Source: Roseomonas sp. OT10 (lineage in GTDB: Bacteria; Pseudomonadota; Alphaproteobacteria; Acetobacterales; Acetobacteraceae). From it: a stretch of DNA of 64,000 nt. The DNA lies in the NCBI RefSeq assembly GCF_020991085.1, contig NZ_CP087719.1:3616001-3680000 (forward strand), read 5' to 3'. Every line of letters starts with the position of its first letter. Position 1 is the first letter of the stretch. The translations under genes and the position numbers were made by a program. The notes below the pieces were generated by a model. The model was not told the origin of the DNA. It searched no databases and worked only from the letters and a program-made list of their open reading frames with translations. Positions 1 to 64,000 of this stretch are shown here, piece after piece.

Positions 1-1028
1 CTGTAGCCGAAGGTCACGCCCTCGTAGCGGATCTCGCCGCGCAGCCGCCCGACCGCCACCGCGTCCGGCGCGTCCGCGATGTCGGGCTGCGTCTCCAGCA
101 GCTCGAGGTAGCGGCGGAAGCCGGCGATGCCCTTGGGATAGGTCTCCAGCACGGCGTTGATCTTCTCGACCGGGCGGAAGAACACGCCGACCAGCAGCAG
201 GAAGCCGACGAAGTCGCCCGCCGTCAGCTCGCCGCGCAGCACGAAGTACGAGCCCGCGACCATCACCACCATCTGGGTCAGCCGCATGCCGAGGTAGGAG
301 AGCGACAGGCTCGCCGCCATGATGCGGTAGCCCTGGAGCTTGGTGTCGCGGTAGCGCGCGTTGTCGGTCGCGAAGAGGGCCCGCTCGTGCTCCTCGTTGG
401 CGAAGGCCTGCACCACGCGGATGCCGCCCACATTCTCCTCGATGCGCGCGTTGAAGGCGCCGACCCGGCCGAAGATCGAGCGCCAGGTGGCGGTCAGCCG
501 GCTGCCGTAGCGGGTGGAGAGGATGGCGACCGGCGGCACGATCAGCGTGGTGAGCAGGGCGAGCGTCGGGTTGACCGTGAACATCAGCGCGAAGGCGCCG
601 AGGAAGGTCATGACCGCGATGAACAGGTCCTCCGGCCCGTGATGCGCGACCTCGCCCACCTCCTCCAGGTCCTTGGTCACGCGGGCGACGAGGTGGCCCG
701 TCTTCTGCTCGTCGTAGAAGCGGAAGGACAGCTTCTGGAGATGGTCGAAGGCCCTCCGTCGCATCTCCGTCTCGATGTTGATCCCCAGCATGTGGCCCCA
801 GTAGTTCACCACGGCCAGCAGCACGGTGTTGAGCAGGTAGACCACCAGCAGCCCCGCCGCGGCGAGGAGGATCAGCCCCCAGTCCTGCCCCGGCAGCAGC
901 CGGTCCACGAAGGCGCGCACCGCCATGGGGAAGCCCAGCTCCAGCAGGCCGGAGAGCACGGCGCAGCCGAAATCGAGGAGGAACAGCCCCTTCCAGGGCG
1001 CGTAGTAGGCGAAGAAGCGGCGGAGCAT
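1..1028 (-). CDS. ABC transporter permease/ATP-binding protein, 5' part (cut by window edge)
   Basis: The first 342 codons of an MsbA-type half transporter run off the left edge. The start is the ATG at 1028 (MLRRFFAYYAPWKG). The visible part is an exporter-type transmembrane domain: hydrophobic segments near residues 15-35, 52-75 and 138-175, the cytoplasmic coupling region with FRFYDEQKTGHL (about residues 102-113), and GGIRVVQAF near 200. It ends in the linker and the first strand of the nucleotide-binding domain (YEGVTFGY). The Walker motifs would lie outside the window. Such proteins act as homodimers in the inner membrane and export lipids, peptides or drugs; the substrate cannot be told from this part. 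Confidence 0.9.
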   Translation of the reverse strand, partial: MLRRFFAYYAPWKGLFLLDFGCAVLSGLLELGFPMAVRAFVDRLLPGQDWGLILLAAAGLLVVYLLNTVLLAVVNYWGHMLGINIETEMRRRAFDHLQKLSFRFYDEQKTGHLVARVTKDLEEVGEVAHHGPEDLFIAVMTFLGAFALMFTVNPTLALLTTLIVPPVAILSTRYGSRLTATWRSIFGRVGAFNARIEENVGGIRVVQAFANEEHERALFATDNARYRDTKLQGYRIMAASLSLSYLGMRLTQMVVMVAGSYFVLRGELTAGDFVGFLLLVGVFFRPVEKINAVLETYPKGIAGFRRYLELLETQPDIADAPDAVAVGRLRGEIRYEGVTFGY

Positions 1029-1242
1029 GCGCGGAAGATCCGGAATCCTGGCGCGGGTCCGGCGGCGGAGGCCCGGCCCGCTGCCCCTTGCAGAGCGCAG
1101 GCCCGGCCAGGGGTCAAGCGCGGATCGCCGGGGCCTGCCACGCCACCGGCGGCGGTGCCATGGACAGCCCGCCGCCACCGTGCCAAGCGGAAGGTCGTCC
1201 CGATCCCGGAACATCGCCCATCCGCGGGGAGATGCGGCCAGC

Positions 1243-2040
1243 ATGCCCACGTCCAGCCTCCTGATCCCCGTCCTGCTGCCGCTGCTTCTGGTCGTGGCCA
1301 GCAGCCTGGGCTGGCTGGTGCAGCAGCGCATGCCGCCGCACCACCGCCGGCAGGAGACGATGGACGCGATCCGTCTGGTCATGTCCATCCTCATCACCTT
1401 CGCCGCCCTGGTGCTGGGGCTGCTGATCTCCTCGGCCAAGGCGGTGTATGACGGGCAGGACCGGGCGCTGCGGGCCTACAGCCTGGACCTGATCGACCTG
1501 GACCAGCGGCTGCGGGAGTACGGGCCGGAGGCCGCGCCGGAGCGGAGGCGGCTGCACGGCTTCGTCACCGGGGCCCTGACCCAGATCTGGCCGGAGAACA
1601 ACCGGCCGGCCCCGGACGGGGGCCCGGCCGGCGCCCGTAGCCCCGAGGACCAGGACCTCGGGAGCCAGCTGCTGGCCCTGGACGAGGAGATCGCGCGGTT
1701 CCAGCCCGCCACGCCCGGGCAGCAGCGTACCCTCTCCCTCCTGCAGGCCCGCATGACGGCAGTGCTGCAGCAGCGCCTGGTGCTGGTGGAGGCGGGGAGT
1801 GCCACCGTCACCTGGCCCTTCCTGACCGTGCTGGCCTTCTGGCTGGTCATCGTCTTCGCGATCATCGGGTTGAGCACCCCCTCCAACGCGCTGGTGCACG
1901 TGGTCATCGGCCTGGGGACGCTGTCCGTCTCGGTGGCGCTGTTCCTGATCCTGGAACTGGAGACGCCGCTGAGCGGGGCGATGAAGATCCCCGATACACC
2001 GCTGCAGGAGACGCTGCGGCAGATCGGGCGGCCTTCCTAG
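1243..2040 (+). CDS. Bestrophin-like DUF4239 membrane protein
   Basis: A 265-residue integral membrane protein. The start chosen is MPTSSLLIPV at 1243, with GGGGA about 12 bases upstream; a longer reading would only add arginine-rich non-homologous sequence. There are two N-terminal membrane segments (about residues 5-23 and 46-66), a soluble middle of about 120 residues, and two C-terminal segments (about 190-212 and 218-240). This 2+2 layout and the start of the soluble part (SSAKAVYDGQDRALRAYS) are typical of DUF4239 proteins, which are distantly bestrophin-like and of unproven function. Its TAG stop overlaps the stop of the convergent permease gene by the palindrome CTAG. Confidence 0.8.
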   Translation: MPTSSLLIPVLLPLLLVVASSLGWLVQQRMPPHHRRQETMDAIRLVMSILITFAALVLGLLISSAKAVYDGQDRALRAYSLDLIDLDQRLREYGPEAAPERRRLHGFVTGALTQIWPENNRPAPDGGPAGARSPEDQDLGSQLLALDEEIARFQPATPGQQRTLSLLQARMTAVLQQRLVLVEAGSATVTWPFLTVLAFWLVIVFAIIGLSTPSNALVHVVIGLGTLSVSVALFLILELETPLSGAMKIPDTPLQETLRQIGRPS

Positions 2041-2960
2041 CGCTGCTTCGGGTCCAGCACGTCGCGCAGCCCGTCGCCCAGCAGGTTGAAGGCGAGGGAG
2101 GCCACGAAGATGGCGATGCCGGGGATCAGGGGCACCCACCACTGCTCCAGCACGAAGCGCCGGGCGGTGGCGATCATCGTCCCCCATTCCGGCAGCGGCG
2201 GCTGCGCGCCCAGGCCCAGGAAGCCCAGCCCGGCGGCGGTGAGGATGATGGAGGACATGTCCAGCGTGACGCGCACCACCAGCGAGGGCAGGCACATCGG
2301 CGCCACGTGCCGCCAGACGATGCGCGCCGGCGAGGCCCCGGCGAGCTTCACCGCGGCGATGTAGTCGGTGCGGCGGAGGGTCAGCGTCTCGGCGCGCGCG
2401 AGGCGGGCATAGGGCGGCCAGGCGGTGAGCGCGATGGCGATCACCGCGCTCTCCACCCCGGGGCGCAGGGCGGCGACGAAGGCCAGCGCCAGGATCAGCC
2501 GGGGGAAGGCCAGGAAGACGTCGGTGACGCGCATCAGGATGCGGTCCCAGAACCCGCCCGCGTAGCCGGCGATGCAGCCGATGGCGAGGCCGAAGGGCGC
2601 GACCAGCAGCACCACCGCCACCACCATGCCCAGCGTGATCCGCGCGCCGTAGACGAGGCGGGACCAGACGTCGCGCCCCAGCTCGTCCGTGCCCATCCAG
2701 TGCGCGGCGGAGGGCGGCTGGAGCCGGTTGCCCAGCGCCTGCACCCCCGGGTCGTGGGTGGCCAGCAGCGGCGCGAAGAGCGCCATGGCCAGCAGCAGCA
2801 CGACGACGATCAGCCCCACCATGGCCAGCGGGTTGCGGCGGAAGGCGAGCCAGGCCTGGTAGCGCTGCCCCCAGGCCGCCTGCCGGCGCGAGGTCGGCGC
2901 GGGCGAGAGCAGCCAGGCGCGGGAGAAGGCGGGGGGGCCGGCCTCGGTCGCGGCGCTCAT
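2037..2960 (-). CDS. Peptide/nickel-type ABC transporter permease (DppC/OppC family)
   Basis: A 307-residue inner-membrane permease, the last gene of a three-gene importer operon. An N-terminal helix (about residues 40-62, AMVGLIVVVLLLAMALFAPLL) is followed by the family motif MGTDELGRDVWSRLVYGARITL split over about 90-110, then five more membrane segments. The coupling (EAA-like) loop reads AGASPARIVWRHVAP. The start MSAATEAG at 2960 overlaps the stop of the upstream permease as ATGA, so translation is probably coupled. No ATPase gene follows: the next gene is convergent. The ATPases must therefore be encoded elsewhere. Substrate is unknown. Confidence 0.93.
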   Translation of the reverse strand: MSAATEAGPPAFSRAWLLSPAPTSRRQAAWGQRYQAWLAFRRNPLAMVGLIVVVLLLAMALFAPLLATHDPGVQALGNRLQPPSAAHWMGTDELGRDVWSRLVYGARITLGMVVAVVLLVAPFGLAIGCIAGYAGGFWDRILMRVTDVFLAFPRLILALAFVAALRPGVESAVIAIALTAWPPYARLARAETLTLRRTDYIAAVKLAGASPARIVWRHVAPMCLPSLVVRVTLDMSSIILTAAGLGFLGLGAQPPLPEWGTMIATARRFVLEQWWVPLIPGIAIFVASLAFNLLGDGLRDVLDPKQR

Positions 2961-3967
2961 GCCACCCTCGGGTCCAGCAGCCGGTACAGCAGGTCGGCCA
3001 GCAGGTTCAGCGCCACGTAGATCAGCCCCACCACCAGGGTCGCGCCGAGGACGGCGTTCATGTCCGCGTTGAGCAGGGAGACGGTCAGGTACTGCCCCAG
3101 CCCGGGCCAGGCGAAGATGGTCTCGGTCAGCACCGCGCCCTCCAGCAGCCCGGCATAGGTGAGGAACAGCACCGTCACCAGCGGCACGGCGACGTTGCGG
3201 AAGGCGTGGCCCCAGACGATGCGCAGGGGGGAGAGGCCCTTGGCGCGGGCGGTGATGACGTACTCGCTGCGCAGCTCCGCCAGCATGAAGGCGCGGGTCA
3301 TGCGGGCGATGTAGGCGAGCGAGAAGAAGGCCAGGATGCCCGCCGGCTGGGCGAGGTGGCGCAGCGCGTCCCGGAAGACGTCCCATTCCCCCGCCAGCGC
3401 CGCGTCGACGGTGAGCAGCCCGGTGCGGGTGTCGATCAGGTCCTGGTAGGCCACGCCCTGCCGCCCCGGCCCCGGCAGCCAGCCGAGCCAGGCGTAGAAG
3501 ACCAGCAGGCTGACGAGGCCGAGAACGAAGATCGGCACCGAATGCCCGGCGAGGCAGAACAGCCGCACCGCCTGGTCCGTCGCCGTGCCCTGGCGCGTGG
3601 CCGCCAGCACGCCCAGCGGGACGCCGATCAGGATGGCGAGGAGGATCGCCACCGTCGCCAGCTCGAAGGTCGCGGGGAAGAAGCGGGCGATGTCCTCGCC
3701 CACCGTGTTGGAGGTCATCACGGAGCGGCCGAGATTGCCCTGCAGCAGGTCGCCCACGTAGCGCACGAACTGCACGTAGAGCGGCTGGTCCAGCCCCAGC
3801 TCCATCCGCACGCGCTCCACCACGTCCTGCGGCGCGCGGTCGCCGACGATGGCGATCACCGGGTCGATCGGCATCACCCGCCCGATCAGGAAGGTGACCA
3901 GCACCAGCCCGAACAGGGTGATGGGGATGCTGGCGGCGGTGGCCGCCAGCGACTTCAGCCGCCGCAC
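2957..3967 (-). CDS. Peptide-type ABC transporter permease (DppB/OppB family)
   Basis: A 336-residue permease with the DppB layout: an N-terminal helix (about residues 12-32), a periplasmic stretch with PIDPVIAIVGDRAP and the family-typical GNLGRSVMTSNTV near residues 78-90, then five membrane segments. The cytoplasmic coupling loop is ITARAKGLSPLRIVWGHA. It begins 22 bases after the binding-protein gene and overlaps the next permease by ATGA, so the three genes form one operon. It should pair with the DppC-type partner to form the translocation pore. Confidence 0.93.
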   Translation of the reverse strand: MRRLKSLAATAASIPITLFGLVLVTFLIGRVMPIDPVIAIVGDRAPQDVVERVRMELGLDQPLYVQFVRYVGDLLQGNLGRSVMTSNTVGEDIARFFPATFELATVAILLAILIGVPLGVLAATRQGTATDQAVRLFCLAGHSVPIFVLGLVSLLVFYAWLGWLPGPGRQGVAYQDLIDTRTGLLTVDAALAGEWDVFRDALRHLAQPAGILAFFSLAYIARMTRAFMLAELRSEYVITARAKGLSPLRIVWGHAFRNVAVPLVTVLFLTYAGLLEGAVLTETIFAWPGLGQYLTVSLLNADMNAVLGATLVVGLIYVALNLLADLLYRLLDPRVA

Positions 3968-3989
3968 CGGGCGCCTCCGGGGGCCGCGG

Positions 3990-5585
3990 CTACGACTTGG
4001 TCAGCCCCTGCCAGCGGTTGCGGTCGTTCATCGGCCCCGTGTCGAGCCCGGTGACGCCGGGGCGGCTGACCCAGACCTCGATCTCCTGGAGCATGATGAC
4101 GAAGGGGCTGATCTTCTGGTGGTCGCGCTGGAGGTCGATGTACATCGCCGCGCGCTTCTCCGGATCGGGCTCGCGCATCGCCTGCATGGTCCGCTCGCTC
4201 AGCTCCGGGATCAGCCAGCTCGACCGCCAGGCCGTGGTGCGCTGGCGCGCGTCGTCGGCGTTGTTGGTGTTGATCGAGAAGTTCTCCGCGTTCGAATGCG
4301 GGTCGAAGTAGTCGCTGCCCCAGCGGGAGACGGCCATGTCGTGCTGCCGCGCGCGGGTCTTGGTGATGACCGCCCGGCTCTCGCCCGGCAGCATGCGCAG
4401 GCGGATGCCGATATCGGCCAGGTTGGCCTGCACCGCCTGGGCGATGTCGTTGACCGGCGGGGCGGAGGCGTAGTCGAAGTTCATCTCGAAGCCGTTGGCG
4501 AGGCCGGCCGCGGCCATCAGCTTCTTCGCCTCGTCCACGCGGCGGGAGAAGGGCTTCTCCGTCAGCGCGCCCGGGATGCCCTCCGGCAGGAAGGCCTGGT
4601 GCACCACCCAGGTGTTGGGGGTGATGTTGTTGGCGATGCCCTCGTAGTCGATGGCGAGCTTGATCGCCTGCTTCACCTCCGCCTTGGCGAGGTTGGGGTT
4701 CTTCTGGTTCAGCGCCAGGAACAGCAGACTGGCCTTGCGCTGCGGCCGCACGCCGTAGCGGCCCTCGGCGGCGATCTGCTTGATCTGGTCGGGGGAGAGG
4801 TTGCGCGCGATCTCCACGTCGCCCTTCTGCAGCGCGAGCAGCTGCGCCGAGGGGTCGGCGACGTGGCGCATGATCACGCGCCGGGTCGCCGCCTTGACCG
4901 TGGAGTTGGGGTTCGCCTCCACCGTCACGCTGTCGCTCGCCCGCCAGACGCGGAGCTGGTAGGGGCCGGAGCCGGCGGAGTTCTGCTTCAGCCAGGCATT
5001 GCCCAGGTCGTCGCCCTGCGCCTTGGGCAGCACCGCCGCCTTCTCCACCACGCTGCCGACCACGGCCGAGAGGCAGTAGAGCAGGAAGTTCATCGAGGTC
5101 GGCTCGGCCGTCTGCATCACCAGGGTGCGCGGGCCGGTGGCGCGGATCATCTGCGCCACGTTGTCCTTGGTGTAGCCGAACTGGTTGATGATGAAGGCGG
5201 GGCTCTTGTTCAGGATCACCGCGCGCTGGAAGGACCAGGCGGCGTCCTCCGCCGTCACCGGGTTGCCGGAGGCGAAGCGCGGGCCTTCCTTCATCTGGAA
5301 GGTGAAGGTCTTGTTGTCGGCCGAGGCCTCCCACTTCTCCGCCAGCTCGCCCACCAGCTCGGAGGGGTTGCTGTTCGGCGTGGTGACCAGCTTCTGGTAG
5401 ACGTTGCCGCAGACCTCGGAGCCCGAATACTCGAAGCACTCGCCCGGATCGAGGGTGATGAGGTCGTCGATCTGCCGGGCCATGACGATCACGCCGGCGG
5501 GCGACTGGGCCTCCGCCCAGCGGCCGTGGGCCATGGCGAAGACGGCCCCGGCGGAGCCGGCGAGGAGCGCGCGTCGGGTGGTCAT
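3990..5585 (-). CDS. Extracellular solute-binding protein family 5 (DppA-like)
   Basis: A 531-residue periplasmic binding protein, first gene of the importer operon. The N-terminus (TTRRALLAGSAGAVFAMAH) is a twin-arginine-like signal with an AEA/Q cleavage region near residue 27. The mature part begins with the family-5 signature region around LITLDPGECFEYSGSEVCGNVYQKL and runs the usual length for the family. Binding proteins of this type capture oligopeptides, nickel chelates or opine-like compounds; the specificity is not readable here. The stop lies 22 bases before the DppB-type gene. Confidence 0.92.
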   Translation of the reverse strand: MTTRRALLAGSAGAVFAMAHGRWAEAQSPAGVIVMARQIDDLITLDPGECFEYSGSEVCGNVYQKLVTTPNSNPSELVGELAEKWEASADNKTFTFQMKEGPRFASGNPVTAEDAAWSFQRAVILNKSPAFIINQFGYTKDNVAQMIRATGPRTLVMQTAEPTSMNFLLYCLSAVVGSVVEKAAVLPKAQGDDLGNAWLKQNSAGSGPYQLRVWRASDSVTVEANPNSTVKAATRRVIMRHVADPSAQLLALQKGDVEIARNLSPDQIKQIAAEGRYGVRPQRKASLLFLALNQKNPNLAKAEVKQAIKLAIDYEGIANNITPNTWVVHQAFLPEGIPGALTEKPFSRRVDEAKKLMAAAGLANGFEMNFDYASAPPVNDIAQAVQANLADIGIRLRMLPGESRAVITKTRARQHDMAVSRWGSDYFDPHSNAENFSINTNNADDARQRTTAWRSSWLIPELSERTMQAMREPDPEKRAAMYIDLQRDHQKISPFVIMLQEIEVWVSRPGVTGLDTGPMNDRNRWQGLTKS

Positions 5586-5779
5586 CGGGGTCGTTCCTCC
5601 GGGGGAAGGGTGGTCGAGCGGCCGAGCCTAGAGCGGAACCGGGCCCGGCGGAAACGGGGGAGGACGATCGTTCCGGCTCCTTGGGAAGGGGCGATCCCGG
5701 AACGCCGACTGGACCGCCGCGGGGCGGCGTGGCACGGCCCCGCCCCGTGTCCGGGCGGCAGCGAGGGAAGCAGGCGGCG

Positions 5780-6469
5780 ATGGAGTTCTGGCAGGATTTC
5801 GCGACGGCGGCGGAGGACCCCGGCCCACCCTATGCGGACCGCTTCCCGGCGCCCCTGCCGGACGGCGCTCGGCTGATCATGCCGCTGCGCGACTACGGCG
5901 CCGTCGCCGTCTGCGGCTTCATCGCCTACCAGGCCTCCTTCCCCGTGGTGCGGCGCGTCGCCGGCTGGATGGCGGAGGCGGCACGGGGCCTCGGGGCGGA
6001 GGTGGTCTGCGGCCTGCCCACGCTGGGCCACGTGGTCGCGCCCCTGGTGGCCGAGGCGCTGGGCCACCGGAACTGGGTCGCGGCCGGCTATTCGCGCAAG
6101 CGGTGGTACGAGGATTCGCTCTCCGTGCCGATCTCCTCCTCCACCGCGCCGGGCGAGCGGCGGCTCTGGCTCGACCCGCGGATGCGGCACCGGCTGGAGG
6201 CGCGGCGCGTGCTGCTGGTGGACGACGTGATCAGCACGGGCAGCTCCGCCCTGGCCGGGCTCTCGCTGCTCGCCGCCGCGGGCGTCGCGCCGGTGGGGCT
6301 GGCGGTGGCGATGGCCCAGGGCGACCGCTGGTGCGCCTCCTGGCCGGCCCAGATCCCCGTGGCCGCCGGCTTCGCGACGCCGCTGCTGCGCCGCGCCGCC
6401 GGCGGCTGGGTCCCGGACCCGGCGACCCTGCCGCGCGTGCTGTTGCCGGGAAACGTGATGAGCCCGTGA
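5780..6469 (+). CDS. Phosphoribosyltransferase family protein
   Basis: A 229-residue protein with a type I phosphoribosyltransferase PRPP-binding motif, VLLVDDVISTGSS at about residues 144-156 (two acidic residues, then the TGS turn). The start ATG at 5780 follows a run with AGGCGGCG; longer in-frame readings add low-complexity sequence. The region before the motif (AEVVCGLPTLGHVVAPLVAEALG) is the usual first strand and loop. It stands alone with no purine or pyrimidine genes beside it, so the acceptor base is unknown. Homologs in this group are annotated only as PRTase-domain proteins. Confidence 0.85.
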   Translation: MEFWQDFATAAEDPGPPYADRFPAPLPDGARLIMPLRDYGAVAVCGFIAYQASFPVVRRVAGWMAEAARGLGAEVVCGLPTLGHVVAPLVAEALGHRNWVAAGYSRKRWYEDSLSVPISSSTAPGERRLWLDPRMRHRLEARRVLLVDDVISTGSSALAGLSLLAAAGVAPVGLAVAMAQGDRWCASWPAQIPVAAGFATPLLRRAAGGWVPDPATLPRVLLPGNVMSP

Positions 6470-6538
6470 CAGCTTTGCGTTGCGACCGGGACACGCTTCC
6501 TGCTGCACTTGCTCCCTCAGGAAAGGGGGAGCGTGCCG

Positions 6539-7300
6539 ATGCGTCGAAGGTCCCTTCTGCTGGCGGGCGGTGCCACGGCCATGGCCTCCCCCCTTGCCCT
6601 GCCAGCCCTGGGGCAGTCGCGGACACCCTGGGCCGATGCCACGCCGGAGGGCGAGCCGGTGGACGTGGCGCTGGTGCTGGCCGTGGACGTCTCCCGCTCG
6701 GTGGACGAGGACGAGGCGCGGCTCCAGCGCGAGGGCTACCGCAACGCCGTGACGGACGCCCGGGTGGTGCAGGCGATCCGCTCCGGTGACCTGGGGGCCA
6801 TCGCCCTGGCCTATGTCGAATGGGCCGGGGCCGAATACCAGCGCCTCGTCATCCCCTGGACCCGCATCTCCAGCCAGGTCGAGGCGACGGCCTGGGCCGA
6901 GACCCTGGAGAAGGCGCCGCGGCAGTCCCTGTCCTGGACCTCCATCTCGGGGGCCATCGAATTCTCCCGCCAGGCCCTGGCCGCCGTGCCGCACGAGGCG
7001 ACGCGGCGGGTGATCGACGTCTCCGGCGACGGGGTGAACAACAGCGGCCCGCCGGCCGAGGAGGCGCGGGACCGCGCCGTGGCCGAGGGCATCGTCATCA
7101 ACGGCCTGCCCATCCTGAACGACCGGCCGACCTTCGGCCGGATGCCGCCCATCCCGCTGGACCAGTACTATGCCCAGAACGTGATCGGCGGACCCGGTGC
7201 CTTCGTCATCGCCGCCGAGGATTTCGAGGCCTTCGGCAACGCCGTCCGCCGCAAGCTGGTGCGCGAGATCGCCGGGCTGGACGGGCCGCGCCTCGGCTGA
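6539..7300 (+). CDS. DUF1194 / von Willebrand factor A-like exported protein
   Basis: A 253-residue exported protein. The start at 6539 (MRRRSLLLAGGATAMA) has a good ribosome site (GGAAAGGGGGA, about 9 bases upstream) and gives a twin-arginine-like signal ending near ALGQS (residue 27). The VWA fold begins at VDVALVLAVDVSRSVDEDE with a DxSxS metal site (D50, S52, S54), and SGDGVNNSG lies further on, as is typical of DUF1194. Function is unknown; VWA domains bind proteins or matrix through a divalent metal. It sits 69 bases after the phosphoribosyltransferase gene. Confidence 0.88.
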   Translation: MRRRSLLLAGGATAMASPLALPALGQSRTPWADATPEGEPVDVALVLAVDVSRSVDEDEARLQREGYRNAVTDARVVQAIRSGDLGAIALAYVEWAGAEYQRLVIPWTRISSQVEATAWAETLEKAPRQSLSWTSISGAIEFSRQALAAVPHEATRRVIDVSGDGVNNSGPPAEEARDRAVAEGIVINGLPILNDRPTFGRMPPIPLDQYYAQNVIGGPGAFVIAAEDFEAFGNAVRRKLVREIAGLDGPRLG

Positions 7301-7307
7301 GGCAAAG

Positions 7308-7324
7308 CCCCCGCTCTCCGGGGG
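7308..7324. terminator. Hairpin between convergent genes
   Basis: CCCCCG, a CTCTC loop, then CGGGGG, lying 7 bases after the DUF1194 stop and about 30 bases before the stop of the convergent hydrolase gene. There is no clear T run, so it may be a weak or bidirectional terminator. Confidence 0.4.
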
Positions 7325-7355
7325 AACCGAGGCGGGGCGGCGGCCCCCGGTCCGG

Positions 7356-8441
7356 CTACCGTGCCGAGGCGGTCCGCCGGGGCAGGGTGTCGAGGAACTC
7401 GCCCAGCTCCTTCGCCCAGAAGCGCGCGAAGCCGGTGGTGCCATGCCCGCGGGTCTCGGCGCTGGCGGGGATCAGCAGCAGGCGGGCATTGGGCAGGCGG
7501 CGCAGCTCGCGCTCCATGATGCCCGTCTCGGGCGGGTTGCGCTCGTCGTCGGCCGCGTTGATCGCCAGCAGCGGCGCGACGATCCGCTCCAGCCGCGGCG
7601 ATGCGTTGAACCCGCGCGAGGAGTTCCACTGGTAGAGGAAGTCGTTGGCATCCTGGTTGAAGGGGGCGGCCATGCGCTGGTCCAGGATGGCCTCCGCCTT
7701 CTCCCGCGTCGGCGCGGCCGCCTGCCAGGCGAAGTTGCCGCCGCTGGTCGCGATGGCGAAGAAGACGTTGAAGAAGCGGGCCGAACGCGGCTGCTCGGCA
7801 TAATCGCCACCCTGCCAGGCCGGATCGGCGCGGATGCCGTCCACGATCATCCGGCGCGTCAGCCAGTTGCGGCCGGCCATCTCCGTGGGCTGGGAGGCCA
7901 TCGGCACCAGCCCGTCCATCATCTCGGGATAGGCCACCCCCCAAAGCCATGCCTGCATCCCGCCCATGGAATTGCCGAGCACCAGGCGGAGGTGCCGGAT
8001 GCCCAGCCCTTCGGTGATGAGGCGGTACTGGGCCAGGACCATGTCGTCGTAGTCGTATTCCGGGAAGCGGGCCCGCATCCCGTCCGAGGGCTTGGCGGAC
8101 CGTCCGTGGCCGAGCGCGTCGGGCAGGATGATGAAGTGGCGGCGGGCATCGAGCGGCTGCCCGGGGCCGAAGAGCTGCCCGGCGAAGTCCTGCGTCAGCA
8201 TCCCGGCACCGGAGCCGGAAGTCCCGTGGAGGATCAGCACCGGCTCGCCGGCGGGATCGCCCAGGGTGCGGTAGTGCAGCGTCACCTCGGAAAGGGTCTG
8301 CCCGGTGTGGAAGCGGAAGTCCCGCGCCACCCAGCTCCCCTCCCGGGGGGCGGGATAGTCGGCGGCCCGGCCGATCACCGTCGCCATGGCCAGAAGCGCG
8401 GCGGCCATGGCCAGCATGGGCCACAAACGCGAACGGAGCAT
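7356..8441 (-). CDS. Alpha/beta hydrolase of the homoserine acetyltransferase-like group, exported
   Basis: A 361-residue protein with an N-terminal signal peptide (about residues 1-26, ending IGRAAD). The alpha/beta-hydrolase features are ILHGTSGSG (oxyanion region, about 70-78), the nucleophile elbow GNSMGG with Ser158, the acid in NAADDERNP, and the C-terminal histidine in TRGHGTTGF. The sequence pattern (YRTLGDP, LPDALGHGRS) resembles MetX-like acyltransferases, but the signal peptide argues for a periplasmic hydrolase rather than methionine synthesis. No methionine genes are nearby. The natural substrate is unknown. Confidence 0.85.
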   Translation of the reverse strand: MLRSRLWPMLAMAAALLAMATVIGRAADYPAPREGSWVARDFRFHTGQTLSEVTLHYRTLGDPAGEPVLILHGTSGSGAGMLTQDFAGQLFGPGQPLDARRHFIILPDALGHGRSAKPSDGMRARFPEYDYDDMVLAQYRLITEGLGIRHLRLVLGNSMGGMQAWLWGVAYPEMMDGLVPMASQPTEMAGRNWLTRRMIVDGIRADPAWQGGDYAEQPRSARFFNVFFAIATSGGNFAWQAAAPTREKAEAILDQRMAAPFNQDANDFLYQWNSSRGFNASPRLERIVAPLLAINAADDERNPPETGIMERELRRLPNARLLLIPASAETRGHGTTGFARFWAKELGEFLDTLPRRTASAR

Positions 8442-8560
8442 GCGTTCCTCCCTTGCCCGGCGTGGCGCGCCCTTCCTGGGCGTCTCCCGCGCCGGGGGAG
8501 GTCACGATGCCGCCGTGGCCCGCGCCGAGGCAAGCAGCGCGGCGACCAGGGCCCCGTGGA

Positions 8561-8971
8561 TCAGCGGGCGATCTCCTCCGCACTGATGCCGAAGGCTTCC
8601 AGCCCCTCGGACAGCAGGTCGCCCAGCATCTCCATGCCCATGAGATAGGTCGCCGCGCCCCCGGCCTCGTTGCGCTCCCGGGCCAGCCGCACCGCCTCCT
8701 CCCAATCCTCGGCGTCGTAATCCCCTCGCCCGACCCAGGCGAGGGCGATCAGCGCCGCCTGCTCGTCCTCGTTCAGGACGTTGATCTGCTCCTCCAGCGC
8801 CTCGGCCAGGGCGTCCGGATCGTTGTCCTCCGGGTTCTCCTCGTCCTGGAGGTCCTCGTTGCTCTCGTCCTCCTCCATCTCGTCCACCGCGCGGGCGGCG
8901 TCGATGATGCTCACGACGGTGGGAACGGTGATGCCGAGATCCACGTCGTCATCCTCTGGGCGGTCGCTCAT
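8561..8971 (-). CDS. DUF3775 domain-containing acidic protein
   Basis: A 136-residue, strongly acidic cytoplasmic protein. Start MSDRPEDDDVDLG at 8971. The first 60 residues are rich in Asp/Glu (EMEEDESNEDLQDEENPED), and the C-terminal half carries the DUF3775 pattern: EINVLNEDEQAALIALAWVGRGD followed by WEEAVRLARER and a helix with DLLSEGLEAFGIS. The family is widespread in Alphaproteobacteria without a known role. It is encoded alone, 119 bases upstream of the hydrolase gene on the same strand. Confidence 0.78.
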   Translation of the reverse strand: MSDRPEDDDVDLGITVPTVVSIIDAARAVDEMEEDESNEDLQDEENPEDNDPDALAEALEEQINVLNEDEQAALIALAWVGRGDYDAEDWEEAVRLARERNEAGGAATYLMGMEMLGDLLSEGLEAFGISAEEIAR

Positions 8972-9162
8972 GGTCGTTCTCTCATGCGGGTGGCCTGCCG
9001 CCGCCCCAACGCGGCAACCGCGCCATCGGCTTCGCGTTCGAATCGCCGATCCCGACGTCGCACCGGCGGAAGCGGCCCTCCCGGCAGGGTCGCCCCGCCC
9101 CCACCCCGCCTTCCGGGGCCAGGGCGCGCCAGCGGGCCAGGTGATCGCAGAAAGGGGCGACG

Positions 9163-9492
9163 ATGCGGAAACTTCTGACGCTTCTGCTGGCGGTCGCCGC
9201 CCCGGCCGGCATCGCCCCGATCGGCCTCGTCCCTGGTGGCGCCGCCCTCGCCGCCGATCAGATCGTCGCGCCGCCCATGCCGATGACGGTCCTCTCCACC
9301 CCGGCCTGCGCCGCCGCGGCGCCGCTGGTCCTGGGCAGCCTGCGGAACCTGCCGCGCGAGGTCGGCACCCGCCGCCCCGCCGCGCCGCCCACCCACTCGG
9401 CGTCAGAGCCGGAGGAGGAGGCCACGCTTCGCCCCGCCTTCCAGCTCTGCATCCCATCCGGCGCCGCTGCCCGTCCGGTCTACCGGACCTGA
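9163..9492 (+). CDS. Small exported hypothetical protein
   Basis: A 109-residue protein that I do not recognise. It has a clean signal peptide (MRKLLTLLLAVAAPAGIAPIG, cleavage probably after ALA near residue 30) and a strong ribosome site (AAAGGGG, 8 bases before the ATG). The mature part is short and Pro/Ala-rich with two cysteines (PACAAAA and FQLCIPSG) that could form a disulfide. It ends 16 bases before the stop of the convergent RraA-type gene. Confidence 0.55.
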   Translation: MRKLLTLLLAVAAPAGIAPIGLVPGGAALAADQIVAPPMPMTVLSTPACAAAAPLVLGSLRNLPREVGTRRPAAPPTHSASEPEEEATLRPAFQLCIPSGAAARPVYRT

Positions 9493-9508
9493 CGGCACCG
9501 GCCGGGGA

Positions 9509-10228
9509 TCAGCGGCCGTTGGCCTTGCGCCACTCCGCGAAGATCTCGAGGTTCTTCTCGTCCGTCGCCGGGTAGAGGCCGACGATGGTGTGCCCGTCCC
9601 GCACCCGCTCCGTCACGAAATCCTCGTAGGCGGTCATCTCCACCGCCTCGTTCGCGATCTCGTCGGCGAGGTGGGCGGGGATGATGATGACGCCGTCATT
9701 GTCGCCCACCACGATGTCGCCCGGGAAGACCGGGGCATCGCCGCAGCCGATCGGTACGTTGATGTCGATCGCCTGGTTCAGCGTCAGGTTGGTCGGCGCC
9801 GAGGGGCGGTGGTGGAAGGCGGGCATGTCCAGCGTCGCGATCTCCGCCGAATCGCGGAAGCCGCCATCCGTCACCACCCCCGCCACGCCGCGCGCCTGGA
9901 GGCGGGTGATCAGGATGCCGCCGGCCGAGGCGGCGCGGGCGTCCTTGCGGCTGTCCATCACCATCACCGCGCCGGGCGGGCAGTCCTCCACCGCCTTGCG
10001 CTGCGGGTGGGCGCGGTCGCGGAAGGCGGAGAGCTGGTTCAGGTCCTCGCGCGCCGGCATGTAGCGCAGGGTGAAGGCCGGGCCGACCATGCTCTCCTTC
10101 AGCGGGTGCAGCGGCCGCACATCCTGGATGAACTGCTGCCGCAGGCCGCGCTTGAACAGCGCGGTCGCGAGGGTGGCGGTGCTGACGCCCTTCAGCTTGT
10201 CCCGGGTCTCGGGCTTGAGCGTGGACAT
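9509..10228 (-). CDS. RraA/HMG-aldolase family protein
   Basis: A 239-residue protein; start MSTLKPETRDKLKG at 10228 with GGAGGAAA just upstream. It belongs to the RraA-like/4-hydroxy-4-methyl-2-oxoglutarate aldolase family. The active-site pattern is present: DGGFRDSAEI supplies the Arg-Asp-x-x-Glu residues, and GDAPVFPGDIVVGDNDGV is the conserved C-terminal core. It is the last gene of a sugar-acid catabolic operon, 20 bases after the dehydratase. In that setting it may cleave a 2-keto-3-deoxy acid to pyruvate and an aldehyde. This is inferred from context; RNase E inhibition is unlikely. Confidence 0.85.
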   Translation of the reverse strand: MSTLKPETRDKLKGVSTATLATALFKRGLRQQFIQDVRPLHPLKESMVGPAFTLRYMPAREDLNQLSAFRDRAHPQRKAVEDCPPGAVMVMDSRKDARAASAGGILITRLQARGVAGVVTDGGFRDSAEIATLDMPAFHHRPSAPTNLTLNQAIDINVPIGCGDAPVFPGDIVVGDNDGVIIIPAHLADEIANEAVEMTAYEDFVTERVRDGHTIVGLYPATDEKNLEIFAEWRKANGR

Positions 10229-10248
10229 GGGGGTTTCCTCCGAAGGGC

Positions 10249-12048
10249 TCAGTAGATGACGGGCTCGGGCACGGGGGCGCCGAAATCGGTGCGCAGGAAG
10301 TCGAAGTCGCAGCCCTCGTCCGCCTGCTGGATGTGCTTGCTGAAGGCCCAGCCATAGCCGCGCTCGAAGCGGGCGGGCGGCGGGGTCCATTCGGCGCGGC
10401 GGCGCTCCAGCTCCTCGTCGGAGACGTCCATGTTGATCGTGCGCGCCTCGACGTCGATGGAGACGATGTCGCCCGTCTTCAGCAGCGCCAGCGGCCCGCC
10501 GACGAAGCTCTCCGGCGCCACGTGCAGCACGCAGGCGCCGTAGGAGGTGCCGGACATGCGCGCATCCGACAGGCGCAGCATGTCGCGCAGCCCCATCTTC
10601 AGCAGCTTCTTCGGCATGGGCAGCATGCCCCATTCCGGCATGCCGGGCCCCCCCTGCGGCCCCGCATTGCGCAGGACGAGGACGGAATCCGGCGTGAAGG
10701 GATAGCTCTCATCCTCGACGGCCTTCTTCATCGAGGGGTAGTCGTCGAAGACGAAGGCCGGGCCGGAATGCTTGAGGAACTTCTGGTCCATCGCCGCCGG
10801 CTTGATGACGCAGCCCGACGGCGCCAGGTTGCCCTTCAGCACCGCCAGCGAGCCCTGGCCGTAGATCGGGTTCGACAGCGGCCGGATGACGTCGTCGTTG
10901 AAGACCTTCGCGCCCTCGATGTTCTCGCCGACGGTGCGGCCGGAGACGGTCAGGCAGTCCAGGTGCAGGTGCTCGCGGATGTTGCTCATCAGCGCGCGGA
11001 TGCCGCCGGCGTAGAAGAAGTCCTCCATCAGGTAGGTATTGCCCGAGGGGCGGACGTTGCCGATCACCGGCACGCGGCGGGAGTAGCGCTCGAAATCCTC
11101 CAGCCCGATCTCCTGCCCGGCGCGGCGCGCCATGGCGATCAGGTGGATGATCGCGTTGGTCGAGCAGCCCATGGCCATGGCGACCGCGATGGCGTTCTCG
11201 AAGGCCTCGCGGGTCTGGATCTTCTGCGGCGTCAGGTCCTCCCAGACCATCTCCACGATCCGCCGGCCGCTCTCGCTCGCCAGCCGGATGTGCCCCGCAT
11301 CGGCGGCCAGCACGGAGGAGCCGCCCGGCAGCACCATGCCCACGGCCTCGGCGATCGCCGTCATGGTGCTGGCCGTGCCCATGGTCATGCAGGTGCCGTA
11401 GGAGCGGGCGATGCCGCCCTCCACGCCCAGCCAGTCCTGATCGGTGATCTTGCCCGCGCGCAGCTCGTCCCAGTACTTCCAGCTGTCGGAGCCCGAGCCG
11501 AGGGTCTTGCCCTGCCAGTTGCCGCGCAGCATCGGCCCGGCGGGCAGGAAGACCGCCGGGATGTTCATGCTGGTGGCGCCCAGCAGCAGCGCGGGCGTCG
11601 TCTTGTCGCAGCCGCCCATCAGCACCACGCCGTCCACGGGGTGGGAGCGCAGCAGCTCCTCCGTCTCCATGGCCAGCATGTTGCGGTACATCATGGTCGT
11701 CGGCTTGACGAAACTCTCGCTGACCGAGAGCGCGGGCAGCTCCACCGGGAAGCCGCCCGCCATCAGGATGCCGCGCTTCACGTCCTCCACCCGCGTCTTG
11801 AAGTGCGAGTGGCAAGGCTGCAGGTCGGACCAGGTGTTGACGATCGCGATGACCGGCTTGCCCGTCCACTCCTCGGGCGAATAGCCCATCTGCATCGCCC
11901 GCGAGCGATGCCCGAAGCTGCGCAGGTCGGCCGGGCCGAACCAGCGGCGGGAGCGCAGCTCCTCGACGGATTTGCGCCTTGGCTGGGCGGAATGCTCCGC
12001 CGGGTCGGCTTCCAGCGCCTGTGGCGGCAGGTCCGGTGTGTCGGTCAT
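10249..12048 (-). CDS. IlvD/Edd family sugar-acid dehydratase (L-arabonate dehydratase-like)
   Basis: A 599-residue [Fe-S] dehydratase. The ATG at 12048 is preferred over an in-frame TTG nine bases upstream because GGGGAGGAG lies 9 bases before it. Cluster cysteines sit in GGCDKTTP and YGTCMTMGTAST, with a further conserved cysteine in MGCSTNAI; the C-terminal LSDARMSGTSYG is the family signature. Sequence and length fit the aldonate branch (arabonate or related pentonate/hexonate) better than the branched-chain enzyme IlvD. It would convert an aldonic acid to its 2-keto-3-deoxy form. It lies between the aldehyde dehydrogenase and the RraA-type gene. Confidence 0.9.
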   Translation of the reverse strand: MTDTPDLPPQALEADPAEHSAQPRRKSVEELRSRRWFGPADLRSFGHRSRAMQMGYSPEEWTGKPVIAIVNTWSDLQPCHSHFKTRVEDVKRGILMAGGFPVELPALSVSESFVKPTTMMYRNMLAMETEELLRSHPVDGVVLMGGCDKTTPALLLGATSMNIPAVFLPAGPMLRGNWQGKTLGSGSDSWKYWDELRAGKITDQDWLGVEGGIARSYGTCMTMGTASTMTAIAEAVGMVLPGGSSVLAADAGHIRLASESGRRIVEMVWEDLTPQKIQTREAFENAIAVAMAMGCSTNAIIHLIAMARRAGQEIGLEDFERYSRRVPVIGNVRPSGNTYLMEDFFYAGGIRALMSNIREHLHLDCLTVSGRTVGENIEGAKVFNDDVIRPLSNPIYGQGSLAVLKGNLAPSGCVIKPAAMDQKFLKHSGPAFVFDDYPSMKKAVEDESYPFTPDSVLVLRNAGPQGGPGMPEWGMLPMPKKLLKMGLRDMLRLSDARMSGTSYGACVLHVAPESFVGGPLALLKTGDIVSIDVEARTINMDVSDEELERRRAEWTPPPARFERGYGWAFSKHIQQADEGCDFDFLRTDFGAPVPEPVIY

Positions 12049-12099
12049 ACGCGTCAACTCCTCCCCAATACCCTTACGCGACGCTCGGCGGTGTCCCGC

Positions 12100-13680
12100 T
12101 CAGTCCTGGCCCATCTTCCCATCCACCCGGCGCCACAGCTTCAGCGGGTTGCCGTCGCGGATCGCCTCCGGCAGCAGCCCCTCCGGGAAGTCCTGGTAGC
12201 AGACGGGCCGCAGGAAGCGCTGGATCGCCAGCGTGCCGACGGAGGTGGTGCGCCCGTCCGAGGTCGAGGGGTAGGGCCCGCCATGCACCATGGCGTGGCT
12301 GACCTCGACGCCCGTCGGGAAGCCGTTGACCAGGATGCGGCCGACCTTGCGTTCCAGGATCGGCACCAGCTTCTTCGCCAGCTCCAGATCCTCCGGCTCC
12401 ATCTGGATGGTGGCGGTGAGCTGGCCCTCCAGACCCTCGGCCATCTCCTGCATCGTCTCCAGGTCCGGGCAGCGGATGACGAGGGAGGCGGCGCCGAACA
12501 CCTCCTCCTCCAGCGCCGGGTCGGCGGCGAAGTGGGCGGCGGTGGTCGCGAAGATCGCGGCGCGGCCCTGGAGGCCGTTGGTGGAAAGCTGGCCCTCGGC
12601 CACCGTCTCCACCCGGTTGTTGGAGGAGAGCTTCTCCACCCCCTCCTGGTACGCCTTCAGGATGCCCGGGGTCAGCATGGTCTGGGCCGGCGCGCCGGTC
12701 AGCGCCTCGGTCGCGGCGCCGAGGAAGTCGTGCAGCTCCGGCCCCTCCACCGCCATCACCAGGCCGGGGTTGGTGCAGAACTGCCCCGCGCCCATCGTGA
12801 GCGAGCCGACGAAGCCCTTGCCGATCGCCGCCGCCCGCTTGGCCATGGCGCCGGGGAGGAGGAAGACGGGGTTGATGCTGCTCATCTCCGCATAGACGGG
12901 GATGGGCTCCTTGCGCGCGGCGGCGGTCTTCATCAGCGCCGTGCCGCCGGCGCGCGAGCCGGTGAAGCCCACCGCCTTGATGTGCGGGTTCTCGACCAGC
13001 GCCTGCCCGACCTTGGCGCCGGAGCCGAACAGCATGGAGAAGACGCCTTCCGGCAGGCCGCAATCGGCCACGGCCTTGGCGATGGCCTTGCCCACCAGCT
13101 CCGAGGTGCCGGGATGCGCCGAATGCGCCTTCACCACCACCGGGCAGCCGGCGGCCAGGGCCGAGGCGGTGTCGCCGCCGCCGACCGAGAAGGCGAGCGG
13201 GAAGTTGGACGCGCCGAACACCGCGACCGGGCCGACCGCGATCTGGCGCTGGCGCAGGTCGGCGCGCGGCAGGGGCTGGCGGTCCGGCAGGGCCGGGTCG
13301 ATGCGGGCGCCGAGCCAGCTTCCCTCGCGCACCACGGCGGCGAAGAGGCGGAGCTGGCCGACGGTGCGGCCGCGCTCGCCCTCCAGCCGGCCGCGCGGCA
13401 GGCCGCTCTCCGCCATGGCGCGCACGATCAGCGCGTCGCCGATGTCGAGGATGTTCTGCGCGATGGCCTCGAGGAAGGCGGCGCGCGCCTCGAGCGTCGT
13501 CTCGCGGTAGGTGTCGAAGGCCGACCCTGCCAGGGCACAGGCGCGCTCGACCTCCTCCGCGCCGCCGCCGCCATAGGGCGGGTCCATCTTCTGATGGGTG
13601 GCGGCATCGACGGCATGGATCGCGCCCTCGCGGCCGCGGACGGCGGTGCCGCCGATCAGCATCTCTCCGGTGAGGGACAT
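12100..13680 (-). CDS. NADP-type aldehyde dehydrogenase (2,5-dioxovalerate/ketoglutarate semialdehyde type)
   Basis: A 526-residue aldehyde dehydrogenase. Conserved elements are [16 protein letters not shown], the cofactor-binding GFTGSRAGG, the general-base region EMSSINPVF and the catalytic cysteine in [10 protein letters not shown]. The FCTNPG form and the length place it with the alpha-ketoglutaric semialdehyde dehydrogenases used in non-phosphorylative pentose and hexarate breakdown, producing 2-oxoglutarate. It lies 51 bases upstream of the dehydratase and 30 bases after the hydroxyacid dehydrogenase in the same operon. Confidence 0.9.
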
Positions 13681-13710
13681 GGCGTTCTCCTGATCTTGTC
13701 GTGCGGCCGT

Positions 13711-14667
13711 TCAGACCGGGTCGAGGGGCGGCTTGCCTGCCAGCACGGCGGCGATGTTGTCCAGGGCCTTGAAGCCCATGGCGTCGCGCGTTTCCGTCGT
13801 GGCGCTGGCCACGTGCGGGGTCAGGAAGACGTTGGGCAGCTCCGCGAAACGGAGGTCGAAATCGGGCTCCTTGCGGAACACGTCCAGCCCGGCGGCGAAG
13901 AGGTGGCCGGAGGTCAGGGCGGCGATCAGCGCGTCCTCGTCCACCAGGGAGCCGCGGGCGGTGTTCACGAAGACGGCCCCCTTGGGCAGCAGGGCGAAAG
14001 CCTCGGCATCCATCAGCGTGCCCGCCTCGCCGCCCGGCAGGTGGAGCGAGAGGATCTCGCTGCGCGGCAGCAGGTCGCGGAAGGATTCCACGTACTCCGC
14101 CCCCTGCTCCAGCTCCGGGGCGAGGCGGCGGCGGTTATGGTAGAGGACGCGCATCCCGAAGCCGCGCGCCCGCCGCGCCATGGCCTGGCCGATCCGCCCC
14201 ATGCCGACGATGCCCAGCGTCTTGCCGCTCGGCCGGACGCCCAGCAGGTCGGCCATGCCGAAGCCCTTGCGCCAGCCGGCGCGCATGATCGCCTCGTACT
14301 CGTGCCCGCGCCGGCAGGCGTTGAGCAGCAGCAGGAAGGCGAGGTCGGCGGTGCAGTCGGTCAGCACGTCGGGCGCGTTGGTCACGACGATCCCGCGCGC
14401 CTTCGCTGCCGCCACGTCCATGTGGTCCACCCCGGCGCTGGGGTTGGCGATGACCTTCAGGTGGTCGGGCAGCGACGGCATGTGCGCCGCGGTCAGCCTC
14501 ACCCTGGGGCCGGAGAACAGCCCCGCCGCCCCATGCGCCGCCACGGCGGCGATGGCGCCCTCCGTGTCCAGGTCGGCCTCGGCCAGCACCGCGTCGAACT
14601 CCCGCCGCGCGCGCTCCGCCACCGCCGGGGGGACCCGGCGGGCGACCACGATCCGATGCTTCGCCAT
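13711..14667 (-). CDS. D-2-hydroxyacid dehydrogenase (glyoxylate/hydroxypyruvate reductase type)
   Basis: A 318-residue enzyme, start MAKHRIVVARRVPP at 14667. The Rossmann motif GIVGMGRIGQAMA is near residue 150. The catalytic Arg lies in NTARGSLVDEDAL, the Glu in FRKEPDFD and the His in LTPHVASAT. A plausible role is reduction of glyoxylate, glycolaldehyde-derived or similar 2-oxo products made by the operon. The exact substrate cannot be read. It lies 20 bases downstream of the Bug binding-protein gene and 30 bases before the aldehyde dehydrogenase gene. Confidence 0.9.
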   Translation of the reverse strand: MAKHRIVVARRVPPAVAERARREFDAVLAEADLDTEGAIAAVAAHGAAGLFSGPRVRLTAAHMPSLPDHLKVIANPSAGVDHMDVAAAKARGIVVTNAPDVLTDCTADLAFLLLLNACRRGHEYEAIMRAGWRKGFGMADLLGVRPSGKTLGIVGMGRIGQAMARRARGFGMRVLYHNRRRLAPELEQGAEYVESFRDLLPRSEILSLHLPGGEAGTLMDAEAFALLPKGAVFVNTARGSLVDEDALIAALTSGHLFAAGLDVFRKEPDFDLRFAELPNVFLTPHVASATTETRDAMGFKALDNIAAVLAGKPPLDPV

Positions 14668-14687
14668 GCGCGGCCGCCCCTCCCCGC

Positions 14688-15653
14688 TCACTGCTTCTCG
14701 ATCTTGGCGCTGGCCGCGACATCGGTCCACTTGCGGACCTCGGCGGCCACGAAGCGCTGCGCCTCCTCCGGCGTGCTGCCGATCACCTCCGCCCCCATGG
14801 CGGCGAAGCGGTCCTTCACCGCCGGCTGCTTCAGCACCTCCGCCACGTCGGCGGAGATGCGGGTGGCGGTCGCGGCCGGCAGCCCGGCCGGGGCCAGCAT
14901 CACGCCCCAGGTGGAGGCGATGAAGTCCGGGAAGCCCAGCTCGCCCATGGTCGGCACGTCCGGCAGCTGCGGCAGGCGCGCCGGGCTGGGGGTGGCGAGC
15001 GCCTTCAGCTTGCCCGTCTGGATATGGCCCAGCGTCGCGGGCAGCGTGTCCACGATGAAGGCGACGCGGCCGGCCATCAGGTCGGGATGCGCGGCGGAGC
15101 TGCCGCGATAGGGGATCTGCTCGATGTCGGCGCCCATCATCATGTTGAACATGGCGCAGTAGAGCCCGCCCGTGCCGACGCAGGTGGCCTTGGCCGGGTC
15201 GCGCTTCGCGATGGCGATCAGCTCCGCCAGGCTGTTGGCGGGGTAGTCCGGCCCGGTCACCAGCACCAGCGGCACGGAATAGATCAGGCTGATCGCCGGC
15301 ACGTCCTTCAGCGTGTCGTAGGGCGTGCGGTAGAGCGGCGCGGTCACCGCATGGACGATGGAGGTGACGGCCAGGGTGTGCCCGTCCGCCGGGGCCTTGG
15401 CCACCACATCCGTGCCGATGATGCCGTTGGCCCCGGCGCGGTTCTCCACCACCACCGGCTGGCCCCATTTCTGCGACAGCGGCTCGGAGAGCAGCCGCGC
15501 GGCGATGTCGGCGGCGCCGCCCGGGGTGAAGGGCACGACGACGCGGACGGAGCGGCTGGGAAAGGCTGCCTGGGCGGCGGCGCGGCGGCCGGCGAGCAGC
15601 AGCCCCGGCGCGGCGAGGCCCGCGGCGAGGGTGGAACGACGGGTGATGGTCAT
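14688..15653 (-). CDS. Bug/TctC tripartite tricarboxylate transporter-type solute-binding protein
   Basis: A 321-residue periplasmic protein. The ATG at 15653 has GGAGG 8 bases upstream and is preferred over a GTG two codons earlier. A twin-arginine-like signal (TITRRSTLAAGLAAPGLLLAG) ends at AQA near residue 28. Family marks are VRVVVPFTPGGAADIAARL, VVENRAGANGIIGTDVV and PYRGSSAAHPDLMAGRV. It is the first gene of the sugar-acid operon and faces the GntR regulator. No TctA/TctB membrane genes are present, which is usual for the many orphan Bug proteins; it may sense or bind the pathway's acid substrate. Confidence 0.93.
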   Translation of the reverse strand: MTITRRSTLAAGLAAPGLLLAGRRAAAQAAFPSRSVRVVVPFTPGGAADIAARLLSEPLSQKWGQPVVVENRAGANGIIGTDVVAKAPADGHTLAVTSIVHAVTAPLYRTPYDTLKDVPAISLIYSVPLVLVTGPDYPANSLAELIAIAKRDPAKATCVGTGGLYCAMFNMMMGADIEQIPYRGSSAAHPDLMAGRVAFIVDTLPATLGHIQTGKLKALATPSPARLPQLPDVPTMGELGFPDFIASTWGVMLAPAGLPAATATRISADVAEVLKQPAVKDRFAAMGAEVIGSTPEEAQRFVAAEVRKWTDVAASAKIEKQ

Positions 15654-15723
15654 GGACACGACCTCCTGCTTGGCGGCCTCTGGCCGTCTTTTCCGCCCGA
15701 CGGTGAGTTCCGCGGCGACTCCT

Positions 15724-15746
15724 AACTAATATATCAGATTTCAGTT
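15724..15746. promoter_or_regulatory. Candidate GntR operator in the divergent promoter region
   Basis: An AT-rich, partly palindromic site: AACTAATAT, a 5-base centre (ATCAG), then ATTTCAGTT. The two 9-base arms agree at 7 positions when one is reverse-complemented. It is the only AT-rich stretch between the divergent binding-protein operon and the GntR gene. The minus strand reads TATATT here, a possible -10 for the operon, so binding would block it. Confidence 0.45.
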
Positions 15747-15770
15747 GTCCATCGTGCTACGCTGCCCGGC

Positions 15771-16517
15771 ATGGATTCCGCGACCTTCCTCCGCGCCGAC
15801 CTGACCGCCGCCGGCCTTCCGGCGGCCGAGGGCGGCTTCGCCCGCGGTCCCTCCGCCGCGGCCTTCGCCTATGCCAGCCTGCGGCAGGCCATCCTGTCCC
15901 TCGCCATGCCCCCCGGGACCCAGCTTTCGCGCGCGGCGATCGCCGCCAGGCTAGGGGTGAGCCAGACCCCCGTGCGGGAGGCGCTGATCCGGCTGCAGGA
16001 GGAGGATCTGGTCGAGGTGGTGCCGCAATCGGCCACCCGCGTCGCGCGGATCGACCTGGACAGCGTCCGCTCCGCGCATTTCCTGCGCCTCGCCGTGGAG
16101 GTGGAGGCCGTGCGCCACCTCGCCGGCGCCCCGCCGCCCGGGCTGGTCGGCCGGCTGGAAGGCCAGATCGCCGCCCAGCGCGAGATGCTGTCGCGCGACG
16201 ACCAGGCCGCCTTCACCCTGTCCGACGGTGCCTTCCACGCCCTGCTGCTGGAGGCCGCCGGGGTGGGCAGCCTGTCCGAGCTGATCCGCACCCGCAGCGG
16301 CCATCTCGACCGGCTCCGCCGCCTCGACCTCCCCGCCCCCGGCAAGCGCGAGGCCATCCTGCGCGACCACGCCCGCATCGCCGCTGCCCTCGCCGCCCAT
16401 GACCCGGCGGCGGCCGAGGCGGCCCTGCGGGCGCATCTGGGCGGCACCCTGGCCCGGGTGGCGGAAATCCGCGACGCCACGCCGGGCTACTTCCGCGAGA
16501 CCGCGCCCGCCGGCTGA
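15771..16517 (+). CDS. GntR family regulator, FCD domain
   Basis: A 248-residue transcription factor. An N-terminal winged helix (about residues 33-95) carries the recognition region [22 protein letters not shown] split at about 55-77. A C-terminal all-helical FCD effector domain (about 105-230) has the metal-ligand-type pattern ...[11 protein letters not shown]... and ...[10 protein letters not shown]. It is transcribed divergently from the sugar-acid operon and probably controls it in response to the acid or its 2-keto-3-deoxy derivative. A candidate operator lies just upstream. Confidence 0.9.
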
Positions 16518-16645
16518 GCGGCCCCGCCGCCGGATCGCCCGGGCGTCTGTTCCGGGCGGCGCCCCGCCCGCATAACCCGCCCGCGCCCCCGGGCTGCGAA
16601 GCCCGCGCTTGTTTCACGCCCGCGGCCCCGGCAGAAGCCCGCGCC

Positions 16646-18232
16646 ATGACCGATATCCTTCCGATCCGGCGCGCGCTGCTCTCCGTCTCCGACAAGGCGG
16701 GGCTGGTGGAGTTCGCCCGTGCCCTCGTCGCCCATGGGGCGGAGATCCTGTCCACCGGCGGCACCGCCGCGGCCATCCGCGCCGCCGGCCTGCCGGTGAA
16801 GGACGTGTCCGAGCACACGGGCTTCCCCGAGATCCTGGATGGGCGGGTGAAGACCCTGGTGCCGCAGGTGCATGGCGGCATCCTGTTCCGCCGCGACGTG
16901 CCGGCGCATGTCGCCCAGGCGGAGGAGCATGCGATCGCGCCGATCGACCTGGTCTGCGTCGACCTCTACCCCTTCGAGGCGACCGTCGCGAAGTTCTCCC
17001 AGGGGGGCGCGTCCTTCGAGGACTGCATCGAGAACATCGACATCGGCGGCCCGGCGATGATCCGCTCGGCGGCGAAGAACCACGACCACGTCGTGGTGCT
17101 GACCGCGCCCGCGCAGTACGGCGCGGTGGTCGATGCCCTGGCGACCGGCGGCACCACCCTCGCCCAGCGCCGCGGCTTCGCGGCGGCGGCCTATGCCCGC
17201 ACCGCCGCCTATGACAGCGCCATCGCCGCCTGGTTCGCCCGGCAGCAGGGCGAGACCTTCCCGCCCCGCCTCGCCTTCGCGGGGGTGCGGAAGCAGACGC
17301 TGCGCTACGGCGAGAACCCGCACCAGTCGGCCGCCTTCTACGTGGACGGCAGCGCCCGGCGCGGCATCGCCACCGCCGAGCAGGTGCAGGGCAAGGAGCT
17401 GTCCTACAACAACCTGAACGACACGGATGCGGCCTTCGAGGCGGTGGCGGAGTTCGAGGCCCCCGCCATCGTCATCGTCAAGCACGCCAACCCCTGTGGC
17501 GTGGCGCTGGGCGGGGACCTGGCCGGCGCCTGGGAGGCGGCGCTGCGCTGCGACCCCGTCTCCGCCTTCGGCGGCATCGTCGCGGCGAACCGCACCCTCG
17601 ACGCGGCGGCGGCCGAGAAGATCGCCGCCATCTTCACCGAGGTCGTCATCGCCCCCGACGCGGATGCGGAGGCGCGCGCGATCTTCGCCCGCAAGAAGAA
17701 CCTGCGCCTGCTGCTGACCGGCGGGCTGCCGGATGCGGGCGCGCCGGGGCTGACCTTCCGCTCCGTCTCCGGCGGCTTCCTGGCGCAGTCGCGCGATGCC
17801 GGCCGGATCGGGGCGGCCGACCTCAAGGTGGTGACGCGGCGCGCGCCCACCGAGGCGGAGCTGGCCGACCTGCTCTTCGCCTTCCGCGTCTGCAAGCACG
17901 TGAAGTCCAACGCCATCGTCTATGCCAAGGGCGGTGCCACCGTCGGCATCGGCGCGGGGCAGATGAGCCGGGTGGACTCTGCCCGCATCGCCGCCTGGAA
18001 GTCGGCCGAGGCGGCGAAGGCCGCCGGGCTGGACACGCCGCTGGCCCAGGGTTCGGTGGTGGCGTCCGACGCCTTCTTCCCCTTCGCGGACGGGCTGGAG
18101 GCGGCGGCCTCGGCCGGCGCAACGGCGGTGATCCAGCCGGGCGGTTCGATGCGCGACGCGGAGGTGATCGCGGCGGCCGATGCGGCGGGCCTTGCCATGG
18201 TCATGACGGGGATGCGCCACTTCCGGCATTGA
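16646..18232 (+). CDS. purH: Bifunctional IMP cyclohydrolase / AICAR formyltransferase
   Basis: A 528-residue enzyme of full family length. The N-terminal cyclohydrolase domain opens with [17 protein letters not shown] and contains [10 protein letters not shown] and [13 protein letters not shown]. The C-terminal formyltransferase domain contains [13 protein letters not shown], the key Lys-His pair in [11 protein letters not shown], and DAFFPFADG. It catalyses the last two steps of de novo IMP synthesis in the cytoplasm. It is monocistronic here and followed by a strong hairpin. Confidence 0.98.
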
Positions 18233-18240
18233 TCCGCCAG

Positions 18241-18275
18241 CCCCCGGGGCCAGGGAAGTTCCCTGGCCCCGGGGG
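18241..18275 (+). terminator. Strong hairpin after purH
   Basis: A perfect 15-bp stem (left arm 18241-18255 CCCCCGGGGCCAGGG, right arm 18261-18275) closed by an AAGTT loop, 8 bases after the purH stop. No T run follows, but the stem strength and place fit a terminator or 3'-end stabiliser. Confidence 0.6.
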
Positions 18276-18634
18276 TCAACGGTCCCGGCCGATGGACGTT
18301 CAGAACGGGCGGGTGCGCAGGCACCGGCACGCATGAAGACGCTGGATGTGACGCACCGGGCCGCGACGAAGTCCATCCGCATCGGTCACGATGGCCTGGC
18401 CGCCGTGCCGTCCCTGGACGGGAACGGCCAGGGGAAGACGTGGCCGCTGACCGGCCGGGACGATCGCCGCCCCGCGCGCCTTCGGCAGCACCCGCGAGGC
18501 GCTGCCGTCGAGCGAGCTGGGTGGATCGGTGGCGCCGCCGCTGGAGGCGGGCCGGATCGCCCTGCGTGCCGGGTGACGGTCCCCGCAACGCCCCCATGGG
18601 GGCGGATACCTCGACCACGGGAGGCACCGAGTTC
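18276..18634. other. Intergenic stretch with no convincing gene
   Basis: Short open frames occur on both strands, but none has a ribosome site, recognisable motif or plausible composition over its full length. A plus-strand reading from about 18333 ([21 protein letters not shown]) looks protein-like for about 50 codons. Sequence in the next frame ([19 protein letters not shown], ending in TGA near 18580) also does. Together they could be a decayed, frameshifted gene. This is speculative. Confidence 0.25.
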
Positions 18635-19102
18635 ATGCCACGACATATCTTCCGGGGCCTCGGCCCTCTCCTCGCCGCCGGCCTGGCCCTGGTGGCCTGC
18701 GCCAGCGACGGCACCCCGGCCACGGCGCAGCCCGCCCCGCCGCCCGTGAGCCAGAGTTTCGAAGGTGCGGCCTGGCGCCTGGCGGAACTGGATGGCCGGG
18801 CCATCGCCCCTGGCCCACGTGAGGCCTATGTGCAGTTCGATGCCGCCAGCGGGCGCGTCAGCGGCTCCGGCGGCTGCAACCGGATCGCCGGCTCCTATCG
18901 GCTGGGCGGGGGCAGCCTGACGCTGGGGCCGCTGATCAGCACGCGCATGGCCTGCCTCGATCCGCAGGCGAGCGCCACGGAGACCCGGTTCCTCGCCGTG
19001 CTGGAAGCGACCGCCGGCTATCGGCTGGAGGGCCGTCGCCTGATCCTGACCGATGGCGCCGGGATGCCCCTGGCCGTCCTGGAAGAGGCCACGAAGCGCT
19101 GA
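18635..19102 (+). CDS. META (HslJ-like) domain lipoprotein
   Basis: A 155-residue protein; the start at 18635 has GGGAGG about 10 bases upstream. The N-terminus is a lipoprotein signal ([17 protein letters not shown]) with the lipobox cysteine near residue 22, so it should be anchored in a membrane facing the periplasm. The META domain is clear: [40 protein letters not shown] and [19 protein letters not shown]/HslJ proteins are linked to stress and novobiocin tolerance in Escherichia coli, but the mechanism is unknown. Confidence 0.9.
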
Positions 19103-19361
19103 TCGCCTGGGCGCCGGGGATGGGGATCATATCCCCGCCCGGCAGCGGGGCGAGATGAACGAGGCCGCCGGGGCCGGGAGGACCGACCGGATCTGCCGGG
19201 CCTCCTGAACCCTGTCCCCCGGCACGATTGGATTTGGCGGCGCGACCGGTCGGTGGCGCCGGGGCGCTCCCGGCGGGCACCTTGCCGGCCGTAGGGGAGC
19301 GCCGAAGGAGATAACCCCTCGGCACTTCCGCGCGGCGTTCCGGCGCCGCCAAACGAGCCGC

Positions 19362-19748
19362 CTACTGGATTCGGTACTCGTCCAGGGAATGGCCCTCGGC
19401 CTCCAGCGCGGAGAGCCACTTCGGACGGCGCCCGCGGCCGGTCCACTCCTCGCCATTCGGACCGCGATACTTCGCCGCCACGGTCGTGCCCGCGTCGCTG
19501 CGCGACTTGCGCCGGCCTTGCGGCACCGGGAGACGGGGCGTACCGCCCGGGACCAGCGCCTCCAGCGAGAGGCCCAGATCGGCGGCCTTCTCGCGGAACT
19601 CGTTCAGCAGCGCGGACTTCGCCTCGTCCATCTTCTCGGTACGCTTGGCCTCGGCTGCGGCGATCAGGGCGGTGAGCTCGGGAACGGTCAGCTTATCGAG
19701 GTCAGGGCCGGGGCGGCGGCCGGGGGTGGTGTCGTTTCGCTCGGCCAT
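19362..19748 (-). CDS. H-NS family nucleoid-associated protein
   Basis: A 128-residue DNA-binding protein. I chose the ATG at 19748 because GGAGG lies 5 bases upstream; two further ATGs upstream in frame lack this. The N-terminal half is a helical oligomerisation region (LDKLTVPELTALIAAAEAKR, then a charged helix). The C-terminus carries the H-NS DNA-binding motif, KYRGPNGEEWTGRGRRPKW. Such proteins bind AT-rich DNA and silence acquired genes. The region upstream of this gene is itself an AT-rich island, which suggests autoregulation. Confidence 0.92.
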   Translation of the reverse strand: MAERNDTTPGRRPGPDLDKLTVPELTALIAAAEAKRTEKMDEAKSALLNEFREKAADLGLSLEALVPGGTPRLPVPQGRRKSRSDAGTTVAAKYRGPNGEEWTGRGRRPKWLSALEAEGHSLDEYRIQ

Positions 19749-20256
19749 ATCGGCCTCCATGGAATGTGTCATCGGTATTGCCCGCCTTGCGGCGGCATCG
19801 CCTTACAGGCCGCGGAACTGCAAGGAACGGCCTGGCGGTGGCCCCTGTCAGGACGAGCGACGATCCATCCCAGGGCGACGGAATGACCTGCCGTCATGGA
19901 CCAAGTCTGCAGGGGTCATGATGGCGAATTTATGCCCTGGGCGAATCCATCCCGCACAGAATACCGGATAAAATCTTGCCGGCAAGTTTCCTGTAAATAT
20001 CCCGTCCTTCAACAAGCGAAATTCGTTTCGCCAGACATAATAAAATGCGGGTTTCAGGATCAAGCCCATTGGGGCCCATCGGGATACGCGAATTTCGTCA
20101 CATAGTGAAACACTGCGGCGAACATCAATCATGAACGCCTGATGGTAGGTATTTGATGAATTCGGCGCCACAACTGATGGGCGCGGCATTTCGCGGGTGC
20201 GCGAGGAAACGCCCCAGGGATCGCCGCTCCGGCTACCGGACCGGAGCAGCATCGCT
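19749..20256. other. AT-rich island upstream of the H-NS-like gene
   Basis: From about 19915 to 20190 base composition drops to roughly 45-50 percent GC, far below the rest of the window. It holds a perfect 12-bp palindrome (19975-19986, CTTGCCGGCAAG) and a perfect hairpin with a TTCG loop (20016-20031, GCGAAA-TTCG-TTTCGC). One minus-strand frame stays open (listed separately). The island may be the H-NS-bound control region of the neighbouring gene or the remnant of acquired DNA. Confidence 0.5.
19848..20135 (-). CDS. Doubtful small ORF in the AT-rich island
   Basis: A 95-codon minus-strand frame (MIDVRRSVSLCDEIRVSRW...) with codon use unlike the neighbours: many A/T third positions such as TTT, TAT, AAA and TTG. 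The product would be basic with aromatic residues (KPAFYYVWRNEFRLL). There is no clear ribosome site and I recognise no family. It may be a foreign gene fragment or a chance frame. Confidence 0.2.
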   Translation of the reverse strand, partial: FMIDVRRSVSLCDEIRVSRWAPMGLILKPAFYYVWRNEFRLLKDGIFTGNLPARFYPVFCAGWIRPGHKFAIMTPADLVHDGRSFRRPGMDRRSS

Positions 20257-20523
20257 TCACACCGCGGATGGCTCCCCGCCCGACTCCGCATCGCGGAAAT
20301 AGGGCTCGACCTTTCCCTGCAGCTTCATCGTCATCGGGCGTCCCTTGCGATCCAACGTCTTGCCCATGCTCAGCCGGACCCAGCCTTCGCTGACGCAATA
20401 TTCCTCGACGTTGTTCTTCTCGACGCCCTTGAAGCGGACCCCAACGCCCCGCTCCAGCAGGGCCGCGTCGAAATAGGGGCTGGTCGGATCGGCCGCGAGG
20501 CGGTCGGGCGGGGTATCGGTCAT
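20257..20523 (-). CDS. DUF3297 family protein
   Basis: An 88-residue protein matching DUF3297 over its whole length. It starts with PDRLAADPTSPYFDAALLER, then GVRFKGVEKNNVEEYCVSEG, and has RLSMGKTLDRKGRPMTMKLQ and GKVEPYF near the end. The single cysteine (EEYCVSEG) is conserved in the family as I know it. The family is common in Proteobacteria and has no proven function. It is encoded alone, divergent from rmuC with 200 bases between them. Confidence 0.88.
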   Translation of the reverse strand: MTDTPPDRLAADPTSPYFDAALLERGVGVRFKGVEKNNVEEYCVSEGWVRLSMGKTLDRKGRPMTMKLQGKVEPYFRDAESGGEPSAV

Positions 20524-20723
20524 CTGCGGAACTCCGTGCTGGGCGGGGCCCCGGGACCGGGTGCCGCGCGTCAGGCAAGGGCGGGGTGATAGCCATACCG
20601 TCCGCCATCATCAAATCCGCGCCCCCCCGGCCGCAACGCGCCGCTCCCTCTCCGGGTGGGCAGCGCGGTGCCGAGGGCCCATAACGGCGACAGGAACGAA
20701 AGGTGTCCCAAAGGAGTCGCCGC

Positions 20724-22094
20724 TTGGATCTCTGGCTGGTCCTTCTCGTCGCCCTGGCGCCGGGCCTGCTCGCCATCGGGGTGGTGCTGCTGCGCCGCCC
20801 GCCGGCCCCGGGCCTGACCGCGGAGGCCATGCTGCCGCTGGTCGAGCGCCTGGGTGCGCTGCAGTCCGGCATGGGCGAGCAGCTTGCCCGCCAGGGGCGC
20901 GAGGTGGAGGCGGCCATCGCCGCGCAGAACCAGCGCCTCGCCGAGGCCCAGGCGGCGGCGGCCGAGCGCGCCCGCCTGCAGGAGGGAGCCCTGGCCGAGC
21001 AGCTCGCCCGGGCCACCCGTGCCATGACCGACAGCCTGGCCGAGCAGGCGCGCCGCGTGGGCGAGGCGGCGGCCGCGCAGAACGAGCGCCTCGCCCAGCA
21101 GGAGAAGGCCCTGGCCGACCGGCTGGCGGCGGGTACGACCGGGTTGCAGGCGGCGCTGGCGGCGCAGAACGAGCGCCTGAACGCCGCGCTGGCCGGGCAG
21201 ACGGAGAAGGTGAACCGCCAGCTCGGCGAGCAGTTCGCCGCGACCCAGGAGACGGCCAAGGCGATCGGCGAGCGGCTGGCGGTGATCGACGCGGCGCGCG
21301 GCAACATCGAGGCGCTGGGCGCGCAGGTGACGTCGCTGGCCGGCATCCTCTCCAACAAGCAGACGCGCGGTGCCTTCGGCGAGGTGCAGCTGCGCCGGCT
21401 GGTCGAGGACCGGCTGCCGGCGGACGGCTTCTCCTGGCAGCATACCCTGTCCAACCGGCACCGCGCCGACTGCCTGATCCACCTGCCGCACCCGCCGGGG
21501 CCGGTGGTGGTGGACAGCAAGTTCCCGCTGGAATCCTGGCGCGCCGGCCGGGAGGCGGGAGACGAGGCCGCCCGCGTGCTGCACGCCCGCGCCTTCGCCT
21601 CCGACGTGCGCAAGCACGTCACCGACATCGCCCAGAAGTACCTCATCCCCGGCGAGACGGCCGAGGGCGCGCTCCTCTTCGTCCCCTCCGAGGCGATCTA
21701 TGCCGAGTTGCACGCCGACCACGCAGCACTCGTGGAGGAGGCGGCGCGGCGCGGGGTCTATGTCGTCTCGCCCTCCACCCTCTGGGCGGTGCTGGGCACC
21801 ATGCGGGCGCTGATGCGCGACGTGCGCATCCGCGGCGAGGCGGCGCGCATCCAGACGGCGGTGCGCACCCTGCTGGACGACGTGACCCGGCTGGACGACC
21901 GGGTGGACAACCTCAAGCGGCACTTCGACCAGGCGGAGAAGGACATCCGCCAGATCGAGATCAGCCGCGACAAGATCGTGCGCATCGGCCAGCGCATCGG
22001 CGAGGTGGAGCTGGAGGACGAGGCGGGCCCGGCCCTGAAGCTGGGCCAGGACGACCTGGCCAGCGTGCCGCCGGCCGCCCTTCCGCGCGCCTAG
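20724..22094 (+). CDS. rmuC: DNA recombination protein RmuC
   Basis: A 456-residue protein. I prefer the TTG at 20724, with AAAGGAG 7 bases upstream, over a GTG at 20703 that lacks a good ribosome site. An N-terminal membrane anchor (LWLVLLVALAPGLLAIGVVLL) is followed by a long Gln/Glu/Ala-rich coiled coil (about residues 45-190). The RmuC nuclease-like domain then follows, with NKQTRGAFGEVQLRRLVED, VVDSKFPLESW and FVPSEAIYAELHAD. RmuC limits inversions and other rearrangements at repeats, probably by cutting DNA secondary structures. Confidence 0.93.
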   Translation: MDLWLVLLVALAPGLLAIGVVLLRRPPAPGLTAEAMLPLVERLGALQSGMGEQLARQGREVEAAIAAQNQRLAEAQAAAAERARLQEGALAEQLARATRAMTDSLAEQARRVGEAAAAQNERLAQQEKALADRLAAGTTGLQAALAAQNERLNAALAGQTEKVNRQLGEQFAATQETAKAIGERLAVIDAARGNIEALGAQVTSLAGILSNKQTRGAFGEVQLRRLVEDRLPADGFSWQHTLSNRHRADCLIHLPHPPGPVVVDSKFPLESWRAGREAGDEAARVLHARAFASDVRKHVTDIAQKYLIPGETAEGALLFVPSEAIYAELHADHAALVEEAARRGVYVVSPSTLWAVLGTMRALMRDVRIRGEAARIQTAVRTLLDDVTRLDDRVDNLKRHFDQAEKDIRQIEISRDKIVRIGQRIGEVELEDEAGPALKLGQDDLASVPPAALPRA

Positions 22095-22201
22095 GCCCAC
22101 TCGCCGGGAGCGGCCTCGGTTGGAGGCGGGACGCCGTTCGGGCGGAAGGCCGCGGCATCCCCGGTGATGGTCCGTGAACCGGGAATGTCCCGGAACGGGC
22201 C

Positions 22202-22227
22202 GCGGCCGGCCGTTCCGGGCCGGCCGC
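22202..22227. terminator. Perfect hairpin between convergent rmuC and the giant surface-protein gene
   Basis: A 10-bp perfect stem, GCGGCCGGCC and GGCCGGCCGC, around a GTTCCG loop. It lies 107 bases after rmuC and 43 bases beyond the stop of the convergent gene, so it could end transcription from both sides. Confidence 0.55.
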
Positions 22228-22270
22228 TTGGGCTTGCCTCTGGACTGCCGGCGGACGCCTGGCGCGCGCC

Positions 22271-25200
22271 CTAGTCCCAGGTGCCGTCGGTCACGGCCAT
22301 CCGCCCCTCGTAGCGGCCGTGCGACAGGTAGTGCAGCAGCGGATTGACGCCCGCGGCGGCCACGTCGGCATTCGCCGACAGGTAGTCGCCCGTGTCGAAG
22401 CGCGCCGAGGGGTCGCGGCCCTCGCGCCAGCCGAATTCGAGATAATGCAGCAGCGGGTTCAGGCCCGAGGCCGCGACGTCGCCATAATGCGCCTGGTAGC
22501 CGAGCGTGTCGAAGAAGGCGTTCGGGTCCCGCCCCGCGGCCGCGCCGAAACGGGTGTAGTGCTCGAACGGATCGAAGCTGCTGCGCGCGACGTCGGCATA
22601 GGTCGTGAGGTAGAAGGCCCCATCCACGCCGCCCGCCGTGGCGAGGTAGCTGGTGCGCCCCTCCGCGATGCCGGAGTGCAGGAAGTGCAGCAGCGGGTTG
22701 ACGCCCGCGGCGGCCACGTCGGGATTCGCGTCGAGGTAGGCCCGCGTGTCGAAGATCGTCGAAGGATCGACGCCTTCCTTCCAGCCGAACTCCGTGTAGT
22801 GGGTCAGGGGATCCATCCCGGACGCGGCGACGTCGGGGCGCTGCACCGCATAGGCATGGCTGTCGAAGAAGGCATTCGGATCGCGTTGCTCCCCGATGCC
22901 GAAGCGCAGGTAGTGGTCATAGGCGTCCATGCCCGCCTGCCCGACATCGGGATTGCTGAGCAGGTAGTAGCTCGGGCTGAAGCCGTTGGGCAGCAGGTTG
23001 CCGATCGCCGGCGGCGCGGTGCGTCCCTCCGCCGCGCCATGGGTCAGGAAATGCCCCAGCGGGTCGATGCCGGCCGCCGCCACGTCCGGGTTGCGGGCCA
23101 GGTAGGTTTCCACGTCGAAGGCGGCGGACGGGTCGCGGCCCTCGCGCCAGCCCAGCGTCTGGTAGTGCTGCAGCGGGTCGGCCCCCGCGGCCGCGACGTC
23201 CGGATTGGCGGAGCGGTAGCCGGCCGCATCGAAGCCGATCCCGGCCACGCCGTAGCCCGCGAACGGCATCGCCGCCCGGCCCGGCACGCCCCCTCCGCCC
23301 GGCTCGCCTCCACCCCCCGGCTCGCCTCCGCCGCCCGGCGGGGCCTCGATGCCGGACACCCTCACCAGCGCGGTATCATCCTCGCCGGGCACGCGGTTGC
23401 CCGGGGTGGAATCCGGGTCCGGCTCGGCCGAGGCGGCGATGTCGGCCTGCAGGGCGAAGGGGCCCTGCTGCTCCACCCGCGCGGTGACGGTCAGCTGGCG
23501 CGTCGTCCCGCCATCCAGGCCGCCGACGTCCCACACCCCGGTGGCGGCATCGTAGCTGCCCTGCAGCGCGGAGGCCGAGACGAAGGACAGCCCGGCGGGG
23601 AGGAGGGCATCCACCTTGATGCCGCTCGCCGTGCCCGGACCGGCATTGTTCAGCGTCAGGGTGAAGGTCACCACGCCGCCGACGGCCACGGCCGCGAAGT
23701 CGGCAGCGGCCACCAGGGACAGGTCGGCCTCGGTGGGCGGCGGCAAGGTCACGGCCACGGTGGCGGCGGCGTCCTGCGACAGGGTGCCGTCCGTGACCGC
23801 ATAGGTCCACCCGTCCGTGCCGGCGAAGCCGGCATTGGCCCGGTAGTCGAAGCTGCCATCGGCGCGCAGCGTCAGGGTGCCGTTCTGCGGCCCGGTGACG
23901 AGGCGCGCGAACAGCCGGTCGCCATTGCCGTCGCTGTCGTTGGCCAGCACGCCGGTCGCCGCCGGGACCGTGAGCAGCGTCCCGGCCACGGCCGCGTAGC
24001 CCTCGCCGGTCGCCACCGGCGCGGCATTGACGCCGGCCACCGCCACCAGCGCGGTGTCGTCCTCGCCCAGCACGCGGCTGCCCGGGGTGGAATCCGGGTC
24101 CGGCTCCGCCGAGGCGGCGATCTCGGCCAGCAGGGCGAGCGAGCCCTCCTGCTCGACCCGTGCCGTGACGGTCAGCTGGCGGGTGAGCCCGTCGCGCATG
24201 TTGCCGACGTCCCATACGCCGGTGGTCGCGTCGTAGCTGCCCTGCAGCGCGGAGGCCGACTCGAAGGACAGCCCCGTGGGAAGGAGCGCATCCACCTTGA
24301 TGCCGCTGGCCGTGCCCGGGCCGGCATTGTTCAGCGTCAGGGTGAAGGTCACCACGTCGCCGACCGCGACGGCCGTGCTGCTGGCGCGGGCCGCCAGCGA
24401 CAGGTCGGCAGGGCCGGGCGGCGCCGGCTCCGCGGCGACGCTGGCCACGACGATGTTGTCGGCCGCGGAGCGCTCGACGACCGAGCTGCCGGTGAAGGTC
24501 GCCTCCGCCACGGCCACGTAGTCGCCGGCGGCCTGGGGCAGGACGCGGAAGGTGACGGACTGGTTCTCGCCGGGCTCCAGCGTGCCGAAGTTGAACGAGG
24601 CCGAGCTGACGGAGGAGGAGTTGAGGCTGCCCTTGGTGCCGGTGGCGCCGAGGAACCGGACCTCGGAGGGAAACTGCTCGCGCAGCAGCACGCCGGGCGC
24701 CGCCGCCAGGCCCGCATTGGTCACCGTGACGGTGAACTCGAAGGCCGTGCCCAGCGTGATGTCGGCGGGCAGCGCGCCGTGGGTGACGACGAGGTCGGCC
24801 AGGTTGCTGGCCACCACCTGCACCGTGTTGCTGTCGAGGTTGTCGATCGGGTCCTGCTCGTAGGTGCCGCTCGTGATCGAGGCGGAGAGATCGATCGGCC
24901 CCGCCGCGGCGGGCGCGCGCAGGGTCAGGGCGAACTCGCCCGAGGCCCCCACGGCCAGGTCGCCGACGGCGATCGTCACCTTCTGGCCCGCCACCGTCGC
25001 CGCCACGCTGCTGCCGACGAAGGCCACGCCGGCCGGCAGGTCGATCTCGATCGTGGCGCCGGGGGCGGCGCCGTCGCCGATATTCCCGTAGGAGACATCC
25101 ACGGTGAAGTTCTGGCCGAGCACGGTCGAGGCGGGCGGATCGATGCGCACGGAGAGGTCGGTGCCGCCGCCCACCGTCACCGTCCCCGGGGCGGTCACGG

Positions 25201-27682
25201 TCACCGGCGCGCTGCCGCCGTCATCGGCGACGCCGTAGATGGTATAGGTGCCCGGGGCGACGTTGGCGGGCGTCCAGACGAAGCGGCCGGCCGCCGATTC
25301 CGACAGGCCGGAGGCGATCACCACGCCGCCGGTGCCCGGCGTGTCCGTGGTGGCGTAGAGCGTCACGGTGGCGTCGGAATCCGTGTCGCCGAGGACGTAG
25401 TCGACCGTCACGGCGCCGGTGGCGGCATCCTGCACGACGCTGCCGAGGGACAGGACCGGCGCGGCCTCGCCGACGATGGTCTGGTACTCGACCAGGCCGA
25501 GGTCGAGCGCCGACACCACCTCCAGCCGCCAGATGCCGCCGGGCAGCCCGGCGGAGCCCACGGCGCGTCCGGTGTCGCTGGACAGCTCGGTGATCACCGC
25601 GAAGCCGGCGGCGGCGAAGCCGCTCTCCTCGTAGACCGTGCCGTCCGGCCCGATCAGCCGCAGCTTCGCATCCGGGTCGGGCGTCTCCCAGGTGACGGTG
25701 AAGACGGTGGTCTCGGCGCCGGCGGGCACGTCGAAATCGGCGCCCGGCGCCGCCGCGAAGGGCGTGAAGGCCACGCGCGCGAAGGAGGGCGCGAAGCTGG
25801 CGCCGGACAGCATCCCCACGTCCGTGGCGTCGATCATCTTCGGCGTGAGGATGTCGTCGAAGTTGAAGCGCAGGCCGATCGTCTGGTCCTTGTACTGGAC
25901 CGGCAGGCTGAAGGTCGGGAGGGAGACGGTGGTCCAGCCGGCGATGAAGTCGTTGGAGAAGTTGCCGTCGTTGTTGAAGGAGATGGCGTAGTTCGAGGAG
26001 GTGAAGGTCTTGCCGCTGAAGATCTTCAGCCCCCACAGGTCGTTGGTGGGGAAGCCCAGCGTGGCGCTGCCGGTGACGGAGAGGGAGAATTCGGGGTTGA
26101 AGACGGTCTTGAAGGTGTCGCCGGTCTTGATGAAGCCGTTCATGATCGACTTGCTGCCGGCGACGGTCAGGGTCGACTTGGGCACGTCGTACTCGATGGA
26201 CCCCGTGGCCACCACGGCGGAGAAGCTGCCGAGGTTGAGCATCTTGAGCTGCGCCGAGGTCCCCCACTTGTCGGCGCCACCGGTGATGGTGCCGGAGAGG
26301 TTGAGGATGCCGACCTCCTTGTCGATCAGCGGCAGCTTGTATTCCGGCAGGTAGGAGACCTCGCCCGTGAGGCTCCACTGCGCGGCCGTCGTGTCGTTCG
26401 GCGCCAGGTTCTCGCCCGAGATGCCGATCGACTGGCCGAACCAGCCGGAGGCCCCGAGCGGGACCTGGCCGCTGAGCTTGAGGCCGAAGCTGTTGAGGGC
26501 GAGCTCGGGGATGAAGACGCCGCCGAAGCTGGCCTCGACCCCGGGATTCTTCACCTTGCCGAAGCCCGGCAGGCTGACGTTGAACTTGCCGCCCACCTCC
26601 AGCGTGCCGAAGTCGAGATAGGCGGTGGCCTCGCTCAGCCCGAACTTGCCGAACTTGGTGCCCTTGTTGCCCCCCGACTCCGTGAAGTCGAGATCCTTCA
26701 GCGCCAGCTCGATGCGGCCCTCGACGCCGTCGGGGCCGTAGGTGAAGGGCTTACCCTCGGCGGTCTTGACCGTGTAGACGCGGCCGGTCGGGATGCCCTT
26801 GAACGGCGTCTCGATGGAGAACTCGCCCTCGACCTTCAGCTTGTCGCCGCTGCCGTCGTACTCGAACTGCAGGTTGGCGGACTTCACGCCCCACTTCTCG
26901 CCGACCGAGAAGGCGCCGGGCAGGACCAGGGAGGTGCGGTCCAGCACGATGCCATTGGCGCCGATGGTCATGTCCGGGAAGGCGCCCGGGGCGATGACCA
27001 GGCCGCCGAGCCCGGCGGGAAGCTGCGGGCCGATGTCGGCGGTGATGGTGCGCGGCCCCAGCGTCATGCCGGCGATGCCGTAGTTGAGCGCCGCCAGCTT
27101 GTGCTCGTTGCCGTCATCCGCGTCGTCGACGACGGTGACCTGGCCGGTGCTGAAGTCGAGGTTGAAGCTGCCCTCGAACAGCGCGCCGTTCAGGGTGCGG
27201 ATCGCGCTGTAGACCGTGCCGGAGGAGACGCGCAGGCCGGAGGCGTCGTATTCCGCGACCGCGTTCTCCACGCGCAGCAGGCTCGACCCGCCCTTGTAGG
27301 CGATCAGGATGGTGCCGGTCGCGTCGCAGTCGCCGTCGCCATCCGTGTCCTCCCAGCCGCCCAGGGCGGTCAGGATGAAGGGATCGGGGTCGGCGCAGGC
27401 GCCCTCGCTGACCGTATAGACCCAGGCCGTCCCCTGGTCGTTGGTCGCGAGGATGATCTGCACCTCCTCGGCAGTGCCGGTCGGGATGGTGACCGTCCCG
27501 GAGCGGGAGCCGGAGACGAAGCCGGTGTTCAGCAGATCCTTGCCGTCGTAGCGGATGATCAGCTGATCCGGGATGGAATACATCTCGTAGTTGTAGGTGA
27601 TGGTGCCACCACCCTTCCGTCCCAGGGACAGCGTCTGCTGACTGCCCTCGTAGCCGCCAGAATCGGAAACGGAATTCGACAT
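22271..27682 (-). CDS. Giant surface/secreted-type protein with DUF11 domains and eight C-terminal repeats
   Basis: An 1803-residue protein. The ATG at 27682 (MSNSVSDSGGYEGS) has GAGGAA 10 bases upstream; an in-frame TTG ten codons earlier is less likely. No Sec signal is visible. Residues 1 to about 640 are Gly-rich beta-type sequence. About 645-735 resembles a pre-peptidase-type beta domain (FDVPAGAETTVFTVTWETPD). Four DUF11-like domains follow (about 840-965, 966-1090, 1098-1215, 1325-1445), with a cadherin/VCBS-like domain (about 1225-1320, VLANDSDGNGD) between the last two. After a Gly/Pro linker come eight 36-46-residue repeats (about 1480-1800) of the type FDxxxYLxxNPDVAAAGxxPLxHY. The layout suggests an adhesin or envelope protein exported by an unknown route; no transporter is adjacent. 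Confidence 0.85.
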   Translation of the reverse strand: MSNSVSDSGGYEGSQQTLSLGRKGGGTITYNYEMYSIPDQLIIRYDGKDLLNTGFVSGSRSGTVTIPTGTAEEVQIILATNDQGTAWVYTVSEGACADPDPFILTALGGWEDTDGDGDCDATGTILIAYKGGSSLLRVENAVAEYDASGLRVSSGTVYSAIRTLNGALFEGSFNLDFSTGQVTVVDDADDGNEHKLAALNYGIAGMTLGPRTITADIGPQLPAGLGGLVIAPGAFPDMTIGANGIVLDRTSLVLPGAFSVGEKWGVKSANLQFEYDGSGDKLKVEGEFSIETPFKGIPTGRVYTVKTAEGKPFTYGPDGVEGRIELALKDLDFTESGGNKGTKFGKFGLSEATAYLDFGTLEVGGKFNVSLPGFGKVKNPGVEASFGGVFIPELALNSFGLKLSGQVPLGASGWFGQSIGISGENLAPNDTTAAQWSLTGEVSYLPEYKLPLIDKEVGILNLSGTITGGADKWGTSAQLKMLNLGSFSAVVATGSIEYDVPKSTLTVAGSKSIMNGFIKTGDTFKTVFNPEFSLSVTGSATLGFPTNDLWGLKIFSGKTFTSSNYAISFNNDGNFSNDFIAGWTTVSLPTFSLPVQYKDQTIGLRFNFDDILTPKMIDATDVGMLSGASFAPSFARVAFTPFAAAPGADFDVPAGAETTVFTVTWETPDPDAKLRLIGPDGTVYEESGFAAAGFAVITELSSDTGRAVGSAGLPGGIWRLEVVSALDLGLVEYQTIVGEAAPVLSLGSVVQDAATGAVTVDYVLGDTDSDATVTLYATTDTPGTGGVVIASGLSESAAGRFVWTPANVAPGTYTIYGVADDGGSAPVTVTAPGTVTVGGGTDLSVRIDPPASTVLGQNFTVDVSYGNIGDGAAPGATIEIDLPAGVAFVGSSVAATVAGQKVTIAVGDLAVGASGEFALTLRAPAAAGPIDLSASITSGTYEQDPIDNLDSNTVQVVASNLADLVVTHGALPADITLGTAFEFTVTVTNAGLAAAPGVLLREQFPSEVRFLGATGTKGSLNSSSVSSASFNFGTLEPGENQSVTFRVLPQAAGDYVAVAEATFTGSSVVERSAADNIVVASVAAEPAPPGPADLSLAARASSTAVAVGDVVTFTLTLNNAGPGTASGIKVDALLPTGLSFESASALQGSYDATTGVWDVGNMRDGLTRQLTVTARVEQEGSLALLAEIAASAEPDPDSTPGSRVLGEDDTALVAVAGVNAAPVATGEGYAAVAGTLLTVPAATGVLANDSDGNGDRLFARLVTGPQNGTLTLRADGSFDYRANAGFAGTDGWTYAVTDGTLSQDAAATVAVTLPPPTEADLSLVAAADFAAVAVGGVVTFTLTLNNAGPGTASGIKVDALLPAGLSFVSASALQGSYDAATGVWDVGGLDGGTTRQLTVTARVEQQGPFALQADIAASAEPDPDSTPGNRVPGEDDTALVRVSGIEAPPGGGGEPGGGGEPGGGGVPGRAAMPFAGYGVAGIGFDAAGYRSANPDVAAAGADPLQHYQTLGWREGRDPSAAFDVETYLARNPDVAAAGIDPLGHFLTHGAAEGRTAPPAIGNLLPNGFSPSYYLLSNPDVGQAGMDAYDHYLRFGIGEQRDPNAFFDSHAYAVQRPDVAASGMDPLTHYTEFGWKEGVDPSTIFDTRAYLDANPDVAAAGVNPLLHFLHSGIAEGRTSYLATAGGVDGAFYLTTYADVARSSFDPFEHYTRFGAAAGRDPNAFFDTLGYQAHYGDVAASGLNPLLHYLEFGWREGRDPSARFDTGDYLSANADVAAAGVNPLLHYLSHGRYEGRMAVTDGTWD
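22290..23235 (-). repeat. Eight tandem FDxxYLxxNPDVAAAG-type repeats inside the giant protein
   Basis: Eight units share the pattern Y-x2-x(N/R)-PDVAA-x-G-x(D/N)P-L-x-HY-x2-(F/L)G-x2-EGR. The last six form two aligned groups of three: unit ending RDPN, unit ending DPS, unit ending AEGR plus a short linker. The two units at the N-terminal end match the second and third members of such a group. So the array reads 2+3+3. Confidence 0.8.
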
Positions 27683-27712
27683 TTCGTGGCGATTCCTCGA
27701 AAGGTTACGCAA

Positions 27713-27741
27713 TCTTTATGATGCGCCGCTACGATGTGCAA
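27713..27741 (-). promoter_or_regulatory. Candidate promoter of the giant surface-protein gene
   Basis: On the minus strand TTGCAC (27736-27741) and TAAAGA (27713-27718) are spaced by 17 bases, about 30 bases ahead of the start codon. The -10 match is moderate. The 190-base gap is shared with the divergent asparaginase gene. Confidence 0.35.
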
Positions 27742-27875
27742 CCGTCTCCCCGGCGCCGAAGGCCCTTTCCGCCCCCAGGACATGCCGGTCGCCGCCCCGT
27801 CCAGCGCCGGCCGCCGGCGGATTTCCGTTCCCTCCCCCTGGTCCGGACGGCGCGGCCATGGGAGGACATGCCCCC

Positions 27876-28877
27876 ATGCAGGATCCCATTCTGGTCGAGG
27901 TGATGCGCGGCGGGCTGGTGGAATCCCGCCATGCCGGCGCGGTCGCGGTGGTGGACGCGAAGGGCGGGCTGGTGCTCGGGCTCGGCGACATCGACCGCCC
28001 GGTCTTCCCCCGCTCGGCGGTGAAGGTCATCCAGGCCCTGCCCATGGTCGAGAGCGGCGCGGCCAGCCGCTTCGGCCTGGACCAGGAGGAGCTGGCCCTG
28101 ACCTGCGCCTCGCATGGCGGCGAGCCCCGGCACGTGGCCGTGGCGCGCGGCGTGCTCGCGAAGCTGGGGCTGGAGCCGGACTGCCTGGAATGCGGCGTGC
28201 AGTGGCCCAGCACCACCTCCGCCTCCCAGGCCCTGGCCCGCGCCGGCGAGAAGCCCTCCGCCCTGCACAACAACTGCTCCGGCAAGCATTCCGGCTTCCT
28301 GTGCCTGGCCTGCGACCTCGGCGCGCCGCCGCCGGGCTACGTCCTGGCCGACCATCCGGTGCAGCGGCGGGTGACCGCGACCCTGTCCGAGGTGACGGGG
28401 GCGAGGCTGGACGAGACCAACCGCGGCATCGATGGCTGCTCCATCCCGACCTACGCCATGCCGCTGCGCGCGGTGGCCCTGGGCTTCGCCCGGATCGGCA
28501 CGGGCGAGGGCCTGCATCCCGACCGTGCCGATGCGGCCCGGCAGCTCCGCCGGGCGGTGGCGGAGCACCCCTTCCTGGTGGCCGGCACGCGGCGCTTCGA
28601 CACGGTGGTGATGGAGGCGCTGGGCGAGCGCGCCTTCCTGAAGGTCGGCGCGGAGGGGGTCTATACCGCCGCCCTGCCGGAGCTGGGCCTGGGCGTGGCG
28701 CTGAAATGCGACGACGGCGCCAAGCGCGGGGCGGAGGCGCTGATGGCCGCCCTCCTCCTCCGCCTGCTGCCGCTCTCCGACGCCGAGGCGGCAGTGGTGC
28801 GGCCGCTGGCCGAGCCGGTGCTGAAGAACTGGAACGGCCTGGAGGTCGGCCGGGTCCGCCCCGTCCTGCCGGCCTGA
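27876..28877 (+). CDS. L-asparaginase, class 3 (Rhizobium etli ReAV type)
   Basis: A 333-residue enzyme; the ATG at 27876 has GGAGG 10 bases upstream. It matches the zinc-containing, beta-lactamase-like asparaginases rather than the bacterial type I/II enzymes. The serine/lysine pair is in RSAVK (S47, K50). The zinc-site residues are C134 and K137 in NNCSGKH, and C188 in DGCSIPT, with the same 54-residue spacing as I recall for ReAV. CASHGGEP and CDDGAKRG are also conserved. It would hydrolyse asparagine to aspartate and ammonia in the cytoplasm. It stands alone. Confidence 0.92.
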   Translation: MQDPILVEVMRGGLVESRHAGAVAVVDAKGGLVLGLGDIDRPVFPRSAVKVIQALPMVESGAASRFGLDQEELALTCASHGGEPRHVAVARGVLAKLGLEPDCLECGVQWPSTTSASQALARAGEKPSALHNNCSGKHSGFLCLACDLGAPPPGYVLADHPVQRRVTATLSEVTGARLDETNRGIDGCSIPTYAMPLRAVALGFARIGTGEGLHPDRADAARQLRRAVAEHPFLVAGTRRFDTVVMEALGERAFLKVGAEGVYTAALPELGLGVALKCDDGAKRGAEALMAALLLRLLPLSDAEAAVVRPLAEPVLKNWNGLEVGRVRPVLPA

Positions 28878-29006
28878 CCCCGTGGCCGCCGGGGCCCTTC
28901 CCGGCGGTGAAACACTAAGACCCTCGTGATGAACGCGCTTCCCAACTTGCACCCCGTCCCGGTGTGGTCTAGCGCATCCGTGCAGGCAGGAGACGCTGGA
29001 AACGCG

Positions 29007-29729
29007 ATGTCGTCGGTGCTGGATCAGGGTGCGGCCAGGGGCGCCGTGAATGGCGCCGTTCATGGGGACCACCCCCGGGCGGCCCTGGATGCCTCCGCGG
29101 TGCGGGACGCCTACCGCCGCTGGGCGGGGGTCTACGACACCGTGTTCGGCGGCGTCTCGGCCTTCGGGCGCAAGCGGGCGGTGGCGGCGGTGAACCGCCT
29201 GCCGGGCGCGCGGGTGCTGGAGGTGGGGGTGGGCACGGGCCTGGCCCTGCCCAGCTACCGCCGCGACAAGCGCGTGGTCGGCATCGACCTGTCGCGCGAG
29301 ATGCTGGAGAAGGCGCAGGAGCGCGTCGCCGCCGAGGCCCTGCCCAACGTGGACGGGCTGCTGGAGATGGACGCGGAGTCCATGGCCTTCGCCGACGACT
29401 CCTTCGACATCGCGGTGGCCATGTTCACCGCCTCGGTCGTGCCCGACGCGAAGAAGCTCTTCGCCGAGATGAGCCGCGTCGTCCGCCCCGGCGGCCGGCT
29501 GCTCTTCGTCAACCACTTCGCCGCCGAAGCCGGGCCACGCTGGTGGGTGGAGCGGGCGATGGCCCCGCTCTCCCGCGTGCTGGGCTGGCACCCGGATTTC
29601 GCCCTGGACGCGCTGCTCGACCGGGCCACCACGGAGGTGGAGGCGCTGGAGCCCTGCCCGCCGGCCGGGCTCTTTACCCTGGTCCAGGTGCGCAACGGGG
29701 TGGAGGCGCGTCAACTGGCGGCGGCCTGA
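29007..29729 (+). CDS. Class I SAM-dependent methyltransferase, PmtA-like
   Basis: A 240-residue protein with the start taken at 29007 (MSSVLDQGAARG); an ATG at 28929 in the same frame is possible. The SAM-binding loop is VLEVGVGTGLALP, followed by VGIDLSREML and AVAMFTASVVPD. The opening YRRWAGVYDTVFG and the body fit phosphatidylethanolamine N-methyltransferase of the Rhodobacter/Rhizobium Pmt type, which makes phosphatidylcholine at the membrane. Some related enzymes have other acceptors. It is 129 bases after the asparaginase gene on the same strand. Confidence 0.8.
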   Translation: MSSVLDQGAARGAVNGAVHGDHPRAALDASAVRDAYRRWAGVYDTVFGGVSAFGRKRAVAAVNRLPGARVLEVGVGTGLALPSYRRDKRVVGIDLSREMLEKAQERVAAEALPNVDGLLEMDAESMAFADDSFDIAVAMFTASVVPDAKKLFAEMSRVVRPGGRLLFVNHFAAEAGPRWWVERAMAPLSRVLGWHPDFALDALLDRATTEVEALEPCPPAGLFTLVQVRNGVEARQLAAA

Positions 29730-29903
29730 TAGCCGGCGGCCCCTCGCCGGCCCCGAAGCCCTGGCGCCGGAGCATCGGCGCCGCGGCGGGGGACCGGATC
29801 CCGGCTCTGCGCTCCGCTGCGGGGCCGGAGGCGCGCGGGGACCGGTCGTGTGGGGACCGGCCCCGCGGGACGGCGCCCTCCCCGCCGTCAGCCACGCCCG
29901 CGC

Positions 29904-30776
29904 TCAGCCTTGCGTGGGCGCCCTGACGAAGCCGGTGATGGCCGCCATCAGGGCCTCGGGCTCGTCGGCGCGGATCGAGTGGCTGCTCTCCTCGAAGATC
30001 CGCAGGGTCGAACCGGGGATCAGCCGATGGATCTCCTCGGAGAAATCGGGCGGGCAGATCCAGTCGTGGCGGCCGGCCAGGATCAGGGTCGGCGCGGTGA
30101 TCTTCCCCAGCTCGGGCCGCAGGTCGAAGCCGCGCAGCACCCCGCCGGGCCCGAAGGCCCGATTCAGCGGCTCCGGCGCATAGCGCGCCCGCGCGCGGGA
30201 CGCCTCGCCTGCCACGGGATCGTAGCGGCGGGAATAGAGCGGCCCCATGGCCGCGTAGTAGTCCCGCATCTGCTCCACCGTCTCGAAGCCGCCGGCCCAG
30301 AGCCGCTCGCAGACCCGCTGCTGCCCGGGGGTGCCATGCTGCCGCACGAAGGCCTCGGCCCGCGGGATGAACCCGCCATGCGCGGCGGTGACGATCAGCA
30401 CCAGATGGGAGACCGCCTCCGGGTAGCGCGCCGCATGGGCCATGGCGACCATGCCGCCGTAGCTGGTGCCCAGGCTGACGATGGGCCCCAGGCCCAGGTG
30501 GCGGCGCAGCGCCTCCATGTCCTCGACATTCTCGTCCAGCGTGTAGCGCTGCGGGTCCCCCCTGGCCGAGCGGCCCTGGCCGCGATGGTCGAAATAGACC
30601 AGCTGCATGTGGTGGGAGAGCGGGGTGTAGCCGGGCTTGAAGCCACTGTGGTCGCCGCCCGGCCCACCATGGATGGCGAAGGCCACGGGGCGCTCCACCA
30701 TCGCCGGCCCTTCCGGAACCAGCCCCATGCCCTCGACGTCGAACCAGATCTCCGTGTCCCGGACCCGTGCGCGCAC
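29904..30776 (-). CDS. Alpha/beta hydrolase, proline iminopeptidase-like
   Basis: A 290-residue protein. I chose the GTG at 30776 (VRARVRDTEIWFDVEG), with GGGAG 7 bases upstream, because family members begin here; a longer frame adds unrelated sequence. The iminopeptidase hallmark HGGPGG is at about residues 33-38, the nucleophile elbow reads GTSYGG, the acid lies in AGRHDWICPP and the histidine in EESSHSIRAD. It is cytoplasmic. It could be a prolyl aminopeptidase or another small-substrate hydrolase; context does not decide. It faces the marR gene divergently. Confidence 0.85.
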   Translation of the reverse strand: MRARVRDTEIWFDVEGMGLVPEGPAMVERPVAFAIHGGPGGDHSGFKPGYTPLSHHMQLVYFDHRGQGRSARGDPQRYTLDENVEDMEALRRHLGLGPIVSLGTSYGGMVAMAHAARYPEAVSHLVLIVTAAHGGFIPRAEAFVRQHGTPGQQRVCERLWAGGFETVEQMRDYYAAMGPLYSRRYDPVAGEASRARARYAPEPLNRAFGPGGVLRGFDLRPELGKITAPTLILAGRHDWICPPDFSEEIHRLIPGSTLRIFEESSHSIRADEPEALMAAITGFVRAPTQG

Positions 30777-30981
30777 GCGCCGTCTCCCTCTGCCGCCTAT
30801 CGCGGCCCATGGTGACGCAGCCGGCCCCGCCGTCCAGGCCCCGGCGGGCGGATGCCCGCAAGCCGGATGGCCAGTGCCGCCAGGGTTGGCCAGCCGGCAG
30901 TTCCGCCAGGGGCGGCGCGCCCCGTCCGGCATCTCATGCGGGCGGGCTGTCTCCCACCGCCTTCAGGCGACGGCATGTGGG

Positions 30982-31011
30982 TTGACGTAAATCGTTGATA
31001 TCAACTAATTA
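30982..31011 (+). promoter_or_regulatory. marR promoter with operator inside the spacer
   Basis: TTGACG (30982-30987) and TAATTA (31006-31011) are spaced by 18 bases. The perfect 12-bp palindrome GTTGATATCAAC (30994-31005) fills the spacer. TTGATATCAA-like sites are typical MarR operators, so the regulator probably represses itself. Transcription would begin at about the ATG at 31017, giving a leaderless message. Confidence 0.55.
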
Positions 31012-31016
31012 AAGCC

Positions 31017-31484
31017 ATGCCGAAACCCCCGCCACCGGATGAGGATGCTTCCGGGGTCCCGGTGCCCTTCGCAACCACCCTGCATGTCCGTGACCATTGC
31101 CTCTGCCTGTTTACGCAGCGCGCCGCGCGGACGCTGGCACGGCGCTTCGACGAGGCGCTGCGCCCGCTGGGCCTGACCAACGGCCAGTTCTCCCTGATGA
31201 TGTCGCTCAACCGGCCGGAGCCGGCGGCGATGGGCCCGGTCGCCGCCCTGCTGGGAATGGACCGCACCACCCTGACCGCCGCGCTGAAGCCGCTTGAGCG
31301 GCGCGGACTGGTCCAGGTCCTGGTGGACCCGGCGGACCGGCGCAGTCGGCGCCTGCGCCTGACCCCGGACGGGATGCGCCTGCTCGTCGAGGCCGTGCCG
31401 GTCTGGACCCGAACCCATGCGGCCGTGGAGAGCAGCCTGGCCGACCCGGATGCGTTGCGGCGGGAGCTGCGGGCCCTGGCCTGA
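31017..31484 (+). CDS. MarR family transcriptional regulator
   Basis: A 155-residue winged-helix regulator. The helical dimerisation start (CLCLFTQRAARTLARRFDEAL) is followed by the recognition region MGPVAALLGMDRTTLTAALK and the wing with DPADRRSRRLRLTPDG, which contains the conserved Asp-x-Arg-x-Arg pattern. There is almost no room for a leader between the predicted promoter and the ATG. Two cysteines near residues 27-30 (DHCLCLF) could be redox-active, but this is inference. Its target may be itself and the divergent hydrolase gene 240 bases away. Confidence 0.92.
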   Translation: MPKPPPPDEDASGVPVPFATTLHVRDHCLCLFTQRAARTLARRFDEALRPLGLTNGQFSLMMSLNRPEPAAMGPVAALLGMDRTTLTAALKPLERRGLVQVLVDPADRRSRRLRLTPDGMRLLVEAVPVWTRTHAAVESSLADPDALRRELRALA

Positions 31485-31485
31485 C

Positions 31486-31900
31486 ACGGACGGCGGGATG
31501 CGTGGATCCGTGCCGGCGCGGGGTGCGCCCGTGGCCCGGGGGCAAGGCTCTGCCTCGCCCCCGTACCCCCACTCCGCCAGGACCCTGCGGGCCCTGGACC
31601 CGATCAGCGCTGCCGCGCGGCTGTCTGTGACGGGGTCACAGCGCCGAGGAGCCATGCTCCTCGGCGGGTACGGCCTCCATGCTCGCGGACGCCCTCTGAA
31701 GTTTTTCCAGAGTCCCGCCTGTCCGCGTTCCGTCAGGGATCAGCCCGCAGGCTGACGCCCCCCGGAAGCACCAGACTCCCAGCGGGGACCGGGGCCCGCT
31801 TGTGGCCCCGGCAGGGGAGGGTCCGTGGAGGGGACGGCGTCCCCTCCCGGTCCCGCGCCCGAACACGACAGCACGACAGGTCAGCTCATCCCGCCGTCGG
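31486..31900 (+). repeat. Interspersed structured repeat, copy A
   Basis: About 415 bp of non-coding DNA nearly identical in long blocks to copies B, C and D. Its 12-base ends are perfect inverted repeats (31489-31500 GACGGCGGGATG, 31887-31898). Conserved hairpins in order: GGGGGCAAGGC/GCCTCGCCCCC; CCAGG/CCTGG; GCCGAGGAG-CCATG-CTCCTCGGC; CTCTG...CAGAG with a T-rich loop; CAGCC/GGCTG; CCGGGGCC/GGCCCCGG; GGAGGGGAC/GTCCCCTCC. It begins 2 bases after the marR stop. The remaining bases to the surE stop (31901-32036) hold nothing I recognise. Confidence 0.85.
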
Positions 31901-32036
31901 CATGATGGGGCCCGACGGAGTCCGGCCGCTTCATGCGAGGCGGCGTCCCCTCCAGACAACTCCATGGGGCACGAGCCGCGCCTTCCCTCCGCGCGCCCGT
32001 GCGGCCGCCGGCGGGGGGCCGGCTGCTATGCCCACC

Positions 32037-32822
32037 TCAGCTGCCCGATGGGGCGGCCAGCGATGCCGCCAGGGACGCATAGGTCACTTCGTCCGTCCGC
32101 TCGAAGCGCAGCGGCGTGACGGAAACCCGGCCCTGGGCCACAGCGACGGTTTCGCTGTCCTCCGCGTTCGGGCGCGGGCCGCGACGGAACTGCAACCAGT
32201 GATAGCCGATGCGCCGCGGGTCGGTGCGCGAGATGACGTCGATCCCCTCCACCAGGCCCACGCCCTGCCGGGTCAGGGTCAGCGGCCCTGCCTCCTCCGG
32301 CGCGCAATCCGGGAAGTTCACGCTGAGGCAGGCACGGTCGCCCCAGCTCTCCGCCAGCAGGCGGCGGATCACGTCCGGCGCCAGCGCCTCCGCCGTGGCC
32401 CACGGCACCGCATCCGGGTCGGAGAAGGCCTGGCTCAGCGCGATGGAGGGGATGCCCAGCAGCATCCCCGTCATCGCCGCGCCGACCGTGCCGGAGAAGA
32501 CGGTCTCCACCCCGAGGTTGGCGCCGCGGTTGATGCCGGAGAGGATCAGCTCCGGCGGCCCTTCCGCCAGCAGCGCCCGCACCCCCATCACCGCGCAGTC
32601 GCCCGGCGTGCCCAGCACGGCGAAGCGGCGCTCCCCCTGCGGGCTCACCCGCAGCGGGCTGTGCAGGCTGATGGAGTGCGAGGTGCCGCTCTGGTCGTGC
32701 TCCGGCGCCACCACCCAGACCTCGCGCGCCAGGGCCGCCGCCACCCGCTCCAGCACCGCCAGGCCGGGGGCATGGATCCCATCATCGTTGGTCAGCAGCA
32801 CCCGGCCGAGAAGCGGCTCCAT
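32037..32822 (-). CDS. surE: 5'/3'-nucleotidase SurE
   Basis: A 261-residue enzyme. Start at 32822 (MEPLLGRVLLTNDDGIHAPG); its A is shared with the TGA of the upstream aldolase gene (TGATG), so translation is coupled. The metal site is the N-terminal LTNDDG plus the Ser in DQSGTSHSISL and the Asn in LSGINRGANLG. GTPGDCAVMGVRALL is also conserved. SurE removes phosphate from nucleoside monophosphates and short polyphosphates during stress. The usual pcm neighbour is absent; the pairing with an HpcH-type aldolase is unusual. Confidence 0.95.
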   Translation of the reverse strand: MEPLLGRVLLTNDDGIHAPGLAVLERVAAALAREVWVVAPEHDQSGTSHSISLHSPLRVSPQGERRFAVLGTPGDCAVMGVRALLAEGPPELILSGINRGANLGVETVFSGTVGAAMTGMLLGIPSIALSQAFSDPDAVPWATAEALAPDVIRRLLAESWGDRACLSVNFPDCAPEEAGPLTLTRQGVGLVEGIDVISRTDPRRIGYHWLQFRRGPRPNAEDSETVAVAQGRVSVTPLRFERTDEVTYASLAASLAAPSGS

Positions 32823-33613
32823 CACGCGCCCCTCCGCGCTTCGCGCCAGCGGTGCCACTCCTCGCCCTGGGCTGCGGCCGCGGCGCGGACGATGGCGATG
32901 TCGCTGCCCGAGGCGACGGCGGCATAGCCCTCGGCGAAGAGGTCCTGCCAGCTCCTGCCGTCGCGCGGCACGGTGGAGAGCGGCTTGCCCACGGCGCGCA
33001 CGCCCTCCGCCGCACGGGCGATCAGCGCCTCCACCTCTGGATGGCCCGTCTCACCGGGGAAGCCCGCGCTGCCGGACAGGTCCGAGGGGCCGATGAAGAC
33101 CATGTCCACCCCGGGGACGGAGGCGATGGCCTCGGCGTTCTCCACCGCCTTCACCGTCTCGATCTGCGGCACGATCAGCATCTGCTCGTGCGCCCGGGCG
33201 ACGTAGTCCCCGATCAGTCCGAAGCGCGAACCGCGCACCACGCCGGCGGCGTTGCCGCGCCGGCCGATCGGCGGGTAGAGGCAGGCATCCACCACCGCCC
33301 GCGCCTCCTCCGCCGTGTCCACCATGGGGACCAGCAGGGCCTGCGCCCCGGCATCGACGATGCGCTTCAGATAGACCGGATCGCCGGCCGGCACCCGGAT
33401 CATGCCCGTCGTGGGGCTGCCGTTCAGGGCGCGCAGCATCTGCATCGCATCCTGCACGCCACCCGGCCCGTGCTCCTGGTCGATGATGATGAAGTCCAGG
33501 CCGACGAGGCCCGCGATCTCCGCCATGGTCGGGTTGCCGCTCTGCACCCACATCCCGAAGCAGGGCTGGCCCTGGCGGATGCGGGTCTTGAGCCGGTTCT
33601 CGGGAATGTCCAT
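32822..33613 (-). CDS. HpcH/HpaI family 2-oxo-acid aldolase
   Basis: A 263-residue class II (metal-dependent) pyruvate aldolase; start MDIPENRLKTRIRQG at 33613. Characteristic pieces are FGMWVQSGNPTMAEIAG, DFIIIDQEHGPGG (with the catalytic-site His), the Arg in MIRVPAGDP, the metal-binding Glu in VPQIETVKAVENAE, and GPSDLSGSAGFPG. Such enzymes cleave 4-hydroxy-2-oxo acids to pyruvate and an aldehyde. It is translationally coupled to surE. The substrate is unknown. Confidence 0.92.
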   Translation of the reverse strand: MDIPENRLKTRIRQGQPCFGMWVQSGNPTMAEIAGLVGLDFIIIDQEHGPGGVQDAMQMLRALNGSPTTGMIRVPAGDPVYLKRIVDAGAQALLVPMVDTAEEARAVVDACLYPPIGRRGNAAGVVRGSRFGLIGDYVARAHEQMLIVPQIETVKAVENAEAIASVPGVDMVFIGPSDLSGSAGFPGETGHPEVEALIARAAEGVRAVGKPLSTVPRDGRSWQDLFAEGYAAVASGSDIAIVRAAAAAQGEEWHRWREARRGA

Positions 33614-33865
33614 GGGCGGTCGTGTTCCTCCTGGCCTGCCGGGCAAGGCGGCAGCCCGCCCCCCGGGGGCCCGGCGAGTCCGCCCCGCATCCGAGGGACC
33701 AGCATCGGACCGGCGCCGGCCGGAGGGAAGCCCGGCGAGGCACGCCCGGCTCCGGGCGGGGGCCATCGGCCGTTCCGGCATCGGCTGGGCGGGGCGGGGG
33801 CGGCGGAGGCCGGGCGGTGCCGCCCCCCCAGCCGCGGGCACGGGGCGGGTTGCGCCGGCCGCGCT

Positions 33866-35800
33866 TCAGGCCACGAGTTCGATGATCCGCTGCGGGCTGC
33901 CCTCGGCACGGCAGGCCATGGTCCGCCCGTCCGGCAGCGGCACGGCGGTCAGGCCGGCATCCTCGTAGGCGCGCTGCATCCCGCGCCCGATGCCGACGAA
34001 GGCCGGCTCCACCCCGGCGGCCTCGCACAGGTCGCGGAAGCGCCAGATGGCGGAGATGCGCGCCTGCGGCTCGCCGGCCGGGTCGCCCTCCGCCAGCCAG
34101 GCCTCGTCGGTCCGGCGGAAGGCGAAGCCGGCGCGCACCCCTTCGGCGAAGAGCGCGCCCCAGGCCTCCTCCCCGCCCAGGGGCTCGGGTGTCCTGGCCC
34201 CCAGCCGCCGCAACAGGCGCCGCGTGTCCTCGTCATAGGGTGCGGCGGCGATGCGCGCCGGCCGCAGCAGGCGGAAGGCCGCGAAGAGCAGCATGGCCGC
34301 GGCCAGCCCCACGGCGAATCGCAGCGGCGTGGGGGAGCGGGCGAGGAGGACCACCTCCCACCAGGCGGCATCCGGCACGTCGCCCTCATAGGCGATGGTG
34401 GCCAGCGTCAGGCCGCAGACCACCCCGCCGGCCAGGGAGAGCAGCCGGCTTGGCGTCATCGGCTCGGCCGTCAGGCGGGCGTCGCGGTAGAAGGCGCCGC
34501 GCAGGACGGCCAGCAGCAGGGCGACGGCCAGCACCGCCCCGATCAGGATCCAGGAATCGCCGCGCACCAGCAGGATGGCGGCGCCGTTCAGCAGCAGGAA
34601 CAGCCCGGCATACCAGGAGATGCGCAGCCGCCGCAGCAGCCCCCAGGCATTGGCCAGCAGCAGCGAGCCCACGACGGAGGCCGCGAACTGGCCGAAGAGG
34701 GAGACCCACTCCCCGGCCCAGTCGGCGAGCGGCGTGCCGCGGCCGGGTAGGGCGCCGAGGAAGAGCAGCGCCACCCCGGCCAGCCCGGCGAGGCCCGCCA
34801 CCGCCGGCACCTCCAGCGCATCGGCCACCCGCGCTTCGGCCCGCAGCTTCGTCATGATGGCGCGGCGCTGGCTCAGCTCGAAGGCCACGAAGAGGCCGCC
34901 CGCCAGGAAGAGCGGAATGATGTAGTAGAACAGCCGGAACAGCAGGATCGCGCCCAGCACCTGCGGCGCGCCCAGCCAGGGGCTGAGGCTGAGCAGCATG
35001 AAGCCGTCGAACACCCCCAGCCCGCCGGGCACGCTGGCGGCGAGGCCTGCGGTGTAGCCGGCGACGTAGATGCCCAGGAACATCAGGAAGGTCAGCTCGG
35101 AATGGCTGACCGGCAGCAGAACGTAGAAGATCATCGCCGTCACCGCGACGTCCACGCTGGCCAGCACCACCTGGGCGATGGCGAGCTTCAGGCCGGGCAG
35201 GTCGATCTTGTGGCCGAACAGGGTGAAGTGCGGCACGAAGCGGGCCAGCACGACGTAGGTGGCGACGATGGCGAAGAGGACCACCGCCAGGATCTGCGCC
35301 GCCCAGCCGGGCACCGGCTTGCCCTCGCCGACCCAGGGCAGCACCTCCGGATGGGTCAGCAGCACGAGGCCGCCGAGGGCGAAGCCGCCCAGGCCGAAGG
35401 TCAGGCTGGTGAAGGCGATGACCTTGGCGATCTCGCCCGGCGTCAGCCCCCAGGCGGCGTAGAAGCGATAGCGCACCGCCGCGCCGGAGACGGCCGCGAA
35501 GCCCAGGTTGTGCGCCATGACATAGGCGCAGAAGGAGGCGAGGGCGGTCCGGGAATAGGAGATCGGCTTGCCGGCATAGACGCTGCCGAGCCGGTCGTAG
35601 ACGGTCAGCACCGCATAGGCGAGCAGGGTCCAGGCGACGGAGAGCCAGATGTTGTGGGCCGGCGTGGCGGCCAGGGCGCTGGTCACGTCCTCCCACTTCA
35701 GGTCGCGGAACTCGCGCTGGACCACGTAGATCGCGCCGATCACGAGCAGCAGGCCGAAGGCCGTCGCGCCGTGCTTGCGCACCACCGGGGGGATGCGCAT
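33866..35800 (-). CDS. MprF-like lysylphosphatidylglycerol flippase with truncated synthase domain
   Basis: A 644-residue protein. Residues 1 to about 520 are a polytopic membrane region of the MprF/UPF0104 type (AHNLGFAAVSGAAVRYRFY, SVPGGLGVFDGFMLL, FRLFYYIIPLFLAGG). Only about 120 cytosolic residues follow, resembling the first part of the synthase domain (AFRRTDEAWLAEGDP, ISAIWRFRDLCEAAGVEPAF). They stop after MACRAEGSPQRIIELVA. The second half that carries aminoacyl transfer is absent, and only 252 non-coding bases precede the next gene. Its ATG shares one base with the lysyl-tRNA synthetase stop (TGATG). I infer a flippase or partner-dependent enzyme. Confidence 0.88.
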   Translation of the reverse strand: MRIPPVVRKHGATAFGLLLVIGAIYVVQREFRDLKWEDVTSALAATPAHNIWLSVAWTLLAYAVLTVYDRLGSVYAGKPISYSRTALASFCAYVMAHNLGFAAVSGAAVRYRFYAAWGLTPGEIAKVIAFTSLTFGLGGFALGGLVLLTHPEVLPWVGEGKPVPGWAAQILAVVLFAIVATYVVLARFVPHFTLFGHKIDLPGLKLAIAQVVLASVDVAVTAMIFYVLLPVSHSELTFLMFLGIYVAGYTAGLAASVPGGLGVFDGFMLLSLSPWLGAPQVLGAILLFRLFYYIIPLFLAGGLFVAFELSQRRAIMTKLRAEARVADALEVPAVAGLAGLAGVALLFLGALPGRGTPLADWAGEWVSLFGQFAASVVGSLLLANAWGLLRRLRISWYAGLFLLLNGAAILLVRGDSWILIGAVLAVALLLAVLRGAFYRDARLTAEPMTPSRLLSLAGGVVCGLTLATIAYEGDVPDAAWWEVVLLARSPTPLRFAVGLAAAMLLFAAFRLLRPARIAAAPYDEDTRRLLRRLGARTPEPLGGEEAWGALFAEGVRAGFAFRRTDEAWLAEGDPAGEPQARISAIWRFRDLCEAAGVEPAFVGIGRGMQRAYEDAGLTAVPLPDGRTMACRAEGSPQRIIELVA

Positions 35801-37509
35801 CAGGCGGCGTCGCCCGTCGCCCCGACCGCCGGGGGGGCCTCCCGCGCCGACCCCTCCCCGCCCAGGTTACCCCCGTTCAGGTTATCCCCGTTCAGGGCCC
35901 CCTCGATCAGGGCGATGGTCTCCGGGATGCCGTAGAGGGCGACGAAGCCGCCGAAGCGCGGGCCCTTCGGCTGGCCCAGCAGCACCTGGTAGAGCGCCTC
36001 GAACCAGGCGATGGACACGCCCGGCCGGCCATCCTTGCCCGGCTGCAGGAAGGGCTCGCGCCGGCCGGCGTCGTAGACCAGGTCCTGGATGGCGGCGCCG
36101 CGCTCGGCGGCCGGCAGGGCCTCGATCCGTTCGCGGTTGTCGCGCAGCAGCCGGGCCAGCGCCTCCAGCGCCTCGCGCTCGCCGGGGGTGGCGGGGCGGA
36201 AGCGCTTCGTCGGCTTCACGAAGTCCCGGTAGTAGGCCAGGGCGTGCTCCACCAGCCGCGCCAGCATCGGCGCGCTCTCCGGCGTGGCATCGGGCTGGTA
36301 GCGGCGCAGGAAGCCCCAGAGCATCTCCGGCGTCTCGGCATTCGCGACCGTGGCGAGGTTGAGCAGCATGGAGAAAGGGATCGGGCTGCCCGCGTCGTTG
36401 GGGATGCGCCCGGCATGGATGTGCCAAGCGGGATTGGCGGGGGCCGGGTTGGCCGGGTCGGGGGCGGCGCGCAGCTTCTCGACGAAGCCCAGATAGTCGT
36501 CCGTGGCGCGGGGGATGACGTCGAAATGCAGCCGCTTGGCGCTCTTCGGCGAGCTGTACATGAAGAGCGAGAGGGATTCCGGCGGGCCGTACTCCAGCCA
36601 CTCCTCGATGGTCAGGCCGTTGCCCTTGGACTTGCTGATCTTCTGCCCCCCGGCATCGAGGAACAGCTCGTAGGTGAAGCCCACCGGCGGCTCGGCGCCC
36701 AGGATGCGGCAGATCTGCGAGGACAGCTTCACGCTGTCGATCAGGTCCTTGCCCGACATCTCGTAATCCACGCCCAGCGCGGTCCAGCGCAGCGCCCAGT
36801 CGGCCTTCCACTGCGCCTTGCAGTGCCCGCCGGTGAGCAGCGTCTCGAACCGCTCCCCGGTCTCCGGGTCGCGCCAGACCAAAGTGCGGTCGGCGGGGCG
36901 GACCTCCTCCATCGGCACCTGCATCACCACGCCGGTCTTCGGATGGATCGGCAGGAAGGGGGAGTAGGTCGCCCGCCGCTCCGGGCCCAGGGTCGGCAGG
37001 ATCACCCGCAGCACCGCCGCGTTCTCCTCCGCCATGCGGACCAGCGCGTCGTCGAAGCGGCCGGCGGCGTAGTAGTCGGTGGAGGAGGCGAATTCGTAGT
37101 CGAAGCCGAAGCGGTCGAGGAAGGCGCGCAGCCGGGCGTTGTTGTGCGCCCCGAAGCTGTCATGCGTGCCGAAGGGGTCGGGAATCCGGGTCAGCGGCCG
37201 GCCCAGGTATTCCCGCAGCATCTCCCCGTTCGGCACGTTGTCCGGGACCTTGCGCAACCCGTCCATGTCGTCGCTGAAGGCCAGCAGGCGGGAGGGCAGG
37301 CCGGTCATCGCCTCGAAGGCGCGGCGGACCCAGCTGGTGCGCGCCACCTCGCCGAAGGTGCCGATATGCGGCAGGCCGGAGGGGCCGTAGCCCGTCTCGA
37401 ACAGGGCCGCGCCCTTCCCGGACGCCGCCACCCGGTCGGCGACCTTCGCCGCCTCCTCGAAGGGCCAGGCGCGGACGGCGCGGAGGGCGGGGTCTGGGCG
37501 GTCGGACAT
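35800..37509 (-). CDS. lysK: Lysine--tRNA ligase, class I
   Basis: A 569-residue class I lysyl-tRNA synthetase, the form found in archaea and many Alphaproteobacteria. The class I marks are [15 protein letters not shown] (HIGH-type motif near residue 48) and KISKSKG (KMSKS-type, near residue 290). The helical anticodon-binding region follows. The tail has a low-complexity [12 protein letters not shown] insert near the C-terminus. It charges tRNA-Lys and is translationally coupled to the MprF-like gene, whose family uses Lys-tRNA as donor. Confidence 0.95.
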
Positions 37510-37689
37510 GGGTGCGGAAGCTGGCTGCCAGGGCTGGAACGGTCAACGGCGGGGGCTGTGTAGGCGGCGCGGGGCTGCCCGGCCAGGGGCGCCGTGCATG
37601 GTCGTGTCGCTGTGATGGGCGAGACGGAGGGCGCGGGCCTGTTATCCTTCCCCTCGCCGCTGCCTTGGCGCGCCGACCGGGAGCCTGCC

Positions 37690-37848
37690 ATGCCCTTTCT
37701 GATCCGTATCATGCTGGCCCTGGGGGGCGGGGTGACCGCCTGGTTCCTCTCCCCGGACGCGCCGAACTTCGCGGTGGTGCAGGGCATCGTGTCCATCGCC
37801 GTGGCCGCCCTGATCCTGGTCGTGCTCTCCCTGTTCTCGAAGCGGTAG
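37690..37848 (+). CDS. Small two-helix membrane protein
   Basis: A 52-residue protein starting at 37690 with GGGAG 6 bases upstream. It consists of two hydrophobic segments (MPFLIRIMLALGGGVTAWFL and VQGIVSIAVAALILVVLSLF) around a short polar loop with DAPNF, ending SKR. I do not know the family. The clean ribosome site and hydrophobic periodicity suggest a real small inner-membrane protein. Confidence 0.55.
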   Translation: MPFLIRIMLALGGGVTAWFLSPDAPNFAVVQGIVSIAVAALILVVLSLFSKR

Positions 37849-37885
37849 CGCCGCGCGCCGCTTCGCGCTGGCCAAGCCGAACGGG

Positions 37886-38788
37886 ATGGCGGATGAAGGC
37901 GGCATGAGGGATTGGGGGGGCAGGCTCCGGCCGACCGGCGGCCGGGGAGAGGCGACACGACGGCCGCGCATGGCTGGCCGGGTCGCGGCGGCGTGCCGGC
38001 TCCGGGCGGCGGCCCCGCTTTGGACGGCCCTCCTCTGGGCGGCCCTCCTTTGGGCGGCCCTCCTTTGGGCGGCGCTGCAGGGGCTGGCGGGGCCGGCCCT
38101 GGCCGAGCCCCCTCCCCCGTCGCCCGCCGTCGCGACGCCCCCTGTTCCGGCCCCCCCTGTCTCGGCAGGCACGGCGCCCGCGACCGAGGGCTATGCCCAG
38201 CGCCGCGCCCGGCACCTGGCCGCCCTGACCCGCCAGGCGGAGGCGCAGGGCCTGCCGGCCGCCATCGCCGATGCCGTCGCCACGGTGGAGAGCGCCTACG
38301 ACCCGCGGGCGGTGGGGGATGATGGCGAGGTGGGTCTGATGCAGGTCATGCCCGCCACCGCCACCATGCTGGGCTTCCGCGGCCCGCGGGAGGCGCTGTT
38401 CGAACCGGAGACCAACATCCGCTACGGCATCGCCTACCTCGCCCAGGCATGGAGCCTGACCGGGGGCAACCTCTGCCGCACGCTGATGAAGTATCGGGCG
38501 GGCCATGGCGAGGAACGGATGACCCCGCTCTCGGTGGAGTACTGCCGGCGTGCCCTGGCCCATCTCGCCGGGCTGGGCTCGCCGCTCGCCGCCGGAGTCG
38601 CGGTCCCGGTCGCCAATGCCCCGGGCCTGTCCGTGCCCGGCCGGCGCGCCACCGTCCGCCTGACCTCGGCCGAGCGGGTCCGGCTGCGCCGCGGGCAGAG
38701 GACGGAAGCGGACAGCCAGCGCTTCTGGGAGGCGCATGAGGCGCGTATCCAGGCCCTCAAGGCGCGGTCGCGGGCCCGGCGGGGATAG
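37886..38788 (+). CDS. Lytic murein transglycosylase
   Basis: A protein of up to 300 residues; the true start is uncertain (ATGs at 37886, 37904 and 37970 are in frame). A hydrophobic signal or anchor contains a 5-residue tandem repeat (LLWAA three times). The SLT catalytic domain starts near residue 105: DAVATVESAYDPRAVGDDG supplies the catalytic Glu, followed by VGLMQVMPATATMLGF and NIRYGIAYLAQAW, and MKYRAGHG. It would cut peptidoglycan glycan strands in the periplasm. The basic C-terminal tail (KARSRARRG) is unexplained. Confidence 0.9.
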   Translation: MADEGGMRDWGGRLRPTGGRGEATRRPRMAGRVAAACRLRAAAPLWTALLWAALLWAALLWAALQGLAGPALAEPPPPSPAVATPPVPAPPVSAGTAPATEGYAQRRARHLAALTRQAEAQGLPAAIADAVATVESAYDPRAVGDDGEVGLMQVMPATATMLGFRGPREALFEPETNIRYGIAYLAQAWSLTGGNLCRTLMKYRAGHGEERMTPLSVEYCRRALAHLAGLGSPLAAGVAVPVANAPGLSVPGRRATVRLTSAERVRLRRGQRTEADSQRFWEAHEARIQALKARSRARRG

Positions 38789-38811
38789 TCCCCCCGACGT
38801 CCTGCACTCAA

Positions 38812-39229
38812 TACGGATGGCGCGATGCCCTGATCCGCGCCGGCGTGGGGTGCGCCCGTTCCCCGGGGGCAAGGCTCTGCCTCGCCCCCGATACCCCCAC
38901 TCCGCCAGGACCCTGCGGGCCCTGGACCCGAAGGGCGCTGCCGCGGGACAGCCGGACACGGGGTCACAGCGCCGAGGAGCATGGCTCCTCGGCGGGTACG
39001 GCCGCAGCCCGCGCTGAGGCCCTCTGAAACTTTTTCGGAGTCCCGCCTGTCCGTGCTCCGTCAGGGTTCAGCCCGCAGGCTGACGGCAGCCCTGTAGAGC
39101 CAACTCCCAGCGGGGACCGGGGCCCGCTTGTGGCCCCGGCAGGGGAGGGTCCGTGGAGGGGACAGCGTCCCCTCCCGGTCCGCCGTCGGAACACCACAGC
39201 ACGACGGGTCAGGTTATCCCGCCACCGGC
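38812..39229 (+). repeat. Interspersed structured repeat, copy B
   Basis: A second copy in the same orientation as A, between the convergent transglycosylase and histidine kinase genes; it ends right at the kinase stop codon. It keeps all the main hairpins. The loop of the GCCGAGGAG stem is CATGG instead of CCATG, and the T-loop hairpin reads CTCTGAAA-CTT-TTTCGGAG with one G-T wobble pair. The terminal inverted repeats are imperfect (about 9 of 12). The 23 bases from 38789 to 38811 are unique. Confidence 0.85.
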
Positions 39230-39230
39230 G

Positions 39231-41297
39231 TCAGGCGTCTGCGATGAGGCTTCGGATGCGCTGTGCGAGGGCCTGCATGGCGAAGGGCTTGGTCATGACG
39301 TGCATGCCGGGTTCGAGGTGGCCGTCGCCGACGACGGCGTTCTCGGCATAGCCGGTGATGAACAGCACCTTCAGCCCCGGGCGGGTGACCCGCGCCGCGT
39401 CGGCCATCTGCCGCCCGTTCATGCCCCCGGGCAGGCCGACATCGGTGACCAGCAGGTCGATGCGCGCCTCCGACTGCAGCAGCTTCAGCCCCGCCGCCCC
39501 GTCGCCCGCCTCGATCGCGGCATAGCCCAGCTCCTCCAGCACCTCCATCACCAGCATCCGCACGGTGGGCTCGTCGTCCACCACCAGCACCGTCTCCCCC
39601 GCCCCGGCGCGCGGCGGCGGGCTGGTGGCGGCGGCCGCTTCGGCCGCCTCCGCCCCGCCATGGTGGCGCGGCAGGTAGAGGCAGACCATCGTGCCCTGGC
39701 CCGGCTCCGAGTAGATCCGCGTCTGCCCCCCCGACTGGCGGGTGAAGCCGTAGATCATCGACAGCCCCAGCCCCGTCCCCTGGCCCAGCGGCTTGGTGGT
39801 GAAGAACGGGTCGAAGGCCTTCGCCTTCACCTCCCGGCTCATCCCCGTCCCCGTGTCCGAGACGCACAGCGACACGTACTGCCCCGGGGCCAGGGACAGG
39901 TCGCGCGCCGCCCGCTCGTCCAGCCAGCGGTTGGCCGTCTCGATCGTCAGCCGCCCGCCCCGCGGCATCGCGTCGCGCGCGTTGATGCACAGGTTCAGCA
40001 GCGCGTTCTCCAGCTGCGGCGGATCCACCAGCACCGGCCACAGCCGCCCCGCCCCCACCGTCTCCACCTCGATCGCCGGCCCCACCGTGCGACGCACCAG
40101 CTCCTCCATCCCCGCCACCAGACGGTTCACGTCCGTCGGCTTGGGGTCCAGCGTCTGCCGCCGCGAGAACGCCAGCAGCCGGTGCGTCAGCGCCGCCGCC
40201 CGCCGCGCCGCCCCCTGCGCCGCCAGCACGTAGCGCTCCACCTCCCCCACCCGCCCCTGCGCCAGCCGGTTCGTCAGCAGCTCCAGCGCCCCGATGATCC
40301 CCGTCAGCAGGTTGTTGAAGTCGTGCGCAATACCCCCCGTCAGCTGCCCGACCGCCTCCATCTTCTGGCTCTGCCGCAGCGCCTCCTCGGCCCGCTCGCG
40401 CTCGGCGATGACGGCGGCAACGCGCTGCTCCAGCAGCGCGTTCAGCGCCTGCCGCTCGCGTTCCGCCTCCTTGCGCGCGGTGATGTCGAGGGAGGTGCCG
40501 ATGAGGCCGATGATCCGCCCCTCTCCGTCGCGCAGCGGCGCCTTGGTCGAGAGCCAGGTCGCCGGGGTGCCGTCGGGCAGGCGCACCTCCTCCTCGATCT
40601 GTTCCGTGGCGCCGGTGTCCATGACCCGGCGGTCGTTGGCCATGACCACCCCGGCCTGCACCTGGTCGTCGAGGAACTCGGCATCCGTCCGGCCCAGGTA
40701 GAATTCGGGCGGCTTGCCGATCAGCGCGGTGGTGCCGCGGTTGGCCATCAGCATCCGGCCCTCGCGGTCCTTGGCATAGACCACGCCCGGCACCGCCTCG
40801 ATGAAGCTGCGCAGCAGCAGGGCGGCGCGGTCGCGCTCCGCCTCCAGCGCGCGGCGCTGCTCCAGGTCCAGCAGCACGCCGGGGAAGCGCAGCGGCGTTC
40901 CGTCCGCTCCCTTTTCCACACGGCCATTGGCCTCGATCCAGTAGTAACGGCCATCCGCCCGGCGGACCCGGTACTGGTGGGCATAGGCACCGCCGCGCGC
41001 GATCACCTCCTCGATGGCGGCGATCAGCCCCGGCGTGTCGTCGGGATGCACCGTCTCGATGACCTGGGCGAGGCTCAGCCCGCTGCGGCCGCGCGAGGGG
41101 TCGATCCCGAAGGCCTGGGCGAACTGCTCGTCGATGGTGAAGCGGTCGGTCGGCAGGTCCCAGAACCAGGTGCCGATGATGGCACCCGCCGCCAGGGCGA
41201 GCTGGACCCGCTCCGCATCCTCCTGGACGCCCGTCTTCATTCCGCCCGACGGCACGCCCGCGGCGTCGCGCGCGACGCCATCATCGGCAGCAGCCAT
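39231..41297 (-). CDS. PAS domain hybrid sensor histidine kinase with receiver
   Basis: A 688-residue cytoplasmic sensor kinase, start MAAADDGVARDAAG at 41297 with AGGA 6 bases upstream. Domain order: PAS/PAC (about 30-150), second PAS/PAC (about 160-280), a short coiled coil, HisKA with the phospho-acceptor H325 in GGIAHDFNNLL, HATPase (LLNLCINARDAM, DTGTGM, GQGTGLGLSMIYG), and a C-terminal receiver (about 570-688) with D619 in LVTDVGLPG and the Lys in MTKPFAM. No membrane segment is present, so it senses an internal signal. No separate response regulator is adjacent. Confidence 0.93.
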   Translation of the reverse strand: MAAADDGVARDAAGVPSGGMKTGVQEDAERVQLALAAGAIIGTWFWDLPTDRFTIDEQFAQAFGIDPSRGRSGLSLAQVIETVHPDDTPGLIAAIEEVIARGGAYAHQYRVRRADGRYYWIEANGRVEKGADGTPLRFPGVLLDLEQRRALEAERDRAALLLRSFIEAVPGVVYAKDREGRMLMANRGTTALIGKPPEFYLGRTDAEFLDDQVQAGVVMANDRRVMDTGATEQIEEEVRLPDGTPATWLSTKAPLRDGEGRIIGLIGTSLDITARKEAERERQALNALLEQRVAAVIAERERAEEALRQSQKMEAVGQLTGGIAHDFNNLLTGIIGALELLTNRLAQGRVGEVERYVLAAQGAARRAAALTHRLLAFSRRQTLDPKPTDVNRLVAGMEELVRRTVGPAIEVETVGAGRLWPVLVDPPQLENALLNLCINARDAMPRGGRLTIETANRWLDERAARDLSLAPGQYVSLCVSDTGTGMSREVKAKAFDPFFTTKPLGQGTGLGLSMIYGFTRQSGGQTRIYSEPGQGTMVCLYLPRHHGGAEAAEAAAATSPPPRAGAGETVLVVDDEPTVRMLVMEVLEELGYAAIEAGDGAAGLKLLQSEARIDLLVTDVGLPGGMNGRQMADAARVTRPGLKVLFITGYAENAVVGDGHLEPGMHVMTKPFAMQALAQRIRSLIADA

Positions 41298-41436
41298 GTC
41301 TGATCCTGCTCGTTCCGGCCCGGAAGTGACCTCGGCGGAATCGCCCGGCGACCATGTAACCGGCCCGGCCGCCAGGGCAAGCCGCTGGGGCAAGCCGCCT
41401 GTCCAAACGGCTGGACGGGCTGCGGGAAGGGGCTGT

Positions 41437-41597
41437 GCGGCCTGGCCCTGGCGCTCGGGCCGGATGCGCCGGCGGCGGACGAGGAATCCGCCGCCATTCC
41501 GCTGCCGGAGATGGCGAGGCCGATCCCGTGCCGACACGCGGAACGCGCCCGGCAACCGGGATGCGGTGATGCCGCCGCCCGGTAGCGCGAGGCGCGG
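41437..41597 (+). pseudogene. Decayed fragment of the DinG/XPD-like helicase gene
   Basis: This 160-base stretch matches the intact helicase gene at about 42706-42865 (codons about 97-148). A 30-base-plus block around GACGAGGAATCCGCCGCCAT is identical or nearly so. It carries a 3-base insertion, an internal deletion of about 20 bases and a TAG stop. It has the same orientation as the intact gene and lies on the other side of the caspase-fold gene. The rest of 41298-41605 holds nothing else I recognise. Confidence 0.75.
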
Positions 41598-41605
41598 GCG
41601 GCGGG

Positions 41606-42265
41606 TCAGCCCAGCTCCGCCTCGATCTCCTCGGGCGTCATGAAGGGGAAACGGGCCCAGAACATGGACTTCTCGTTCCGCAGCGCCTTGGTCCAGGCCG
41701 GCCCCTTGCCCGGCGGGCACACCTGGTAGCCGACCAGGCCATTGGCGTTGGGAAAGCGCCGCACGGGGGCGTTCGTGTAGGAATGCCCCGGGGTGGCATG
41801 GCCGTAGACCTCCATCCCCGTATTCGCCCAGGCCTTGAGGTTGTCCGCCATGGTGTAGGCGATCCCGCCATCGGCGCCGCAGGAACAGGCGTAGAGGATC
41901 ACCTTCACGTCCGCCGAGCCGTAGGTGTCGATGGCGTCCGTCAGGTCCTTCACGGTCTTCTTGTCCCAGCCGACGGAGGACATGTGCGTCTCCGTGCCGT
42001 GGCCGAAATAGACGATGGCCTCGTAGTAGTGGCCGCCGGAGCCGCGGATCATCGCGTCGATAATGCCGCGGCTGACCTTGCCGAAGCCCAGGCCCCGCTC
42101 GTTGTTGAAGTAGTGGTCCACGACGGTGCCGCCGAGCCCCTCGTAATAGGATTTGTACATCCGCATGCCGGGGTGGAAGGCGCCGACGGCGTCGTTGGGG
42201 TCCATCCCCTTCTTCTGGGTGTTGTTCAGCGGAGCGAAGATGAAGCTCCTGTAGGGAACGTTCAT
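41606..42265 (-). CDS. Orphan caspase-fold (clan CD-like) cysteine peptidase-type protein
   Basis: A 219-residue protein starting at 42265 with GAGG 6 bases upstream. The arrangement is that of caspase-like folds: a strand ending in histidine, YEAIVYFGHGTETH (H89), about 38 residues, then a strand ending in cysteine, VKVILYACSCGADGG (C127), and a following helix and strand (NLKAWANTGMEVYGHATPGH). The residues ahead (HPGMRMYKSYYEGLGGTVVDHYF) would be the first strand and helix. There are no partner domains, no signal peptide and no adjacent effector genes. I infer a proteolytic or toxin-like role; the exact family is uncertain. Confidence 0.6.
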   Translation of the reverse strand: MNVPYRSFIFAPLNNTQKKGMDPNDAVGAFHPGMRMYKSYYEGLGGTVVDHYFNNERGLGFGKVSRGIIDAMIRGSGGHYYEAIVYFGHGTETHMSSVGWDKKTVKDLTDAIDTYGSADVKVILYACSCGADGGIAYTMADNLKAWANTGMEVYGHATPGHSYTNAPVRRFPNANGLVGYQVCPPGKGPAWTKALRNEKSMFWARFPFMTPEEIEAELG

Positions 42266-42422
42266 GGACCGCCTCGTCCGATGCCGGGGGGAGGCAGCCT
42301 GGGACGGTTCGATGCTGCGATGCACCCTTCGTTCGGATGGAGACGCCGGGGCGCGGCGCCCCGCCGGTGCCGCAGGCCCGGCCCGGCAGACTCGGAACAC
42401 CTGTTCTGCTACACCCCCGCCC

Positions 42423-45203
42423 GTGAGTGCCACCCGCGCGACCGCGCCGCGCCTCCTGCTGCCCGAGGCACCGGCCCTGGTGGCGGGACTGCGCCGCGCC
42501 ACCCTCCTCACCCCGGACGGGGAACTCGAAACCCTCCCGGCCGACGCACTGGCCTGGCGCCTCGCCGACCTGCCGCCGCCGATGCTGGTGCATGCCCCGG
42601 CCACGGCACGGCGGCTGGGCCTGCCCCCCTTCCCGCTGGCCTTCGACCTGCTGGAGCTCTTCGCCTTCGCCCTGCCGGCGCAGCTCGCCGCTCCCACGCC
42701 GCGCGGGCTCGCCCTCGCGCTCGGGCTGGACGCGCCGGCGGACGAGGAATCCGCCGCCATCCTGCTGCCGGAGATGGCGACGCTGCTCCTGCGCCGCCTC
42801 GCCGCCAGCCGGCACGCGCCCGCCAACCGCGACGCCGCCATGCTGGCCGCGCGGCTGCGCGAGGCGCTGGACTGGCCCTGGGCGGGATCGGTGCTGGCGG
42901 CGCTGGGGCAGGAGCAGGCGAAGCCCGGCAGCGACCCGCTGAAGGTCTGGCGCCGCCTGCCGGACTGGGAGGACGCGGCGCCGGCCGCCCCTCCTTCCTC
43001 CTTCCCCGTCTCGCCCGCCGAGGCGCGCACCCGCCTGGCCGAGATCCTGGGCGCGGAGGCGGAGCAGCGCCCCGCCCAGGCCGACTTCGCCTCCGCCGCC
43101 GCGCTGGCCTTCGCCCCACGCGAGGCGCCCGGCGCGCCGCAGGTGGTGCTGGCCGAGGCCGGCACCGGCACGGGCAAGACACTGGGCTATGTCGCGCCCG
43201 CCAGCCTCTGGGCGGAGCGCAACGGCGCGCCGGTCTGGATCTCCACCTACACCCGCAACCTGCAACGCCAGCTCGACCAGGAGCTGGCGCGGCTCTATCC
43301 CGATCCGGCGGAGCGCAAGCGCCACGTCGTGATCCGCAAGGGGCGCGAGAACTACCTCTGCCTGCTGAACTACGACGAGGCGGTGTCGGGCGTGATGCCG
43401 TCGCGCCTGCTCGCACTCGCCCTGGTCTCGCGCTGGGCGCTGCACACGCGCGACGGCGACATGCAGGGCGGCGACTTCCCCGGCTGGATCGCGGAGCTGT
43501 TCCCCTTCGGCGCGGTCGCCAACCTCACCGACCGGCGCGGCGAATGCATCCATTCCGGCTGCCCGCACTGGCGCCGCTGCTATGTCGAGCACTCGATCCG
43601 CCGTGCCGGCACCGCACGGCTGGTGGTCGCGAACCACGCGCTGGTGATGGTGCAGGCGGCACTGGGCGGCGGCGAGGACGGGCCGGCGCTGCGCTATGTC
43701 TTCGACGAGGGGCACCACCTGTTCGACGCGGCCGACGCCGCCTTCTCGGCCGAGATCAGCGGCGCGGAGATGGCGGAGCTGCGCCGCTGGCTGCTGGGCG
43801 CCGAGGGCGGCCGCGGCCGGGCGCGCGGGCTGCGGCGGCGGCTGGAGGAGGTGCTCTCCGAGCATCCGGCGCTGGCGCCGCTGGCGGATGCGGCGATCCA
43901 GGCGGCGGGGGTATTGCCGGCGCCGGGCTGGCCGAACCGGCTGCACGACACCGACGCGCCGCGCAACGCGGGCGAGGCCTTCCTGGCCGCCATCCGCCTG
44001 CAGGTGCTGGCGCGCACGGCGGAGGCCGATCCGCTCTACGACGCCGAATGCGACCTGCACCCGGCCAATCCCGGCCTGCCGGAAGCGGCCGCCGGGCTGG
44101 AGAACGGCCTCGCCGCGCTGGAGGCACCGCTGCGTGCCCTGCACGACCGGCTGACCGCGCTGCTGGAGGACCCGGAGGCGGAGCTGGAGGTGGGCGACCG
44201 CATCCGCCTGGACACCGCAAGGCGCAACCTCGACCGCCGCGCCGTGGTGCCGCTGGCCGCCTGGGGCGCCATGCTGCGCCGGGTGCAGGGCACCCCGCCC
44301 GAGCCGGGGGTGCGGCCGTCCCAGGTGGATTGGCTCGCCATCACCCGGCGCGAGGGGCGGGAGGTGGATGCCGCCATGCACCGCCATCACCTGGACCCGA
44401 CCGAGCCCTTCGCGCTGGCCGTCGCCGCCCCCGCGCACGGGATGCTGGTGACGTCGGCCACCCTGCGCGACACGGGCGAGCCGGACCCGGAGACCGCCTG
44501 GCTCGCGGCCGAGGCCCGCACCGGCGCCAGCCACCTGCCGCATCCCGCCATCCGCGCCGCCGTGCCCTCCACCTTCGACTACGCCGCCCAGACGCTTGCC
44601 CTGGTGGTGACCGATGTGGGGCGCGAGGGCGGGCAGGCCGCCGCGGCGATGGAACAGCTCTTCCGCGCCTCCGGCGGCGGGGCGCTGGGGCTGTTCACCG
44701 CCGTCCGACGGCTGCGCGACGCCTGGCAGCGCATGGCGCCGGGGCTGGAGGCCGCGGGCATCCCCCTCTACGCCCAGCATGTCGACGCGATGGACAACGC
44801 GACGCTGGTGGACGTCTTCCGGGCGGAGGAGGATTCCTGCCTGCTCGGCACCGATGCCCTGCGCGACGGGGTGGACGTGCCCGGCCGCTCCCTGCGCCTG
44901 CTGGTCTTCGACCGCGTGCCCTGGCCGCGCCCGACCATCCTGCACCGCGAGCGCCGGCTGCACCTCTCCGGCGGGCGGCCCAAGCACTGGGACGACGCCG
45001 TGGCCCGCCACCGGCTGCGCCAGGCCTTCGGCCGGCTGGTGCGGCGCGCGGACGACCGCGGGGTCTTCGTCCTGCTCGACGCCCGTGCGCCGTCGCGGCT
45101 CCTCGCCGGGCTGCCCGAGGGGGTGGTGCCGCGCCGGGTCGGGCTGGCCGAGGCGGTGCGCCAGGTGCGCGGCTTCCTGGCGGAGCGGCCGGCGCCGGAG
45201 TGA
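42423..45203 (+). CDS. DinG/XPD-like ATP-dependent DNA helicase
   Basis: A 926-residue superfamily 2 helicase; start taken at the GTG at 42423 (VSATRATAPRLLLPEAP). The N-terminal about 220 residues are a lineage-specific extension. Walker A is AEAGTGTGKT (244-253). Iron-sulfur-type cysteines follow (NYLCLLNYD, GECIHSGCPHWRRCYVEH), then the DEAH-type box FDEGHHLFD. The C-terminal motifs are LVTSATLRD, LFTAVRRLRDAW, GTDALRDGVDVPG and RHRLRQAFGRLVRR. It probably unwinds DNA 5' to 3' during repair. A decayed piece of the same gene lies about 1 kb upstream. Confidence 0.9.
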   Translation: MSATRATAPRLLLPEAPALVAGLRRATLLTPDGELETLPADALAWRLADLPPPMLVHAPATARRLGLPPFPLAFDLLELFAFALPAQLAAPTPRGLALALGLDAPADEESAAILLPEMATLLLRRLAASRHAPANRDAAMLAARLREALDWPWAGSVLAALGQEQAKPGSDPLKVWRRLPDWEDAAPAAPPSSFPVSPAEARTRLAEILGAEAEQRPAQADFASAAALAFAPREAPGAPQVVLAEAGTGTGKTLGYVAPASLWAERNGAPVWISTYTRNLQRQLDQELARLYPDPAERKRHVVIRKGRENYLCLLNYDEAVSGVMPSRLLALALVSRWALHTRDGDMQGGDFPGWIAELFPFGAVANLTDRRGECIHSGCPHWRRCYVEHSIRRAGTARLVVANHALVMVQAALGGGEDGPALRYVFDEGHHLFDAADAAFSAEISGAEMAELRRWLLGAEGGRGRARGLRRRLEEVLSEHPALAPLADAAIQAAGVLPAPGWPNRLHDTDAPRNAGEAFLAAIRLQVLARTAEADPLYDAECDLHPANPGLPEAAAGLENGLAALEAPLRALHDRLTALLEDPEAELEVGDRIRLDTARRNLDRRAVVPLAAWGAMLRRVQGTPPEPGVRPSQVDWLAITRREGREVDAAMHRHHLDPTEPFALAVAAPAHGMLVTSATLRDTGEPDPETAWLAAEARTGASHLPHPAIRAAVPSTFDYAAQTLALVVTDVGREGGQAAAAMEQLFRASGGGALGLFTAVRRLRDAWQRMAPGLEAAGIPLYAQHVDAMDNATLVDVFRAEEDSCLLGTDALRDGVDVPGRSLRLLVFDRVPWPRPTILHRERRLHLSGGRPKHWDDAVARHRLRQAFGRLVRRADDRGVFVLLDARAPSRLLAGLPEGVVPRRVGLAEAVRQVRGFLAERPAPE

Positions 45204-45341
45204 GGCGCCGGCGTGACTGGCCGATTCCGGCGGTTTCATTCCGCCGCATCGCCTCGCGGGCCGTTGATGGCTCGTTCCGGGCCCTGCCATTGACGGCACC
45301 GGCCATGGGCTGCGATGCCTTGCGGCACAGGAGCCACGCGG

Positions 45342-45788
45342 ATGGACATGCCTCTCGACGCCACGAACCCGGTCACCCCCACGCGCTTCACGGCGCAGGA
45401 GGCCCTGGTCGGCGGCATGGTGCTGATGAGCGCCTGTGACCGGCAGATGTCCGACGCGGAGCTGGGCGCCATGACCCGGCTGGTGCAGGAGTTGCCCGTC
45501 TTCAGCGACTTCCACCCCGGCGAGATCGAGACGGTGACGGAGATCGTCCTCGGCCTGCTCGACGAGACGGAAGGGCTGGACGCCGCCACCGCCATGATCG
45601 CCGAGGCCCTGCCGCCCCGACTGCGCGAGACCGCCTACCTCCTCGCCTGCGAGGTCGCGGCAGCGGATGGCGATGCGACGCAGGAGGAACTGCGCTTCCT
45701 GCAGGACTTCCGCATCGGGCTCGACATCGACCGTCTCGTGGCCGGTGCCATCGAGCGCGCGGCGAAGGCTCGCTACCAGGTCCTCTGA
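45342..45788 (+). CDS. TerB-like (tellurite resistance family) protein
   Basis: A 148-residue all-helical protein; start MDMPLDATN at 45342 with GGAG 8 bases upstream. The TerB pattern is visible: an N-terminal helix with EALVGGMVLMSACDRQMSDAEL, and a C-terminal helix pair with AYLLACEVAAADGDATQEE and LRFLQDFRIGLDI, with acidic residues in the usual DG and EE positions. Proteins of this sort are linked to metal stress, but single-copy forms like this one have no defined role. It lies 139 bases after the helicase gene. Confidence 0.75.
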   Translation: MDMPLDATNPVTPTRFTAQEALVGGMVLMSACDRQMSDAELGAMTRLVQELPVFSDFHPGEIETVTEIVLGLLDETEGLDAATAMIAEALPPRLRETAYLLACEVAAADGDATQEELRFLQDFRIGLDIDRLVAGAIERAAKARYQVL

Positions 45789-45890
45789 CGGCCCCCCGGC
45801 CGGGCCCTCCGACGGCCATCCAGGCCGGGCGGCGAAACGGCTTCCCCCGGCCTGCGTTGCCTCCTCGTCCTTCGAGGGGAGATGCCCGAC

Positions 45891-46394
45891 ATGAGTGCTT
45901 CGCCGAATCCCGCCCGTCAGCCGAACATCCTGGCCAGCTTCGCCGACCAGGAGACGCTAGATAGTGCCCTGTCCTACCTGGAGGGCGAGGCGATCCCCCG
46001 CGCGCAGCTCTCCGTCCGCCACGCCGACACGGCCGGCGAGGTCATGACCGATACCGGCCAGGAACCGCTGCGCGAGGATGAGGAGCGCAATCTCCGCACC
46101 CTGCGTACCGGCACCGCCGCAGCCGTCGCCGGGCTGGCCACGGCCGGCGTGGTGGTGGCAACCGGCGGCGCCGCGATCCCCGCCCTGGCCGCGGCCGCCG
46201 CGGCCGGCGTCGGCGCAGGGGGGCTGAGCGAGGTCGCCTCCCAGGCCACCGGCACGGCGCCGGATGCCGCCAGCGACAGCGCCCGCGCCATCCTCGTGGT
46301 CGCGCCCGCCAACGTCGACCAGGCGGAACGGGCGCGCGGCATCCTGCGCAAGGTCGCCGCCTTGAAGGTCTGGGAAGAGCCGGCCGAGGCCTGA
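45891..46394 (+). CDS. Hypothetical stress-type protein with Gly/Ala-rich hydrophobic core
   Basis: A 167-residue protein. The ATG at 45891 has GGGGAG 9 bases upstream and is preferred over one three codons earlier. The N-terminal part (LASFADQETLDSALSYLEGEAIPRAQLSV) resembles the ferredoxin-like repeats of general-stress/YflT-type proteins. A Gly/Ala/Val-rich segment (about residues 75-115) could insert in a membrane. The C-terminal half (ARAILVVAPANVDQAERARGIL) repeats the alpha-beta pattern. Function is unknown. Confidence 0.65.
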   Translation: MSASPNPARQPNILASFADQETLDSALSYLEGEAIPRAQLSVRHADTAGEVMTDTGQEPLREDEERNLRTLRTGTAAAVAGLATAGVVVATGGAAIPALAAAAAAGVGAGGLSEVASQATGTAPDAASDSARAILVVAPANVDQAERARGILRKVAALKVWEEPAEA

Positions 46395-46395
46395 T

Positions 46396-46811
46396 CCCGG
46401 CGGCGGGATAACTTGAGCGGTCGTGTTGTGGTGTTCCGGCTTCGGACCGGGAGGGGACGCCGTCCCCTCCCAGACCCTCCCCTGCCGGGGCCACAAGCGG
46501 GCCCCGGTCCCCGCTGGGAGTGGGTTCTACGGGCTGCCGTCAGCCAGCGGGCTGCACCCTGACAGCATGCTGGCAGGCGGGACTCTGAAAAAGCTTCAGA
46601 AGGCGTCCGCGAGTGCTGCGGCCGTACCCGCCGAGGAGCCATGCTCCTCGGCGCCTCGACCCCGTCGCAGGCTGTCCCGCGGCCGCGCCGATCGGGTCCA
46701 GGGCCCGCAGGGTCCTGGCGGAGTGGGGGTATCGGGGGCGAGGCGGAGCCTTGCCCCCGGGCCACGGGCGCACCCCACGCCGGCACGGATCAGCGCATCG
46801 CGCGTCCGTAT
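46396..46811 (-). repeat. Interspersed structured repeat, copy C
   Basis: A copy in the opposite orientation to A and B, filling the space between the convergent stress-type and csp genes. It starts 2 bases after one stop codon and ends about 12 bases before the other. It is closest to B, sharing the left flank (tacgga..gcgcgatg) and the CATGG loop when read in the same direction. The T-loop hairpin is CTGAAGCTTTTTCAG, a perfect match. Its ends are imperfect inverted repeats. Confidence 0.85.
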
Positions 46812-46822
46812 GAGAGGGCTGC

Positions 46823-47041
46823 CTATGCCGAGTCGGGCAGCAGCCGCAGCACGGAGGGGCCCTTCTGCTTCGGCCGCTGTTCGGACTCGAAGGCCACCTC
46901 CTCGCCCTTATTCAGGGTGCGCCTGCCCGCCTCCTCGACGGCGGACAGGTGCACCATCACGTCCGGCCCGCCATCGTCGGGGCGGATGAAGCCGTAGCCC
47001 TTCGCGGGCTGGAACCAGACCACCGTGCCGGTCCGACGCAT
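46823..47041 (-). CDS. Cold-shock family protein
   Basis: A 72-residue CspA-type nucleic-acid chaperone. It starts RRTGTVVWFQPAKGYGFIRP, with RNP1 as KGYGFI and RNP2 as VMVHLSAVE. The later strands are EVAFESEQRPKQKGPSV. It binds single-stranded RNA or DNA in the cytoplasm. It lies 95 bases downstream of groEL on the same strand, beyond the groEL terminator, so it probably has its own promoter. Confidence 0.92.
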   Translation of the reverse strand: MRRTGTVVWFQPAKGYGFIRPDDGGPDVMVHLSAVEEAGRRTLNKGEEVAFESEQRPKQKGPSVLRLLPDSA

Positions 47042-47079
47042 GTCCTTCTCCCTGGTCCAAAAGGAATGGGGCCCGAACG

Positions 47080-47111
47080 AAAAAGGGGCGGCCCGTTGCC
47101 GGGCCGCCCCC
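47080..47111 (-). terminator. Rho-independent terminator of groESL
   Basis: On the minus strand, an 11-bp perfect GC stem (GGGGCGGCCCG and its complement) with a GCAA loop, followed by five T. It lies 26 bases after the groEL stop. Confidence 0.85.
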
Positions 47112-47121
47112 TTCCGGAACC

Positions 47122-48780
<1,659 letters not shown>

Positions 48781-48821
48781 CTACCTCTGTGTCTGTCGGG
48801 GAAGCGTGGGAGGCGTGGAGG

Positions 48822-49136
48822 TCAGGCGGCCTTCTTGGCCGACGCGGTGCCCTCGACGATGCCCATGATGTCGGACTCCTTCATGATCAGGAGCTCCTCA
48901 CCGTTCAGCTTCACCTCGGTGCCGGACCACTTGCCGAACAGGATGCGGTCGCCCGCCTTCACGTCCAGCGGGCGGACCTCGCCCTTGTCGTTGACCAGGC
49001 CGGAGCCGACGGCCACGACCTCGCCCTCCTGGGGCTTCTCCTTGGCGGTGTCGGGGATGATGATGCCGCCCGCGGTCTTCTCGTCGGCCGTCACGCGGCG
49101 AACGAGGACGCGGTCATGCAGGGGGCGGAACGACAT
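48822..49136 (-). CDS. groES: Co-chaperonin GroES
   Basis: A 104-residue cap protein. The start at 49136 ([15 protein letters not shown]) has AGGAGAGG upstream. The mobile loop is [20 protein letters not shown], and the C-terminal beta-barrel has [20 protein letters not shown]. The Ala/Lys tail (GTASAKKAA) is slightly longer than usual. It is the first gene of the operon. Confidence 0.97.
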
Positions 49137-49214
49137 GGTATCCTCTCCTGATGCCTTGAATAAGGTCGTCTGGATGTTGGGTCCCGCCGGGACCGGGCCT
49201 TGGCCGAGAGGCTG

Positions 49215-49241
49215 TTGGCACTCGACCCCGGTGAGTGCCAG
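49215..49241. promoter_or_regulatory. CIRCE element 1 (HrcA operator)
   Basis: TTGGCACTC, 9 bases, GAGTGCCAG. It lies just downstream of the predicted groESL -10 box, at about the transcription start, where bound HrcA would block initiation. Confidence 0.85.
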
Positions 49242-49242
49242 C

Positions 49243-49271
49243 GATCTAGGAGCCTGACACTCCGCCGTCAA
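49243..49271 (-). promoter_or_regulatory. groESL sigma-70-type promoter
   Basis: On the minus strand TTGACG (49266-49271), a 17-base spacer and TAGATC (49243-49248). CIRCE 1 begins 2 bases downstream and CIRCE 2 lies 9 bases upstream of the -35 box. Confidence 0.55.
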
Positions 49272-49279
49272 GCGGGATG

Positions 49280-49306
49280 GCAGCACTCTTTTCTGCTGAG
49301 TGCTAA
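49280..49306. promoter_or_regulatory. CIRCE element 2 (HrcA operator)
   Basis: GCAGCACTC, 9 bases, GAGTGCTAA. The right arm is the exact consensus and the left arm has two deviations outside the core. It lies between the groESL promoter and the divergent usg gene, so it may also influence usg. Confidence 0.8.
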
Positions 49307-49407
49307 ACTGTTGATCGCAAACGATTTATTTCTTGGTGCGCTGCAATCTCGTGGCATGCTCCCCCCGGGTGACCCGGTTCTGGAGCTGCAACGGAGAGGT
49401 GTCAGGC

Positions 49408-49683
49408 ATGATCCTGCGGGAGATCGAGAGCCTCGTTCGCGTCCCTGACTGGCGGATGACCACCGCCGAATTGCTGTACCACATGCCCGATCATCCGGGC
49501 CTGCTGCAGACCTTCGTCTGGCAGAAGGTGGACCGGGCCCCGGGCTTCCCCGAGCTGCACCGCTTCCTCGATTTCTGGCGCCGCGAGATCGACGGCCCCC
49601 TGCATTCCGTCCGCGTCGCCTCCGCCGCGCTGTGGCGCCCGGCCGAGTTCCGCTACGCACAGGGCGAGTTCAGCCTGCACTGA
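49408..49683 (+). CDS. Usg family protein
   Basis: A 91-residue protein; start MILREIESLVRVPDW at 49408 with GGAGAGG upstream. The family sequence is clear: RMTTAELLYHMPDHPGLLQTF, then APGFPELHRFLDFW and EIDGPLHSVRVAS. Usg proteins are small alphaproteobacterial proteins first noted near tryptophan genes and have no known function. Here it faces groES divergently, across a region with two CIRCE sites. Confidence 0.88.
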   Translation: MILREIESLVRVPDWRMTTAELLYHMPDHPGLLQTFVWQKVDRAPGFPELHRFLDFWRREIDGPLHSVRVASAALWRPAEFRYAQGEFSLH

Positions 49684-49691
49684 CGGCGCCG

Positions 49692-49742
49692 GAGTCCCGG
49701 AGCGGGGCCACCCTCCGGACAGGCCGGGACTCGAAGCCCATA
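49692..49742. terminator. Possible bidirectional hairpin between usg and the AEC gene
   Basis: GAGTCCCGG (49692-49700) and CCGGGACTC (49734-49742) form a perfect 9-bp stem over a 33-base inner region. It fills the gap between two convergent genes. There is no T run, so the assignment is tentative. Confidence 0.4.
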
Positions 49743-49746
49743 CCGC

Positions 49747-50676
49747 TCAGCGCTGGAAGATCAGCAACAGGCCGCTGACCGTCAGCACGGAAAGGCCCGA
49801 GGCCAGCAGCATCGTGGCCCCCGAGCGTCCCATGCCCGTCGCGTAGCGGCGGGCCAGGATGAAGGCATTGGCACCGGTGGGCATGCCCGCCGCCGTCACC
49901 GCCACCGCCGTGCCCAGCGCGTCGAGCCCGAAGAAGCGGGCGCTGAGCCAGACCGCGACCGGCAGGGCCAACAGCTTCAGCACCGTGCCGAGCAGGGCGT
50001 CCGGCCAGTCGCGGCGCACGTCGAAGCCGGTCAGGCTCGCCCCCAGGCAGAACAGTGCCGCCGGGGGACCCGCGGCGCCCAGCATGTGCAGCAACCGGGT
50101 GAGGAATTCGGGCGGAGGCGGCAGCAGTTGCGCCCAGATCGTCCCCGCGACCACCGCCAGGATGATCGGGTTCGTCACCATGGCAAGGGTCGTGGAGCGG
50201 AGGATCGGCCAGGGGCGGACGCGTTCGGTGACCCCCATCTCCGCCACCAGGGTCGCCACCGGCAGCATGATCAGGGAGTGGAAGGCCAGGATGGTCAGCA
50301 GGCTGCGCAGCCCGTCCGGCCCGTAGGCGGCGAGGATGATCGGGATGCCGACCATGGCGAGATTGCTGTAGGTGGCATCCAGCGCGAAGAGCCCCGCATC
50401 CGCCAGCCGCAGCCGGCGCAGCCGCCGCGCCAGCAGCAGGGCGACGGCATAGGCGGGCAGGATGGCGGCGAAATAGGCCACCGCCACGCCCAGCGTCGCC
50501 GCGCTGGAGACGTTCGTCGCCGCCCCCTCGAACAGCAGGGCTGGCAGGGCCAGCAGGAACACGAAGTCGTTGATGCCGCGCACGCCATCCGGGCTGATGC
50601 GGCCGGTCCGCCGGGCGCCGTAGCCCAGCAGGATGATGGCGAAGACCGGCAGGATGATCTGAAAGACGGAAAGCAT
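49747..50676 (-). CDS. AEC family transporter (auxin efflux carrier-like)
   Basis: A 309-residue membrane protein, start MLSVFQIILPVFAIILLGYG at 50676. About ten hydrophobic segments are arranged in two halves; LDATYSNLAMVGIPIILAAYG in the first half and TAAGMPTGANAFILARRYATG in the second are the family's conserved Asn/Pro-containing crossover regions. Bacterial AEC carriers export or import small carboxylic or amino acids; the substrate is unknown. It is 94 bases downstream of gmk on the same strand and may be read through from it. Confidence 0.9.
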   Translation of the reverse strand: MLSVFQIILPVFAIILLGYGARRTGRISPDGVRGINDFVFLLALPALLFEGAATNVSSAATLGVAVAYFAAILPAYAVALLLARRLRRLRLADAGLFALDATYSNLAMVGIPIILAAYGPDGLRSLLTILAFHSLIMLPVATLVAEMGVTERVRPWPILRSTTLAMVTNPIILAVVAGTIWAQLLPPPPEFLTRLLHMLGAAGPPAALFCLGASLTGFDVRRDWPDALLGTVLKLLALPVAVWLSARFFGLDALGTAVAVTAAGMPTGANAFILARRYATGMGRSGATMLLASGLSVLTVSGLLLIFQR

Positions 50677-50770
50677 GCGGGCGGCGGCCGCCTCCTGAAC
50701 CCCGGCGGGACGGCCCGGGGCGTTCCGCGCCGGTGCCGCCCCCTGTTGTCGCTCCGCCTCCGCCCCGGCC

Positions 50771-51496
50771 TCAGCCCCCGGCGGGCGGTCCCTCGGCCGG
50801 GGACCGCCCGGCAACCGGCGTGCCAGGCCCGGGGCCGGGCGGCGCCTCGGCGGCCAGGGCGTCGACGAAGCGTGGCAGCCAGGGATTGCGTTCCCGGCGG
50901 TTGCGCTCGGCGGCCAGGATGCCGCGGACGGTGGACACCGTCTCCTCGAAGACCTCGTTGACCAGCACGTGGCCGAAGTCGAACCAGTGCGACAGGTCCT
51001 CGCGCGCCGCGGCCAGGCGCTTGCCGATTTCCGCGTCGCTGTCCTGGCCACGGGCGCGGAGACGCCGCTCCAGCTCGGTGAGGTTGGGCGGCAGCAGGAA
51101 GATGCCCACCACATCCCCCGGCAGCCGGTCGCGCAACTGGCGGTGGCCCTGCCAGTCCACGTCGAACATCACGTCCCGCCCGGCGGCCAGCGCCTCCAGC
51201 ACCGGCCCGCGCGGGCTGCCGTAGCGGCGGCCGTAGACGCCCGCGCTCTCCAGCAGGGCGCCGTCGCGCACCAGCTGCTCGAAGCGGATGTCGTCGATGA
51301 AGTGGTAGTGCATGCCGTCCACCTCGCCGGGCCGGGGGCTCCGGGTGGTGACGCTGATCGAGAGGGTCATCTCCGGCTCCTGCGCCAGCACGGCGCGGGA
51401 GACGGAGCTCTTGCCCGCCCCCGACGGCGCCACCAGCGCCAGGCACAGCCCGCGGCGCAGGCGGCGGATCGGGGCCTCGGGTCCGGGATCGCTCAT
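50771..51496 (-). CDS. gmk: Guanylate kinase
   Basis: A 241-residue enzyme. The P-loop is LVAPSGAGKSSVSRAVL. The GMP-binding region is LSISVTTRSPRPGEVDGMHYHF, followed by the lid segment. A Pro/Gly-rich C-terminal tail of about 25 residues (PPGPGPGTPVAGRSP) extends beyond the usual end. It phosphorylates GMP to GDP. The start overlaps the yicC stop as ATGA, the common alphaproteobacterial yicC-gmk pair. Confidence 0.97.
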   Translation of the reverse strand: MSDPGPEAPIRRLRRGLCLALVAPSGAGKSSVSRAVLAQEPEMTLSISVTTRSPRPGEVDGMHYHFIDDIRFEQLVRDGALLESAGVYGRRYGSPRGPVLEALAAGRDVMFDVDWQGHRQLRDRLPGDVVGIFLLPPNLTELERRLRARGQDSDAEIGKRLAAAREDLSHWFDFGHVLVNEVFEETVSTVRGILAAERNRRERNPWLPRFVDALAAEAPPGPGPGTPVAGRSPAEGPPAGG

Positions 51497-52386
51497 TCGA
51501 CGTTCGCCGCCTGCTCGCGCAGCCGCTCGATCGCGGCCTTGAGGTCCAGCGAGAGACGCGTCAGCGCCAGCGAGGCGGACTTGGCCCCCAGCGTGTTCGC
51601 CTCCCGCCCGAATTCCTGGGTGAGGAACTCCAGCTTGCGCCCCACCGGGACGCCCTCGCGCAGCAGGGCACGCGCCGCTTCGACATGGGCGCCCAGCCGG
51701 TCCAGCTCCTCCCGCACGTCGGAGCGGCTGGCGAGCAGCGCGACCTCGGCGGCCAGCCGGTCCTCCGGCACGCGCCGCTCGCCCTCCAGCAGCTCGGCCA
51801 GCACGGCGGTCAGGCGCTGGCGTTGGGCCTCCGGCTGGCGGGCGGCCTCGGCGGCGGCGGCGTCGCGCAGGGCGGCGATCTCGTCCAGCAGGGTGGCGAG
51901 GATGGCGTGCAGCTTCGCCCCCTCCGAGCGCCGCGCCGCGACCAGCGAGTCCAGCGCCGCCGCGAAGCCCGCCGTCACCGCCTGCCGGCGCGCGGCATCG
52001 GCCGTCTCATCCGGCTCGGCCGTCTCCGTCCGCAGCACGCCGGGCAAGGAGAGCACCGCCTCCGCCCGCGGGGCGGGGGCGCCGGGGATGCGCGCCGCCA
52101 CCTCCAGCGCCAGGCGCAGCGCGCGCTCCAGCGCCTCCGGGTCGGGGGTCAGACGCAGCGGCCGGTCCTCGCGCTTCACGGTCAGGGTGGCGTTGACGTT
52201 GCCGCGCCCGAGCCGGCCCTGCGCCGCCTCCTTCAGCGGCGTCTCCAGCGCCTCCAGCCCGCCCGGCAGGCGCAACCGTACGTCCAGCCCGCGCCCGTTC
52301 ACGCTGCGCAGCTCCCAGGCGAAGGCGGAGCCGTCCGGAAGCGTCCCGTCCACCCGGGCGAAGCCGGTCATCGAGGTGAGTGACAT
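51493..52386 (-). CDS. YicC family endoribonuclease-type protein
   Basis: A 297-residue protein, start MSLTSMTGFARVDG at 52386. The N-terminal half has SMTGFAR, WELRSVNGRGLDVRLRLP and the C-terminal half the signature DVREELDRLGAHVEAAR with KLEFLTQEFGREANTLGAKS. E. coli YicC is a metal-dependent endoribonuclease linked to small-RNA turnover. It overlaps gmk by four bases. Repeat copy D lies just upstream of its start, so its promoter must be inside or next to that repeat. Confidence 0.93.
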   Translation of the reverse strand: MSLTSMTGFARVDGTLPDGSAFAWELRSVNGRGLDVRLRLPGGLEALETPLKEAAQGRLGRGNVNATLTVKREDRPLRLTPDPEALERALRLALEVAARIPGAPAPRAEAVLSLPGVLRTETAEPDETADAARRQAVTAGFAAALDSLVAARRSEGAKLHAILATLLDEIAALRDAAAAEAARQPEAQRQRLTAVLAELLEGERRVPEDRLAAEVALLASRSDVREELDRLGAHVEAARALLREGVPVGRKLEFLTQEFGREANTLGAKSASLALTRLSLDLKAAIERLREQAANVE

Positions 52387-52445
52387 GCGTCGTCCCATGA
52401 CGCGCGCGGCGGCAGGGCGCAAGCGGCGGCGGCGCATGGGTGGTG

Positions 52446-52815
52446 CGGCGGTGGGCCGGGAGGGGACGCCGGCCTGCGGCATCGACGCCGTGCGTCGATC
52501 CCCGTCCCGGACCCTCCCCTGCCGGGGCCACAAGCGGGCCCCGGTCCCCGCTGGGAGTTTGGTGCTGTGCGGCTGTCGTCAGCCTCCGGGCTGATCCCAG
52601 ACGGAGCGCGGACAAGCGGGACTCTGAAAAAGCTTCAAAGGCGTCAGCGAATGCGGAGGCCGTACCCGCCGAGGAGCATGGCTCCTCGACGCCTCGACCC
52701 CATGTCAGGCTGTCCCGCGGCAGCACCCCTCGGGTCCAGGGCCCGCAGGGTCCTGGCGGATGGGGGGTATCGGGGGGCAAGGCGGAGCCTTCCCCCCGGG
52801 GGGCCGGATGCCCCC
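52446..52815 (-). repeat. Interspersed structured repeat, copy D (variant)
   Basis: The most divergent copy, minus orientation, between the creatininase stop and the yicC start. The central blocks match A to C, including CCGGGGCC/GGCCCCGG, the CTCCTCG hairpin and the T-loop hairpin. The GGAGGGGAC hairpin has gained about 30 bases that themselves hold a perfect ATCGACGC-ACG-GCGTCGAT hairpin. The far-left block seen in A to C is absent or unrecognisable. The bases from 52387 to 52445 are unique and precede yicC. Confidence 0.75.
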
Positions 52816-52824
52816 GCCTCGCGA

Positions 52825-53652
52825 TCAGTCCTCGGCGTGGCCGGCCGTGTTCCCCTGCCCGCGCCCCGGGGACCAGACGGGGTCCGGCCGGCGCCACAGG
52901 GCCGTCTCACGCATCGCGGCGGCCAGCGCCTCGGCCTGGAGCGCCAGGAAGCGCTCGCCCTTCTCGGCGGTGGAGGGACGCGGGTCGCCCCAGGTGCCGG
53001 TGACAGGCGCGCGTTCGGAGAAGCTCCAGAAGCGGCTGAAGCCGGGATAGGCCGGCACCGGCGCCGGGGCCTGGCGCACCGCCTCCTCCAGCTTGTCGGC
53101 CCGCACCAGCTCCGGGGCGACCGCCATCATGACAGAGGTCTCGCCCTCGCAGGCATGGGCGGGCGTCACCTTGGTCTCGGCGATGGCGGGGATGCCGTCG
53201 CGGATCAGGAACCAGGGGGTGCAGGCCACGACGGGCAGGCCGTACTCGTGCGCCAGCTCGCGCGCGATGACGGCCAGCGGATCGACGTTGCCACCATGGC
53301 CGTTCACCACCAGCAGCCGGGCGAAGCCGATGGCGCGCAGCGAGCGGACGATGCCGCGCAGCACGCCGCGCAGCCCGTCGAAATCCAGGCTGATCGTGCC
53401 GCCGAAGGGCAGGTGGTGCTCGCTCATCCCCGTCCAGAGGCCGGGCAGCACCAGCACCGGCATCTCCCCTGCCACCAGCCGCGCCCCGCGGATCGCGGCG
53501 GCGGCAGCGCTGGCCGTGTCGGTGATGACGGGCAAATGGGGCCCGTGCTGCTCCAGCGAGCCGATCGGCAGCACGGCCAGCGCATCGGGCCGCGCGGCGA
53601 CGGCGCGGATCTCCGGCGCGGTGTGCTTCGCCCATTCCACCTCGATGCTCAT
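52825..53652 (-). CDS. Creatininase family amidohydrolase
   Basis: A 275-residue metalloenzyme, start MSIEVEWAKHTAPEI at 53652. The metal-site pattern is clear: VLPIGSLEQHGPHLPVITDT (Glu and His), HHLPFGGTISLDF, LLVVNGHGGNVDPL (His) and CEGETSVMMAV (Glu). The family includes creatininase, mycofactocin maturase and pyrrole or riboflavin pathway amidases. No neighbour points to one of these, so the substrate is open. Confidence 0.92.
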   Translation of the reverse strand: MSIEVEWAKHTAPEIRAVAARPDALAVLPIGSLEQHGPHLPVITDTASAAAAAIRGARLVAGEMPVLVLPGLWTGMSEHHLPFGGTISLDFDGLRGVLRGIVRSLRAIGFARLLVVNGHGGNVDPLAVIARELAHEYGLPVVACTPWFLIRDGIPAIAETKVTPAHACEGETSVMMAVAPELVRADKLEEAVRQAPAPVPAYPGFSRFWSFSERAPVTGTWGDPRPSTAEKGERFLALQAEALAAAMRETALWRRPDPVWSPGRGQGNTAGHAED

Positions 53653-53749
53653 GCCCCAGTCCCTGCTGTTGAGGAGGGGATGGGGGCACAGTCCGGAGGG
53701 ATGATCCAGGGGGCGGGGCGCGATCGTCCCCCGCGCTTCCGGGTGGCGG

Positions 53750-54013
53750 CTACTTGAGCTGGCTGTCCTTGCTGCCCCGGCGGTTGAAGCCGATCTGCAC
53801 CGGGCGGCGGTCCAGGGCTGCCTGGCACCCGATGCAGGTCCGCACCCCGGGCAGCGCCTGGCGGCGCGCCGGGGGGATCTCCTCATCGCACTCCACGCAA
53901 TGGGTGCGCCCCGCGCCGGTCGGCAGATGGGCGCGCGCGCGCAGCACCCCGTCGGTGACGGTGTCGTCGATCTGATCCTGCACGGCCCCGTCCGGGGCCC
54001 AGCCGGTCGCCAT
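53750..54013 (-). CDS. DksA/TraR-type zinc finger protein (short form)
   Basis: An 87-residue protein with a C-terminal four-cysteine zinc finger: HCVECDEEIPPARRQALPG then VRTCIGCQ, spacing Cx2C...Cx2C. The N-terminal coiled coil of full DksA is missing; only about 38 residues precede the finger. Short members are related to TraR/YbiI, which act on RNA polymerase or have unknown roles. It ends 98 bases upstream of the creatininase start. Confidence 0.88.
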   Translation of the reverse strand: MATGWAPDGAVQDQIDDTVTDGVLRARAHLPTGAGRTHCVECDEEIPPARRQALPGVRTCIGCQAALDRRPVQIGFNRRGSKDSQLK

Positions 54014-54079
54014 GTCCAGCCCACTCCGCCTGCAAGGACAACTAGATGGGGCCGCGCCGGGGCCGTTGCCAGACGGCCG

Positions 54080-54706
54080 CTACAGCGCCCGCGCCGGCAC
54101 GCCGCCCACCGTCGTGCCGTCCGGCACGTCCTCCACCACCGCCGCGCCGGCCCCGACCGTGGCGCCGGCACCCACCCGCACCAGCGGGCGCAGCACGGCG
54201 CCGAGGCCGATCAGCGTCCCCTCCCCCACCCGCACCCCGCCGGAGAGGATGGCACCGCAGGCGATGTGGACGCCGTCACCCAGGATGCCGTCATGCTCGA
54301 CGATGCAGCCCGTGTTGAGGATCGCCCCCTCTCCCACCACCGCCCGGGCGCCCAGCACCGCGCGCGGCAGCACCACCGTCCCGGCCCCGATCGCCGCGCT
54401 GGGCGAGAGGATCGCCGAGGGGTGCATCACCACCGGCAGGGCATAGCCCAGCGCCCGCGCCCGGCGCAGCCAGCGCATGCGGTCGGCGCCGTGGCCCAGC
54501 GCCACCACCACCGCCTCCACCCCCTCCGCGCGCAGGGAGTCCAGCCGGGATTCGTCGCCCAGCACCAGCACGCCCAGCACCGCCGCCGCGGCGCCGGCCC
54601 CGGCCGCGCGATCGAGGCAGCCGACCGGCTCCAGCAGGCCCGCGGCACGGATCGCCTCGATCAGCGCCGCCGCGTGCCCGCCGGCGCCCACCAGGACCGT
54701 GCGCAT
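54080..54706 (-). CDS. NeuD/PglD-like sugar O- or N-acyltransferase
   Basis: A 208-residue left-handed beta-helix enzyme. The N-terminal Rossmann-like part is MRTVLVGAGGHAAALIEAI. The C-terminal part is a run of hexapeptide repeats (AAIGAGTVVLPRAVLGARAVVGEG, split over several turns). The catalytic-type His lies in GCIVEHDGILGD, and VGGVPAR ends the helix. It would acylate an amino or hydroxyl group of a sugar nucleotide. It starts 5 bases after the enolase-superfamily gene, an unusual partner for this type. Confidence 0.85.
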   Translation of the reverse strand: MRTVLVGAGGHAAALIEAIRAAGLLEPVGCLDRAAGAGAAAAVLGVLVLGDESRLDSLRAEGVEAVVVALGHGADRMRWLRRARALGYALPVVMHPSAILSPSAAIGAGTVVLPRAVLGARAVVGEGAILNTGCIVEHDGILGDGVHIACGAILSGGVRVGEGTLIGLGAVLRPLVRVGAGATVGAGAAVVEDVPDGTTVGGVPARAL

Positions 54707-54711
54707 CCGCC

Positions 54712-55869
54712 TCAGCCGAGACGCGGGTCCAGCCACGGCACGGGCATGGGCTGCCAGGGCGTCGCCGCGGCCTCCGCCTCCTCCAGCGCCACGCCCAGCC
54801 CGGGGCCAGGGGGCAGCGCGCCCGCCCCGTCGCGGAAGCGCAGCGACTCGCCGCCGGCGACCAGGGTGAAGAAGCGCTCCGTCTCGCCGAACTGCACCTC
54901 CAGCCGCCCGGCATTGGGGATGGCGGCGCAGGCATGCAGGGAATGGGCGTGGCAAATGGGGCCGGTCGGGTTGTGCGGCGCCAGCTCCACCCCCGCCGTC
55001 TGCGCGAGCGCCGCGATCCGCAGCATCTCCGCATGGCCGCCGCAATGCTTGATGTCCGGCATCAGCACGTCGTAGCCGCCCGCCTCGATCAGCGCGCGAT
55101 AGGCGGCGAGGCCGCAGAGCGATTCCGCCCCCGCCAGCCGCATCCCCCTGTCGTTGGCCATGCCGCGCAGGCGGCGGATCTCCGCGTGGTTCGCCTCGGC
55201 CACGGGGCATTCCAGCCAGTGCAGGCGGAACTCCGCCACGTCGCGGATCAGCGCCGCAGCACCCCCGGCCGAGAAGCGCCAGTGGGCGTCCACCATCAGC
55301 TCCACCTCCGGCCCGATGGCCTCGCGCACCGCCGCGATTCGGGCGAGCCCCTCGGCATAGGCGGCGCGCGCCTCCGGGCCCGTGGCGTCCTCCCACACGA
55401 AGGGGTCGAAGGGCGCGAGCTTCATCGCGGCGAAGCCGGCCCCCTGGGCGCGCAGCGCGGCGGCCCGGAAGCCCTCCGGGCTGCGCGGCGAGGCGCCGCG
55501 GTTGATGTTCGCGTAGAGCGGCACGGGATCGCGGAAGGCCCCGCCCAGCATCGCGTGGATCGGCTGCCCGTCCGCCTGCCCCGCCAGGTCCCACAGCGCC
55601 TGCTCGAAGGCGCTCAGCACCGTCTGCGACACCAGCCCCCCGGGCGCGTGCGGCAACACACGGGCGAGGCGGTTGCGCGCCCGCCAGTCCTGCCCGGCCA
55701 CCCGGGCGGCGAGCGCGGCCACGGCCGCCTCCAGCAGCGCCTCGTGGTTGGAGAGGGTGCATTCGCCCAGGCCCGTCCGGCCCTCCGCGTCGCGCACCAG
55801 CAGGAAGCACCAGTTGGTGCGCGGCGTGACGTTGACGCCGAGGAAGGAGATCCCCTCGATCCGGCTCAT
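54712..55869 (-). CDS. Enolase-superfamily (mandelate racemase/muconate lactonizing) enzyme
   Basis: A 385-residue enzyme, start MSRIEGISFLGVNV at 55869, overlapping the upstream binding-protein gene by ATGA. The capping domain is N-terminal (LGECTLSNHEALLEA). The barrel contributes FAAMKLAPFD (base Lys), metal ligands in MVDAHWRFS, LECPVAEAN and GAESLCG, and the C-terminal DIKHCGG and HNPTGPIC. It resembles the galactonate dehydratase-like group: a sugar-acid dehydratase or racemase. Being coupled to a Bug protein supports uptake and dehydration of an organic acid. Confidence 0.9.
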   Translation of the reverse strand: MSRIEGISFLGVNVTPRTNWCFLLVRDAEGRTGLGECTLSNHEALLEAAVAALAARVAGQDWRARNRLARVLPHAPGGLVSQTVLSAFEQALWDLAGQADGQPIHAMLGGAFRDPVPLYANINRGASPRSPEGFRAAALRAQGAGFAAMKLAPFDPFVWEDATGPEARAAYAEGLARIAAVREAIGPEVELMVDAHWRFSAGGAAALIRDVAEFRLHWLECPVAEANHAEIRRLRGMANDRGMRLAGAESLCGLAAYRALIEAGGYDVLMPDIKHCGGHAEMLRIAALAQTAGVELAPHNPTGPICHAHSLHACAAIPNAGRLEVQFGETERFFTLVAGGESLRFRDGAGALPPGPGLGVALEEAEAAATPWQPMPVPWLDPRLG

Positions 55870-56864
55870 TCCGCGGTGATCCCGGCCCGGGACACGACGT
55901 CCTTCCACTGCGCGATGTCGGCGTGGATGCGCTCGCCGAAGGCGCGCGGCGTGCCGGCGACGAGCTTCCCGCCGATCAGCCGCACCCGGTCCTGCACCAG
56001 CGGCTCCGCCGCCACGCGCACCGCCGCGTCGTGGACGCGCTCGACGATGAAGGGGGGCGTGCCGGGCGGCGCGAGCAACCCGTTCCAGGCAAGCGTCTCG
56101 AAGCCCGGGAAGCCCGCCTCGTGCAGGCTGGGCACGGCGGGCAGCTCCGGCCAGCGGTCGCGGCTGGTGACGGCCAGCGCCACCATCTCGCCGCGCTGGA
56201 TGTAGGGCATGAGGTTCACCAGGTTGGCGATGGCGATCGGCGCGTCGCCGGAGATGATGCCCTGGGCCATGGCCGGGGTGCCGCGATAGGGGATGTGCAG
56301 CACGTCCACCCCGGCGCGCAGCTTGAACAGCTCCATCGACAGGTGTGCCGAGGAGCCGACGCCGCCCGAGGCGTAGTTGAAGCCACCCGGCCGGCGCTTC
56401 AGCAGCCCGACCAGCTCCGCCACGTCCCGCGCGGGCAGCAGGCGCGGGTTGACCGCCAGCACGTTGGGACCCTCGACGAGCTGGGTGATCGGCTCGAAGG
56501 CGCTGGCGAGGTCGTAGGGCAGGTCGCGGTAGATCGCCGCGTTGATGCCGTTGGACCCGGCATTGCCGATCAGCAGCGTGTAGCCGTCCGGCGCCGCGCG
56601 CCAGGCCGCCTCCACCCCGATCCGCCCGCCGGCCCCGCCGCGATTCTCCACCACGATGGGCTGGCCGAGCACCGCCTCCAGATAGGGCGCGAGGAGCCGG
56701 GCGGTGGTGTCGTTGCCGCTGCCCGGCGCGTCCGGGGCGATCAGGCGGATGGGGCGCGTCGGCCAGTCCGACTGCGCCCGCGCGGCACGCGGCACGACGG
56801 CGCAGGGGGCGGCGAGGAGCGTGGCCAGGACGGCGCGCGCAAGCGATCGGCGCTGCAGCTGCAT
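55866..56864 (-). CDS. Bug/TctC-type solute-binding protein
   Basis: A 332-residue periplasmic protein; GGAGAA lies 10 bases before the ATG. The signal ends near VVPRAARAQS (residue 31). Family marks are WPTRPIRLIAPDAPGSGND, IVVENRGGAGGRIGVEA, PYRGTPAMAQGIISGD and ETLAWNGLLAPPGTP. It is first in a three-gene operon with the enolase-superfamily enzyme and the acyltransferase. As with the copy at 14.7 kb, no TctAB membrane genes are present. Confidence 0.93.
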   Translation of the reverse strand: MQLQRRSLARAVLATLLAAPCAVVPRAARAQSDWPTRPIRLIAPDAPGSGNDTTARLLAPYLEAVLGQPIVVENRGGAGGRIGVEAAWRAAPDGYTLLIGNAGSNGINAAIYRDLPYDLASAFEPITQLVEGPNVLAVNPRLLPARDVAELVGLLKRRPGGFNYASGGVGSSAHLSMELFKLRAGVDVLHIPYRGTPAMAQGIISGDAPIAIANLVNLMPYIQRGEMVALAVTSRDRWPELPAVPSLHEAGFPGFETLAWNGLLAPPGTPPFIVERVHDAAVRVAAEPLVQDRVRLIGGKLVAGTPRAFGERIHADIAQWKDVVSRAGITAE

Positions 56865-56896
56865 GGGGGGCTGTTCTCCGGCAGGTTGCCGGCAGC

Positions 56897-58483
56897 CTAC
56901 AGGACGGGCGGGGCGGCGCCACTCTCCGGCGCCCGGCGCGGCAGGGGCCGGGCGGCCGCCTCCATCCCCGCCCAGGGATCGGGCGCGTCGAGCCGGCGCG
57001 GCGCGGTGCGCAGGGTGAAGGCACGGGGATCGAGCGCCGGCGTCACCTCCACCCAGTCCAGGGGCATGGCGACGGGCGCGCCGGGCCGGGCGCGGGGCGA
57101 CCAGGACGCGACGGCCGAGGCGCCGCGGGCGTTGCGCTGGACGTCGAGGAAGATCCGCCCGGGCCGGTCGGCCTTGGCCTGGCTGGTGGTGAAGCGGCCC
57201 GGCTCGGCCCCCGCCAGCGCCGTGCCGATCGCCTCCGCCGCCGCATGCAGCCGGGGCCAGGTGGCGCCGGGGGCGATGGGGGCGACGAGGTGCAGCCCCT
57301 TGCCGCCCGTGGTCCTGCAGAAGGGCACCAGCCCCAGCGACCGCACCCGCTCGCGCAGCGCCAGCGCCGCCTCCACCACGGCGGCGAAGGGCAGGTCGTC
57401 GGCCGGGTCGAGGTCCAGGATCAGTCGGTCGGGCTGGGCGAGGCGCGGCGCGCGGGCGCCCCAGGGGTGGATCTCCAGCGTGCCGGACTGGGCGAGGGCG
57501 ACGAGCCCGGCCACGTCCGCCACGGCCACCAGCGGCTCCTCCTCGCCGCGCGGGGACAGGCGGCGCAGGTGGGACGAGGTGCCGCGACCGGCATGGCGCT
57601 GCACGAAGCGTTCGCCGCCGATGCCCTCCGGCGCGCGCACCAGGGTGAGCGGCCGGTCGGCGAGCTGCGGCAGCAGGCGCGGGGCGACGGCGACCAGGTA
57701 CTCGGCGAGGTCGCGCTTGGTGACGGGGGCGGCCCCGTCCTCACCCGGCCAGTAGATGCGGGCAGGGTGGGAGAGGGTGACGCCCTCCAGCACCGCGCTG
57801 CCGGCGGGGGGCTTCGGGGCGCGCGGAGCCTTCGCCTCGGCGGGCTTCGCGGTGCGGCGGGCGGTGGGCTTCGCGGCGGGCGCGGGCTTCGGCGGGCGGC
57901 CGGAGATGCCCGCCAGGTCGCGGCCGCTGGCGACGGAGGTGGTGGCCTCCTCCAGCAGCGCGTCGCCCTCGCCCGGCCGGGCCTCCGCGTCGCGGGACTT
58001 GATGAGCAGCCAGCGGGGCTTGCTCCCCTCCCCCCGGAAGCGGCGCAGCGTCCAGCCGCCGCGCAGCCGCTCGCCATGCAGGGTGAAGCGCAGCGTGCCG
58101 GCGGCGAGGTCGCCTTCCGGGTCGTCGCCCTCCGGCTCCCAGGTGCCGCGGTCCCAGAGGAGGACGGTGCCGGCGCCGTAGCCCGCGCCGATCACCCCCT
58201 CGAAGCCGCCATAGTCCAGAGGGTGGTCCTCCACCTGCACGGCGAGGCGGCGGTCGGCCGGGTCCAGGCTGGGGCCGCGGGTGACGGCCCAGGATTTCAG
58301 CACGCCGTCCAGCTCCAGCCGGAAGTCGTAGTGCAGGCGGGTGGCGTCGTGCTTCTGCACCACGAAGGCCAGCGGCGCCTTGGCCTTGCGCCGCCGGGGG
58401 GCAGCGCCCTCGGGCTCGGGCGAGCGGCGGAAGTAGCGCCTGGCGCGGTAGGGGGCGAGCGGGTCGGGGCTGGCCATGACCAT
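56897..58483 (-). CDS. LigD-like phosphoesterase-polymerase without ligase domain
   Basis: A 528-residue protein, start at 58483 or 58477. The N-terminal 3'-phosphoesterase domain (about residues 35-170) has FVVQKHDATRLHYDFRLEL, GPSLDPADRRLAV, VEDHPLDYGGFEG and GTVLLWDRG. A basic Ala/Pro/Lys linker (about 200-240) follows. The C-terminal primase-polymerase domain (about 250-500) has HPARIYWP, LEIHPWGAR, the metal DxD in LILDLDPAD, and TGGKGLHLVAPI. The ATP-dependent ligase domain that sits in or beside these in usual LigD is absent. No ku gene is in the window. Confidence 0.9.
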   Translation of the reverse strand: MVMASPDPLAPYRARRYFRRSPEPEGAAPRRRKAKAPLAFVVQKHDATRLHYDFRLELDGVLKSWAVTRGPSLDPADRRLAVQVEDHPLDYGGFEGVIGAGYGAGTVLLWDRGTWEPEGDDPEGDLAAGTLRFTLHGERLRGGWTLRRFRGEGSKPRWLLIKSRDAEARPGEGDALLEEATTSVASGRDLAGISGRPPKPAPAAKPTARRTAKPAEAKAPRAPKPPAGSAVLEGVTLSHPARIYWPGEDGAAPVTKRDLAEYLVAVAPRLLPQLADRPLTLVRAPEGIGGERFVQRHAGRGTSSHLRRLSPRGEEEPLVAVADVAGLVALAQSGTLEIHPWGARAPRLAQPDRLILDLDPADDLPFAAVVEAALALRERVRSLGLVPFCRTTGGKGLHLVAPIAPGATWPRLHAAAEAIGTALAGAEPGRFTTSQAKADRPGRIFLDVQRNARGASAVASWSPRARPGAPVAMPLDWVEVTPALDPRAFTLRTAPRRLDAPDPWAGMEAAARPLPRRAPESGAAPPVL

Positions 58484-58650
58484 CGCGGAACGTCCGGGGC
58501 GGGACGGGGCTGCAAGGGGGGTGGCCGCGAACACCACGCCGCCACGCCGGGCGGAGCCGGGGTCACGCCCGGCGTGGCGGCATGGGTGCCGCGCCCCGGG
58601 CGGTTGGCGCCGCGATTTCCCCGGAGTCGCCCCTTCGGTAGAAGGCGCGC

Positions 58651-59124
58651 ATGGACAACAGCATGGCGGCCAGGCCCTACAGCACGCTGAAGGGCGACCC
58701 GTACCGCGCCTATGAGGAACTGCCGGCCGAGGTGCGCCGGGCCCTGCAGGAGGCCCTGGTGGACTGGTGCCCCCTGCGTGCCCGCGAATGGCACCTGCAC
58801 CTGCTGCGCCGGGAGCGGCTGCGGCCGGCGCAGGCGGCATCCTTCCTCATCCAGACCATCCGCCGGCAGGATCAGGCCGAGGTGGCCGCCTTCGCACGGA
58901 CGTGGTCGAAGGGTGCCGAGGCCTATCCGCACCTGGCCGCCGGAGCGACGCTTCAGAGCTATGTCGGCCCGGACGGCATCCCCGCCGCCGAGCCCATCCC
59001 GGTCGCCCCGAGGGAGATGCCCTCCCGGCCCAAGGCCCAGGCCCGGCCCAAGGCCCGGCCCAAGGCACAGGCCAAACCCGGGAAGCGGGCCAAGCGCCTG
59101 AAGGGCCGCCGCGGCCGGCGCTGA
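58651..59124 (+). CDS. Hypothetical protein with basic repeat tail (possibly DUF6525-like)
   Basis: A 157-residue protein starting at 58651, with GAAGG upstream. The first about 105 residues form a compact helical domain (YEELPAEVRRALQEALVDW, CPLRAREWHLHLLRRERL, AASFLIQTIRRQDQAEVAAF). From about 120 the tail is built of Arg/Lys-Pro-Lys-Ala units (RPKAQARPKARPKAQAKPG) and ends KRAKRLKGRRGRR, like histone-H1-type tails. It may bind DNA or RNA. The DUF6525 link is from memory and unproven. Confidence 0.65.
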   Translation: MDNSMAARPYSTLKGDPYRAYEELPAEVRRALQEALVDWCPLRAREWHLHLLRRERLRPAQAASFLIQTIRRQDQAEVAAFARTWSKGAEAYPHLAAGATLQSYVGPDGIPAAEPIPVAPREMPSRPKAQARPKARPKAQAKPGKRAKRLKGRRGRR

Positions 59125-59188
59125 GAGGCGGCAGAAGCCGCACCCAGCACCGGTCCATCCCCGAACGATGCCACCGCGCCGGGGCGCC

Positions 59189-60604
59189 CTAGCGCCGCAG
59201 CCTGCCCCAGCCCGGCGCCTCCACCGCCAGCGCCTCCAGCCCGGCGCGGGAGAGCATGGCCGCCGTCTCCGCCTCCGCCGCGCCCACGATGGCGGCGCGG
59301 TCCGCCTCGGTGAACGCGCCGTCGCGCAGCAGCACGCGGCCGCCCACCACCACGTCGCGCACGTCGCCGCCGCTGGCGAAGTAGACGACGCGCGAGACGG
59401 GCATGTTGGCCGGCGCCATGTGCGGCGCCTCCAGGTCCACGGTGATGACGTCCGCCAGCTTGCCCGGCTCCAGGCTGCCGATCTCGTCGGACAGGCCCAG
59501 GGTGCGGGCGGCGTCGACGGTGCACATCTCCAGCGCCTTGCCGGGCGGCAGGAGCTTCTCGTCCTGGAACTTCCGCTGGTGATAGCGGATGAGCTGGAAC
59601 ATGTGCCGGAACATGTCGCCCGAACGGTCCGGCGCCGTGGCGTCGCTGCCCAGCATGACGTTCACGCCGCGCTCCAGCAGCGTGATCGCCGGGCAGTAGC
59701 CGCGCACCGAGGCGATGGCGGAGGGGTTGTGCACCACCCCCGTCCCCGTCTCGGCGAAGGCGTCGATGTCGCCCTCGGTCAGGTCCGTGCAGTGCGAGAA
59801 GAAGGTGTTCGGCCCGAGCAGGCCGAAATTGCGCGCCGTCACCACGCTGCCGCTGCGGTGCCCGTCCTGGTGGAACAGGCAGCCGTACCGGTCGGCCAGC
59901 TCCTTGGTGGCCAGGGACTGGCGCGCCACCTCGGCCGTCATCGCCGGGTCGTCGCCATGCTCCTCGCGGTGCGTGGCGGTCAGCGTCGCGATGCGGATGC
60001 CGCCCTTGCCGTGCTGGGCGCGGATGACCTCCTCCACCACCTCCATCTGCTGCTCGAAGGTGACCGGCCGCTCCACCCCGTCCACCCCGATATAGGGGCG
60101 CGGGAAGGGCGGGCGGGTGGGGCCGATCGCGACAATGGAGCGCGTGCCCACGCCGCGCACCGCGTCGCAATGCGCGGCTGCGAAGGCCGGGTCGTCGGAG
60201 CGCATCACCGAATCCCCGCCGCCGAGCAGCGAGACGCCCGTGGTCACGCCGAAGCGCAGCCGCTCCAGCGCGGCCAGCGCCCCTTCCGCCGCCCAGAAGG
60301 ACGGGGGGGAGGCGAGGGTGTAGATGACGCGGCACGCCTCCATCCAGGCGGCGCTGTTGCCGTTGGCGAGTGTCTTGACCAGCCCGTGCCCGGCATGGGC
60401 GTGGCCGTCGATCAGCCCGGGCAGCACCGCCTTGCCGCGCGCGTCGATCCGCTGCGCCGCCTCCGGATGGGCGGCGGCCACCTCGGCGCGCGGGCCGACC
60501 GCGGCGATCTTGCCGTCCGTGACGGCCACGGCCCCGTCGGGGATGACGCGGCGGGCGCCATCCATAGTGATGACGGTGCCGCCTTCGATGATGAGATCTG
60601 TCAT
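59189..60604 (-). CDS. Amidohydrolase family protein (TRZ/ATZ/cytosine deaminase-like)
   Basis: A 471-residue metal-dependent hydrolase, start MTDLIIEGGTVITMDG at 60604. The barrel motifs are VLPGLIDGHAHAGHG (HxH metal pair), the His in TLTATHREEH, the His in FFSHCTDLTEGD and the Asp in MLGSDATAPDRSG, with NPSAIASVRG between. The composite domain ends with LEPGKLADVITVDL. It probably deaminates or dechlorinates a heterocycle or opens a cyclic amide. It is 42 bases after a family-5 binding-protein gene, suggesting uptake and breakdown of the same compound. Confidence 0.9.
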   Translation of the reverse strand: MTDLIIEGGTVITMDGARRVIPDGAVAVTDGKIAAVGPRAEVAAAHPEAAQRIDARGKAVLPGLIDGHAHAGHGLVKTLANGNSAAWMEACRVIYTLASPPSFWAAEGALAALERLRFGVTTGVSLLGGGDSVMRSDDPAFAAAHCDAVRGVGTRSIVAIGPTRPPFPRPYIGVDGVERPVTFEQQMEVVEEVIRAQHGKGGIRIATLTATHREEHGDDPAMTAEVARQSLATKELADRYGCLFHQDGHRSGSVVTARNFGLLGPNTFFSHCTDLTEGDIDAFAETGTGVVHNPSAIASVRGYCPAITLLERGVNVMLGSDATAPDRSGDMFRHMFQLIRYHQRKFQDEKLLPPGKALEMCTVDAARTLGLSDEIGSLEPGKLADVITVDLEAPHMAPANMPVSRVVYFASGGDVRDVVVGGRVLLRDGAFTEADRAAIVGAAEAETAAMLSRAGLEALAVEAPGWGRLRR

Positions 60605-60646
60605 GCTGCTTCCCGTAGACGTCCTTGCCGGCGGCGCGGCGCGCCG

Positions 60647-62266
60647 TCAGTTCACCCTGACCAGCCAGAGCCGCAGCCGGTTGTCCGGCGCCGGCGCCAG
60701 CTCGATGCCCTTCTTCGCCGCCCAGACGATGGGCTGCTGGTGCAGCGGCACGTGCGCCACCTCGCGCTTCTCCACCATCAGCGCCTGGCGGATCAGGGCG
60801 CGGCGCTTCGTCTCGTCGCCCTCCTGCGCCACCTGCCGCGCCAGCGCATCGAATTCCGCGTTCGACCAGCGGCCGACGTTCAGCCCGCCCGACCGCTCGG
60901 TGCGGGTGGCCAGAACCTCCTGGAGGGTGGAGTAGGTGTCGGCCAGCGGCAGCCCGGCATGGCCCAGCATGAAGAAGGAGGTGTCGAGCGTGTTCACCCG
61001 GCGCGACCACACGTTGGTCGGCTCGATCTGCGGCTGCACCTTGATGCCGACGCGCCCCAGCATGCCGATAATCGAGAGGCAGAGCCGCTCGTCATAGACG
61101 TAGCGGTCGTTGGGGCAGGAGAGGCCGACGGTGAAGCCGTTGGGATAGCCCGCCTCGGCCAGCAGCCGCTTCGACGCCTCGGGGTCGTAGGGGAAGCTGC
61201 GGCCCTGCGCCTCGGTGTCGGTGCTGGGCGGCGCGCCGGCCAGGAAGGGGCTGGCCATGGAGCCGGCGACCCAGGCGTTGCCGCGCATCACCGTGCGCTT
61301 CAGCGTCTCCACGTCGATCGCCTGGTAGACGGCGCGGCGCACGCGCACGTCCTGGAAGGGGTTCTTTCCCTTCACGTCGGAATAGAGCAGCTCGTCGCGG
61401 GCGTGGTCGAAGCCCAGGTAGATCGTGCGCAGCTCCGGCCCCTGCACCACCTGCAGGGCGCTGTTGGATTCGATGCGCGGGATGTCCTGGATCGGCAGGT
61501 CCACCAGCGCGTCCACGCTGCCGCTGATGAGGGCGGCCGTGCGCGTGGCGGCCGAGCGGATCGGCTGGAAGGTCACGGTGGTCAGGTTGTGGACGGGCTT
61601 GTCCCACCAGCCGGGGAAGGCCTCCAGCACGGTCGGCCCGTCCACGGTGCGGGAGACGACGCGGAAGGGGCCGGTGCCGTTGGCGGAGCGGCCGGCGGCG
61701 TTCTCCTCGCGCGCGGAGAGGTTGCTGGCGGCGGTGGCGTTGCGGGCCTCCGACCAGCCCTTGTCCATGATGTAGAACTGCGTCAGCGCGGCCAGCAGGA
61801 TCGGGAAGGGCCCGTTGGTCTCGACCTCGACGGTGTGGTCGTCGAGGGCGCGCATGTCCTTCACGGCGGCGAGGTTGCCCTTGGCCAGCGCGCCCGGCGT
61901 GTTGATGCGGGCCCAGTTGAAGATCACGTCCTCGGCCGTGAAGTCCTCGCCGCCATGGAACTTCACCCCGCGCCGCAGGTGGAAGCGCCAGGTGGTCGGC
62001 GTCGGCGTCTCCCAGCTCTCGGCCAGGGCGGGCTCCAGCTCCAGCCGCTCGTTGTGGCGGGCCAGCGTCTCGTAGACGTTGCCCAGGAAGGCGTTGGTGA
62101 AGGTGTTGTTGGAGGAGTGCGGGTCGAGTGTCAGCACGTCGCCGCCGAAGGCCCAGGAGAAGGGCTTCGCCCAGGCCCCCGGCGCGGCGAGGGCGAGGCC
62201 CGCCGCCAGGGCGCCGGGGAGGGCCGCCCGGAGAACGGCTCCGGGCAGCAGGGTGGCGAGGCGCAT
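60647..62266 (-). CDS. Extracellular solute-binding protein family 5
   Basis: A 539-residue periplasmic binding protein; start at 62266 with AAGGAG 8 bases upstream. A long signal (about residues 1-33) ends at APGAWAK. The family-5 pattern starts with GGDVLTLDPHSSNNTF, then NVYETLARHNERLEL and FHLRRGVKFHGGEDFTAEDV. It forms a two-gene unit with the amidohydrolase; permease and ATPase genes are not in the window. The ligand is likely the amidohydrolase substrate or a peptide. Confidence 0.93.
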   Translation of the reverse strand: MRLATLLPGAVLRAALPGALAAGLALAAPGAWAKPFSWAFGGDVLTLDPHSSNNTFTNAFLGNVYETLARHNERLELEPALAESWETPTPTTWRFHLRRGVKFHGGEDFTAEDVIFNWARINTPGALAKGNLAAVKDMRALDDHTVEVETNGPFPILLAALTQFYIMDKGWSEARNATAASNLSAREENAAGRSANGTGPFRVVSRTVDGPTVLEAFPGWWDKPVHNLTTVTFQPIRSAATRTAALISGSVDALVDLPIQDIPRIESNSALQVVQGPELRTIYLGFDHARDELLYSDVKGKNPFQDVRVRRAVYQAIDVETLKRTVMRGNAWVAGSMASPFLAGAPPSTDTEAQGRSFPYDPEASKRLLAEAGYPNGFTVGLSCPNDRYVYDERLCLSIIGMLGRVGIKVQPQIEPTNVWSRRVNTLDTSFFMLGHAGLPLADTYSTLQEVLATRTERSGGLNVGRWSNAEFDALARQVAQEGDETKRRALIRQALMVEKREVAHVPLHQQPIVWAAKKGIELAPAPDNRLRLWLVRVN

Positions 62267-62434
62267 GGGGCAGGCTCCTTCTCGGACGGCGCGACGTTGC
62301 CGTCGGGTATCCGAACGGTATCCAAGCAGCATGCCAAGATTTCGGAAACCCTCCGGCGTGTCGCGCGGGACACGGTGCCGACCTGCCCGCCGCGGCGCGG
62401 AAACAGGGGAGGCGGCGGCGGCGTTGCGGCGGCC

Positions 62435-62611
62435 ATGGACCCGATCCGATCCCTCCGCCTGGCGCTCGTCACCAGCATCCTCGGCGTGCCGGCCGGCCTC
62501 TCCGGCGCCGCCCCGCTTCCAGCGTCGGAGGGGCGGCAGGAACGCGGCATGGCCGCCACGCCGGCGCCGCATTCGCAGCCCGATCCTGTCGCCGCCGCGC
62601 CCGCCGGCTGA
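62435..62611 (+). CDS. Doubtful small exported protein
   Basis: A 58-codon frame (MDPIRSLRLALVTSILGVPAG...) with a signal-like start and a polar Pro/Ala tail. The ribosome site is poor (GGGAGG is 22 bases upstream). It lies in the 369-base gap between the binding-protein gene and the SIMPL gene; the rest of that gap (62267-62434) shows nothing I recognise. Confidence 0.3.
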   Translation: MDPIRSLRLALVTSILGVPAGLSGAAPLPASEGRQERGMAATPAPHSQPDPVAAAPAG

Positions 62612-62635
62612 CGCCACGTTCCGGATCCATTGCCG

Positions 62636-63382
62636 ATGACCGATCGCTCCTCCCCCACCACCCGTTCCTCCCCCGCCGCCCGGACGGCCCCGTGCCGCCG
62701 GGGCCTCGCGCTGCTGGGCCTGCTGCTCCCCCTCGGCGCCGCCCCCCTGCATCCTGCCCTGGCGCAGGAGGCGCCCGCCCCCACCCGGCTGCACCTGTCC
62801 GAGACGGCGGCCGTCACCCGCGCGCCCGACGAGGTCGTCGCCACCCTGCGCGCGGAGGCGCGGGGCAGCACCGCCCAGGCGGCCCAGGCGGCGGTGAACA
62901 CGGCCATGGCCGCGGCGCTGGAGCGGGCACGGGCTGCGCCGGGCGTCACCGCCTCGACCGGCACCTACTGGACCCAGCGGGTGGAGAACCCGCGCGGCTG
63001 GACCGCCAGCCAGACCCTCAGCCTGCGCGCCGCGGAGCTGCCGCCGCTGCTGGACCTGACGGGGCAGTTGCAGGAGCGCGGGCTGGCGATGGACGGCTTC
63101 GCCTTCCGCCTCACCCGCGACGCCAAGCGCAAGGCGCAGGAGGAGGCGGCGTCGCAGGCCATCGACTCGCTGCGGGCGCGGGCGGAGGCGGTGGCGCGGC
63201 AGCTCGGCCTGCGGGTGGAGCGGCTGGCGGAGATCCGGGTGGACAGCGCGGCCGAGCCGCCGCCCCGTCCCTTCGCCCGGAGCGTGGCCATGTCCGCCGC
63301 GGCCGCGCCGCCGGTGGCGCAGGCGGAGGATCTCGAGGTGACCTCGACCGTCCAGGCGGAGGTGCTGCTGCGCGCCCCGTGA
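62636..63382 (+). CDS. SIMPL (DUF541) domain exported protein
   Basis: A 248-residue protein; ATG at 62636 (a TTG two codons earlier is in frame). The signal peptide is [22 protein letters not shown] (about residues 23-44). The SIMPL domain begins LHLSETAAVTRAPDEVVATL, contains the typical AAVNTAMAAALERARAAPGV and YWTQRVENPRG, and ends VTSTVQAEVLL. Members are periplasmic or outer-membrane proteins of unclear function; some affect oxidative stress. It is 67 bases upstream of mutM. Confidence 0.88.
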   Translation: MTDRSSPTTRSSPAARTAPCRRGLALLGLLLPLGAAPLHPALAQEAPAPTRLHLSETAAVTRAPDEVVATLRAEARGSTAQAAQAAVNTAMAAALERARAAPGVTASTGTYWTQRVENPRGWTASQTLSLRAAELPPLLDLTGQLQERGLAMDGFAFRLTRDAKRKAQEEAASQAIDSLRARAEAVARQLGLRVERLAEIRVDSAAEPPPRPFARSVAMSAAAAPPVAQAEDLEVTSTVQAEVLLRAP

Positions 63383-63449
63383 CCGGCAGGCGGGGTTTCG
63401 CCCGCCCCCCCCTCTTGCCGGCGTGCCCGGGCGTGGCCACTGACGGGCC

Positions 63450-64000
63450 ATGCCCGAACTTCCTGAGGTCGAGACGGTGATGCGCGGCCTCTCCGCCGTG
63501 CTGACCGGCCGCACCATCGCCCAGGCGGAGACCCGCCGCGCCGGCCTGCGCTGGCCCTTCCCCGAGAATCTCGCCGGGCGCCTCACCGGCTCCCGCGTCG
63601 AGGGCTTCCGCCGGCGCGGCAAGTACATGCTGATGCGGCTCTCGGGCGGGACCTCGATGCTGGTGCATCTGGGCATGTCCGGCCGGATGGTGGCGCGGCA
63701 GGAGGGGGTGCCCCCGGCCCCGTCCCTGGGGCCCCAGGGCGCCGCCTCGGACTCGCGCGGCGCCGCGGGGGGCGAGGCGCACGAGCACCTGGTGATGCAC
63801 ACCGCCGATGGCTGGCGGGTCGGCTTCTGCGACCCGCGCCGCTTCGGGGTGGTGGACCTCGTGCCCACCGCGGCGGAGGACTCCCACCGCCTGCTCGCCG
63901 GCATGGGGCCGGAGCCGCTGGAGGATGCCTTCACCCCCGCCGTGCTGTCCAAGGCCCTGGCGGGCAAGCAGACCCCGATCAAGGCGGCGCTGCTGGACCA
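63450..64000 (+). CDS. mutM: Formamidopyrimidine-DNA glycosylase, 5' part (cut by window edge)
   Basis: The first 183 codons of MutM/Fpg. The catalytic N-terminus is MPELPEVETVMRGL, with the Pro nucleophile and Glu after processing. Lys in RRGKYMLMRL and HLGMSGRM follow, then FCDPRRFGVVDL. A Gly/Ala/Pro-rich insert of about 30 residues sits between MVARQEG and HEHLVMHT. The zinc finger and helix-two-turn-helix would lie beyond the window. It removes 8-oxoguanine and ring-opened purines from DNA. Confidence 0.96.
   Translation, partial: MPELPEVETVMRGLSAVLTGRTIAQAETRRAGLRWPFPENLAGRLTGSRVEGFRRRGKYMLMRLSGGTSMLVHLGMSGRMVARQEGVPPAPSLGPQGAASDSRGAAGGEAHEHLVMHTADGWRVGFCDPRRFGVVDLVPTAAEDSHRLLAGMGPEPLEDAFTPAVLSKALAGKQTPIKAALLD

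What the first reader, a model, noticed from the sequence alone, without database searches (positions are those of the whole stretch)
31486..52815. A family of about 400 bp hairpin-rich, non-coding interspersed repeats (four copies in 21 kb)
Copies at 31486-31900 (+), 38812-39229 (+), 46396-46811 (-) and 52446-52815 (-) share long identical blocks. One example is the segment around GGGGACCGGGGCCCGCTTGT, present in all four. They contain no conserved protein and no transposase, but the same ordered series of about seven stem-loops. Length, order of hairpins and dispersal suggest a mobile or amplified structured element, either a MITE-like DNA or a multi-hairpin RNA. I know of no named family it matches.
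Basis: seen in the sequence. Interest (0 to 1): 0.85.

Follow-up and report, generated by a model that had tools for sequence, protein, structure and literature searches.

The report
Hairpin cassette spread between convergent genes
A 420-base non-coding element made of a fixed series of hairpins has spread like a miniature transposon to roughly two hundred places in a Roseomonas genome, mostly where two genes run head-on into each other, and its hairpins stay intact while its transposon ends decay, which suggests that it now does a job at gene ends.

Summary
The host genome, a Roseomonas, holds 224 matches to the conserved hairpin against 0 for the control. Full copies have 16-bp terminal inverted repeats and a 3-bp TNA target duplication (35 of 54 identical). 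In 44 of 54 the 3-mer at one end is exactly a gene's stop codon. The sucB site is filled here and empty in 14 of 14 other genomes of the genus. So the outside is a MITE with IS5-like target habits. No transposase with matching ends was found.

The inside is the unusual part. The hairpin series, with compensatory changes and a quasi-palindromic layout, occurs in other Roseomonas species without this TIR. In a 1.26-Mb sample 63 of 81 copies lie between convergent genes and 1 between divergent ones. Outer hairpins and their C-rich linkers diverge 0.5-3%, the TIRs 15-18%. My reading: an older structured 3'-end cassette was captured as a MITE, amplified, then kept for its hairpins, probably as a bidirectional transcript-end element. 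That function is inferred; there are no RNA data.

The parts
31485..31902 (+). copy A, full element between TGA/TGA target repeats (31482-31484, 31903-31905); the first TGA is the stop codon of the MarR-family gene
31485..31500 (+). copy A 5' terminal inverted repeat (consensus TACGGACGGCGGGATG)
31538..31562 (+). copy A hairpin 1
31564..31576 (+). copy A C-rich linker TACCCCCACTCCG, mean divergence 0.010 over 54 copies
31577..31597 (+). copy A hairpin 2, divergence 0.014
31641..31666 (+). copy A hairpin 3, clear covariation between species
31789..31811 (+). copy A hairpin 6, divergence 0.005
31827..31847 (+). copy A hairpin 7
31887..31902 (-). copy A 3' terminal inverted repeat
38812..39230 (+). 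copy B, full element between a transglycosylase gene (+) and a PAS histidine-kinase gene (-); its 3' end abuts the kinase stop codon; flanking 3-mers CAA/TCA differ
46395..46810 (-). copy C, full element between TCA/TCA repeats; 46392-46394 is the TGA stop of gene 45882-46394 (+); convergent with a Cpn60 gene (-)
52435..52816 (-). copy D, worn copy without matched TIRs and with a 26-nt insertion; tandem context, 8 bp after the stop of a creatininase-family gene (-)
31017..31484 (+). flanking gene, MarR family
32037..32825 (-). flanking gene, SurE family

Best explanation
Three layers. (1) Shown: the elements are copies of a non-autonomous transposon (MITE) with 16-bp TIRs and a 3-bp TNA target duplication, amplified in this species' lineage to an estimated 200 or so copies. 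An insertion into a TGA or TAA stop codon regenerates the codon. In this genome most TNA sites in a convergent gap are the stop codons themselves, so such insertions are harmless and are what we see. (2) Shown by comparison: the interior, a series of hairpins joined by C-rich linkers, is not tied to this TIR. Other Roseomonas species carry the same architecture, with compensatory changes and with its two halves as inverted copies of one module, but without this TIR. That the core is the older part and was captured between transposon ends in this lineage is inferred. (3) Inferred: the cassette works at the 3' ends of transcripts. Whichever convergent gene reads in meets hairpin, C-rich linker, hairpin. 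I think the most likely action is to stop read-through and protect or define mRNA 3' ends in both directions; the C-rich linkers may load Rho or a processing nuclease. Selection for this would explain why outer hairpins and linkers stay almost unchanged after insertion while the TIRs decay.
For: Copy number 224, control 0. TSD: identical 3-mers in 35 of 54 full copies against 17.1 expected from cross-pairing, none longer. A stop codon is the flanking 3-mer in 44 of 54. Empty sucB site in 14 of 14 other genus genomes. The TIR is specific to this genome: 90 matches here, 0-2 in each of 14 relatives, where the control also gives 0-3. It is not found at relatives' elements: 4 of 52 ends reach the cut-off against 2 of 52 on the wrong strand. 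Covariation on 30 sequences and 64 pairs: 91.1% of cells paired, 26 pairs changed on both sides (15.6 shuffled), score 0.192 against 0.096 shuffled (0 of 500) and 0.079 or less when slid. Inverted symmetry score of relatives 52.7 against 19.6 shuffled. Location in the 1.26-Mb sample: convergent 63 of 164 junctions, tandem 17 of 763, divergent 1 of 163; at gap length 101-250 bp 18 of 39, 8 of 166 and 0 of 107. Divergence over 54 copies: hp6 0.005, hp2 0.014, linker 0.010, hp7 0.024, hp1 0.032, TIRs 0.153 and 0.177.
Against: No RNA data. No T-tract follows the outer hairpins as in a classical intrinsic terminator (seen in the sequence). At sucB the native hairpin-T terminator is still there downstream of the element. 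Native terminator-like sites are not significantly rarer in occupied convergent gaps (6 of 55 against 12 of 77, p 0.61). The strand test is contradictory: one-sided changes that keep a pair (mostly G-T) against A-C cells are 188 against 134 over all stems of the main family and 34 against 4 in the hp7 helix, but G-T against A-C is 2 against 15 in hp1 of the mixed alignment. The structure tested was derived from the same alignment, which favours it over its slid versions, and the pair-type measure there is weaker (56 against 50.6; 14 of 500). By rare variants alone the T-rich middle (0.0129) and hp2 (0.0115) hardly differ, though TIRs are at 0.021-0.024. Main-family copies have lost the inverted symmetry (22.3 against 19.9 shuffled). 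Gene conversion among copies could also keep hairpins alike. The 24 divergent copies are not concentrated at convergent junctions: 7 convergent, 16 tandem, 1 divergent.
Confidence: 0.6

Rival explanations
1. An ordinary selfish MITE. The hairpins matter only for transposition, or are passengers, and the location is just where insertion is tolerated: outside genes, promoters and operons.
For: TIR, TSD and empty site. Stop-codon use is close to what TNA targeting of the few available sites predicts: 34 of 43 seen, 29.8 expected. A resident IS5-family IS also makes 3-bp TNA duplications, 12 of 12 copies.
Against: TIRs, which transposition needs, are among the most degraded parts, while the outer hairpins are nearly invariant. 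The core exists in relatives without this TIR. At gap length 101-250 bp convergent junctions hold 18 of 39 against 8 of 166 for tandem ones, more than two stop codons per convergent gap account for.
Confidence: 0.25
2. A DNA-level element. Extruded hairpins or cruciforms absorb positive supercoiling between convergent genes or bind gyrase or a nucleoid protein, as proposed for some REP/BIME elements (recalled, no call).
For: Convergent location, where positive supercoils meet (recalled); both strands fold about equally well; no consistent sense strand; quasi-palindrome in relatives.
Against: The C-rich linkers are as conserved as the stems, which a cruciform does not need. In the places the hp2 motif lies 19-97 bp past a stop, in sense, in 54 of the 83 with genes on both sides.
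Confidence: 0.12
3. A dispersed small-RNA or ribozyme-like gene family expressed from its own promoter.
For: Length, fixed hairpin order and covariation.
Against: No Rfam match at threshold. No preferred strand: 110 forward and 114 reverse. Copies at gene ends rather than as free-standing genes; modules inverted or exchanged between species.
Confidence: 0.05

Closest known systems
Bacterial MITEs (Correia/NEMIS, ERIC, QMITE1; passages of review PMC10969869)
   Same: Short, non-coding, TIRs and short target repeats, high copy, intergenic, structured transcripts; QMITE1 is also about 400 bp; worn QMITE2 copies lacking TIRs look REP-like.
   Different: Here a long conserved hairpin cassette is shared between species without the TIR and is better preserved than the TIR; strong concentration at convergent gene ends; the duplication coincides with the stop codon.
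REP/BIME and GTAG/CGTC repeats including SMAG (passages of PMC3733652)
   Same: Predominantly between convergent and same-direction genes, hairpins downstream of coding regions; ends of GTAG REPs often provide a stop codon.
   Different: REPs are 20-40 bp; no RAYT (PF01797) in this genome; that paper says CGTC repeats are missing in Acetobacteraceae; the element here is about 420 bp with TIR and TSD.
REPs predicted by RepRanger (passages of PMC12306157)
   Same: That tool lists 1,369 REPs in Lichenicola cladoniae, which I recall to be an Acetobacteraceae, so hairpin-rich repeats in the family have been counted by machine; whether any belong here I did not test.
   Different: Short palindromes without TIR or TSD; no Roseomonas or Acetobacter is named in the text.
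IS5 family, IS1031/IS427-like groups (group names and their TNA habit recalled)
   Same: 3-bp TNA duplication; a resident 954-bp IS5-family IS does the same in 12 of 12 copies, 7 of them in C-TNA-G.
   Different: No transposase, and a TIR unlike the resident IS; no IS with the element's TIR found among those checked.
SPRITE, terminator-like repeats of pneumococcus (review PMC10969869)
   Same: Dispersed terminator-like repeats.
   Different: The review calls them Rho-independent-terminator-like; the cassette here has two-sided modules with C-rich linkers and no T-tracts.

Membership tests
MITE | terminal inverted repeats | tested here: met
   TACGGACGGCGGGATG ... CATCCCGCCGTCGGTA consensus
MITE | target-site duplication | tested here: met
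   3-bp TNA identical in 35 of 54 full copies, cross-pair expectation 17.1
MITE | no coding capacity | tested here: met
   at most 5 of 54 copies open in any one frame
MITE | insertion seen against an empty orthologous site | tested here: met
   sucB junction, empty in 14 of 14 other genus genomes
MITE mobilised by an IS5-family transposase | autonomous element with the same TIRs in the genome | tested here: not met
   56 loci of DUF4096/DDE_Tnp_1 matches (4 further matches had no locus): no 16-mer within 2 mismatches of the TIR. Of the few with 3, only those at 4003 kb (L153, L194) bracket a transposase, 2.7 kb apart, and they are not the ends of the repeat there. Families without these domains were not searched
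REP/BIME with RAYT | Y1 transposase in the genome | tested here: not met
   PF01797: 0 matches, controls ring in 5 of 14
Rfam RNA families | match at gathering score | tested here: not met
   window 0 matches; five loci at E up to 1 give only four miRNA matches, all in L301 and far below the gathering score
bidirectional transcription terminator | transcript 3' ends at the element in both directions | not testable with these tools
   no RNA data held
intrinsic (hairpin plus T-tract) terminator | T-tract right after the hairpin | tested here: not met
   outer hairpins are followed by C-rich linkers, read by eye
conserved structured RNA | compensatory base-pair changes beyond shuffled and slid controls | tested here: met
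   cannot separate RNA from single-stranded or cruciform DNA

The most novel reading that the evidence does not exclude
A self-dispersing transcription-end system: a bidirectional, hairpin and C-rich 3'-end cassette, older than its transposon ends, was mobilised as a MITE whose insertion rebuilds the stop codon it hits. It has thereby supplied the same two-sided transcript end to a large share of all convergent gene pairs in one bacterium (38% in the sampled 1.26 Mb).
Probability: 0.3. Interest if true: 0.85.

Novelty: new variant of a known kind. Interest (0 to 1): 0.62.

Why it matters
If the cassette works at transcript ends, this would be a clear case in bacteria of a mobile element distributing one 3'-end module to many genes, with the transposon part decaying and the payload kept. 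It gives about two hundred natural replicates, at least one with an empty orthologous site in all 14 relatives examined, so termination and mRNA-end effects can be tested directly. It also makes Roseomonas, with related modules elsewhere in Acetobacteraceae, a place to study how structured repeats evolve modules by inversion and exchange.

Tried and rejected
Rejected: coding fragment; local duplication of four; Rfam family; RAYT-REP system; plasmid-borne spread: no PLSDB match, and 0 main-family copies, 2 divergent ones, in 339 kb of the two small contigs, where the sampled chromosome's density predicts about 22 and my genome-wide estimate about 13. Comparing copy A's site in relatives failed: SurE has no good match in the other 14 genomes, only a weak one (32%) in G001. 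Special targeting of stop codons: 34 of 43 against 29.8 expected from available TNA sites, so none is needed. Relaxed native terminators at occupied junctions: not seen, 6 of 55 against 12 of 77, with 32 junctions under 25 bp left out. Sense-strand test by G-T against A-C: contradictory. TIR search at relatives' and old copies: 4 of 52 against 2 of 52, and 3 of 30 against 0 of 30.

Weak points: genes were called by a simple codon-usage script of mine, not by a standard gene finder. The 1.26-Mb sample is richer in copies than average (87 of 224 pattern matches in about 24% of the chromosome), so the share of convergent junctions occupied genome-wide is probably lower, roughly a quarter by scaling, not measured. 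Full-length filters dropped 27 of the 81 main copies before the TSD and divergence counts. For covariation I used 26 of 33 relatives' elements and 15 old copies, and 20 relatives, 8 old copies and 2 window copies. Of the 15 distant loci printed I judged nine by eye to have the hairpin series (L066, L067, L068, L070, L075, L078, L083, L084, L085); L064, L065 and L071 share only the first hairpins, and L069, L076 and L082 are not elements.

Papers: passages only of PMC3733652, PMC12306157 and PMC10969869; PMC2267715 was searched for six terms and held none; all others only as search listings. That I know of no report rests in an open-access library alone.
Full report
OBSERVATION. They belong to a large family: 224 matches to the conserved 28-mer at up to 3 mismatches in the 5.69-Mb host genome, 110 forward and 114 reverse, against 0 for the reversed-pattern control; from the sampled part I estimate about 209 main-family copies.

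ANATOMY. A 55-copy consensus is about 420 bp with terminal inverted repeats TACGGACGGCGGGATG / CATCCCGCCGTCGGTA. In 54 full copies from 1.26 Mb of chromosome the flanking 3-mers are TCA/TCA 19, TGA/TGA 15 and TTA/TTA 1, 35 identical in all against 17.1 expected from cross-pairing; mixed TGA/TCA occurs twice, and no match is longer than 3. The flanking 3-mer at one end is exactly a gene's stop codon in 44 of 54. No frame is conserved. Copy B folds at z -5.2 on the + strand and -4.9 on the - strand.

MOBILITY. Downstream of sucB the element lies inside the TAA stop codon, TAA on both sides, upstream of the native hairpin-T terminator. In all 14 other genomes of the genus no element is there; in the three nearest the stop is soon followed by the hairpin-T terminator. 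A resident IS5-family IS (954 bp, 12 copies of a 285-aa frame, 9 of them on contig C2) makes 3-bp TNA duplications in 12 of 12 copies, 7 in C-TNA-G, but has other ends. No IS with the element's ends was found. Twenty TIR places outside the sampled regions were fetched, and all 20 were element copies; some similar ones were not fetched. The main family is absent from 339 kb of the two smaller contigs, where 13-22 copies would be expected, though these carry many IS. I conclude that it is a MITE by the features tested, now probably quiet, its transposase unidentified.

WHY STOP CODONS. Restoring the empty convergent gaps, the TNA sites available are mostly the stop codons themselves: 34 of 43 insertions at stops against 29.8 expected. 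TNA targeting plus tolerance explains the stop codons, and insertion there restores the codon.

LOCATION. By crude gene calls, 81 main copies lie 63 between convergent, 17 between same-direction and 1 between divergent genes; the junctions available were 164, 763 and 163. At empty-gap length 101-250 bp the figures are 18 of 39, 8 of 166 and 0 of 107 (p 1e-9 and 1e-12). Two stop codons per convergent gap account for a factor of two, not for about ten. Twenty-four divergent copies, mostly matching only the core of the model without TIR, are spread differently: 7 convergent, 16 tandem, 1 divergent junction.

THE CORE IS NOT TIED TO THE TIR. G003, G004 and G012, the nearest relatives by sucB (91-92% aa), hold elements whose longer matches are about 70% alike. 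In more distant members (G001, G006, G011, G013, G014) nine loci show, by eye, hp1, hp2, hp3 and an end hairpin in the same order in quite different sequence, without hp6. The TIR has 90 matches here and 0-2 in each of 14 relatives, with 0-3 for the control, and is not found beside relatives' elements beyond control. The hp2 motif occurs in 16 of 200 genomes of the family, this one included, control 0. Other genera (Rhodovarius, Neoroseomonas, Plastoroseomonas) have different hairpin series built round it. I read these as related modules, and the core as older than the TIR, which is inference.

STRUCTURE IS MAINTAINED. On 30 sequences (relatives, old copies and two window copies) 64 pairs give 91.1% paired cells, 26 pairs changed on both sides (15.6 shuffled) and covariation 0.192; shuffles average 0.096 (0 of 500 reach it) and slid versions at most 0.079. 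The structure came from the same alignment, which favours it over slid versions. A separate 41-sequence alignment gives 98.2% paired against 92.8% shuffled, with 14 pairs changed on both sides against 6.7. In relatives the left part is an inverted copy of the right part (score 52.7 against 19.6 shuffled); old copies in this genome keep this (44.1 against 21.5); the main family does not (22.3 against 19.9). Within 54 main copies mean divergence is 0.005 (hp6), 0.014 (hp2), 0.010 (linker 1-2), 0.025 (linker 6-7), 0.024 (hp7), 0.032 (hp1) and 0.046 (hp3), but 0.153 and 0.177 for the TIRs and 0.178 for the T-rich middle. Variants seen in at most two copies are 2-6 times rarer in these hairpins than in the TIRs, though the T-rich middle (0.0129) is close to hp2 (0.0115) on this measure. 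Transposition needs TIRs, so variation among source elements should spare them; the pattern fits constraint on hairpins after insertion. Gene conversion is not excluded.

MECHANISM. Best reading: a two-sided transcript-end cassette, mobilised as a MITE in this lineage. Steps shown: transposition, site choice, structure conservation, location. Steps inferred: capture of the core by transposon ends, transcription through it, termination or 3'-end protection, any role of Rho. Against: no T-tracts, the native terminator kept at sucB, no significant loss of native terminators at occupied gaps, contradictory strand signals.

GENOME PLASTICITY. In about 36 kb where three relatives are collinear with each other, the host order is broken; full elements lie at three of the host junctions concerned (3822071-3822519, 3933684-3934104, 3936970-3937386) and a partial old one at a fourth (3828718-3828889), while one break (4144.5-4147.1 kb) has none. 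Recombination between copies is plausible but rests on few cases.

KNOWN KINDS. By tests it is a MITE; it works, if the inference holds, like REP-type 3'-end repeats but is not one (no RAYT; length). Passages I read describe MITEs with structured transcripts and worn TIR-less copies (PMC10969869), REPs between convergent genes that give stop codons (PMC3733652), and a machine count of 1,369 REPs in Lichenicola cladoniae (PMC12306157). I found no report of this family in the searches listed.

Noticed in passing
G000:C2 (286 kb contig), L155-L166: A 954-bp IS5-family IS (285 aa) is present in 12 copies, 9 of them on this contig, with 3-bp TNA duplications in 12 of 12.
   Followed up: partly
window 32037-32825 (-): A SurE-family gene has no good match in the other 14 genomes of the genus, only a weak one (32%) in G001.
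   Followed up: no
G000:C1 3822071-3822519, 3828718-3828889, 3933684-3934104, 3936970-3937386: Gene-order breaks against three collinear relatives coincide with element copies, suggesting rearrangement by recombination between copies.
   Followed up: partly
L258, L301, L314 (Rhodovarius crocodyli): Its version of the gene-end repeat has a long central stem (about 20-25 bp by eye) flanked by hairpin-GGACCCC modules on both sides.
   Followed up: no
L396 4733-5048 and 8260-8580 (G000:C2): Two divergent copies lie on the 286-kb contig although the main family is absent from the stretches of it that were read.
   Followed up: no
window 41470-41539 and 42733-42802: A 70-nt direct repeat, 86% alike.
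   Followed up: no
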